Assembly (NCBI RefSeq): GCF_001591705.1
Contig: NZ_BCVK01000022.1
Span: 1 to 36,428, forward strand
Direction of reading: 5' to 3'
Length of the DNA: 36,428 nt
From: Lactococcus cremoris subsp. cremoris NBRC 100676
GTDB taxonomy: Bacteria; Bacillota; Bacilli; Lactobacillales; Streptococcaceae
Shown here: piece after piece, positions 1 through 36,428 of the stretch
How the letters are laid out: the number at the start of each line of letters is the position of its first letter
Numbering within the stretch: the first letter of the stretch is position 1
Position numbers and translations under genes: made by a program
Notes under the pieces: generated by a model
The model's input: the letters and a program-made list of their open reading frames with translations, nothing else
Told to the model about the DNA's origin: nothing
The model's database searches: none

Positions 1-29
1 ATTATCCGCTTCTTTCATTTTATTAAATT

Positions 30-1934
30 TTATTTAGCTTTTTTCAAAGCTCCAAATAATAGGCCTGAAACAATTGCTCCAATCAAGATGAACAAGAGAT
101 AAAGTAACGGGTTATTAGTCAAAGCAAGTACGAAGACTCCACCATGTGGTGCCATCAATTTAATATTGGCCATACCAGTCAAACCACCGGCTACTGCTGC
201 TCCAATCATAAATGATGGAATTGCGCGTGCTGGGTCGGCTGCGCCAAATGGAATTGACCCTTCAGTGATGAATGAAAGCCCCATCACAATGTTTGTCAAA
301 CCAGCATTACGTTCTTCTTTGGTAAATTTATTTTTGAACAAGATAACAGCTACTGTAGTTGCGAGTGGTGGAACCATCCCACCAGCCATAACTGCTGCCA
401 TTGTTACTGAACCACCAGTTGAAACTGTTGCTGCTAAAGTACCAGTTGCAAAGATATAAGCAGCTTTGTTGATTGGACCACCAAGGTCAATAGCCATCAT
501 TCCACCAACAACTAGACCAAGAACAAGGGCAGATGCTCCTGATAAGCTTGCTAAAAAGTTAGAAAGTCCGGTATTAATTGCAGCCATTGGGATATTGACA
601 AAGAGCATTAGGAAACCTGTGATAAATGTTCCAACTAATGGATAAATCAAGATAGCTTTAATCCCATCAAGTGAACGTGGAAGTTTTGCGAAGACTTTAC
701 GAAGAAGAATAATTACTCCACCGGCAAGGAAACCACCAACCAAGGCGCCTAAGAAACCTGACGGAATCATTTTAGCAGGGTCTAAATGACCAAAGGCCAA
801 ACCAGATGATGCCATCGAACCAGCGACAAAACCAGCAACTAAACCAGGCTTATCAGCGATTGAGTTTGCAATGAAACCGGCTAAAACAGGTAACATAAAG
901 GCAAAAGCCGCGCCCCCAACATTTTTAAAGTAAGCAGCTAAAGGATGATAGACTCCAAGGTTGGCCAATTGACTTTGAGGAACTCCCATCGCTTGGTCAA
1001 TCAAGAAAGCAAGAGCGATAAGAATCCCACCTCCGACAACGAATGGAAGCATTGCAGAAACACCACCCATTAAGTGTTTATAGAAAGCTTTACCTAAGCC
1101 ACCAGATGATTCTTCTTTTACTTCATCCGTTCCATCTGCTTCATAGATTGGTGCATTTCCTGAAAGTGCACGATTAATTAATTCTTCCGTATCTCGAATG
1201 GCGTGTGCAACTGGAACTTGAACCATTTCTTTACCAGCAAAACGATTCATTTCGACTTTTTTGTCCGCAGCTACGATAACAGCATCAGCTTTTTGAATAT
1301 CAGCTGAAGTTAATTTATTATCAATTCCACGCGCACCATTGGTTTCAACCTTTATACCAACACCCATTTCCAAGGCTTGTTTTTTAAGTGCTTCTTCAGC
1401 CATGTAAGTATGGGCAATTCCTGTTGTACATGCTGTTACAGCTACAATGTAATGTTCAGCATTTTCAAGAGTTGCAACTTCTTCTTGTTTTTCAGAAAAG
1501 AGTTGAATGACTTCGCGTGGGTATTCAACTTTTCTCAAACGGTCTTGGAAACCGTCTTTAAGAAGATAAGTGGAAAGTTGTGCCAAAGCTTCTAAGTGAG
1601 TATCATTAGCACCATCTGGGGCTGCAATCATAAAGAAAAGATTGACAGGTTGACCATCTAATGCCGCGTAATCAACACCAGTTTTTGATTTTGCAAATAG
1701 AACAACCGGTTCATTAACAGCGGTATTTTTACTGTGAGGCATGGCAATCCCGTCACCAAGTCCAGTTGAAGTTTGCGCTTCACGTGCCATAATTCCTGCT
1801 TTAAAAGTTGCAAAATCACTGACATAACCTTCAGAAACTAATTTATTGACCATTTCATCAATAACAGCTTCTTTGCTAGTTGCTTGGAGGTCAAGAATCA
1901 TAACCTCTGTTTTTAATAAATCTTTAATTTCCAT
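30..1934 (-). CDS. fruA: Fructose-specific PTS permease, EIIABC fusion
   Basis: This membrane permease imports fructose and phosphorylates it to fructose-1-phosphate, passing phosphate from HPr. The 634-residue protein is a IIA-IIB-IIC fusion. IIA covers about residues 1-145, with the phosphorylated His near residue 67 in DGIAMPHSKN. IIB covers about 160-265, with the phosphocysteine near residue 169 in VTACTTGIAHTYMAEEAL. IIC starts near 285 and has many membrane spans. Start: two ATGs are adjacent (1937 and 1934). I chose 1934 because the GAGG ribosome site is then 7 bases away. The fruK stop overlaps this start, so the two are translationally coupled. It is the last gene of fruR-fruK-fruA, and no terminator is visible in the 29 bases after it. 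Confidence 0.95.
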   Translation of the reverse strand: MEIKDLLKTEVMILDLQATSKEAVIDEMVNKLVSEGYVSDFATFKAGIMAREAQTSTGLGDGIAMPHSKNTAVNEPVVLFAKSKTGVDYAALDGQPVNLFFMIAAPDGANDTHLEALAQLSTYLLKDGFQDRLRKVEYPREVIQLFSEKQEEVATLENAEHYIVAVTACTTGIAHTYMAEEALKKQALEMGVGIKVETNGARGIDNKLTSADIQKADAVIVAADKKVEMNRFAGKEMVQVPVAHAIRDTEELINRALSGNAPIYEADGTDEVKEESSGGLGKAFYKHLMGGVSAMLPFVVGGGILIALAFLIDQAMGVPQSQLANLGVYHPLAAYFKNVGGAAFAFMLPVLAGFIANSIADKPGLVAGFVAGSMASSGLAFGHLDPAKMIPSGFLGALVGGFLAGGVIILLRKVFAKLPRSLDGIKAILIYPLVGTFITGFLMLFVNIPMAAINTGLSNFLASLSGASALVLGLVVGGMMAIDLGGPINKAAYIFATGTLAATVSTGGSVTMAAVMAGGMVPPLATTVAVILFKNKFTKEERNAGLTNIVMGLSFITEGSIPFGAADPARAIPSFMIGAAVAGGLTGMANIKLMAPHGGVFVLALTNNPLLYLLFILIGAIVSGLLFGALKKAK

Positions 1935-2851
1935 CATTTCACCTCTGAAATATTAACTTTTTTATAAATATCTTCCAAAAATGCTCGGCTTGGCATATCA
2001 TCTGAGAATGCCTTTGAAGTTCCACAAGCAATCGCTTGTCTGAATGCTAAGAGTGGATCTTTAGATTGACTATATTCGGCCAAAAATCCTGCAACAGTCG
2101 AATCACCGGCTCCAATAGAATTTCTTAATTCTCCCTTAATCCCTTGAGCAAAATAAACTTTCTCATTCGTAAAGAGGAGTGCTCCATCTCCAGCCATTGA
2201 AACAATAACATTTTGAGCACCCATGTCTAATAGTTTTTTACCATAAGGTATAATTTGCTCATTATTTTCAAAGCTTGTCCCAAAAATCGCTTCTAATTCT
2301 TCACGATTTGGTTTGATAAGCAAGGGATGTGCTGGGAGCGAATCAAGTAGTTTTTGACCATCGACATCCATAACGAATGTTGCCCCGCACTCTTGTACTT
2401 TTTCAATCAAACGCTCATAGAAATCTTCACCTAAAGTTTTAGGAATTGTTCCCGCAAAAACGACAATATCATTTGGGGTTAAATGATTAAATTTTTCAAG
2501 AAAATGCTTGATTTCTTTTTCTTCAAGTTTCGGTCCAGTAGCATCTAGGCTGGTTTCATTTTCTTGACTCTTAAGTTTCACATTAATTCTAGTCAAATCT
2601 GCTATTTCTGTAAAATCTGAATCAATTTGATTCTCATTTAAAAAATCTTTAATATATTGACCAGAAAAACCACCTAGAAATCCCAAAGCCTTACTCTCGG
2701 CTCCTAGAAGACTGAGCATGCGGCTTTCCATAATTCCTTTACCACCTGCTGAAATCTGTGTTTTTCCTGTTCTGTTAACCTCACCCAGTGATAAAGACTC
2801 ATAGTTCATGAAGTAGTCAAGCGCTGGATTGAGTGTTACTGTATAAATCAT
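1934..2851 (-). CDS. fruK: 1-phosphofructokinase
   Basis: It phosphorylates the fructose-1-phosphate made by the neighbouring PTS to fructose-1,6-bisphosphate, feeding glycolysis in the cytoplasm. The 305-residue protein has the PfkB/ribokinase fold. The N-terminal MIYTVTLNPALDYFM is typical of FruK, a GGKG motif lies near residues 37-40, and the C-terminal signature GAGDSTVAGFLAEY holds the catalytic Asp. A longer reading frame reaches 2893, but the ATG at 2851 has GGAG four bases upstream and gives the family N-terminus. The stop overlaps the fruA start. Lactococcal annotation often calls this gene fruC. A related alternative is tagatose-6-phosphate kinase, but the fru neighbours make FruK the better reading. 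Confidence 0.95.
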   Translation of the reverse strand: MIYTVTLNPALDYFMNYESLSLGEVNRTGKTQISAGGKGIMESRMLSLLGAESKALGFLGGFSGQYIKDFLNENQIDSDFTEIADLTRINVKLKSQENETSLDATGPKLEEKEIKHFLEKFNHLTPNDIVVFAGTIPKTLGEDFYERLIEKVQECGATFVMDVDGQKLLDSLPAHPLLIKPNREELEAIFGTSFENNEQIIPYGKKLLDMGAQNVIVSMAGDGALLFTNEKVYFAQGIKGELRNSIGAGDSTVAGFLAEYSQSKDPLLAFRQAIACGTSKAFSDDMPSRAFLEDIYKKVNISEVK

Positions 2852-2895
2852 AGTTCTCCTTTTATTTAAGACGTAAGTTTGAAATATTAACATTT

Positions 2896-2912
2896 AGTGA
2901 AAACTTTTCACT
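2896..2912. promoter_or_regulatory. 17-bp palindrome between fruR and fruK
   Basis: AGTGAAAACTTTTCACT is a perfect dyad with 8-base arms around one central base. It lies 45 bases before the fruK ATG and just after the fruR stop. It could be an operator, or an RNA hairpin that changes expression between fruR and fruK. It lacks a following U-run on the transcribed strand, so a plain terminator is unlikely. Confidence 0.4.
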
Positions 2913-2933
2913 TTTATTCATAAAAAACATACT

Positions 2934-3635
2934 CTAATTATTCTCGGTAATTAATTCAACCTCTTCAGAATTAGCAAATTTTACGAAACTCATTTGGCCT
3001 AATTTGGAAGAGTCAGCCAAAACATAAGCATTCTGACTTTGTTTAACCGCTAATCCTTTAATTGCTGCTTCTTCATTGTCTGGCGTCATTGCGCCATGCT
3101 TGGTATCAAAACCGTTCGCACCCACAAAGGCCACATTAAATTGATAGGCAGATAGTTGTTCCAAGGCCTGACTTCCAATGATTGCATCTGTTACTTTTTT
3201 CACTCGACCACCGAGTAAATAAACAATCAATCGGCCATCTGTCAATTTTGCTAAATGCGTGACAGAGTTAGTTACAATCGTTAGATAAAGATGTGATTGA
3301 TTGATAAGTTCTGCTAAAAGACCAGTTGTTGTTCCAGCATCTAGAAAGACAATATCTCCGTCTTTAATTTTTGATAAGGCAATTTGCGCGATTTCTTCTT
3401 TTTCTTGAATGTTTTTGGACGTTTTTTCAGAAATACTTAACTCTTCTGATAAATCCTGTGTAAGTTCGGCTCCACCATGGACCCGCCTTAAACTCTTTTC
3501 TTTCTCCAATTCATTCAAATCACGCCTAAGTGTTGAAATAGAGCAATCCATCAGGGTGAGAAGTTCTTCTATTGTTGCTCTCCTATTTATTTTTAGATAG
3601 TAAACAATCCTTTTTTTTCTTTCATTTGCTAACAT
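2934..3635 (-). CDS. fruR: DeoR-family transcriptional regulator of the fructose operon
   Basis: A DeoR-family repressor of 233 residues, likely sensing a phosphorylated sugar such as fructose-1-phosphate. The N-terminal winged helix-turn-helix contains the family signature around residues 20-55 (ATIEELLTLMDCSISTLRRD, then a conserved RRVHGGA). The C-terminal sensor domain includes the D-AGTTT loop (FLDAGTTTGLLAEL) that binds sugar phosphate in this family. The upstream ATG at 3641 would overlap the GGAG, so I chose the ATG at 3635, six bases after it. It is the first gene of fruR-fruK-fruA, which implies autoregulation. Its promoter has an extended -10 and a near-consensus cre site. Confidence 0.9.
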   Translation of the reverse strand: MLANERKKRIVYYLKINRRATIEELLTLMDCSISTLRRDLNELEKEKSLRRVHGGAELTQDLSEELSISEKTSKNIQEKEEIAQIALSKIKDGDIVFLDAGTTTGLLAELINQSHLYLTIVTNSVTHLAKLTDGRLIVYLLGGRVKKVTDAIIGSQALEQLSAYQFNVAFVGANGFDTKHGAMTPDNEEAAIKGLAVKQSQNAYVLADSSKLGQMSFVKFANSEEVELITENN

Positions 3636-3645
3636 TTCCATCTCC

Positions 3646-3659
3646 TGAATTCGTTTACA
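3646..3659 (-). promoter_or_regulatory. cre (CcpA) site over the fru operon start point
   Basis: TGTAAACGAATTCA on the minus strand matches the cre consensus TGWNANCGNTNWCA at 13 of 14 positions; the mismatch is A for T at position 10. It begins about at the predicted +1 of the fruR promoter and ends just before the ribosome site. CcpA bound here should block initiation or early elongation, giving glucose repression. The match is seen; the binding is inferred. Confidence 0.6.
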
Positions 3660-3665
3660 AAAATT

Positions 3666-3694
3666 ATTATAACACCTTTACCTATCAAAATCAA
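3666..3694 (-). promoter_or_regulatory. Promoter of fruR-fruK-fruA
   Basis: Minus strand: -35 TTGATT (3689-3694), a 17-base spacer and -10 TATAAT (3666-3671), with an extended TGT just before the -10. The expected start is near 3659. Confidence 0.75.
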
Positions 3695-3722
3695 TCATTA
3701 ACTATCATTTTCTTTCAAAAAA

Positions 3723-3752
3723 GTTCAAAAATAAAAAACCGTTCAAAAATAA
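3723..3752. repeat. 12-bp direct repeats, candidate FruR operators
   Basis: GTTCAAAAATAA occurs at 3723-3734 and again at 3741-3752, an 18-bp period. The pair lies 30-60 bp upstream of the fru -35 and just after the stop of the M20 gene. Direct repeats upstream of a DeoR-controlled promoter suggest operator half-sites. An A/T-rich hairpin overlapping this region could alternatively help to end the M20 transcript. Confidence 0.4.
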
Positions 3753-3756
3753 GGCT

Positions 3757-4896
3757 TTATTTAAGATATTCGAGTAAGTGCTGAGCAGATTGTATGTAGT
3801 ATTCAACAGCAACTTTTAATGCTTCATCTTGGACAAGCATATCAGGAAAGTGAAGTCCAGAAGCCTCTGGTCCATTTGAACCAATAAATGCAAAGAAACT
3901 TGGTGCTTGTTTTTGATAATTAGCAAAATCTTCCCCAGCACTCGAAGGTTCAGGATAAATCACTTTATCGTACCATTGTTCTGTTATCTTCCTGATTTGT
4001 TCTGTCAGTTCAAAATCGTTAAAGGTCGGTTCTGCTTCCATAAGCCACTTAATTTCTACTTGAACATCATAAGCTTTTGCGGTTGCTTCAATAATTTCGC
4101 TAAACCTTCTTTTAGTCAAAGTCCGCACTTCATTCTCAAACATTCTTATTGTCCCTTCTAATCTGGAATTATTGGGTAAGACATTCCAAGTATTGCCCGA
4201 TTCAATATGGGTTATTGAGACAACCGCCGTTTTTTGAGGTGAAATATTTCTGGATACAATTTGTTGGAGATTTTGGACAATTGCAGAGCTGGCTAAAATA
4301 GGGTCTCTTCCTTCTTGAGGATACGCTGCATGATTTCCTTGTCCTTTAACAATAATTTCGAATCGTTCGACTGCAGCCATGACCCCTCCTTCGCGCAATC
4401 CAATGAGTCCGCTTGGTAAAGTTGGCATATTATGATAACCCAAAAAAGCTTGTACATCTGATAGTAGACCGGTTTGTAAAACTTGCTTAGCCCCTTCACC
4501 GATTTCTTCAGCAGGTTGAAATATAAGTTTTATTGTCCCTTTTAACTCCTGCTCCTGTTTTTTTAATAATTGAGCTGCACCAAGGAGACTTGTCATATGC
4601 AAATCATGACCACAAGCATGCATTGCTCCTTTATTTTTAGATTCAAACTCAAGACCTGTTTCTTCTAAAATTGGTAGGGCATCAATATCTGCTCTCAATG
4701 CAATCACTGGTTTTCCAGAACCTATCTTGGCAACAAGTCCTGTTTTTAGGTTACTTTCTAGTATCTCGATTTCCCAGTCTAATAATTTTTCACGAATGAA
4801 CTTTGTAGTTTCGAATTCTTCTTCTGATACTTCAGGGTGAGCATGAAGGTAATGACGAATCTCAACAAGTTCCTTATATAATTTTTCTTTAATCAT
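3757..4896 (-). CDS. M20 family metallo-amidohydrolase
   Basis: A 379-residue cytoplasmic zinc hydrolase of the M20D (IAA-amino acid hydrolase/hippurate hydrolase) group, which cleaves N-acyl amino acids. Visible metal and catalytic residues are Cys95/His97 in MHACGHDLHM, Glu130-Glu131 in FQPAEEIGEG, His155 in LGYHNMP, and a C-terminal GLHFPD His. The dimerisation insert lies between about residues 175 and 285. The exact substrate cannot be told; N-acetyl-diaminopimelate deacetylase is a near relative but usually sits with dapD. There is no Shine-Dalgarno sequence before the ATG, and an extended -10 ends 7 bases upstream, so the mRNA may be leaderless. It lies downstream of the oleate hydratase gene, separated by a terminator. 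Confidence 0.85.
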   Translation of the reverse strand: MIKEKLYKELVEIRHYLHAHPEVSEEEFETTKFIREKLLDWEIEILESNLKTGLVAKIGSGKPVIALRADIDALPILEETGLEFESKNKGAMHACGHDLHMTSLLGAAQLLKKQEQELKGTIKLIFQPAEEIGEGAKQVLQTGLLSDVQAFLGYHNMPTLPSGLIGLREGGVMAAVERFEIIVKGQGNHAAYPQEGRDPILASSAIVQNLQQIVSRNISPQKTAVVSITHIESGNTWNVLPNNSRLEGTIRMFENEVRTLTKRRFSEIIEATAKAYDVQVEIKWLMEAEPTFNDFELTEQIRKITEQWYDKVIYPEPSSAGEDFANYQKQAPSFFAFIGSNGPEASGLHFPDMLVQDEALKVAVEYYIQSAQHLLEYLK

Positions 4897-4903
4897 AAAA
4901 ATA

Positions 4904-4912
4904 ATTGTAGCA
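4904..4912 (-). promoter_or_regulatory. Extended -10 box 7 bases before the M20 start codon
   Basis: TGCTACAAT on the minus strand is an extended -10 (TGn + TACAAT). Only seven bases separate it from the ATG at 4896, so the predicted +1 is at or one base before the start codon. It directly follows the terminator of the upstream gene. Confidence 0.5.
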
Positions 4913-4942
4913 AAAATAGCGAAGCATTAGACTTCGCTATTT
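4912..4942 (-). terminator. Rho-independent terminator after oleate hydratase
   Basis: Stem AAATAGCGAAG / CTTCGCTATTT with a 7-base loop, followed on the minus strand by TT. It sits 20 bases after the oleate hydratase stop. Confidence 0.8.
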
Positions 4943-4962
4943 CTATTGACCCCATTTAAATT

Positions 4963-6726
4963 TTAAATCAATCCAGCCTCTTCTAAAATCTCTTCAAGAT
5001 AGGTTCCTTTGAGTTTTTTGAGACCAACTTTCAAAGCTTGTTTCTTGATGAATGACAAATCCAAATCTTCTAATTTTTGTTTATCTGATAGATAGTAGAC
5101 TGAACCAGCCAAATTTCGCAGATCATAAGCTGAAGCATAAACTTCGGGAATTCCTCGATCAACATTCAATAATTGATATACAGCTTCCATGGCTGTTCTT
5201 ACTGAATATTCTGTAGTAAAAACGGTATCGCGGGCTGTTTCAGCAAAATTACCTAAAAAAGCTAAATTTACTGATTGTTCAGGTACAACAAGTGGGCGGT
5301 CACCGGGTTCACGTAGCATGAAATATGAAGTAATGAAAGGCATATAAACTGGAATTGTATTGGTATTTTCTTTCACAAATGCTTCAATCTCGTCTTCTGG
5401 CATCCCTAAATGATAGAGTAATTCTTGAGTAATTTCTTCACCTGTACAATCTTCAATAGGTTTTTTGATATAATTCCCCGGTGTATTTGAAAGAAGACCA
5501 TAGACCCAAGTGACTGATTCTTCGTCATTTTGTTCCTTAAAGTGAGGTTGGCGGTGTGTTGTAAATGAAAGTAACCAATTTGAATCTTTTACAGTAATGA
5601 TACCACCTGTCACTACTTTTCCTGAACGTAATTGACGATGTGTTAATTTTTCAAAATAAGGTTGGATTTTCAAATTTTTCCAAGTAACAGTTGCTGACAC
5701 AACCCAAGCTTCTTTAGGAATATCCTTACAAAAAACATCTGGATGTCCGAATTCTTCTGACTGTTTAGCCAAATTTTGCCAAAGTTTCCAAGAGCCACCT
5801 AATTCATTTGTTTTTGGTGCAGCATGTGTTGGCGAACCTTGTGTTGAACTTTCAGTAATTGAACCATTTGTAACGAAAACCAAGTCATTTTCTGTCAGTT
5901 CTATTGTTTTTTTGTCAGCATAAATAATGGACTTAGCGACTTTTTTATCATTTGAAAAATCAACTTCAACATTTTCGACTTGAGCACCATATTTAAAATC
6001 GACGCCATGTTCTTTCAGATATGAAAGTAATGGTTTAACAAGGGATTCATATTGATTATATTTCGTGAATTTTAGAGCTGAAAAATCAGGCAATCCTTTA
6101 ATATGATGAATAAATCTCATGATATAACGACGCATTTCAATGGCTGAATGCCATTTTTCAAAAGCAAACATTGAGCACCAGTAAAGCCAGAAATTTGATT
6201 CGAAAAATTCGTCAGTAAAACAATCTTCAATGGTTTTGCCAACAAGTAATTCTTCTTTTGTCATAAATAATTTGACAATTTCTTCTCGGGCCTTCGGACT
6301 TAATATAAATTTCCCATCATCATCCACTCGTTCACCACGATTATGAATAATCCGACAATTAGATGAATTAGGGTCATCACGGTCAATACGATAAAATTCG
6401 TCTAAAACAGACGCATTGTCTACTTCTAGAGATGGAACTGAGCGGAATAAATCCCAAAGACATTCAAAATGATTTTCCATTTCACGACCACCACGTACAA
6501 CAAAGCCATCATGTGGAATAAATGAACCGTCTAAGGAGCCACCTGACAAAGGTAATTCTTCTAAAATATGAATACGGTCACCAGACATTTGACCGTCACG
6601 AATTAAAAATACTGCTGTTGCAAGGCCAGCAAGACCTGCCCCAATGATATAAGCTGATTTTCCATCAACATTTTCTGGTTTTCTTGGGTGAACGAAAGCT
6701 TCATAATTTCCATTTGTATAACGCAT
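4963..6726 (-). CDS. Oleate hydratase (67-kDa myosin-cross-reactive antigen family)
   Basis: This FAD enzyme adds water to cis-9 double bonds of unsaturated fatty acids, making 10-hydroxy acids, a detoxifying reaction at the membrane surface. The 587 residues match the family length. The dinucleotide fold [10 protein letters not shown] is at residues 29-38. The [14 protein letters not shown] block places a Glu at position 82, and [10 protein letters not shown] places a Tyr at 201; both coincide with the catalytic Glu82 and Tyr201 described for the staphylococcal enzyme. GGAGG lies 9 bases before the ATG. It is monocistronic: its own promoter lies upstream and a terminator follows. The upstream region carries three dyads that look like operators. 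Confidence 0.95.
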
Positions 6727-6763
6727 AATAATTAACCTCCTCGAATTCTAAACAACATATTTC

Positions 6764-6779
6764 GGCTAAAATTTTAGCC
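6764..6779. promoter_or_regulatory. 16-bp perfect palindrome in the oleate hydratase leader
   Basis: GGCTAAAATTTTAGCC is a perfect palindrome about 40 bp downstream of the predicted -10 and 38 bases before the ATG. With no loop it is a poor RNA hairpin and a better protein-binding site, so a dimeric repressor operator is plausible. Confidence 0.45.
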
Positions 6780-6817
6780 TTTCTTTTTTAATTCTCCTCC
6801 AATCTCTTACTAATTTC

Positions 6818-6846
6818 ATCATAGTACAAGAGTAAAACGATTGCAA
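6818..6846 (-). promoter_or_regulatory. Oleate hydratase promoter
   Basis: Minus strand: -35 TTGCAA (6841-6846), a 17-base spacer and -10 TATGAT (6818-6823). The leader would be about 85 nt. Confidence 0.7.
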
Positions 6847-6852
6847 GAATCT

Positions 6853-6889
6853 GAAACGTTTCTTGGACACCTTGTCCATTTTGTCCATT
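6853..6889. promoter_or_regulatory. Clustered dyads upstream of the oleate hydratase -35
   Basis: GAAACGTTTC (6853-6862) is a perfect 10-bp palindrome touching the -35 region. TGGACACCTTGTCCA (6864-6878) is a perfect dyad with a 3-base centre, a form common for TetR-type operators. TTGTCCATT is repeated in tandem at 6872-6880 and 6881-6889, adding a third half-site. The first palindrome resembles cre but is too short at its centre. No regulator gene lies next to it. The hairpin lacks a U-run, so it is not a terminator for the gene ending at 6896. Confidence 0.5.
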
Positions 6890-6895
6890 TTCTTA

Positions 6896-8740
6896 TTATT
6901 TATCTTTGGATAATTTACTTTTTCTGAAAGTTTTAGTGCTAAGAATTATCAGCAGGCTAACAAATGTCAAAAGTGATAAAAGTCCGCCATATTTTGTTGC
7001 TGAACTCATTGCAAAGCAGGAATAAATTTTCCCCGAAAACTTTGCGGGGACTTTTATTTCTAGAAATCCATTTTTAGAAATTTGGCTTGTGAGCTTTATT
7101 TTTTTATTTTCCTCTTTCGTAAAGGCGATAAATCCTTTGTAATAAATTTCTGGTATTTCAACACCAGCACTTTTTGAACCAGTAGTCGCTGTAAAAGTGA
7201 CATGTGAGCCTTTTTTACTATAGTCTGATATCTGAATGCTTTTTGCAAGCCCCTCTGGGAGTTTTCCTCTTTGACTCAAATATGTCATCGCTTGATTGCG
7301 CATTCCATAGACATTCTTATCTTTATAAAATTGTTGAATCGTATTTTCATAAGGTTGATTATGGCTTCCAATAACTTGGGGTAAATATTCACCAATGGCA
7401 ATAGAATCCGGGTTTTCCATATAATTAAAGGGAGTTTTATTTAATAAACTTTGAGCAGAAGCAAATAATGGTTGAGAACCTTTTTGGATTCGATTTCTAA
7501 ATTCAGTAAACCCTAGTATTGAAAAAATGACTAATAAACTGATTGTCAGATAATAAGAAGTTTTTCCTGAAATTTTGTCCAATAAGATGGGCAATATTAA
7601 TACGAGGCTGAGAGCAGAAAATAGTCCAAAAAGAGTTGAAAACCTTGCTGGATCTTGAACAATCGTAAAAACAGAAAATAGTTTCCAAGGAAATATCGGA
7701 AGTTGCATCAAAACCAAGACTAATGAAAAACAGGAAAAAATCAAGCTATACTTTGCATTAGTTTTCTTGAAATTTATCAGAGAAAAAATAAAAATAAATA
7801 GTACAATAAAAACAAATAGAAGAGAAGGAAATTTATAATATGAAAATTCAATTTTATAAAGTGGCTCCCATTTCCCTTGAAAATAAGCAATATTATTCCA
7901 ACCAAAACTACGAGAAAAATCTGAATTAGAAACGTTATAGATTCCAGATGTCAAATTCTCCAATAAAGGAAATAAGAAAAATGCTGACAGCCCAATTGCC
8001 GAAATCACTGACAGAAATCCCAGACCAATGATTTTTATTTTTTCTTTCAAATTCCCTTTTTTTATTAGCAAAAAGAGAAGATATAATAATACAAAGGGAA
8101 GAGTACAAATCGTGGTCACTGTATGTGAAAGAGGTAAGCCTGCTGCCCCAAAAGCTACCATTAAAAAGGCAGCAAAGCTCCGTTTATTAAACATTTTGGT
8201 CATTCCCCAAAACAAGAGGATTACAACTAAAAGAGCAAGAGGTTGGCTAGGGTTGGCATAATAATAAAGATTGATATATGTTGAATTCGAAAATGTAAAA
8301 AGGGCAACTGCCAATAAGCCAAATAATTTACTATTAGTATGGTCTTTTAATAGAAAACTCGAAAAATTAAAAATTAAAACACCTGATATAAAAAGGCATA
8401 AACTATAAAAAAGGGCAAAGGATAGTGACCATGATTTAACAATAAATTTAATGACAGAAATAAAATAAGTTGGAAGTGGACCATAAAATTCATTCCAGGC
8501 ATATCCAAAACCACTTAAAGCATTTGGATCAAATTGCGGAATTACTTGTCCATCTTTTAATGCACTAATTGTTGACATCACCCTTGCATAATTAAATGCA
8601 AAATCATTTCCAGCATGAAAATTTCCTCTATAAAAAGGGAAGGTTGCTAATATAGTAATAAAAAGAATAATGATATAAAATACAAAATTGTATTTTTTGA
8701 AATTCTCTAATCCTTGCCCTCTTTTTTCTAATCTTTCCAT
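6896..8740 (-). CDS. Large polytopic membrane protein, GT-C/YfhO-like
   Basis: A 614-residue integral membrane protein with about 11-13 hydrophobic spans from residue 20 to 410, then a predicted extracytoplasmic domain (about 420-580) and a final span near 585-605 followed by a Lys/Ser-rich cytoplasmic tail. The first loop contains GNDFAFNYARV, a position where membrane glycosyltransferases of the GT-C fold carry an essential acidic residue. Proteins like this are often labelled YfhO-like or as 6-pyruvoyl-tetrahydropterin-synthase-related membrane proteins and are thought to transfer sugars to envelope polymers. The function is not shown by the sequence. GGAG lies 9 bases before the ATG. It stands between dnaK and the oleate hydratase gene. 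Confidence 0.75.
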   Translation of the reverse strand: MERLEKRGQGLENFKKYNFVFYIIILFITILATFPFYRGNFHAGNDFAFNYARVMSTISALKDGQVIPQFDPNALSGFGYAWNEFYGPLPTYFISVIKFIVKSWSLSFALFYSLCLFISGVLIFNFSSFLLKDHTNSKLFGLLAVALFTFSNSTYINLYYYANPSQPLALLVVILLFWGMTKMFNKRSFAAFLMVAFGAAGLPLSHTVTTICTLPFVLLYLLFLLIKKGNLKEKIKIIGLGFLSVISAIGLSAFFLFPLLENLTSGIYNVSNSDFSRSFGWNNIAYFQGKWEPLYKIEFSYYKFPSLLFVFIVLFIFIFSLINFKKTNAKYSLIFSCFSLVLVLMQLPIFPWKLFSVFTIVQDPARFSTLFGLFSALSLVLILPILLDKISGKTSYYLTISLLVIFSILGFTEFRNRIQKGSQPLFASAQSLLNKTPFNYMENPDSIAIGEYLPQVIGSHNQPYENTIQQFYKDKNVYGMRNQAMTYLSQRGKLPEGLAKSIQISDYSKKGSHVTFTATTGSKSAGVEIPEIYYKGFIAFTKEENKKIKLTSQISKNGFLEIKVPAKFSGKIYSCFAMSSATKYGGLLSLLTFVSLLIILSTKTFRKSKLSKDK

Positions 8741-8820
8741 CTATTATTTCTCCTAAAATTTAATCCTAATCTTGTCCAATTATATCATATTACTCAATTC
8801 GTCCCTATGTCAAAATAAAC

Positions 8821-8847
8821 AAAAAATCCACTGACAGCTTGTCAGTG
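8821..8847 (-). terminator. Second terminator after dnaK, ACTGACA-type
   Basis: Perfect stem CACTGACA-GCT-TGTCAGTG (8829-8847), followed on the minus strand by a T-run (8821-8826). It lies in tandem with the first dnaK terminator. The stem is a variant of the ACTGACA repeat found throughout the window. Confidence 0.7.
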
Positions 8848-8862
8848 AATCCTTTTAAACAT

Positions 8863-8896
8863 AAAAAAGTACTGACGAAACGATCAGTACTTTTTT
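8863..8896 (-). terminator. Rho-independent terminator of hrcA-grpE-dnaK
   Basis: A 13-bp stem, AAAAAAGTACTGA / TCAGTACTTTTTT, with an 8-base loop, 6 bases after the dnaK stop. The A and T runs make it potentially bidirectional. Confidence 0.85.
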
Positions 8897-8902
8897 AAAA
8901 TA

Positions 8903-10729
<1,827 letters not shown>

Positions 10730-10797
10730 TTAAATCTCCTTTATTTCTTTTACTTATGAATAGTTTAAAGACTTTGCGGTCAATATTTTTTATTAAA

Positions 10798-11337
10798 TTA
10801 TTGTGCTACAACAACCATTGCAGGACGTAGTAAACGTTCGTGAAGTTGGTAGCCTTTTTGGAAGACTTGCACAATGCTGTCAGCTGGATGTTCGTCATCA
10901 GCTGGAACAGTTTGAACAGCCATGTGAAGGTTATGGTCAAAACTTTCATAAGAAACTTCTTCAACCCCTTCTTCTTTAAGGGCTGAAATTAAACTTTCTT
11001 GTACCATTTCAAGCCCTTTTTTAACATCATCTGTCAAACCTTCAACAGCAAGTGCACGTTCAAGATTATCTAATGAAGACAAGATTTTTTTTGCTAAATC
11101 TTGCGAGCGATACTTGACAAGTTGTAAACGTTCTTCATTTCCGCGACGTTGCACATTTTGCATTTCAGCAGAAACACGAAGGAATTTATTTTCCCACTTA
11201 GTTGCTAACTTTTGCGCTTCATCAAGTTCATTGATTTCTTCTTCAACGATATCTTCAAGCGCTTCTTCTGTTAACTCCTCAGTCACTTCTTCATCAACTT
11301 TTTCGTTTTTGATTTCTTCTTTAGTTTCTTCGGACAT
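10798..11337 (-). CDS. grpE: GrpE nucleotide exchange factor for DnaK
   Basis: It releases ADP from DnaK. The 179-residue protein has a strongly acidic N-terminus ([20 protein letters not shown]), a long helix from about residue 40 to 90 ([19 protein letters not shown]) and a C-terminal beta domain ending in [15 protein letters not shown], the family signature. The longer frame to 11370 would overlap hrcA. I chose the ATG at 11337, which follows GGAGG by four bases. It sits between hrcA and dnaK. Confidence 0.95.
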
Positions 11338-11366
11338 AGGCCCTCCTTTTTTAAATAACTTTTTAA

Positions 11367-12410
11367 TCATTTACTAATTTCATAATGGTTACCATCAAGG
11401 TAACGATAATAATCACTTAATTTCATTGTTAGAACTTTAGCAACTAAATCAAGAACTGATAAAGTTCTTTGATAATCCATTTCTACAGGTCCTACAACTG
11501 TCAATGTACCAAATCCACGATAAGGAATGACAAATTTTTGCGAGATAATTGTTAAATTTTTCATAAATTTTTCATCATTATCAAATTTAACAGCTCTCAT
11601 TTCATCATTATTTGTAATCTCGCGAATTTCATGAAGCATTCGCTCATCATCACTAAAGAGTTTATAGAGCTCTGCAAGATTATCCGTCGCATAGTCAAAA
11701 ATATTTTTACGACCAGCGACTGTCAGATGTTCTTTGAATAAATCATCAAAGATTGATTCAAAGAGTTGTAAAACTTCACTCGTGACCTTAAAATAGCGTT
11801 GAACAATTTGTGGAATTTCAGTGCGTAACGTATAGTGAATATCAATCACTTTTTTACCGACTAATCGTTCCTTAACCAAGTTGCTAAAAACAGCTAAATC
11901 TGCTTCTGTCATTGATTTTGGTAAAATAAATTGATTTGTTCTTACCTCACCAGTTCCCAAAGTAATGACCGAGAGCACCGAGTGATTATCAAGTATAACC
12001 ATTTCAAATGAGACTAATTGTTGGTCACGTTGCGGAGCATTAAGAACAAAACTCGTCAATCCTGTTAGTTCTGATAAGCTTTTAGCCGCAGTTTTAAACA
12101 AATCGGACAAGCGATAAAAATCGCCATCAAAAGCTTTCATCACTTTGAACAAGTCATTTTGACTGAACTCTTCTAACTGGATGACATTTTCCACAAAATA
12201 CTTATAGCCCGAAACGCTCGGAATGCGTCCACTTGAGGTATGTTCCTTTTGAATCAAACCCAGCCTTTCCAAAGCTTTCATATCATTTCGAATGGTTGCG
12301 CTAGAGGCTTGGATACTATCAAGGAGCGATTTTGAACCGATTGGTGTATGGTCCTTAGCATAAAGTGAAACAATCAAATTTAAAATTTGTCTTTGACGTT
12401 CTGTAATCAT
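11367..12410 (-). CDS. hrcA: HrcA heat-shock repressor
   Basis: Repressor of class I heat-shock genes that binds CIRCE and needs GroEL for activity. The 347 residues match the family. The N-terminal winged helix ([28 protein letters not shown], then [16 protein letters not shown]) is diagnostic, and a conserved SSGRIPS-GYKYFV stretch follows. The C-terminus contains [23 protein letters not shown]. The start is supported by GGAG five bases before the ATG. It is the first gene of hrcA-grpE-dnaK, so the repressor controls its own operon through the CIRCE copies at 12445 and 12525. Confidence 0.97.
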
Positions 12411-12444
12411 AGCTGCTCCTTTCTTTATCTCTAAGTTTTTTCTT

Positions 12445-12471
12445 TTAGCACTCTTTACCTCTAAGTGCTAA
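12445..12471 (-). promoter_or_regulatory. CIRCE element, promoter-proximal copy
   Basis: TTAGCACTC-N9-AAGTGCTAA, one mismatch from the consensus TTAGCACTC-N9-GAGTGCTAA. It starts 8 bases downstream of the -10, so it covers the transcription start and the early leader. This is the classical place for HrcA repression. Confidence 0.92.
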
Positions 12472-12478
12472 CAAGTTT

Positions 12479-12507
12479 ATTATAACCCTTTGTTTATACC
12501 TTGTCAA
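12479..12507 (-). promoter_or_regulatory. Vegetative promoter of hrcA-grpE-dnaK
   Basis: Minus strand: a perfect -35 TTGACA (12502-12507), a 17-base spacer and a perfect -10 TATAAT (12479-12484). A full-consensus sigma-A promoter fits a system that is held down by a repressor. Confidence 0.92.
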
Positions 12508-12524
12508 GAAAAAAGACATAAAAA

Positions 12525-12551
12525 TTAGCACTCTTTTTATTAGAGTGCTAA
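12525..12551 (-). promoter_or_regulatory. CIRCE element, upstream copy, perfect; possible terminator
   Basis: TTAGCACTC-N9-GAGTGCTAA with no mismatch, ending 17 bases upstream of the -35. It begins 6 bases after the stop of the preceding operon, and on the transcribed strand its 9-bp stem is followed by TTTTT. It may therefore serve both as a second HrcA operator and as the terminator of the dacB-like operon. No other terminator is visible there. Confidence 0.9.
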
Positions 12552-12557
12552 TTTCTG

Positions 12558-12962
12558 TTATAAAAGATTAGAATCTTTGGATGTCTGCCAGATATTCATT
12601 AGTGTAACTACCATTACAGCAATAATAAAAAGATTTTCAAATCCAACTTGATGTTGAACAAAAAGCAAAACATAGTCAATAATTAAAAGTGCCATAATAA
12701 TCTCTAAAAGAATAAAAGTCACACGCCAAAATTTTAATAACAAAAAGATTAATAAGACAAAAATCAATAAATAGATAATACTTTGCCAACTTGTAATTGC
12801 TGACGAAATCTTATCCGTTAAAGATTTGAGGTTACTAGAGAGATTATTAAAAAATTGACTAAAGAAATTATTATGAACAAGAAGGATTTTAATCATTTCT
12901 GACAGGCTGTAAATAAAGAGAGCAACGTTCACATAAAGTAAAAGTCTAGTTCGATTTAACAT
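12558..12962 (-). CDS. Small membrane protein of unknown function
   Basis: A 134-residue protein I do not recognise. It has about four hydrophobic spans: residues 6-28, a pair at about 62-98 that may be one long or two short spans, and 105-125. The loop at about 32-58 is polar and Ser/Asn-rich. It follows the carboxypeptidase gene by 14 bases with a good AGGA ribosome site, so it is the third gene of the phosphoglycerate-mutase-like/DacB operon. That position suggests an envelope role, but nothing in the protein shows one. Its transcript probably ends at the perfect CIRCE. Confidence 0.7.
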   Translation of the reverse strand: MLNRTRLLLYVNVALFIYSLSEMIKILLVHNNFFSQFFNNLSSNLKSLTDKISSAITSWQSIIYLLIFVLLIFLLLKFWRVTFILLEIIMALLIIDYVLLFVQHQVGFENLFIIAVMVVTLMNIWQTSKDSNLL

Positions 12963-12976
12963 GTTCCTAATTTCCT

Positions 12977-13723
12977 TTAAGCTGGTAATAATTTAAGATA
13001 CTCTTCCAACGTCAATTGGTGCTCAGTCATGTATTTGGCATTTTCTAAACCAACATAGCGGAAATGCCAATCTTCATAACCAATTCCAGTGACTGCTTTT
13101 TTACCATCTGGAAAGCTAAGCATAAAACCATATTTGGGAGCAATCGCCGCAACTTGTTTGGCATATTGGCTTTCATTCAGGCTATCAATATTACTCATAT
13201 CAATTGCAAGACCAGTTTGATGCTCTGAACTTCCTGGTGGTTGAGAATAAGTTTGTACATCTTTTATTGCTTCTTCCTCAGAAATAGGATTCCCTGTACT
13301 ATTGACCGTTCCTTGACCATTCATTTCTGCTTGAACATAAGATTGATAGAGTCCTTCTTGGTATGAAACTGACCGATAACCTGAAATAAGATGCTCCGCT
13401 GGTGAAATTTCTTGGGCCGCAGCCAAAAATTGTTGAACTGCTGGTGCAATCCGTTGGTCAACTTGAATCCCATTAACAGTGGCTAATGTTGGGTTCATTT
13501 CAGGTTTAGGAGATGCTCGGCTGACTAAAACTAAATCCCAGTCAGACCTTTTTGAATCTGGTAAGTCTTTTTTCTTTGCCACTTCTTTAGATGATGAAAT
13601 ACTTGTTTTTTTTGTTGATTCATTGGTTGAATTCGACCTATTGTTTGTGATTAATATAAATCCCAAAGCTCCGACGATTAAAAGAACAAGCACAATTAAA
13701 CTAAAAGTAATTCTTTTTTTCAT
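12977..13723 (-). CDS. dacB: M15-family LD/DD-carboxypeptidase, membrane anchored
   Basis: It trims peptidoglycan stem peptides outside the cell. The 248-residue protein has an N-terminal membrane anchor (about residues 5-27, no lipobox Cys), a Ser/Lys-rich linker to about 55, and a VanY-type M15 domain. Zinc and catalytic motifs are visible: SGYRS, the HxxGxAxD motif in EHQTGLAID, and EDWHFRYVG near the end. L. lactis DacB was described as an LD-carboxypeptidase of this family, and this is probably that gene; a DD-specificity cannot be excluded from sequence. Its start overlaps the stop of the upstream gene by ATGA, so the two are coupled. Confidence 0.85.
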   Translation of the reverse strand: MKKRITFSLIVLVLLIVGALGFILITNNRSNSTNESTKKTSISSSKEVAKKKDLPDSKRSDWDLVLVSRASPKPEMNPTLATVNGIQVDQRIAPAVQQFLAAAQEISPAEHLISGYRSVSYQEGLYQSYVQAEMNGQGTVNSTGNPISEEEAIKDVQTYSQPPGSSEHQTGLAIDMSNIDSLNESQYAKQVAAIAPKYGFMLSFPDGKKAVTGIGYEDWHFRYVGLENAKYMTEHQLTLEEYLKLLPA

Positions 13724-14415
13724 TTTTTAGCTAACTTTTCACTTCCTATTTCTCGATAAGACATGTCCCCAACTTTTCCGATAGTGAATTTTCCGTCTTC
13801 AAAAGTCAAATGAGTAACAGAACCATTATCAAGACCATGCGGACGAGGAAGTTCGGGTTGAGCCAATTTTACAAAAGTTCCAATGGTCATACCATGGCTG
13901 ACAACAACAATATTTTTGGCTCCTTTTGATTCAGATTCTTTAGCAATGTCTGTAAAACCATCCATGATACGACCTGAAAGTTTTTCCCATGGTTCAGCCC
14001 AGCCTGCCGTATCAACTTCAAAAATTGCATTAGCAATCACTTCATCAGGCGGAAATTCATCAGTATGATTATTCCCAGTTTCGGTAAATATTCTTGGTAA
14101 AACTCCATCAAACAATTCGCCATCATAGCCTCCGTCAAACGATCCAAAACACCATTCTCGGATTCTTTTATCGTAAGTATAAGGAATTCCTTCGTTATCA
14201 GAATTAGCTAAGATAAAGCCCATTGTTTGAATTGTTCGGCCAGAATCAGACGAATATGCCCGATCAAATTTAATTCCTTTTTCTTTAAAGCCTAAGCCAA
14301 GTTCAATAATTCCTTGTTCTCCAGCTTCTGTCAAAGGTGTATCAGACCAACCTTGCGCTCGTCCAATTGTATTGAACATTGTCTTCCCATGTCGAACCAA
14401 ATAAATATTTACCAT
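13720..14415 (-). CDS. Histidine phosphatase superfamily (phosphoglycerate-mutase-like) protein
   Basis: A 231-residue cytoplasmic protein of the branch-1 histidine phosphatase family. The phosphohistidine motif LVRHGKTMFN is at about residues 6-15, the second catalytic His lies in VVVSHGMTIG near 175, and an Arg lies in SDSGRTIQT near 60. It may be a general phosphatase rather than a true glycolytic mutase, because the main mutase in these bacteria is usually the longer, cofactor-dependent GpmA. A GTG at 14418 is possible, but the ATG at 14415 has GGAG at five bases. It is the first gene of an operon with the carboxypeptidase. Confidence 0.85.
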   Translation of the reverse strand: MVNIYLVRHGKTMFNTIGRAQGWSDTPLTEAGEQGIIELGLGFKEKGIKFDRAYSSDSGRTIQTMGFILANSDNEGIPYTYDKRIREWCFGSFDGGYDGELFDGVLPRIFTETGNNHTDEFPPDEVIANAIFEVDTAGWAEPWEKLSGRIMDGFTDIAKESESKGAKNIVVVSHGMTIGTFVKLAQPELPRPHGLDNGSVTHLTFEDGKFTIGKVGDMSYREIGSEKLAKK

Positions 14416-14485
14416 CACTACTCCCCTTTTTAATGATTTGATTTTAATAAAAAAGCTTTACGATATCTTTTTTCTATTTGTACAT

Positions 14486-14965
14486 TTAAAGCCATTCTTG
14501 CTTAACTGTGAAAAATGAGCCACGCACTTCACCTGCTAATTTTGAGCGTTGGCGCGCAAATTTAAACTTTCCTTCAAGTTCTTTAGGGATTTCCATCCCA
14601 ACGGAAAATTTAATGCCGACCGCACGTTTCGGTTTCTTGCCTTCCTGACCGACCTTTTCATAAAGCAGATTTAAAACCATTCCATCTTCATAATAAAATT
14701 CTGGCCAGTAGAGTTCATCACTTTCATAAATAGCCACTTCAAGCAGTTTTGCCGAAAATTTCAAATCGCGTTCTTCAAGTAAAATCTGCTCAAACAAAGC
14801 AACTTCTTCCTGCTTTTCACTAGCTGGATAAGTCAGATATTCAAATTTATATTTATTCCAAAAATATCGTGCTTCATTAGCCCGTAAACCTGCTAAAGCC
14901 TCTGCTACAGGAGAACTTTCTAGTCCGACCGTTTCTACTTCTTTAAAATTTACTTTGTAAGCCAT
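14486..14965 (-). CDS. Hypothetical protein, 159 residues
   Basis: I do not recognise this protein. It is a soluble, charged protein with no signal or membrane segment, rich in aromatic residues (ARYFWNKYKFEYLTY at about 32-46 and ELYWPEFYYEDG near 85-96). GGAGG lies 7 bases before the ATG and codon use is like its neighbours, so it is very likely real. It stands alone: UPF0210 upstream ends with a terminator at 15039, and the phosphatase operon lies 70 bases downstream. A weak hairpin at about 14450-14475 (AAAAAAG / CTTTTTT) may end its transcript. Confidence 0.7.
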   Translation of the reverse strand: MAYKVNFKEVETVGLESSPVAEALAGLRANEARYFWNKYKFEYLTYPASEKQEEVALFEQILLEERDLKFSAKLLEVAIYESDELYWPEFYYEDGMVLNLLYEKVGQEGKKPKRAVGIKFSVGMEIPKELEGKFKFARQRSKLAGEVRGSFFTVKQEWL

Positions 14966-15038
14966 ATAATAACCTCCGTTTTTCCACTTCTATCATTATA
15001 TCATTTTTGGAAGCGCTCTTCATTTTTTTAAAATATTA

Positions 15039-15062
15039 AAAATTGACGTTGAAGTCAATTTT
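15039..15062 (-). terminator. Terminator after the UPF0210 gene
   Basis: Stem AAAATTGAC-gttgaa-GTCAATTTT, followed on the minus strand by TTAA. It overlaps the stop codon of the gene. Confidence 0.75.
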
Positions 15063-16398
15063 AGTTTTTAAATGAGTGAATTGGCGCTGGAATTTGTCCA
15101 CCACGAGCAATAAAATCTGCTGATGATGCCTTGTTGACACGCATGACCGGGGCCACACCAAAGAGACCTCCGAATTCAATTTGCTCTCCTTCTTTACCCA
15201 TTGGGATAATACGAACAGCAGTTGTTTTTTGATTAATGACACCAATCGCCGCTTCATCAGCAATCATAGCTGCAATGGTAGAGGCTGGTGTTTCTTCAGG
15301 AATCGCAATCATGTCCAGCCCAACTGAGCAAACGCAAGTCATCGCTTCTAATTTTTCGATATTTAACGCTCCAGAGTTCACGGCTGCTATCATTCCTTCG
15401 TCTTCCGAAACTGGAATAAAGGCTCCTGAAAGTCCTCCAACACGTTCAGCTGCCATGACTCCGCCTTTTTTCACGGCATCATTAAGCATGGCAAGTGCGG
15501 CTGTTGTTCCATGAGTTCCAACAGTTTCTAAGCCCATTTCTTCCAAGACACGCGCAACTGAATCCCCAATTGCCGGTGTAGGTGCGAGTGATAAATCAAC
15601 AATTCCAAATTCAACATTCAGTCTTTCAGAAGCCATTTGTCCAACCAGTTGACCAATTCTCGTAATTTTAAATGCTGTTTTCTTGATAGTTTCAGCTAAG
15701 ATATCAAAAGATTCGCCACGAACTTTTTCGAGGGCACGTTTAACAACACCTGGCCCTGAAACCCCAACATTGATAATCGTATCCGCTTCACCTACACCAT
15801 GAAAAGCCCCTGCCATAAAGGGATTATCTTCTACAGCATTAGCAAAAACGACAAGTTTAGCATTGAGCCATTTGTCCCCTTTGGACATAATTTTGATAGT
15901 TTCACCCATATCTCGAACTGCTGTCATATTAATTCCGCTCTTAGTTGAACCGACATTTACTGATGCACATACGCGCTCAGTTGCTGCTAGGGCTTTAGGC
16001 ATAGATTTAATCAAAATCTCATCCCCTTTTTGATATCCTTTTTGCACCAGTGCCGAATAGCCACCGATAAAATCAATACCTATTTCTTTTGCTGCGCGGT
16101 CCATAGCCAGGGCAAGCGGAGTATAATCATCAGCAGCCGTTGCTGCACCAATAATTGCGATTGGCGTTACCGAAACTCGTTTGTTCACAATCTTAATTCC
16201 GAGTTCGTGCCCAATCTCATTGCCGACTTCGACAAGTTTACCTGCTTTATTGACAATTTTTTGATAGATTTTTTCAGCGGCTTTGTCAATATCAGCATCA
16301 ATACAATCAAGAAGACTGATTCCCATTGTTATTGTGCGAATATCGAAATTTTGTTCTTCAATCATCGCAATTGTTTCTTTGATATTTTGGATGTCCAT
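15061..16398 (-). CDS. UPF0210 / PFL-family (DUF711-type) protein
   Basis: A 445-residue cytoplasmic protein of the UPF0210 family, distantly like pyruvate formate-lyase by fold but without proven activity. The N-terminus [32 protein letters not shown] and the many small-residue-rich segments ([32 protein letters not shown]) are typical. It contains several Cys residues ([16 protein letters not shown]), but I can assign no catalytic role. It follows the ACT-domain gene, with 116 bases between that hold an 11-bp inverted repeat. This pairing is frequent in Firmicutes and suggests that the ACT protein senses a ligand for it. Confidence 0.85.
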
Positions 16399-16428
16399 TA
16401 TTTGATTTCCTTAGTTTTGGTTAAAATA

Positions 16429-16463
16429 TTACTGACAGAAATATTTTTAATCTCTGTCAGTAA
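16429..16463. repeat. Inverted pair of the TTACTGACA repeat
   Basis: TTACTGACAGA (16429-16439) and TCTGTCAGTAA (16453-16463) form a perfect 11-bp inverted repeat with a 13-base loop, between the ACT and UPF0210 genes. On the minus strand no U-run follows, so strong termination is unlikely. A lone copy, TTCTGTCAGT, sits at 16502-16511 next to the ACT stop. Confidence 0.8.
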
Positions 16464-16514
16464 AAATGCTTAATAATAAAAGTAATTCGTCGACTAATTT
16501 TTTCTGTCAGTCAA

Positions 16515-16778
16515 TTACAATTTGTGCATCGCGTTAAAAATAGCTTCATTTTGAACATGAATATTAACGCCAAGTGCTTCACCTTTTCTTGAAAGTTCAG
16601 CTTGAAAAGCTGAAAAATCACTGTTTCTAGTTTCAACAACCATCATCATGGTAAAAGCTCCACTCATCAAAGTTTGTGAAATCTCAATGATATTTGCTTC
16701 TAATTCTGATAATGTCGCTGTGACTCCAGCGACAATACCGATTTTATCTGCTCCGACTACTGTTACAACTGCGCGCAT
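16515..16778 (-). CDS. ACT-domain protein (UPF0237 type)
   Basis: A single 87-residue ACT domain, a small ligand-binding module that usually senses amino acids. The N-terminus MRAVVTVVGADKIGIVAGVTATLSE has the Gly-containing loop where ligands bind in the family, and the ANIIEISQTLMSGAFTMMMVVE segment is the second strand-helix unit. It resembles the N-terminal half of GcvR. The start has GGAG seven bases upstream. It lies upstream of UPF0210 and probably acts with it. The gap between them contains ACTGACA repeats rather than a clear promoter. Confidence 0.88.
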   Translation of the reverse strand: MRAVVTVVGADKIGIVAGVTATLSELEANIIEISQTLMSGAFTMMMVVETRNSDFSAFQAELSRKGEALGVNIHVQNEAIFNAMHKL

Positions 16779-16913
16779 TTTGTTTCTCCATTCAAATTTT
16801 TATACTATTATAACATTTTTATTTAAATTTTCAGTCAATTTTCTTGTCAAGTAAATAAAGTTTTTTAGACAGCTTTGTCAGTACATTTGAATTATGTTTT
16901 ATCTCCCCTATTT

Positions 16914-16922
16914 TGCTATAAT
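16914..16922 (+). promoter_or_regulatory. Extended -10 box 9 bases before the prenyltransferase start
   Basis: TGCTATAAT is a perfect extended -10. Nine bases separate it from the ATG at 16932, giving a predicted 5' leader of only about 0-3 bases. No -35 is evident, which is acceptable for an extended -10. Confidence 0.55.
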
Positions 16923-16931
16923 CAGCTTATC

Positions 16932-17873
16932 ATGACTTTAAAAACTTTCTTTAATTTTACACGTATTCAAACTTTACCAGCGGCTTTGCTCTCACCAATT
17001 GCTGGCTGTCTTTTTGCTCTTTGGTATTTTAAAAGCTTCCACTTTTGGCCCACCTTTTTCTTTTTTATCGGTTTAGCTAGTATTAATCTTTTTGTCTCTG
17101 CTTGGAATAATTTAATGGATTATCAAAAAGCTCTTGACCCTGAATATAAAAAATGGAATATTATCGTTGCCAAATCAATTAATCCTAAACTTGCTTTAAA
17201 AATATGCTTGTCTTTCTTAGTTGTTGATGTAATTGTTGGACTAGTTGTTCTTTTCATGACTAATCTTGCTGTTCTTCCCATTGGTGGCCTTTGTTTTTTG
17301 ATTGCTATTTTCTATACCTATGGTCCTTTTGCCTTCTCTCGCTTTCCTCTAGGTGAACTTTTAGCCGGTCTTTGTGAGGGATTCTTTGGATTTTTCCTTG
17401 CGGTCTATCTTAATTCTTATGACAAAGGATATTTTTTCATTAGCTTTGACAAAAACTGGCTCATGACTTGGACTTGGGATTTTAAAATTCTTCTCCCAAT
17501 ACTTTTAGTCGGCTTGATGTGTTTTGTTCAAAATTTTAATATCATGTTTTCTGACAATATTTGCGATTTAGACCAAGACATTCGTAACGAGCGTTATACC
17601 CTTCCTTATTATTTAAAAATTCCACTGAGTTTAAAAATATTTACTGGACTTTATCTTTTTGCCGGGCTCTGTATTCTACTTGCTATTTGTCTCAAAATTT
17701 TACCCATTTGGTCACTACTCATGCTAATCATTTCAGTTAGAGTTATTCCTAATATTCAAAAATTCAGGGCAAAGCAAAGTAAATCAGAAACTTTCCATTT
17801 ACAGATTAACAATCTTATGCTATTTAATGCCTCACTTGCTATCACTCTTTTACTAGGTATCATTTTTAGATAA
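16932..17873 (+). CDS. UbiA-family prenyltransferase, MenA-like
   Basis: A 313-residue integral membrane enzyme that transfers a polyprenyl chain to an aromatic acceptor, likely in menaquinone synthesis. The two Asp-rich motifs of the family are present: NNLMDYQKALD at about residues 59-69 and DNICDLDQD (DxxxDxxxD) at 208-216. Eight or nine hydrophobic spans follow the usual pattern. An in-frame TTG at 16875 would add 19 residues but lies upstream of the -10. The ATG at 16932 gives the family N-terminus and has no ribosome site. It is one of only two plus-strand genes and converges on the endonuclease-family gene through a shared terminator. Which quinone or lipid it serves is not shown. Confidence 0.82.
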   Translation: MTLKTFFNFTRIQTLPAALLSPIAGCLFALWYFKSFHFWPTFFFFIGLASINLFVSAWNNLMDYQKALDPEYKKWNIIVAKSINPKLALKICLSFLVVDVIVGLVVLFMTNLAVLPIGGLCFLIAIFYTYGPFAFSRFPLGELLAGLCEGFFGFFLAVYLNSYDKGYFFISFDKNWLMTWTWDFKILLPILLVGLMCFVQNFNIMFSDNICDLDQDIRNERYTLPYYLKIPLSLKIFTGLYLFAGLCILLAICLKILPIWSLLMLIISVRVIPNIQKFRAKQSKSETFHLQINNLMLFNASLAITLLLGIIFR

Positions 17874-17875
17874 AC

Positions 17876-17899
17876 AAAAAAAGCGCTAAGCGCTTTTTA
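17876..17899. terminator. Bidirectional terminator between convergent genes
   Basis: AAAAAGCG-ctaag-CGCTTTTT with A and T runs on both sides. It serves the plus-strand prenyltransferase and the minus-strand phosphatase-family gene. Confidence 0.88.
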
Positions 17900-18955
17900 T
17901 TTTTCTAAAGAAAAGTCCATGAGAACTGGTTGATGGTCTGACGATTTAAATTGATTATCAATGGTTTGTATTTTTAAGTCTTTTATATTATTTGAAATAA
18001 GAAATCCGTCAATAATTCCAAAAGTATTTTTGGGATTTTTTTGATGATAAGCAAAATCAAGTGAGCGCACGGTTGGTGCATTAGTTGGTGCAACTACTCG
18101 CATTCCTTTAGTCAAATTCTCCGTTGGAAACTCCTTCATCCAAGTCAATTCTGGATGAGCTTTACCAGCTAGGGCATGATTATAGTCTGCTCCACAAATC
18201 ACATAATCCCCTTTATTGACATACTTTTTCATCGCATCAAAGAGTGTCACTAATTGTTGCTTTTGAATTTTTTGGTCTGTGATAAATGCTGATAAGTGAG
18301 TATTAAAAATTACAAACTTTTTATCCGAATTTTTGATAGGCAAAAGGCTGACAGAAAATGCCCGGTCTAAATCAAAAAATTTATTAAAGTTGGTTTCGAT
18401 TGGTAACTTATATCTGGTTGAATTTTCAATTTCATATTTAGAATAAGTCATAATGCCAGATTTGGCTTTTCCAATTGGTTTTGTCACGGGATAAAATAGA
18501 TAAGCAGAGTCATAGTTTTGCGTTAATACACTACTATAATCAGGAAGACCTGCGCGTACCAACTGAGGTTCATTCACCTGCTGACTTCGGTCTCCTTGCC
18601 AATCAATTTCTTGAATATTTCCGAAATCAGGATTTTCTTTTTTAATAAGTCTAATATCTTCTTGAATCGCAGACTTGACAGCAGATTTGCTGTAAGCATG
18701 CACATCATCTCCACCATCCATGAAAAAATTAAAAGAAGGTGGGTAGGAACCATAACCAATATTAAATGTCATCATTTTATAGGTTTTTCCCAATTCAACT
18801 TGTTGAGTTTGCGGATTTTTGATACTTTGCTTGATATCATTTGGCAGACGATGATATTGAGCATAGACATAAATAACGTATGAGCCGATGATGACAGCAA
18901 AAACTAAAATAATGCTGACAATAATTTTTCCAATTAATTTCAAACAATTTTTCAT
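17897..18955 (-). CDS. Endonuclease/exonuclease/phosphatase-family protein, membrane anchored
   Basis: A 352-residue protein with one N-terminal membrane span (about residues 6-31) and an extracytoplasmic EEP domain. The metal and catalytic motifs are all visible: MTFNIGYG (Asn), NIQEID (Glu), FNTHLSAF (His), GADYNH (Asp/Asn) and SSDHQPV (Asp-His). This fold includes secreted nucleases and sphingomyelinase-like or phosphoinositide-type phosphatases, so the substrate is open. A TTG at 18991 lies in frame with GGAG three bases upstream, but it falls inside a TTTACTGACA inverted repeat. The ATG at 18955 begins the typical charged-then-hydrophobic anchor, so I prefer it, although its ribosome site is weak. 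Confidence 0.8.
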   Translation of the reverse strand: MKNCLKLIGKIIVSIILVFAVIIGSYVIYVYAQYHRLPNDIKQSIKNPQTQQVELGKTYKMMTFNIGYGSYPPSFNFFMDGGDDVHAYSKSAVKSAIQEDIRLIKKENPDFGNIQEIDWQGDRSQQVNEPQLVRAGLPDYSSVLTQNYDSAYLFYPVTKPIGKAKSGIMTYSKYEIENSTRYKLPIETNFNKFFDLDRAFSVSLLPIKNSDKKFVIFNTHLSAFITDQKIQKQQLVTLFDAMKKYVNKGDYVICGADYNHALAGKAHPELTWMKEFPTENLTKGMRVVAPTNAPTVRSLDFAYHQKNPKNTFGIIDGFLISNNIKDLKIQTIDNQFKSSDHQPVLMDFSLEK

Positions 18956-18980
18956 ATTATTCACTAAATATTTTAGGAAA

Positions 18981-19017
18981 TTTACTGACAAAGACTCCGA
19001 AAATCTCTGTCAGTAAA
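18981..19017. repeat. Inverted pair of the TTTACTGACA repeat
   Basis: TTTACTGACA (18981-18990) and TGTCAGTAAA (19008-19017), perfect 10-bp arms with a 17-base loop; the inner AGA/TCT extends the stem after one mismatch. It lies between the isochorismatase-family and EEP genes. Confidence 0.85.
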
Positions 19018-19032
19018 CTGGGTGGCCTAAAC

Positions 19033-19620
19033 TTATTTACTTTCTTCAATCATTTTTACTACTTCTTGTGTTGAACGCACTCGTCCAAGTCTAGTGAAAA
19101 TTCCGTCCACAATTCCCTTGTGCAAACTTCCATTAAAATCAGTCATTGCATCTTCTACGGCAATCACTTGATAGCCATGTTGGAAAGCTTCACGAGCCGT
19201 TGTATCACAACCAATCGTTGTAGCAATTCCGCTCAGAACAATTTCTTCAATTCCACGGCGGCGCAATTGGACATCTAAATCTGTTCCATAAAAGGCCCCC
19301 CAGTTGTGTTTAGCAACATGGATAACATTGTCATAGTCTTTATCGTAAGCTTCTGGCATGACAAAATCAGAGAAGTCCGCTGGTATTTGCCCATGTGCAA
19401 GAGGGGGATTATCCGTTTTTGGTTTTAGAGCTTCTTCACCATAATTTTTAACATGAACAAAAACAATCAAAGCTTCTGTATTTTTTAAACTTGTTACGAG
19501 CTCTTTATTTTTGGCCAACACATCTTGTGCAGAATAAGGAGCAAAACCTTCACGACCAGCAATTCCTTTTTGCAAATCGATGATGACTAATGCTGTTTTA
19601 TTTAAATTCAAAGTTTTCAT
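19033..19620 (-). CDS. Isochorismatase-family cysteine hydrolase
   Basis: A 195-residue cytoplasmic hydrolase of the isochorismatase/nicotinamidase superfamily. The catalytic triad is visible: Asp15 in ALVIIDLQKG, Lys in HVAKHNWGAF, and Cys in ATTIGCDTTAR. The cis-peptide-type segment SGIATTIGC is also present. Substrate cannot be assigned; the metal-binding residues of true nicotinamidases (Asp-x-His-x-His) are not evident. A TTG at 19635 would extend it by five residues, but the ATG at 19620 follows a purine-rich GAAGAAGAA stretch. It starts 18 bases after the rnr stop and is likely co-transcribed with it. Confidence 0.85.
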   Translation of the reverse strand: MKTLNLNKTALVIIDLQKGIAGREGFAPYSAQDVLAKNKELVTSLKNTEALIVFVHVKNYGEEALKPKTDNPPLAHGQIPADFSDFVMPEAYDKDYDNVIHVAKHNWGAFYGTDLDVQLRRRGIEEIVLSGIATTIGCDTTAREAFQHGYQVIAVEDAMTDFNGSLHKGIVDGIFTRLGRVRSTQEVVKMIEESK

Positions 19621-19638
19621 TTCTTCTTCTTTCAAAAT

Positions 19639-22092
19639 TTAAGGTCTTTTGTGTGCTTTTTTTATTCCATCAGTAAATTTTTTGCCATTCTCTTTTTTGT
19701 CAGTAAATTTACCTTTGGCAGCTTTGCTATAAAAAGGTTTTTTGTCTGAATTTTTCTTTTTCTTATCAAATTCAGGTTTTTCATCAGTACTTCTACCCTC
19801 TTTTGATTTACTGCCAGCTTTACCAGCAGCTTTTGGTGCGACAGATTTAACTTTAAGGGATTGATTTGATTTTTTGCGACCTTTAGATTCAGGCTTTTTC
19901 TTAGCTTTAGCCGATTTATCAATCAAATCTAATTCTGATGGAAGGTACTCAAAGTCAATTTCGCCTGTCATCTTATCCGCTTTGACGACTTTGATTTTAA
20001 TTGGTTGACCAATTTTAAAAGTCAATCCTGTTCTTTCACCAATCAAAGCTAACATTCGCTCATGATAAGTGAAATAATCACCCTTCAACGTTGAAATATG
20101 AACTAATCCTTCGATTGTATTTTCAAGTTCAATAAACATACCAAAACGAGTGACTGAAGCAATAATTCCTTCAAACTCTTCGTCCACATGTTCTTCCATG
20201 AACTCGGCTTTTTTCATTTTTTCAACTTCACGTTCAGCATCAACCGCTCGACGTTCGCGATGACTAGAGTGCTCCGCAATTTCTGGGATTTTTTCTTCCC
20301 ATTTTTGTAAAAGATTTGCTGGAATTTTACCCGCACCAATTTCACGAATCAAACGATGAACCAACAAATCAGGATAACGACGAATAGGTGAGGTAAAGTG
20401 AGTATAATTTTCGGCAGCTAAACCAAAGTGACCCTCATTATTTTCTGAATAACGAGCTTGTTGCATACTACGCAATAGCATTGTTGACAAGACCATTTCA
20501 CCAGGTTGCCCCTTGATTTTTTTCATGAAGGCTTGTAAAACTTTTTGATCAATTCCGTTTGAGGTTCCTTCAATTTGCATTCCAAAAGTTGCTGCAAAAT
20601 CAATAAATCTTTGTAATCTATCTGCTTTTGGTTGCTCGTGAATCCGATAAATAAATGGCAAGCCATGTGCTTCAAAATGAGTGGCCACCGTTTCATTGGC
20701 TTCGAGCATGAATGATTCAATCATTCGTTCAGCAATGCCACGACTGCGTTTTCTAATTTCAATAGGTAAGCCTTTTTCATTTACAATGATTTTTGCCTCT
20801 ACCGTGTCGAAATCAATGGCTCCACGTTGTTTACGCATCGCTTCTAAAATATGATGGATTTCAACCATGATTTTCACAGAATCAGCAATTTTAGCATACT
20901 TTTCAAGCGTGTCTTTAGCTCCTGCAATCATTTGATTGACCGCATCATAAGTCATTCTTTCAGTTGTCTTAATAATTGATTGTGAAATTTGATAATTAAC
21001 CACTCGACCTTCTGGGCTAATTTCCATCACACAGGATTGAGTCAAGCGATTCAAACGTGGGTTCAATGAACAAATCCCATTTGATAAACGCTCTGGCAAC
21101 ATTGGTACCACTCTGTCAGTAACATAGACCGATGTTCCACGTTCGTAAGCTTCTTTATCTAAAGGTGAATTTTCCGTTACGTAGTGGGAAACATCCGCAA
21201 TATGAACACCTAATTCATAATTTCCATTTCCTAAACGTTTGGCATGGACAGCATCATCAAGGTCTTTGGCATCAGCTCCGTCAATTGTGAACGTAATTTC
21301 ATTACGATAATCAACTCGACCCGCAATTTCACTTTCTGGCACTTCTTCTGGCACTGAATCAGCTTGATCCAAAACTTCTTTTGGAAACTCTGATACAATA
21401 TCCATTGAAGTCAAAACTTCTAACACATCTATCCCTTGGTCATTTGCCTGTCCAATAATTTCCGTTACCAGTCCTTGCATGGTTTGAGGAAATTCTTTAT
21501 CAGGATAATGTGTGATTTCTACACGAACAATTGCCTTATTTTCTGGTTTGAGTCCTTCATCACCCAGATATACCCGATAAGGGATTTTTTTATTTCTAGA
21601 TTTAACGAAACCAATCAGTCCAGTTTGCTCTTTTTCTTCATCATTTAAAGCAACAAAAGTTCCAACGACTTGATGAAGCTCATGACGGATAATTTCAACA
21701 ACATGCCCCTCGGCAGCCGTTCCTTTTAGGGAGTTGGCATTCTTATCAATCTCAATAAAAACCTCATCTCCATCAAGTGCAAAACCTGTTTGCCCGCGTC
21801 CAATAAAGACGTCTGGTTCGTCAGCATCAATACTTACAAAACCAAATCCAGCCGCATTTGCTCGGAAAATCCCGCTGATAACTACTTTTGCTTCCTCTTG
21901 TTCTGCTAATTCTACTTTCCCTTTAGCAGTAAAATGAAGCAAGTGTTCAGCTTCTAGTGAAGCCAAAGTTTTAACAAAAACTTTGTAATCTTTGGCCTTA
22001 TTCATATGTAAAGCAACTGACAATTCTTCCACTGACAGAGCTTTTTTTGAACTATTCTCAAGATAGTCCATAATTACTTCTCTAATACTCAT
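19639..22092 (-). CDS. rnr: Ribonuclease R (RNB family 3'-5' exoribonuclease)
   Basis: Processive exoribonuclease that degrades structured RNA. The 817 residues match RNase R. Order: an N-terminal helix-turn-helix-like region (about 1-65), two cold-shock OB domains (about 70-220), the RNB catalytic domain with DGADAKDLDDAVHAKRL around 265-281 holding the Asp cluster, and an S1 domain (about 625-705, EFEGIIASVTRFGMFIELE). A Lys-rich, low-complexity tail of about 100 residues follows. The tail twice encodes KFTD, once from an exact TTTACTGACA copy. A frame to 22137 exists, but the ATG at 22092 gives the family N-terminus MSIREVIMDYL. secG lies upstream with its own terminator. Confidence 0.95.
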   Translation of the reverse strand: MSIREVIMDYLENSSKKALSVEELSVALHMNKAKDYKVFVKTLASLEAEHLLHFTAKGKVELAEQEEAKVVISGIFRANAAGFGFVSIDADEPDVFIGRGQTGFALDGDEVFIEIDKNANSLKGTAAEGHVVEIIRHELHQVVGTFVALNDEEKEQTGLIGFVKSRNKKIPYRVYLGDEGLKPENKAIVRVEITHYPDKEFPQTMQGLVTEIIGQANDQGIDVLEVLTSMDIVSEFPKEVLDQADSVPEEVPESEIAGRVDYRNEITFTIDGADAKDLDDAVHAKRLGNGNYELGVHIADVSHYVTENSPLDKEAYERGTSVYVTDRVVPMLPERLSNGICSLNPRLNRLTQSCVMEISPEGRVVNYQISQSIIKTTERMTYDAVNQMIAGAKDTLEKYAKIADSVKIMVEIHHILEAMRKQRGAIDFDTVEAKIIVNEKGLPIEIRKRSRGIAERMIESFMLEANETVATHFEAHGLPFIYRIHEQPKADRLQRFIDFAATFGMQIEGTSNGIDQKVLQAFMKKIKGQPGEMVLSTMLLRSMQQARYSENNEGHFGLAAENYTHFTSPIRRYPDLLVHRLIREIGAGKIPANLLQKWEEKIPEIAEHSSHRERRAVDAEREVEKMKKAEFMEEHVDEEFEGIIASVTRFGMFIELENTIEGLVHISTLKGDYFTYHERMLALIGERTGLTFKIGQPIKIKVVKADKMTGEIDFEYLPSELDLIDKSAKAKKKPESKGRKKSNQSLKVKSVAPKAAGKAGSKSKEGRSTDEKPEFDKKKKNSDKKPFYSKAAKGKFTDKKENGKKFTDGIKKAHKRP

Positions 22093-22151
22093 TTTTATTC
22101 TCTCAAGTAAGCTTCCTTGACCACAAAAATCGGACAAGAAGCCCCTTTCTT

Positions 22152-22157
22152 ATTATA
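22152..22157 (-). promoter_or_regulatory. Candidate rnr -10 box
   Basis: TATAAT on the minus strand, with a poor -35 (TCGAGC, 16-base spacer). The -35 lies inside the 15-mer shared with the ABC transporter region. The predicted leader of about 50 nt can form a stem, GCTTCTTG with CAAGGAAGC (one bulge). Confidence 0.5.
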
Positions 22158-22169
22158 ATATTTTTAAAT

Positions 22170-22184
22170 ATTGGCTCGATTTTT
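22170..22184. repeat. Exact 15-mer shared with 25829-25843, copy 1
   Basis: ATTGGCTCGATTTTT occurs here, at the -35 side of the rnr promoter, and at 25829-25843 upstream of the amino acid permease gene, in the same orientation. It may be an operator; no regulator is known. Confidence 0.5.
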
Positions 22185-22196
22185 AGCTAATATTCT

Positions 22197-22264
22197 AATG
22201 ATTATCAGTGGTATTAATCATTTTATCAGACCCAGTTGGCTGATAGAATCAATTCTACCACTGA
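22197..22264 (-). promoter_or_regulatory. Complex nested dyad upstream of rnr, possible pseudoknot
   Basis: Three interlocking pairings are visible. Outer: TCAGTGGTA (22205-22213) with TACCACTGA (22256-22264). Inner: TATCAG (22224-22229) with CTGATA (22240-22245). Alternative: AATGATTA (22197-22204) with TAATCATT (22215-22222), which places the outer arm in its loop. The segment lies between the secG terminator and the rnr -10. Whether it acts as DNA operator or RNA is not known. Confidence 0.5.
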
Positions 22265-22304
22265 CAATTGCGACATTGAAACATTTAACACAATTTTAAA
22301 AAAT

Positions 22305-22328
22305 AAAATACGGACTGTTTTCAGCCCG
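22305..22328 (-). terminator. Terminator after secG
   Basis: Minus strand: CGGGCTG-aaaa-CAGTCCG (one G-U pair), followed by TATTTTATTTTTT, five bases after the secG stop. Confidence 0.8.
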
Positions 22329-22333
22329 CAATT

Positions 22334-22582
22334 TTAACGTGTTGATAAAACAACAAGAGCAAATCCAATGACTAGCCATAAACCAATCATGATTGCTGTA
22401 AAACGCTGCATCACAGCTTCAAAACCGCGCGCTTTACGACGTTCGAACAATTCACCCGTTCCACCAGAAAAAGCATCTGCCGCTCCATCTTGTTTTGAAG
22501 GTTGCATGAAAATCGCTATAATAATAAATGCTGAAACAACAAGCATTGCAACAAGCAAAATGTCATAAATTACTTTTTCCAT
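22334..22582 (-). CDS. secG: Preprotein translocase subunit SecG
   Basis: A small membrane subunit of the SecYEG channel. The 82 residues contain two spans (about 5-27 and 60-80), with the family-typical MQPSKQDGAADAFSGGTGELF segment between them. There is no good ribosome site close to the ATG. A GGAG lies 33 bases upstream, separated by a hairpin. secG and rnr are frequent neighbours in lactobacillales, which supports both calls. Confidence 0.93.
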   Translation of the reverse strand: MEKVIYDILLVAMLVVSAFIIIAIFMQPSKQDGAADAFSGGTGELFERRKARGFEAVMQRFTAIMIGLWLVIGFALVVLSTR

Positions 22583-22597
22583 AGTCTTATAAATTAT

Positions 22598-22614
22598 TTA
22601 GGCGATGAGCCTAA
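22598..22614 (-). promoter_or_regulatory. Hairpin between Shine-Dalgarno and start of secG
   Basis: TTAGGC-tcatc-GCCTAA on the minus strand, directly after GGAG and 15 bases before the ATG. Folding would shorten the effective distance from GGAG to ATG from 33 to about 16 bases. Confidence 0.45.
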
Positions 22615-22642
22615 TCTCCTTTTTCAAAATTGCGTTACTTAC

Positions 22643-22671
22643 AGTTTACCATATTTTCTATTAAATGTCAT
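22643..22671 (-). promoter_or_regulatory. Candidate secG promoter
   Basis: Minus strand: -35 ATGACA (22666-22671), a 17-base spacer and -10 TAAACT (22643-22648). The leader would be about 54 nt. Confidence 0.55.
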
Positions 22672-22686
22672 TCCGAATCCTTTTAC

Positions 22687-22719
22687 AAAAAATTACTGAC
22701 TTCTTTGTCAGTAATTTTT
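22687..22719 (-). terminator. trxB terminator built on the TTACTGAC repeat
   Basis: AAAAATTACTGAC-ttcttt-GTCAGTAATTTTT, a 13-bp perfect stem with a T-run on the minus strand, a few bases after the trxB stop. Confidence 0.88.
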
Positions 22720-22722
22720 ATT

Positions 22723-23649
22723 TTATCCAAGTTCAACAACAAACTTATAAGCTTCTTGAGCTGCTTGAGCACCATCACCAACTGCTGTTGTGATTTGACG
22801 GAAATCCTTTTGACGAACATCTCCTACGGCAAAGATACCAGGGATACTTGTCCTCATGTGGTCGTCAGTAATAATCCAACCTGCTCCGTCAGTAATTCCA
22901 AGATCGCTCACAAATTCAGCTACTGGATCAAGTCCTACATAAATGAATATTCCACCAAAAGCTTTTTCAGTTACTTCACCTGTTTTAACATTTTTATAAA
23001 CAACAGATTGAATTTTTTTATCATCTCCTTTGATTTCCATCGGAACAGAATCCCAAATAAAGTTGATTTTTTCTTCTTTAAAAGCTCTTTGTTGAATAAT
23101 TTCTTGTGCACGTAATTTATCACGACGATGCATAATTGTCACTGATTGACCAAAACGAGTCAAATAGAGTGCTTCTTCAACAGCCGAATCCCCACCACCA
23201 ATGACTAAGATTTCTTGGTTTCTAAAGAATGCACCATCACAAACGGCACAATAAGAAACTCCACGAGCTCCATATTCTTCTTCTCCAGGAATTTCTAGCT
23301 TACGGTGATTAGCTCCAGTCGCGATAATGATTGATTTTGTGATGAACTCATCATCTTCGGTGATAATTTTTTTATAATCACCATGATCTTCAATGCCAGT
23401 CACAAAACCATAAGCATTTTCAACTCCCAACCCTTCCAAAGGTTCAGCCATTTTCATTGAAAGTTCAGGTCCCATGATTGTTTCATAACCAGGATAGTTT
23501 TCAATCTCTGCTGTATTATTCATTTGACCACCAGGAACACCACGCTCTAAAAGCAAAGTTTTCATTTCAGAACGAGCAGTATACATCGCTGCAGTCATTC
23601 CCGCAGGGCCTGAACCAATGATGACAACATCATATTTCTTTTCTGTCAT
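22723..23649 (-). CDS. trxB: Thioredoxin reductase
   Basis: NADPH-dependent flavoenzyme that reduces thioredoxin. The 308-residue protein has the FAD motif GSGPAGM (12-18), the redox-active pair CAVC at 134-137, the NADPH motif GGGDSAVEEAL and the C-terminal FAD motif GIFAVGDVRQKDFRQITTA. The start follows GGG at eight bases. It has its own promoter (23772-23799) and a leader hairpin. The nearby DUF4059 and amino acid ABC genes end just upstream, an arrangement also common in streptococci. Confidence 0.95.
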   Translation of the reverse strand: MTEKKYDVVIIGSGPAGMTAAMYTARSEMKTLLLERGVPGGQMNNTAEIENYPGYETIMGPELSMKMAEPLEGLGVENAYGFVTGIEDHGDYKKIITEDDEFITKSIIIATGANHRKLEIPGEEEYGARGVSYCAVCDGAFFRNQEILVIGGGDSAVEEALYLTRFGQSVTIMHRRDKLRAQEIIQQRAFKEEKINFIWDSVPMEIKGDDKKIQSVVYKNVKTGEVTEKAFGGIFIYVGLDPVAEFVSDLGITDGAGWIITDDHMRTSIPGIFAVGDVRQKDFRQITTAVGDGAQAAQEAYKFVVELG

Positions 23650-23698
23650 TTTTTAATCCCTTTTCTAAGAGCCTAAGAACTTCCCTTAAATTTATAAA

Positions 23699-23726
23699 CT
23701 CAAGCTAGCTTTTAAGCAAACTTGAG
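23699..23726 (-). promoter_or_regulatory. Leader hairpin of trxB
   Basis: CTCAAG (23699-23704) pairs with CTTGAG (23721-23726), with GCT/AGC inside. It lies between the predicted start near 23765 and the ATG. There is no U-run, so its role is unclear. Confidence 0.35.
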
Positions 23727-23771
23727 CTCTTCATTTATTAGATCTAAAAACTCTTTTTTCTAATATCTAAA

Positions 23772-23799
23772 ATCTTATAGCCTTATTTTACATTGTCAA
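23772..23799 (-). promoter_or_regulatory. trxB promoter
   Basis: Minus strand: perfect -35 TTGACA (23794-23799), a 16-base spacer and -10 TAAGAT (23772-23777). It gives a leader of about 115 nt. Confidence 0.65.
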
Positions 23800-23846
23800 A
23801 CGATTTTTTTCCATTAATTAGATTTATTTAAAAAAATAAATTAAAT

Positions 23847-24074
23847 TCATAGGCCCCGAATTTTTAAAATTACAAGAACGCCTAAAACGGCAAAACTCAA
23901 AATTGGTGTTGTTAATATCCCAACCAAAATCAAATCAAAAATTCTATTTCTTCTTTCAGCCCATGGTTTTTTTGTATTTCTCACTAGGTAAGTAAAAGCA
24001 TAAAACCCACCCACCAATAAAACAAAGATGGCTGAAATTAGTAAACCTTTTAGATAAAACTGTAAAATCATCAT
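23847..24074 (-). CDS. Small membrane protein, DUF4059 type
   Basis: A 75-residue protein with two hydrophobic spans (about 8-30 and 48-70) joined by a basic loop (RNTKKPWAERRNR). It resembles DUF4059 proteins, which in streptococci also sit between an amino acid ABC transporter and trxB. It starts one base after the ATPase stop, so it is translated with the transporter operon. A role as an accessory subunit is inferred from position only. Confidence 0.75.
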   Translation of the reverse strand: MMILQFYLKGLLISAIFVLLVGGFYAFTYLVRNTKKPWAERRNRIFDLILVGILTTPILSFAVLGVLVILKIRGL

Positions 24075-24075
24075 T

Positions 24076-24828
24076 TTAGTTATTGACCTCTAAATTCTTG
24101 ACATGCCGTGATAAAAACTCTCGTGTACGAGGATTCTTCGGTGAGTAAAATACTTCTTTAGGACTTCCTGCTTCTATAATTTTTCCTTGCTCAAGGAAAA
24201 GTACTTTTGTCGCCACATTATAAACAAAGTCCATTTCATGGCTGACAAGAACCATTGTTTGTTTATTTTTGGCGGCATTAAGAATTACTTCTTGAACCTC
24301 GCCAACTAATTCAGGATCAAGTGCCGATGTTGGTTCATCCAAAAGCAAGAGCTTTGGTTCCATCGCTAAAGCTCGAGCAATTCCAACCCTTTGTTTTTGA
24401 CCCCCGGATAAGAATTTAGGATAGTAATCTTTACGGTCTGTCAAACCTACCTTAGCCAATTCGGCGTCAGCAATTACTGTCGCCTCTGCTTTAGATAATT
24501 TTTTGACCTGAATCAAACCTTCCATCACATTTTCAAGAGCCGTCCGTCTCTCAAAAAGATTGAATTGTTGAAAGACCATTCCGGTTTTACGGCGCAATTC
24601 AAGCACTTCTTGTTTAGTGATTGTAGAGTAATCAATCTTTAAATCATCAATTTCAATCTGACCACTATCAGGTCTTTCTAAATCATTTAATCCTCTTAAA
24701 AAAGTTGATTTACCTGCACCAGAAGCACCGATGAGTGCAACGACATCTCCTTCTTCAATGTCCAAACTTATATTTTCAAGAACTTGATTGCCAGAAAATG
24801 TTTTACTTATATTTGTAATTTTAATCAT
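24076..24828 (-). CDS. Amino acid ABC transporter, ATP-binding protein
   Basis: A 250-residue ATPase of the polar amino acid (GlnQ/HisP) group. Walker A GASGAGKST is at 34-42, the Q-loop FQQFNLF near 86-92, the signature LSGGQKQR at 140-147, Walker B LLLLDEP at 160-166 and the switch His near 197 (VSHEMDF). GGAGG lies six bases before the ATG. It is third in the operon: binding protein, permease, ATPase, DUF4059. Confidence 0.93.
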   Translation of the reverse strand: MIKITNISKTFSGNQVLENISLDIEEGDVVALIGASGAGKSTFLRGLNDLERPDSGQIEIDDLKIDYSTITKQEVLELRRKTGMVFQQFNLFERRTALENVMEGLIQVKKLSKAEATVIADAELAKVGLTDRKDYYPKFLSGGQKQRVGIARALAMEPKLLLLDEPTSALDPELVGEVQEVILNAAKNKQTMVLVSHEMDFVYNVATKVLFLEQGKIIEAGSPKEVFYSPKNPRTREFLSRHVKNLEVNN

Positions 24829-24839
24829 CAGAGCCCTCC

Positions 24840-25727
24840 TTATGCTTGGTCAAACGGATTTTTACTCAAAGAAATTTGAGCACGATTTTTACGTTTATCA
24901 TTTGGCATTCTGACGTCCAACTTGCGCTCTAATGCTCTAATCAAAATTTCAAAAATGATACAGATTGGCCAATAAACCAAGGCTAAGGCCAAATAAGTTT
25001 CAAACAGTCGGAAAGTTGAGCCACCAATAATTTGAGCCCGAGCCGTCATTTCTACCACACCCGCAACGAAAGCGAGTGAAGTAGATTTCAAAAGACCAAT
25101 CAGAGCATTTCCTAACGGAGCTGTCGCAACTGTTGCCGCTTCTGACAAAGTGACACGCATAAAGACTTGGAAATTCGTCATTCCAAGTGATTTAGCCGCT
25201 TCAATTTGTCCTTTATCTACCGATTGGATCGCTGCTCGAATAGTTTCTGAATTATAAGCCCCTTCATTAAGGGCAAAGGCCACAATTACAAAAAGCATTG
25301 CCGGAATCGTGTTCACATTATAATTCGTTCCATAGTTCATATTGATTGCTTTTAAAATCAGTGGAATCCCTGTATAAGAAAGATATAATTGCACCAAAAT
25401 TGGCGTTCCACGAATAAAGCTGACAAATAAAGCACGAAGTTGATTTAAAATAGGAATTTTATTGATACGAACTAAGGCAAGAATAAGTCCCAAAAGCAAA
25501 CCAAAAATCATGGCAATGATTGTCATTTCAAGTGAAGATGGAATCATTTTAATAATTGGTACAAAGGCGTCCACAAAGGCTGACCAACTGAAAATCTTTG
25601 TGAAAAACATTGTCCAAAAGTCATGAAAGTTGTACTGACCTTTAATTAAGAGAAATGGAAGAGCTGGCAAAATGATAAGTGCCAAAAGTAAGGCAATTCC
25701 AAGAATTATTTTTTTGTTTTTTTTCAT
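24840..25727 (-). CDS. Amino acid ABC transporter, permease
   Basis: A 295-residue inner-membrane permease of the HisMQ type. It has about six hydrophobic spans; the first (about 7-28) may act as a signal anchor. The EAA loop that contacts the ATPase is clear: EAAKSLGMTNFQVFMRVTLSEA near 182-203. The ATG has a poor ribosome site (AGAAAA). It is preceded by 268 bases containing two ACTGACA-type hairpins and a possible TATAAT at 25865-25870, so it may be partly uncoupled from the binding-protein gene. Eleven bases separate it from the ATPase gene. Confidence 0.92.
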   Translation of the reverse strand: MKKNKKIILGIALLLALIILPALPFLLIKGQYNFHDFWTMFFTKIFSWSAFVDAFVPIIKMIPSSLEMTIIAMIFGLLLGLILALVRINKIPILNQLRALFVSFIRGTPILVQLYLSYTGIPLILKAINMNYGTNYNVNTIPAMLFVIVAFALNEGAYNSETIRAAIQSVDKGQIEAAKSLGMTNFQVFMRVTLSEAATVATAPLGNALIGLLKSTSLAFVAGVVEMTARAQIIGGSTFRLFETYLALALVYWPICIIFEILIRALERKLDVRMPNDKRKNRAQISLSKNPFDQA

Positions 25728-25751
25728 ATTATTTTAATTTTCTAATAGGCA

Positions 25752-25782
25752 AAACTCTGTCAGTAAAAAAGTGACAGAGTTT
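25752..25782 (-). repeat. ACTGACA-type hairpin before the permease gene
   Basis: AAACTCTGTCA (25752-25762) and TGACAGAGTTT (25772-25782), a perfect 11-bp stem with a 9-base loop, 24 bases upstream of the permease ATG. On the minus strand only four T residues follow, so termination would be leaky at most. It includes an exact TGTCAGTAAA at 25758-25767. Confidence 0.75.
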
Positions 25783-25828
25783 ATTAGGAATTTTTGAGCT
25801 TATCAGTTTAGCATCATGCTTTTTACTA

Positions 25829-25843
25829 ATTGGCTCGATTTTT
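25829..25843. repeat. Exact 15-mer shared with 22170-22184, copy 2
   Basis: ATTGGCTCGATTTTT in the gap between the binding-protein and permease genes; see the copy upstream of rnr. A small dyad, AGCATCATGCT, lies beside it at about 25810-25820. Confidence 0.5.
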
Positions 25844-25913
25844 TACCTTACCATCACTTCTACTATTATACAAAATTTTGGCCTTTTTTTCTCCTATTTT
25901 TTACGAATAGAGC

Positions 25914-25956
25914 TGTCAGTAAATTGATGAATTATAAAATATTTATTTTACTGACA
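25914..25956. repeat. Inverted pair of the TTTACTGACA repeat
   Basis: TGTCAGTAAA (25914-25923) and TTTACTGACA (25947-25956), exact 10-bp arms with a 23-base A/T-rich loop, 39 bases after the stop of the binding-protein gene. Confidence 0.85.
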
Positions 25957-25995
25957 AAATGAGCTAATTAAAATAGGATTTTTCGTCAGAACTGT

Positions 25996-26844
25996 CTATT
26001 TAAACATCTCAGCTTTTGGGACGAAATCTCCACCAAGATATTTCTTAGAAATCTTAGCCAAGCTACCATCAGCTTGCATTTTAGCTAATACTCCATTCAC
26101 ATCTTTTTGAAGCTTTTGCCCTTCTTTATCTTTACCAAAAAGGAAATATTCATAACCGTCATGTTCAGCATCGCCAGTATCCATACTGATATCTTCAATT
26201 TTTAGATTATCAAATCCTTGTTCTTTAACAGCTGACTGTAAAGAAATTTTATCATAAAGCATGAAATCAATCTTACCTGATTCTACTTGTGTGAAACGAG
26301 TATTAATAGAAGTGGAATCTGCTGAGTAACTAATTTTAATTTGCTTATCTGGATTGGCTTTGTTCCAATCTTGAATTGATTTTGTATAATTTGAAGCTGG
26401 ATTACCAATTGTTGATTTTCCAGCCAAATCTGCCAAGGTTTTATAAGTTCCAGATTTCACAAGAACAGCGTTATTAGATTTGGAAAGTGGTGATGAGAAA
26501 TAGTATTTTTCAGCTCTGCTTTTTTCCCAACCAAAATCATTAGCACCCATTTGATATCGACCAGAATCAATCCCTGGCGCAATTCCAGAAAAGTCTGTGG
26601 CTTGAAATTTCACAGTGTATTGCGGCAATTTTTTGAAGACAGCACGAGCGACTTCAATATCATAACCAGTTAAATTTCCTTGACTATCTGAATAAGTAAA
26701 TGGTTTTGTTGCACCATCTGTCGCAATTACAATTGATGTTGTTTTATTATCTGACGTCTTTTTTGAACCTGAGGAGCATGCAACCAAAGTTCCAGCAGCG
26801 ATAAGTGAAAGAGCAGCAAATGTGACCTTTAGTGATGTTCTCAT
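25996..26844 (-). CDS. Amino acid ABC transporter, substrate-binding lipoprotein
   Basis: A 282-residue family 3 solute-binding protein anchored to the outer membrane face by lipid. The signal peptide ends in a lipobox, TLVAC, with the lipidated Cys at position 23, then a Ser/Lys linker. The domain has the usual TKPFTYSDSQGNLTGYDIEVARA start and the RYQMGANDFGWEKSRAEKYYFSSPL segment. The ligand is a polar amino acid or cystine-like compound; which one cannot be told. GGGG lies before the ATG, and a promoter is visible at 26876-26904. It is first in the operon. Confidence 0.92.
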   Translation of the reverse strand: MRTSLKVTFAALSLIAAGTLVACSSGSKKTSDNKTTSIVIATDGATKPFTYSDSQGNLTGYDIEVARAVFKKLPQYTVKFQATDFSGIAPGIDSGRYQMGANDFGWEKSRAEKYYFSSPLSKSNNAVLVKSGTYKTLADLAGKSTIGNPASNYTKSIQDWNKANPDKQIKISYSADSTSINTRFTQVESGKIDFMLYDKISLQSAVKEQGFDNLKIEDISMDTGDAEHDGYEYFLFGKDKEGQKLQKDVNGVLAKMQADGSLAKISKKYLGGDFVPKAEMFK

Positions 26845-26875
26845 AAAAGTTCCCCTTTAAAAATTTGATAGACCT

Positions 26876-26904
26876 ATCTTAACATGAACTTAACCAATTT
26901 GCCA
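26876..26904 (-). promoter_or_regulatory. Promoter of the amino acid ABC operon
   Basis: Minus strand: -35 TGGCAA (26899-26904), a 17-base spacer and extended -10 TGT-TAAGAT (26876-26884). It starts right after the upstream terminator's T-run. Confidence 0.6.
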
Positions 26905-26937
26905 TAAAAAAAACTTATAGCCACTTTTAGCTATAAG
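26905..26937 (-). terminator. Second tandem terminator after the NlpC/P60 gene
   Basis: CTTATAGC (26914-26921) and GCTATAAG (26930-26937), 8-bp perfect stem, followed on the minus strand by a long T-run (26905-26913). Confidence 0.85.
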
Positions 26938-26950
26938 AATAACAAATAAA

Positions 26951-26974
26951 AAAGTAACGATATATCATTACTTT
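26951..26974 (-). terminator. First terminator after the NlpC/P60 gene
   Basis: AAAGTAA and TTACTTT with a 10-base loop, followed on the minus strand by a T-run. It lies 13 bases after the stop. Confidence 0.75.
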
Positions 26975-26986
26975 CTTCTATTATAT

Positions 26987-27562
26987 TTAGTATTCTAAGG
27001 CGAAATCAGCTGGCATATCGGTAACTGAACTGATCTTAACTGATTCTCCTGGTTGTGGGGCATGTATAACCTGACCATTTCCAAGATAAATTCCTACATG
27101 GTCCCCGCCGTAAAAGATAATCAAATCTCCAACTTTGGCTTGGTCGAGTGCTACTTGTTTGCCACTTGCGATTTGGTCCCAAGTGGTACGACCAATTTCT
27201 TTACCTAAAACTTCTCTATAGACATAGCTTGTGAATCCTGAGCAATCAAAGCCGGCTGGTGTAGTTCCACCCCAAACATAGGGAACACCCATATATTTTT
27301 TAGCTGTACTTACAAGCTTATCAGCTCGTGATTGAACTTCTTTGGCAACACTTTGTGTTTTTTCTACTTTGGATACGGCACTGACTGTTTCATTCATTGT
27401 TTTTGTTAAAACATCAAGTGAACTAGTCGCTGCTGACAGATCTGTTAGTGAACTCTGCGCGTCATTGTCTTCAAATACTGAATCTGCTTTTGCAGGATTA
27501 GCAATCATGGCAGCACTAAAACTTACCATAAGTGCTGCGGAAATAATTATTTTTTTCAACAT
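26987..27562 (-). CDS. Secreted NlpC/P60 peptidoglycan endopeptidase
   Basis: A 191-residue secreted cell-wall hydrolase. A signal peptide of about 26 residues ends in NPAKA, followed by a helical region rich in Ser/Thr/Val (about 30-80) and a C-terminal NlpC/P60 domain. The catalytic residues are Cys107 in GFDCSGF, His155 in GDHVGIYL and His167 in QVIHAP. It resembles L. lactis YjgB, a gamma-D-Glu-L-Lys endopeptidase, in length and context, but I cannot confirm identity. In-frame TTG and GTG codons lie upstream, yet the ATG at 27562 gives a perfect signal peptide. There is no ribosome site; an extended -10 ends 8 bases upstream. Confidence 0.88.
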   Translation of the reverse strand: MLKKIIISAALMVSFSAAMIANPAKADSVFEDNDAQSSLTDLSAATSSLDVLTKTMNETVSAVSKVEKTQSVAKEVQSRADKLVSTAKKYMGVPYVWGGTTPAGFDCSGFTSYVYREVLGKEIGRTTWDQIASGKQVALDQAKVGDLIIFYGGDHVGIYLGNGQVIHAPQPGESVKISSVTDMPADFALEY

Positions 27563-27570
27563 TGTTAGCA

Positions 27571-27598
27571 AGTATAACACAAAAAAACCGCCTGACAA
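27571..27598 (-). promoter_or_regulatory. Promoter of the NlpC/P60 gene, overlapping the fhs terminator
   Basis: Minus strand: -35 TTGTCA (27593-27598), a 16-base spacer and extended -10 TGT-TATACT (27571-27579). The -35 lies in the loop of the fhs terminator. Eight bases separate the -10 from the ATG. Confidence 0.6.
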
Positions 27599-27606
27599 GC
27601 GGTTTT
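27584..27606 (-). terminator. Terminator after fhs
   Basis: AAAACCGC (27584-27591) and GCGGTTTT (27599-27606) with a 7-base loop, followed by TTT on the minus strand. It lies 82 bases after the fhs stop. Confidence 0.85.
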
Positions 27607-27688
27607 ACAAGCTTTTAATTTTTTGTAAATTTGTTACCAAAAAAATTTACACTTAATTTTACAGTAACAAATCCCTTGAAATCCATTT

Positions 27689-29356
27689 CTAAAATAATCC
27701 TGAGATTTTACCATCATCAGTCACGTCCATTTTTAAAGCAGCAGGATTTTTGGGCAGACCTGGCATTGTCATCACATCTCCTAAAAGAGCAACAATAAAT
27801 CCAGCACCGATTTTCGGAATCAGCTCACGCACTGTAACCTCAAAGCCTTCGGGAGCTGCTAAAAGATTCGCTTGGTCTGAAAATGAATACTGCGTTTTAG
27901 CCATACAAACTGGTAAGTTATTCCAACCATTTTCTTCAATTTCTCTCATCTGACGCTTAGCTTTCGGAGATAAATTAACTTTGGAACCGCCATAAATTTC
28001 TGTCACAACTTTGTCAAGTTTTACTGACAAGGGTTGATTTAGCTCATAAAGATAACGAAAATCAGGTTTTGCTTGTAACATTGCTGACAGTTTTTCAGCT
28101 AAATCTAAACCACCTTCGCCACCTTTAGCAAAAACTTGAGTTAGTGAAACTGAAACTCCCAAAGCTTCTGTCAGTTCTTTTAAAGTTGAAATTTCTGACT
28201 CTGTATCCGATGCAAATTGATTAATCGCTACAATCACTGGCAGGCCATAACTTTGCATGTTTTTGATATGCCGTTCCAAATTAGCAAAACCTTTTTTAAC
28301 AGCCTCGACATTTTCACTTGTCAATTCTTTCTTATCAACGCCACCGTGCATCTTAAGCGCACGAAGCGTAGCCACAACTACCACAGCATCAGGTTGTTTC
28401 CCTAACTGACGTGTCTTGATATCCAAAAATTTTTCACCACCAAGGTCAGCTCCAAATCCTGCCTCTGTAATGACAATATCAGCCAATTTAAGTGCTGTTT
28501 TTGTTGCTAAAACAGAATTACATCCATGGGCAATATTAGCAAAAGGTCCACCGTGAATTAAAGCTGGTGTTCCTTCAATTGTTTGAACAAGGTTTGGTTT
28601 AAGGGCATCTTTTAAGAGCATTGCAATTGCCCCCTGAACCCCTAAATCTCCGACACTGACAGGTTTACGGTCATAATTTTGAGCGATGACAATTCTTGCT
28701 AAACGCTCTTTCAAATCACTGATAGAAGTCGCCAGACAAAGAACAGCCATAATTTCGCTAGCCACTGTAATATCAAAACCATCCTCACGAGGAACCCCAT
28801 TAAGCGGTCCTCCCAGTCCAATCGTTACATGACGTAAAGCACGGTCGTTCAAATCAAGCACACGTTTCCAGATAATTCTTCGTGGGTCAATATTTAAAAG
28901 ATTCCCTTGATGAAGCGAATTGTCCAGAAAAGCCGAAATTGCGTTATTAGCCGTTGTAATGGCATGAATATCTCCTGTAAAATGAAGATTAATGTCTTCC
29001 ATTGGAAGAACTTGAGCAAATCCACCACCAGCTGCTCCACCTTTAATTCCCATGACCGGACCAAGAGAAGGCTCTCGTAGAGCAACCATTACATTTTTAT
29101 CTTGTCTGGCAAAGGCATCAGCAAGCCCCACTGTCACCGTCGATTTACCCTCACCCGCTGGTGTAGGGTTAATAGATGTTACTAAAACCAATTTCCCATC
29201 GGTTTGTTCATCAAACTTTTCTAACACTTCTAAGGGAATTTTAGCCTTATATTTCCCGTAAAGTTCAATATCGTCAAAAGATAATCCTATTTTTTCGGCA
29301 ATTTTAGTAATTGGTTGAATTTCAGCAGCTTGGGCAATTTCAATATCTGTTTTCAT
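27689..29356 (-). CDS. fhs: Formate-tetrahydrofolate ligase
   Basis: It makes 10-formyl-THF from formate, ATP and THF, supplying one-carbon units for purines and formyl-Met. The 555 residues match the family. The ATP-binding loop [14 protein letters not shown] is at about 65-78, [21 protein letters not shown] at about 92-112, and a second signature [14 protein letters not shown] near 265-278. GGAG lies before the ATG. It is monocistronic, with a terminator at 27584. A PurBox and an extended -10 promoter upstream indicate control by PurR. Confidence 0.97.
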
Positions 29357-29414
29357 AATTCTCCTCTGAAAATATAAACTTAAATTTTCTTTAAATCATA
29401 CTAATTTTAATATT

Positions 29415-29423
29415 ATTCTAACA
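29415..29423 (-). promoter_or_regulatory. fhs promoter, extended -10
   Basis: TGTTAGAAT on the minus strand (-10 TAGAAT at 29415-29420, expected start near 29408). This places the PurBox centre at about -76. A second candidate, TTGTTA-18-TATGAT at 29395-29424, is also possible. Confidence 0.55.
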
Positions 29424-29477
29424 AATTTTTCTATAATTTACTCTCAAAAATATTTAATATAGTTCCTTTGGTCAAAA

Positions 29478-29490
29478 ATTGTTCGGAAAT
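29478..29490 (-). promoter_or_regulatory. PurBox (PurR-binding site) upstream of fhs
   Basis: ATTTCCGAACAAT on the minus strand fits the lactococcal PurBox consensus AWWWCCGAACWWT at every position. In L. lactis PurR is an activator that binds about 76 bases upstream of the start. The distance here fits the TGTTAGAAT promoter. Confidence 0.8.
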
Positions 29491-29518
29491 AAAAAAAGAC
29501 TAGCCTCAGCTAATCTTT
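29491..29518 (-). terminator. Terminator after the YbjQ-family gene
   Basis: AAAGACTAGC-ctca-GCTAATCTTT (one G-U pair), followed by T-run on the minus strand. It overlaps the stop codon and lies next to the PurBox. Confidence 0.8.
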
Positions 29519-29843
29519 AGATTTTCTCAATTTTAACTGCTGTTCCGTAAGCAGCGACAGAGTCAATATTTTGGAAAGTTGATGAGTCAAAGCGCATTGC
29601 AACAATCGCATTGGCTCCTTTTGCTTTCGCTTCTTCTTTCATTCGACCAATCGAAGTTTCACGAGTATCATGTTGAAGCTTTGTATAACCATTTATTTCA
29701 CCACCCACAACAGTCTTCATTTGTTGACCTGCACTTGAAAATAAATTCCGAGAACGAGTCGTTAAGCCAAAAACTTCACCATAAACTTCTACAATTCGAT
29801 AACCCGCAACCTCATTGGTGGTCACAATAAGCATATCATCCAT
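29517..29843 (-). CDS. YbjQ/UPF0145 family protein
   Basis: A 108-residue soluble protein of the YbjQ (UPF0145, putative heavy-metal-binding) family. The typical features are IVTTNEVAGYRIVEVYGEVFGLTTRSRN at the start, the central EINGYTKLQHDTRETSIGRMKEEAKAKGANAIVAMRFD block and a C-terminal YGTAVKIEK. The biochemical role is not established. Two adjacent ATGs exist; the one at 29843 is six bases from GAGG and is preferred over 29846. It may be co-transcribed with the ASCH gene upstream, which ends 80 bases before. Confidence 0.88.
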   Translation of the reverse strand: MDDMLIVTTNEVAGYRIVEVYGEVFGLTTRSRNLFSSAGQQMKTVVGGEINGYTKLQHDTRETSIGRMKEEAKAKGANAIVAMRFDSSTFQNIDSVAAYGTAVKIEKI

Positions 29844-29926
29844 CATGTTCCTCTTTTCGTAAAGCATAAATTTAAGATAATTATAGCACGACTTTAAAAA
29901 TAATCAACGATTTTTATTTACTATTT

Positions 29927-30373
29927 CTATTTTTGGTAGAGCACTTCAAATTCTTCACAAAGAACATCCATATCCGGTTGATAGATGCCTAGCCCATTCC
30001 AAAAATCCTGATGAACTTCTCGCCAATATTCTAAACTTTGGTCTCCCTCGCCTTCCTTGTAAGCATGTTCCGCACTCACTTCAGAAAATTTTCGAACATA
30101 TACTTTTGAAGTCCTAATTGCGGCTCTTGGTTGACCCTTCCCATCTAATAAAATATCAAACTTCCCATCAACACTTGGCAATGGTTCATCTTCTCCATAA
30201 TCAGCAAGAGCACTTGCAGTTGCACTCTTTTTTCCCACTAAAACTAAGTTTAATAATTCATCTGCTAGTTCTGGCTCAGTTATTGGACCATTAACCTCAT
30301 TACAAAATGCCCAAGCCCATCTAAAATTTTCTCTTGCCAATCCTGCTTCTTTGATAAAATCTTCGTAAGTCAT
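29927..30373 (-). CDS. ASCH-domain protein
   Basis: A 148-residue soluble protein with an ASCH domain, a PUA-like fold thought to bind RNA or nucleotides. The family core is visible: LVLVGKKSATASALADY (about 44-60), then a beta segment GKFDILLDGKGQPRAAIRTSKVYVRKFSEV and an acidic helix with SLEYWREVHQDFW. The cellular role is not known. GGAG lies seven bases before the ATG, and an extended -10 (TGATATGAT, 30417-30425) precedes it. Confidence 0.82.
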   Translation of the reverse strand: MTYEDFIKEAGLARENFRWAWAFCNEVNGPITEPELADELLNLVLVGKKSATASALADYGEDEPLPSVDGKFDILLDGKGQPRAAIRTSKVYVRKFSEVSAEHAYKEGEGDQSLEYWREVHQDFWNGLGIYQPDMDVLCEEFEVLYQK

Positions 30374-30416
30374 CTTTTCTCCTTTTGAGGCTTTCTAAAT
30401 TGCCTTCATTTATTCC

Positions 30417-30425
30417 ATCATATCA
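30417..30425 (-). promoter_or_regulatory. Promoter of the ASCH gene
   Basis: TGATATGAT on the minus strand is an extended -10, 43 bases upstream of the ATG. The -35 is weak (AGTCAA at 17 bases). Confidence 0.5.
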
Positions 30426-30905
30426 AAAATTTACAGCTTTTGACTAAGAAATGTTCCATCCAAAAATGAAAATTTTCACTAATAAATTGCCAGATGGTCA
30501 TAGCTATTAAATGTAGTCAAAAAATCCTTGCGAGATGCTTAAATTTTTAAGATTTCTATCTACCTTTTCAAAAGCCCGATGAAATTGATAGATTCCTTTT
30601 GTATTGACCCGCCTGACTAAAAAATGAATATAAAAAAATTCTTTAAGTGAAGTTTTTATTTTACAAAAATCCTTCTCACCTCTCCTACTTTTTTGATAAG
30701 TTTCTACTTACACTATATTTAATATTTCTTGTAACCGTATTTATAAATACTTTTTAAAAACATTTTTTCACTTTGATTGTTTATATGGGTAAATTACATT
30801 ACTATTAAAGAATATTTCAAAGAATTAATAAACTACAAAAACTTGATTTTTCCCCCAAATGTTTTTGATTTATAAGCTTTAATTAGGTTAGGAATATTAA
30901 ACTTT
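30426..30905. other. AT-rich stretch with no intact gene
   Basis: About 480 bases without a convincing gene. It contains a minus-strand open frame without start codon at 30507-30707 (66 residues ending in NLKNLSISQGFFDYI) that could be a gene remnant. It also has a perfect 14-bp palindrome, GTATTTATAAATAC, at 30737-30750, followed by TTTTTAAAAA. No clear promoter for the plus-strand gene at 30906 is visible; its ribosome site (AGG) is weak. Confidence 0.5.
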
Positions 30906-31394
30906 ATGAGAAATGGAAAAACTCCAAAACCAAAAAAAACAATCTATAAAAGAATTTGGTTTTGGATTGTCGTAGTCATCCTTGTTGTTATCATTGGTAG
31001 CGCGCTTGGAGGCGGAGGAAAAGATAAGAATAAAGATTCTTCTTCAAAATCTACGGCGGCCTCTAAATCTTCTAGCAATTCTAAGGCTTCATCTAGCTCT
31101 TCTGAAAAACGAAAATCTGGTTGGACACAAGAAATTTATGATTCTATCGTTTCAGCAACTGCAAACTTTAACAATGATGGAACAATGGCTTAAAGTGGCG
31201 GTACACCTTATGCTGATATTGAAGGAAAAGTTGGTAAACCAACTACAACTTCTGAATCTAGCATTGGAGATCAAACTTTAGTTACAGTAAACTGGACTTC
31301 AGTTTCTTGGACAAAAGGTTCAACAGAGAGTGTTACCGTTCAATACGACAAAGCTTCTGGCCAAATTACAAGTAAATCTAAATTTAATGCATAA
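30906..31394 (+). pseudogene. DUF3862-like membrane-anchored protein, interrupted by an in-frame stop
   Basis: The frame encodes a basic N-terminus, one membrane span (about residues 16-35), a Ser/Lys-rich linker (about 40-72) and the beginning of a globular domain (GWTQEIYDSIVSATANFNNDG). A TAA at 31191-31193 stops it after 95 residues. The same frame then continues without any other stop to 31392-31394 and encodes GKPTTTSES, VTVNWTSVSW and SVTVQYDKASGQITSKSKFN, the usual end of DUF3862/BLIP-like repeats. Thus a single nonsense codon splits an otherwise intact 162-codon gene. A sequencing error or readthrough cannot be excluded. It is one of two plus-strand genes and is followed by a terminator. 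Confidence 0.7.
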
Positions 31395-31444
31395 GAAACT
31401 TTACCTCATCTCTGAAAAGATGGAAGGAAAGTTTATCTAAAATA

Positions 31445-31475
31445 AAAAAAAGCTTTTGAATAAGCTTTTTTATTT
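31445..31475 (+). terminator. Terminator after the DUF3862-like gene
   Basis: AAAAAAGCTT-ttgaat-AAGCTTTTTT followed by ATTTT on the plus strand. It lies about 50 bases after the final stop of the disrupted frame. Confidence 0.8.
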
Positions 31476-31530
31476 TCAGAAATAACAGAAGATGGAAAAC
31501 TCTTCTAATAAAATAGAACTTGAGTGATAA

Positions 31531-31561
31531 AAAATAGACCTTCTAAAGGTCTATTTTTTTT
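31531..31561. terminator. Bidirectional terminator between the DUF3862-like gene and deoD
   Basis: AAAATAGACCTT-cta-AAGGTCTATTTT, a 12-bp perfect stem with A and T runs on both sides. It can end deoD transcripts on the minus strand and any readthrough on the plus strand. Confidence 0.85.
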
Positions 31562-31601
31562 AAGAAACAGAAATTTACTTAGCTTGAGAATTAACTCAAC
31601 T

Positions 31602-31611
31602 TGTCAGTAAA
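31602..31611. repeat. Single TGTCAGTAAA copy after deoD
   Basis: An exact copy of the 10-mer 18 bases downstream of the deoD stop. No inverted partner is close to it. Confidence 0.6.
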
Positions 31612-31628
31612 ACAAAGCTCTAAATTAA

Positions 31629-32333
31629 TTATTCAGCAATCAAAGTTTCCAAACCAACTTTCATCATATCTGTAAATGTCAATTGACGTTCTTCAGACGT
31701 TGTTGATTCTCCTGTCAAAATATGGTCAGAAATTGTCATAATTCCCAAAGTTTGCACTTTATATTTTGCCCCAAGATAATAAAGACCAGCTGCTTCCATT
31801 TCGACAGCCTTCACACCGAGTTTTCCAACTTTAACTGCATCTGGTCCACCATAGAACAAATCAGAGCTGAGAATATTTCCAACGTGAGTTGTAATTCCGA
31901 GGTCTTTTGCAATATGATAAGCCTTATCAAGCAAATCAAAATCAGCAATTTGCGGGAAATCAAAATCAGGAAAATCATGACGGACAATGGCTGAAGTTGT
32001 TGCTGCTGCCTGACCAATGACAAGGTCGCGAATATGAACATCTTCATTTACAGAACCAGCAGTCCCAACACGAATTAATCTTTTAACGCCATATTCCGTA
32101 ATCAATTCATTAGCATAGATTGAGATTGAAGGAATTCCCATTCCTGTTCCCATGACAGAGACACGGTGGCCTTTGTAAGTTCCAGTAAAGCCAAGCATTC
32201 CGCGAACTTGGTTAAATTGCACAGCATCTTCAAGGAAGTTTTCTGCGATAAATTTTGCGCGAAGTGGATCTCCTGGTAAGAGAATTTTATCTGCGATTTC
32301 GCCTTTTTGAGCTTCGATATGTGGTGTTGGCAT
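31629..32333 (-). CDS. deoD: Purine nucleoside phosphorylase, DeoD type
   Basis: It splits purine nucleosides into base and (deoxy)ribose-1-phosphate in salvage. The 234-residue protein begins [32 protein letters not shown], typical of hexameric DeoD. It contains [18 protein letters not shown] (phosphate site), [10 protein letters not shown] near 180 and the catalytic Asp in [10 protein letters not shown] near 204. AGGAA precedes the ATG. It is third in the cluster deoB, zinc-ribbon protein, deoD; the product ribose-1-phosphate is the substrate of DeoB. Confidence 0.95.
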
Positions 32334-32368
32334 TTTTAATTTCCTTTTCTTTTAATATAATTATCAAA

Positions 32369-32394
32369 TTTACTGACAGAATTTTCGTCAGTAA
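32369..32394. repeat. TTTACTGACA inverted pair between zinc-ribbon gene and deoD
   Basis: TTACTGAC (32370-32377) and GTCAGTAA (32387-32394), 8-bp arms with a 9-base loop. The left arm extends to an exact TTTACTGACA (32369-32378). Confidence 0.8.
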
Positions 32395-32403
32395 GTTAAG
32401 AAC

Positions 32404-32673
32404 TTAATTTTTCCAGCGTTTCAAACCTTTGAGTTGCATTGGATAAAGTTTTTTGAAAAGCCATTTTTGCATTTTAGGCATTGGATTATTATCCAAACCT
32501 TTTCGTCCAATTTCAACCATTTCATCAAAAGTAAGATCTGGTTTAACAAAACGACCTTGCATATAGCAATAGATACAATATTCTGTTGAAAATTCGCCGT
32601 TTGCTTCTGTTCCTTTGTAAGAATCATCAGCGATTGGCATTCCGCAAGATTGGCAAAATGCTTTTTTAGCCAT
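32404..32673 (-). CDS. Small zinc-ribbon protein
   Basis: An 89-residue protein with a four-Cys zinc-binding site: Cys7 and Cys10 in FCQSCGMPI, Cys33 and Cys36 in EYCIYCYMQG. A helical region (TFDEMVEIGRKGLD) and a basic tail rich in Lys follow. It fits the putative zinc-ribbon family (Pfam Zn_ribbon_2 type), often of unknown role. The frame reaches 32724, but the ATG at 32673 gives the family start MAKKAFCQSCGMP. Its ribosome site is weak. It sits between deoB and deoD with an ACTGACA dyad on each side. Confidence 0.8.
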   Translation of the reverse strand: MAKKAFCQSCGMPIADDSYKGTEANGEFSTEYCIYCYMQGRFVKPDLTFDEMVEIGRKGLDNNPMPKMQKWLFKKLYPMQLKGLKRWKN

Positions 32674-32693
32674 AAATAGATTTTTCTTTCTGC

Positions 32694-32720
32694 TTCTGTC
32701 AGTAAAATTGACTGACAGAA
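32694..32720. repeat. ACTGACA inverted pair between deoB and the zinc-ribbon gene
   Basis: TTCTGTCAGT (32694-32703) and ACTGACAGAA (32711-32720), perfect 10-bp arms with a 7-base loop, ten bases after the deoB stop. It includes an exact TGTCAGTAAA at 32697-32706. There is no U-run on the transcribed strand. Confidence 0.85.
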
Positions 32721-32730
32721 TCACTTTATT

Positions 32731-33966
32731 TTAAACTAACGCATCCAAGAATGATTCACCCGTTTGAGCTTTTTTAACAGAGAAGTTTTCAGCAATAGTT
32801 GCTGAAATGTCAGCAAAATGTCCCACAGGTAAAACTTTAGGTTCTTTAAATGATTTAGAGAAAATTACGAGTGGAATATATTCACGAGTATGGTCAGTTC
32901 CTACGTATGAAGGGTCATTCCCGTGGTCAGCAGTAATCATCAACAAATCATCTTCATTCATTGCATCAATGATTTCTGGCAAGCGACCATCAAAGTCTTC
33001 AATTGCTTTTCCGTAACCTTCAACATCGCGACGATGTCCATATTTAGCATCGAAATCAACTAAGTTTGTAAAAGAAAATCCTTCAGTAAATTCAGTTTTC
33101 GTCATTGCTTTAAGTAGACGGTCAACCCCATCCATATCATTATGGTTATGACCCATATCATATTTAACACCTACTGTGTTGAAAATATCTGAAATTTTTC
33201 CGACTGAGTAAGTATCAATCCCTGCCTTGTAAAGTTTTTCTAATACAGTTTCAGCAAATGGTGAGAGCGCATAGTCACGACGTCCATCAGTCCGTTCAAA
33301 GTTTCCGGCTTCTCCAACATAAGGACGAGCAATAATTCGGCCAATCATGATTCCAGAACCTTCTAGGGTAATTGAACGAACATATTCACAAATTTTATAA
33401 AGTTCTTCACGAGAAATAACATCTTCATGTGCAGCAATTTGTAAAACAGGGTCAGCTGAAGTATAAATAATCAACTCTCCAGTTTCCAATTGACGAGGGC
33501 CGAAATCTTCAATGACCGCTGTCCCAGAATAAGGTTTATTCGCTTCACGAATGATTTTACGACCAGAAAATTCCTCAATTTTTTCAAGTAAATCTTCTGG
33601 ATATCCTTCTGGATAAGTTGGGAATGGCGTTTGAATATTCAAGCCCATAATTTCCCAGTGCCCAGTCATTGTATCTTTACCTTTTGAAATTTCTTCAAGT
33701 TTTGTGACATAAGCTGCTGGTTTTTGTGCAGCAGGAATCGTTTTGAGTGGACTTTCACGCGGGATATTTCCCCAACCTAATTTTTGAAGATTAGGCACAT
33801 CAAGTCCACGAATTTCTGAAATATGACCAATCGTGTCTGATTTCACATCATTAATTGCTTCATGCGTTTCAACGTCATGATTAAAGAATTTGTCAGCATC
33901 TGGTGCAGCACCAATTCCGACAGAGTCCATTACAACAAGATGAATACGACCAAATTTTTTAGGCAT
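32731..33966 (-). CDS. deoB: Phosphopentomutase
   Basis: It interconverts (deoxy)ribose-1-phosphate and -5-phosphate, linking nucleoside salvage to the pentose phosphate pathway. The 411 residues are close to the usual length. Metal and phosphate motifs of the alkaline phosphatase superfamily are visible: [15 protein letters not shown] at 11-25, [13 protein letters not shown] at about 96-108 with the phosphorylated Thr, [12 protein letters not shown], and [21 protein letters not shown] near the end. GGAG precedes the ATG. A TATAAT at 34017-34022 with a weak -35 is the likely promoter. It is first in the cluster with the zinc-ribbon gene and deoD. Confidence 0.96.
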
Positions 33967-34112
33967 TATATCTCTCCATTTCTGATGCTATATCAATAGC
34001 AAAACTAACTAATTCTATTATACATAAACTATCCAAAAAAGGGCAGTCAAAGCTGTTAAGAAAAAGACATTCTTTTTGCCAAAAATTGCTTTTTTTAATA
34101 AATAGATGTCAT

Positions 34113-34146
34113 AAAAAAATCATTGGATGCTTGACCAATGATTTTT
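34113..34146 (-). terminator. Terminator after the LCP-family gene
   Basis: AAAAATCATTGG and CCAATGATTTTT with an 8-base loop, followed by a T-run on the minus strand, 7 bases after the stop. Confidence 0.88.
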
Positions 34147-34152
34147 ATCTTT

Positions 34153-35073
34153 TTATTTTAAACTTTCTTGAAATTGTTCTTTAGCCAAATCGAGATTTGC
34201 TTGTGAAATCGCAGTGACTTCTGACTGACCTGCTACTTTGCTACTGTGGATATTAATTTTTTTAATACTTATTGCTCCATGGTAATTTAAAGCTAAAGCC
34301 TTAACATTTCCAAAATTAAAAGTAGTTTTAAAAACCTTAGGAAAGACTGTCAAAATTTGACCATAATGTCTGATTAAAAGCAGCGGACTTTTGAGTTTGC
34401 TGATAACTGCCATTACAACTTCTTGCTGACGTGCAAAATCTTTTTTTGTATCTCCGGTATTTAAACGAGTGAAATAAGCTGCTACTTCCTTGGTATTGTT
34501 TAAGGCAACGGTTCCTTGAGGAAACTTGAAACCTTGGGCAGTAAATTCATTAGCATTCTGAATAGATACACCACCAATGGCCTGAACTAATTCTCCCATT
34601 TGGTCTAAATCAATTCTTACAAATTTATTGGTCTTAACCTGAAGAAGCTTCTCCATCTCTTTAATAACCGCTGCTTCTCCCCCAGAATTATAGAGAGTCA
34701 GTAAACTTTGATTGTCTGGCAGCAGAGCACTTGTCGAAAGATTGATAACCGTCGTTTGTTGCAAACGCGGATTCGTCGCTGCCATATCTGCCGAAACTAA
34801 GACGTCTTTCCCATCAATTTTACTTATTCCAAGAATGGCCGTCGTAAACGCCTCCTTCTTTTTTAAGGAAACAGAAGTCATTTGCGTTGGCGGATTCACA
34901 TAAGCCTTCGTTACAGCTGTTTTCACATCAAAATAAACTTTTCCACCAACAGCGCCTATAAGAAGGACCAAAAACAAAAGCACAGCCAAAATTATTTTTA
35001 AAGTAGGTCTTTTCTTTTTTTTAGCTCCACGTTTTAAGTGACTGTCATTTTCTGCAATTCTGGATTTACTCAT
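34153..35073 (-). CDS. LytR-CpsA-Psr (LCP) family protein, divergent
   Basis: A 306-residue membrane protein with a basic cytoplasmic N-terminus (AKKKKRP), one span at about 24-44 and an extracytoplasmic LCP domain. LCP enzymes attach teichoic acids or polysaccharides to peptidoglycan. The second half keeps typical features (IDLDQMGELVQAIGGVSI, AAYFTRL and DFARQQEVVMAV, each with an Arg). The first half is unusual: the common G-D-R/RSD-T and SIPRD motifs read AILGISKIDG, SADMAATNP and NLSTSALL, so one conserved Arg-Asp pair is missing. It follows the TagB-like gene by 10 bases, so it belongs to the same envelope operon. Confidence 0.8.
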   Translation of the reverse strand: MSKSRIAENDSHLKRGAKKKKRPTLKIILAVLLFLVLLIGAVGGKVYFDVKTAVTKAYVNPPTQMTSVSLKKKEAFTTAILGISKIDGKDVLVSADMAATNPRLQQTTVINLSTSALLPDNQSLLTLYNSGGEAAVIKEMEKLLQVKTNKFVRIDLDQMGELVQAIGGVSIQNANEFTAQGFKFPQGTVALNNTKEVAAYFTRLNTGDTKKDFARQQEVVMAVISKLKSPLLLIRHYGQILTVFPKVFKTTFNFGNVKALALNYHGAISIKKINIHSSKVAGQSEVTAISQANLDLAKEQFQESLK

Positions 35074-35083
35074 TTTATTCTCC

Positions 35084-36199
35084 TTAACCTGCCATTATTG
35101 ATTCAATCAAATCTAAGACTCGATCCGTTGATTTTCCATCTCTAAATTTATACATTTTGTCAGTAAATCGTTGCCGTTTCAAATTATCATTCTCTGTTTC
35201 ACCATTAACAGCCGTGATTGCTTTAATTAACTCATCTTCATTTTTAGTAACTTGACCTGGAAATTCATTTTCATAATCAATCGTAAATCCCGGCTTATGC
35301 GAATAGGTCATTAAATCAGGACTATAAGCAATAATTGGTTTATTAAATACCATCCAATCAATTGCAATCGCCGAATAATCTGTCACTAAAATATCTGTCA
35401 CACAAAAAAGTGAAGAAATCAATTCATCTTGAATATACAAAACATGTTCATTTTTTTCATAATTTGAATGCTGAATAAGCGGGTGGCTTTTGTAAATAAT
35501 AAGATAATCATTTCCAACTGCCTGATGAACCTTCTCTAAATCAATTAGTGCTTCTTTAAAATGCGTACTAATTCGTCCTCTAAATGTTGGCGCATAAGTA
35601 ATAATTTTCTTTCCCTTTAAAAGAGGATATTTTTCTAGTAATCTCTGAGAAGTCTGGTCAACAAATTTTTGGTCAAAAATCTTATCATTATTTGGAATTC
35701 CAGTCACAAAGACTTGAGACTCTGTCACATTAAATGCACGCGCAAAAATTGGTTTTAAAAAATCAGAGTTAGCGATTGTATAATCATAATGATTAACGAT
35801 ATAATCTCGTTCCACATCATTTCCAAATTTTTTCAATGCGCCTGTCGCATGCCATAACTGCAAGACTTTAACATTCTTACGATGTGGAAACTTGGAAACA
35901 ACAAAATTATTATAATCAATAATGACTAAACGTGAACTCTCAATTAAAAACAACTGACGAATACAAGCATAGCCATATTTTATGTTTCCCCAAAGAGAAG
36001 ATTCAAATTTGAACAAAACCGTCCGCAGTTCATATTTATCTTTTTGCTTCAAACGGTCATAAATTAACTTAAAATCTTTTGACAAATTACCATGCTCCAA
36101 AGAAATAAAAGTAATCCGATTCTTCTTCACCCTCATAATGAAGGCAAAAGGATAAAAAATTCCAAGAATTATTGTCAAAATAATTGATTTAGTTTTCAT
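35084..36199 (-). CDS. CDP-glycerol glycerophosphotransferase family protein, TagB-like
   Basis: A 371-residue membrane-associated transferase that likely adds glycerol-phosphate or ribitol-phosphate units to a lipid-linked teichoic-acid precursor. An N-terminal hydrophobic helix (about 4-21) is followed by the family domain with QLWHATGALKKFG near 125-137 (the catalytic His), ITYAPTFRGR, IIYKSHPLI, and DILVTDYSAIAIDWMVFNKPIIAYSPDL. The ATG at 36199 has GAGG at seven bases; a frame to 36241 would overlap the upstream gene more. It overlaps that gene by 11 bases. A TTTACTGACA copy encodes FTD in its C-terminus. Confidence 0.85.
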   Translation of the reverse strand: MKTKSIILTIILGIFYPFAFIMRVKKNRITFISLEHGNLSKDFKLIYDRLKQKDKYELRTVLFKFESSLWGNIKYGYACIRQLFLIESSRLVIIDYNNFVVSKFPHRKNVKVLQLWHATGALKKFGNDVERDYIVNHYDYTIANSDFLKPIFARAFNVTESQVFVTGIPNNDKIFDQKFVDQTSQRLLEKYPLLKGKKIITYAPTFRGRISTHFKEALIDLEKVHQAVGNDYLIIYKSHPLIQHSNYEKNEHVLYIQDELISSLFCVTDILVTDYSAIAIDWMVFNKPIIAYSPDLMTYSHKPGFTIDYENEFPGQVTKNEDELIKAITAVNGETENDNLKRQRFTDKMYKFRDGKSTDRVLDLIESIMAG

Positions 36200-36428
36200 T
36201 AAAAATCCTCTTAACAACTTTAGAACAAGCTTTCCCATCATTCCATAAGTTAAATTTTTGATTAAAATCCTTCAATCGTTCAAAATCAAAATTTCCGTCA
36301 TTAATTTTCATTAATAATTCTTCTTCTTTTTTGATGATGTCATTAGGTAAATCCTCAGGGACATTCAAATAAAAGCCCCTTAAGTCCTGCTCATATTGTT
36401 CAAAATCATACATATAAAAACCCGAATT
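36189..36428 (-). CDS. 3' end of a TagF/TagB-like glycerophosphotransferase (partial)
   Basis: Only the last 79 codons are inside the window. The frame is open to the right edge, before the first Met, so the gene begins outside. The sequence GFYMYDFEQYEQDLRGFYLN matches the typical end of CDP-glycerol glycerophosphotransferases (F-Y-x-Y-D-x-E-x-Y then RGFY), followed by FNLWNDGKACSKVVKRI. With the next two genes it forms an envelope polymer operon. Confidence 0.75.
   Translation of the reverse strand, partial: NSGFYMYDFEQYEQDLRGFYLNVPEDLPNDIIKKEEELLMKINDGNFDFERLKDFNQKFNLWNDGKACSKVVKRIFNEN

Follow-up and report, generated by a model that had tools for sequence, protein, structure and literature searches.

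Introduction

The closest described counterparts of the repeat analysed here are the DNA-uptake sequences of the Pasteurellaceae (USS; AAGTGCGGT / ACAAGCGGT) and the Neisseriaceae (DUS; GCCGTCTGAA, with the minor pilin ComP as its receptor). In the portions of the literature available to us, known uptake sequences are described as having dialects, a conserved core and a use as terminators (PMC12616744; PMC1852404), and the traits that the USS has in common with the Lactococcus motif comprise a core of 9-12 nt, hundreds of copies on both strands, occurrence in coding as well as intergenic DNA, inverted-pair terminators, an AT-rich extension and a conserved inner core with dialects that track phylogeny (PMC12616744, PMC1852404). 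The DUS shares such USS-type features with the Lactococcus motif, including the inverted-pair terminators and an enrichment in tail-to-tail spacers. The USS differs in sequence and phylum, whereas the DUS has at most CTGA in common with the Lactococcus core ACTGACAG. Moreover, the DUS receptor is established, while the Lactococcus motif has candidate receptors and a putative role in uptake. Two further properties set the Lactococcus motif apart from the USS, namely a tendency of its copies to lie whole helical turns apart and, in several species, a shape approaching a short palindrome. The established uptake sequences are not known to be largely short palindromes. The cyanobacterial HIP1, a clade-limited, highly iterated word of coding and non-coding DNA, is a fixed 8-bp palindrome tied to methylation; the Lactococcus element resembles it in clade limit and iteration but is a quasi-palindrome of 7 bp that shows phasing and varies in dialect.

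An earlier note on the DNA studied here held that no such sequence had been described for lactococci. However, the literature on L. lactis contains the same motif, as an 8-mer within the present element (gtcagtaa/ttactgac): Dressaire et al. (2008) report it in downstream regions, at 19% over the IL1403 genome but 4% among genes of phages, prophages and transposons, and cite Mrazek (2002) for its highly repetitive nature and Redon (2005) for its destabilisation of mRNA (PMC2526093). In the available text of that paper, the motif is read as a downstream, mRNA-level element, with no mention of an excess in coding DNA, of dialects, of a clade limit or of helical phasing (PMC2526093). As far as our literature search extended, these four properties are new, and none of the matches listed is a paper calling the L. 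lactis motif an uptake sequence.

Results

Copies in the window

The window, the whole stretch of 36,428 nt that was analysed, contains all 12 exact copies of TTTACTGACA reported in the earlier note, at the positions given there, and 100 dinucleotide-preserving shuffles produced far fewer (mean 0.11, maximum 1). By contrast, the reported number of nine intergenic copies was only partly borne out. By our own gene calls, seven of the 12 lie outside all called ORFs and three are intragenic (19698, 28020 and 35158); those at 18981 and 32697 fall within the 5' portion of ORFs that begin with TTG/GTG and are arguable, so that the intergenic count ranges from 7 to 9. The gene names dnaK and trxB agree with NCBIfam, and no known RNA family in Rfam matches the window at gathering scores. 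The copies and related features are as follows.

8829..8847: inverted pair CACTGACAGCTTGTCAGTG, 3' of dnaK, outside the interval of the earlier note
16431..16464: inverted pair of ATTACTGACAGA on the + strand (core ACTGACAG at 16431) and TTTACTGACAGA on the - strand (16455-16464); 22 bp between core centres, or about 2 turns of the helix
16504-16511, - strand: third core, 50 bp further on from this pair
18981-18990 (+) and 19008-19017 (-): inverted pair, both exact TTTACTGACA; core centres 22 bp apart; the 18981 copy sits in the 5' TTG extension of ORF 17897-18991
19698..19707, - strand: exact copy within the ribonuclease R gene (19639-22137)
21113..21120, - strand: ACTGACAG core (TTACTGACAGAG) within the ribonuclease R gene
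22688..22719: terminator-like hairpin 3' of trxB; stem AAAAATTACTGAC / GTCAGTAATTTTT
25758..25767, - strand: exact copy (TTTACTGACAGAG) adjoining an imperfect inverted partner, gtgacagag, in the spacer where an amino-acid ABC permease gene (24840-25727) starts and a substrate-binding protein gene (25996-26844) ends
25914-25923 (-) and 25947-25956 (+): two exact copies in the same spacer; 38 bp between core centres, 3.67 turns, i.e. out of phase
28020..28029, + strand: exact copy within the formate--tetrahydrofolate ligase gene
Centres 28087, 28171 and 28659: further cores in the formate--tetrahydrofolate ligase gene
31602..31611, - strand: exact copy, intergenic and unpaired, 3' of the purine-nucleoside phosphorylase gene
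32369..32378, + strand: exact copy (TTTACTGACAGAA) in the intergenic DNA 5' of the purine-nucleoside phosphorylase gene
32694..32720: inverted pair 3' of the phosphopentomutase gene; stem TTCTGTCAGT / ACTGACAGAA; the exact copy is 32697-32706 (-); the pair overlaps the 5' part of ORF 32404-32724
35158..35167, - strand: exact copy in a gene for a TarF/TarL-like teichoic acid transferase (35084-36241), within its 3' part

Genome-wide abundance and shape of the element

Whole-genome pattern counts covered all 18 genomes of the genus, including the genome that contains the window (G000) and the L. lactis type strain (G007). Other analyses used sampled DNA: for G000, 420 kb that included the window; for G007 and G001, 400 kb apiece; for G016 and G009, 140 kb apiece; and otherwise 80-100 kb each of G002, G003, G004, G005, G006, G011, G012 and G013, at most 40 kb each of G008, G010 and G017, the com regions only of G015, and none of G014. 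Coding and intergenic counts rest on our own ORF calls.

In the whole genome, TTTACTGACA occurs 462 times (243 forward, 219 reverse) and the same word read backwards 18 times (9 + 9). Under a fourth-order Markov model of the 420 kb of G000, a comparison proposed in the earlier note, which named a count near expectation as a refutation, its count is far above expectation (102 against 7.9). It is, however, off-centre relative to the true element: the strongest words also include TTACTGACAG (120 against 4.7) and TACTGACAGA (95 against 3.4), and the full element, approximately AAAwTTACTGACAGAa, is longer than the 10-mer. Its AT-flanked extended consensus is common to coding and non-coding copies, and sequence conservation ends at the core and these flanks. 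Five genomes hold 445 (G000), 676 (G007), 638, 684 and 527 copies of TACTGACAGA, compared with 0-5 of the reversed word.

Coding copies, strand and intergenic context

Coding sequences contain 26 to 40 copies, in both orientations, where protein-preserving (synonymous) shuffles give about one. For ACTGACAG in G000, 43 coding copies share the orientation of the gene (4.4 expected) and 28 oppose it (2.7 expected). Leading and lagging replication strands carry even numbers (103/107 over 400 kb of G007 and 114/119 over 400 kb of G001), on which grounds we rejected a polar motif of the KOPS or Chi type.

Pairing was assigned by our own rule. Among 115 non-coding ACTGACAG copies in the G000 sample, 40 belong to a hairpin followed by a T-run, 28 belong to one that lacks it and 47 are unpaired. 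Of the 86 coding copies, 66 are unpaired and five have a hairpin with a T-run. The corresponding hairpins with T-runs in G007 number 33 of 115 non-coding and 9 of 95 coding copies, with 71 of the 95 coding copies unpaired. The motif is thus not confined to U-run terminators; such confinement is what the earlier note had named as refuting its own reading. Since the coding excess involves both orientations, a pure terminator or mRNA element is excluded; the unpaired copies likewise led us to reject the terminator-only and one-strand mRNA-element readings. Gene 3' ends are nevertheless enriched, as are convergent spacers in G000 and G007 (in G000, 4.8 per kb compared with 0.32 in divergent intergenic DNA). 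G001 is an exception, its convergent spacers (1.2 per kb) not exceeding tandem ones (1.7).

Helical phasing of neighbouring copies

The spacing of adjacent copies favours whole turns of the helix (387 pairs, period ~10.35 bp). This phasing is present in every relative orientation of the pair, including the same orientation, for which RNA folding gives no explanation, and it extends to ~300 bp for pairs not in one gene but fades beyond ~100 bp inside genes. Duplicated DNA was rejected as its cause, the signal surviving removal of 17 pairs with similar flanks, and so was codon periodicity, as phasing survives the split of coding from other pairs; it also survives controls with jitter and 58 control heptamers.

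Turnover, phages and plasmids

Alignments of orthologous sites totalling 127.6 kb (G000-G007, 55.7 kb; G001-G011, 23.6; G001-G007, 26.8; G000-G016, 21.6; two other genome pairs had no overlap in the samples) included 132 copies, of which 62 are intact, 51 differ by substitutions only and 19 fall in alignment gaps. Turnover therefore runs mostly by substitution; between two genomes at 86% identity, 29 of 61 copies are altered. These alignments, and the restriction of conservation to the core and AT flanks, led us to reject a mobile element of the MITE or REP type.

Eleven phage and plasmid records (507,962 bp) contain six copies, four in 6 phages (199,865 bp) and two in 5 plasmids (308,097 bp), compared with ~130 expected at the density of G007; the six are still above the reversed-word background of ~1.

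Dialects and clade range

The element occurs in related Lactococcus species as dialects of a common core, such as TGACAGWWCTGTCA in G009 (309 copies), TTRCTGACGRA in G012 (476) and TGTCAGNNCTGACA in G005 (705). For several species it amounts largely to a short palindrome, with 349-705 sites in four genomes. The dialects follow phylogeny, in G015 weakly, as judged from a midpoint-rooted ComGA tree of 16 genomes that omits G014 and G000 (263-aa frame, below the 280-aa cut); a ComEC tree was set aside because ComEC is truncated in G003 and G000. The motif is absent from a sister clade within Lactococcus and from the sampled Streptococcaceae and Lactobacillales (295 genomes per scan, even draws of larger groups).

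Competence genes and transformation

Across the 18 genomes of the genus, com genes do not distinguish the species that have the motif from those that lack it: ComEC occurs in 17 genomes and a ComGA-like ATPase in all 18, and the motif-free clade also has comG genes. ComGG is short in all four motif-free-clade genomes inspected and ~77 aa long in the motif-free G017. G000 has a truncated ComEC and damaged comGA and comGD, yet holds its 445 copies of TACTGACAGA, and G005 holds 527 despite an interrupted comG operon. As a look for motif decay alongside broken com genes, we compared the excess of one-mismatch words with that of perfect ACTGACAG, obtaining ratios of 0.84 (G000), 0.64 (G007), 0.98 (G001), 0.70 (G011), 0.38 (G005) and 0.73 (G016).

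According to the available text of one study, L. lactis was naturally transformed with a 3.7-kb chromosomal rpsL* donor, while linear plasmid DNA gave no transformation of strain KF147, under carbon starvation rather than forced ComX induction (PMC11244767). The failed plasmid transformation has other possible causes besides a missing motif. Plasmid DNA may have transformed ComX-induced L. lactis strains, in which case a motif requirement would be at most partial. The 3.3 kb around rpsL contain four ACTGACAG cores in the L. lactis type strain and none in the corresponding region of G000.

Discussion

The likeness to uptake sequences suggested in the earlier note extends to most sequence features checked; a function in uptake is what we infer from them. 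In common with the uptake sequences of Haemophilus and Neisseria, the motif is over-represented on both strands, exceeds expectation in coding DNA, has AT-rich flanks, forms inverted pairs that include terminators, combines a fixed core with phylogeny-following dialects and is depleted from phages and plasmids. We give about even chances to the view that biased natural transformation maintains it as a self-recognition signal of the uptake-sequence type, which would make it the first candidate outside the Neisseriaceae and Pasteurellaceae. On this hypothesis, the competence apparatus of L. lactis and its close relatives would prefer DNA containing (TT)ACTGACAG(A). The word would most probably be read by the type IV competence pilus at its tip, the minor pilins ComGD and ComGF being candidate DNA-binding subunits; their pneumococcal counterparts bind DNA, and the residues involved are said, in the text available, to be retained in L. 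lactis (PMC12040237). Word-bearing DNA would be taken up more often and then recombined, and this biased replacement is proposed to pile up the word wherever it is compatible with the sequence, inside and outside genes and on both strands, with inverted copies that meet being reused as terminators. The receptor may contact the duplex at two or more points on a single face, which, as we propose, would favour neighbouring copies at whole turns. If its preference drifted, the genome would follow slowly, giving rise to dialects. It is tempting to speculate further, at slightly less than even odds, that the L. lactis clade harbours the first uptake-sequence system beyond those two families and the first in a Gram-positive organism, with a receptor that reads several copies on one DNA face at whole turns, perhaps through two minor pilins of the pilus tip each holding one, and with related species differing in dialect.

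Several observations count against an uptake role: com genes do not separate the species, the motif occurs in the com-damaged G000 and G005, the rpsL region of G000 is core-free, the element can be palindromic, phage and plasmid copies exceed background, and phasing fits a DNA-coating protein equally well. The main competing explanation, which we consider rather unlikely, is that a nucleoid-associated or chromosome-organising protein of the L. lactis clade binds the copies and assembles along one DNA face, with weak selection on overall site density and cooperative binding favouring whole-turn spacing. Phasing in all orientations and, for pairs not in one gene, to ~300 bp would suit it, as would the quasi-palindromic dyads of several species, since an oligomerising DNA-binding protein would favour both, and survival of the motif in genomes with damaged competence genes. 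However, a two-orientation coding excess of about 30-fold combined with high turnover demands a strong genome-wide force, and our search, which covered the com genes alone, offers no candidate protein to name. The scarcity in divergent spacers and the depletion from phages and plasmids are neutral between the uptake and chromosome-protein readings.

The remaining explanations have little probability. A self-mark by which a defence, repair or restriction-related system spares motif-bearing DNA is improbable: it would account for the scarcity in phages and plasmids, but the motif lacks the strand bias of the polar Chi and KOPS motifs, and a separate word, GCGCGTGA, which presumably contains the lactococcal Chi, is enriched in G007. 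Quite improbable, too, is a spreading family of intrinsic terminators, raised as an alternative in the earlier note, or an mRNA-destabilising element. The enrichment at 3' ends and in convergent spacers of two genomes, the T-run hairpins among non-coding copies and the mRNA destabilisation attributed to Redon (2005) in the available text of Dressaire et al. (2008; PMC2526093) agree with such a role, which can hold for the paired intergenic subset; as a full account it founders on coding copies that far exceed expectation on both strands and are mostly unpaired, and on the phasing of same-orientation pairs. A small mobile or inserted repeat of the MITE or REP type is least credible, its high copy number, intergenic inverted pairs and the 19 copies in alignment gaps being outweighed by the narrow conservation, the copies inside genes, the 62 aligned copies that are intact and the 51 that differ by substitutions only.

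The helical phasing gives a physical hint about what reads the motif, one that would stay valid even if that reader were a chromosome protein. Should the uptake hypothesis hold, an uptake-type motif would exist in a harmless, transformable food bacterium, beyond the Neisseriaceae and Pasteurellaceae, providing an independent case for studying the origin and dialect change of uptake signals, and it might help to explain which donor DNA is effective in L. lactis.

Abundance and form of the motif

All 12 copies of the motif that an earlier note had placed in the window were found where it had put them, against a chance expectation of 0.11. The over-representation it described holds for the whole L. 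cremoris genome that carries the window (G000; 2.34 Mb, 122 contigs), with 462 copies compared to 18 of the reversed word (the same letters read backwards), our control. Samples of G000 (420 kb) and of G007, taken to be the L. lactis type strain (400 kb), had TTACTGACAG and TACTGACAGA as their most over-represented words, followed by TTTACTGACA. Base frequencies around ACTGACAG yield a consensus of about aAAAtTTACTGACAGAa.tTtT for non-coding copies, which coding copies share, but in weaker form. Single-base variants of TTACTGACAGA altering TGACA are few (17 in G000, 15 in G007), with 80 and 61, respectively, altering the last two positions and 77 and 108 perfect copies. The earlier note knew of no such sequence in lactococci; the motif had, in fact, been published by 2008 at the latest. 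Among the papers listed in our literature searches, we found no proposal or report of an uptake role, dialects or phasing, and Mrazek 2002 and Redon 2005 may contain more.

As separate observations, the G007 sample (loci L044-L063) was enriched in GCGCGTGA (16 seen versus 2.1 expected), which we take to contain the lactococcal Chi site, and 100 kb sampled from G011 (L126-L130) held other repeated words, AAGTGCGTGC / TAGCACGCAC and CTCCCACTGA, each in 9-10 half-kilobase bins.

Clade limit and dialects

Comparison with related genera, as the earlier note had proposed, showed TTTACTGACA at more than 20 copies in none of 277 sampled family genomes outside the genus; across the order, 294 other genomes were sampled, and the palindrome TGTCAGNNCTGACA exceeded two sites in none of them. 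Within the genus, the motif varies in form (see table). A midpoint-rooted ComGA tree of 16 genomes separates the ten sampled bearers, including the weak G015 (85% complete), from the motif-free G003, G004, G006, G008, G010 and G017 (L. termiticola), a clade that we guess to be L. garvieae and its relatives. No motif form was seen in G014, which is 71% complete and absent from the tree.

Table. Counts of motif forms in 18 Lactococcus genomes. Species names were assigned through named loci whose genomes returned the same counts. Reversed controls: palindromes, 0-1; TTRCTGACGRA, 4-16.
Genome	TACTGACAGA	TGTCAGNNCTGACA	TGACAGWWCTGTCA	TTRCTGACGRA
G000	445	16	≤15	163
G001	638	349	≤15	≤81
G002 (L. fujiensis)	28	71	≤15	≤81
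G005 (L. hircilactis)	527	705	≤15	≤81
G007	676	20	≤15	150
G009	≤8	0-1	309	≤81
G011	684	376	≤15	≤81
G012	35	4	≤15	476
G013	73	494	≤15	≤81
G015	≤8	18	≤15	≤81
G016 (L. taiwanensis)	182	12	≤15	≤81
Other seven	≤8	0-1	≤15	≤81

In a sample that was not broad, chosen largely via one P335-type phage and one lactose plasmid, six Lactococcus phages (199,865 bp) contained four copies of TACTGACAGA and five plasmids of the genus (308,097 bp) two, compared with about 130 copies expected at G007 density and about one by reversed-word background. The motif belongs mostly to host DNA, and the available text of Dressaire et al. (2008; PMC2526093) reports the same trend (4% for phage and transposon genes versus 19%).

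A signal at the DNA level

When synonymous codons were shuffled within genes, with every protein kept (60 shuffles each; 348 genes in G000, 292 in G007, 285 in G001), TACTGACAGA proved to be in excess in both orientations: 20 copies along and 6 against the gene in G000 (expected 0.7 and 0.2), 21 and 15 in G007 (0.8 and 0.3), and 22 and 18 in G001 (0.7 and 0.6). These counts rule out a terminator or mRNA element as the explanation of the coding excess, which the terminator family considered in the earlier note leaves unaccounted for; the motif acts as DNA, not RNA. Since 40 of the 115 non-coding copies of G000 have a hairpin and T-run, terminator use is real but partial. Copies per kb in G000 number 4.8 in convergent, 2.2 in tandem and 0.32 in divergent spacers and 0.23 inside genes, with a similar pattern in G007 (4.5, 1.8, 0.39 and 0.28); in G001, convergent spacers (1.2) rank below tandem ones (1.7), followed by divergent spacers (0.65) and genes (0.39). 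The low density in divergent spacers rules out an operator-like promoter element. Replication-strand bias, which the earlier note had suggested examining, was absent (leading/lagging 103/107 in G007, 114/119 in G001).

Two loci are recorded here for themselves. At L042 15908-16125 (G000), four same-orientation cores, spaced by 81, 81 and 55 bp at and just past a gene end, are possibly a tandem repeat; at 6896-8740, the window holds a 614-aa reading frame that adjoins dnaK and lacks an NCBIfam match at 1e-10.

Helical phasing

Measured from centre to centre, neighbouring CTGACAG cores tend to be spaced by close to a multiple of 10.3 bp in all relative orientations (20-21, 30-31, 40-42, 51, 72 and 81-82 bp), with tight dyads at 9, 11 or 12 bp. 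Across six genomes, for spacings of 14-130 bp and after removal of 17 pairs with similar flanks, the Rayleigh value was 110 at 10.35 bp (387 pairs, R 0.53), compared with a jitter-null maximum of 9.3. G000 and G007 alone gave 58.5 (181 pairs, R 0.57), and the highest value for 58 control heptamers from their DNA, each with 25 or more pairs and, among those listed, with fewer than the motif, was 4.6 (R about 0.39 with 31 pairs). Phasing is present in same-orientation, +- and -+ pairs, inside genes and outside; with duplicates retained, it reaches 300 bp for pairs not within one gene and fades past about 100 bp inside genes. Dialect species are phased with their own cores (G009, 68 pairs, value 15; G012, 87 pairs, 20; G013, 39 pairs, 14), in counts that include tight dyads and for which control words had too few pairs. 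The signal is statistical: 9 of the 13 neighbour distances of up to 130 bp in the window depart from a whole number of turns by less than a quarter turn, the off-phase ones being 24, 15, 38 and 16 bp. The simplest reading is that whatever reads the motif recognises several copies along the same face of the duplex.

Turnover of copies

Between G000 and G007, whose DNA is 85.8% identical over 55.7 kb aligned, 61 ACTGACAG copies were compared, of which 32 have an intact counterpart in the other genome, 21 differ there by 1-4 substitutions and 8 align to gaps (copies were taken from both genomes of a pair, so that a shared one counts twice), compared with 12 of 28 intact and 1 in a gap for eight control words. 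Over all four alignable genome pairs, 62 of 132 copies are intact, 51 have substitutions and 19 align to gaps; between G000 and G016 (76% identity), 0 of 12 are intact. Gain and loss of sites come mostly from base substitutions at the site itself, and sites are retained little better than control words, a combination more in keeping with a drive towards the word than with the conservation of individual sites.

Discussion

Judging from sequence, we see an even chance that the motif functions as an uptake-sequence-like signal. Published accounts of uptake sequences, as far as available (PMC12616744, PMC1852404), describe shared features: a fixed core with dialects following phylogeny, AT-rich flanks, copies in genes and inverted pairs as terminators. 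Natural transformation is known in L. lactis, and the accessible portion of one report describes a 3.7-kb PCR rpsL* fragment from IL1403 as assay donor and the failure of linear plasmid DNA to transform KF147 (PMC11244767). The 3.3 kb around rpsL in the L. lactis type strain contain four ACTGACAG cores, and the corresponding stretch of G000 contains none. The main alternative, which we consider less likely, is a DNA-coating chromosome protein whose binding sites would be the motif copies; such a protein would also explain the helical phasing and the tight dyads.

The competence genes, a comparison likewise put forward in the earlier note, count against an uptake signal in two respects: they occur in motif-free relatives too, and they are damaged in G000 and G005 despite many motif copies. 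G000 (L173, L190) encodes a ComEC of 472 aa versus about 737, its comGA frame is damaged near the start, and no ComGD frame was found to reach 70 aa, so that its competence genes look decayed. G005 (L178; 8.2 kb examined) has a comG operon broken just after the comGC start and yet the most palindromic copies. Given this coexistence of damage and abundance, the motif may be a legacy in both genomes. ComGB of G001 (L174) is split into open frames of 275 and 92 aa in different reading frames. The reading frame that follows ComGF, apparently that of ComGG, stops at about 55-60 residues, an N-terminal helix without a head, in all four motif-free-clade genomes examined (G004, G006, G008, G010; L177, L179, L181, L183), compared with 76-123 residues in ten motif-bearing genomes; since it has 77 in motif-free G017, a short ComGG is a confounded lead to a receptor. 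Within the window, TACGAATA, presumably the streptococcal ComX-box core, occupies 25902-25909, and 4 bases separate it from the motif copy that begins at 25914; no + strand gene was called immediately after it.

If the motif does serve uptake, its phasing invites speculation about the pilus. According to the available part of one study (PMC12040237), DNA is bound by each of two pneumococcal tip pilins, ComGD and ComGF, and their residues are reportedly kept in L. lactis; a tip that holds DNA through two such pilins would be best served by a pair of copies separated by one or more turns. Since motif-free relatives carry com genes as well, any specificity would have to have been gained by competence machinery common to motif-bearing and motif-free species.
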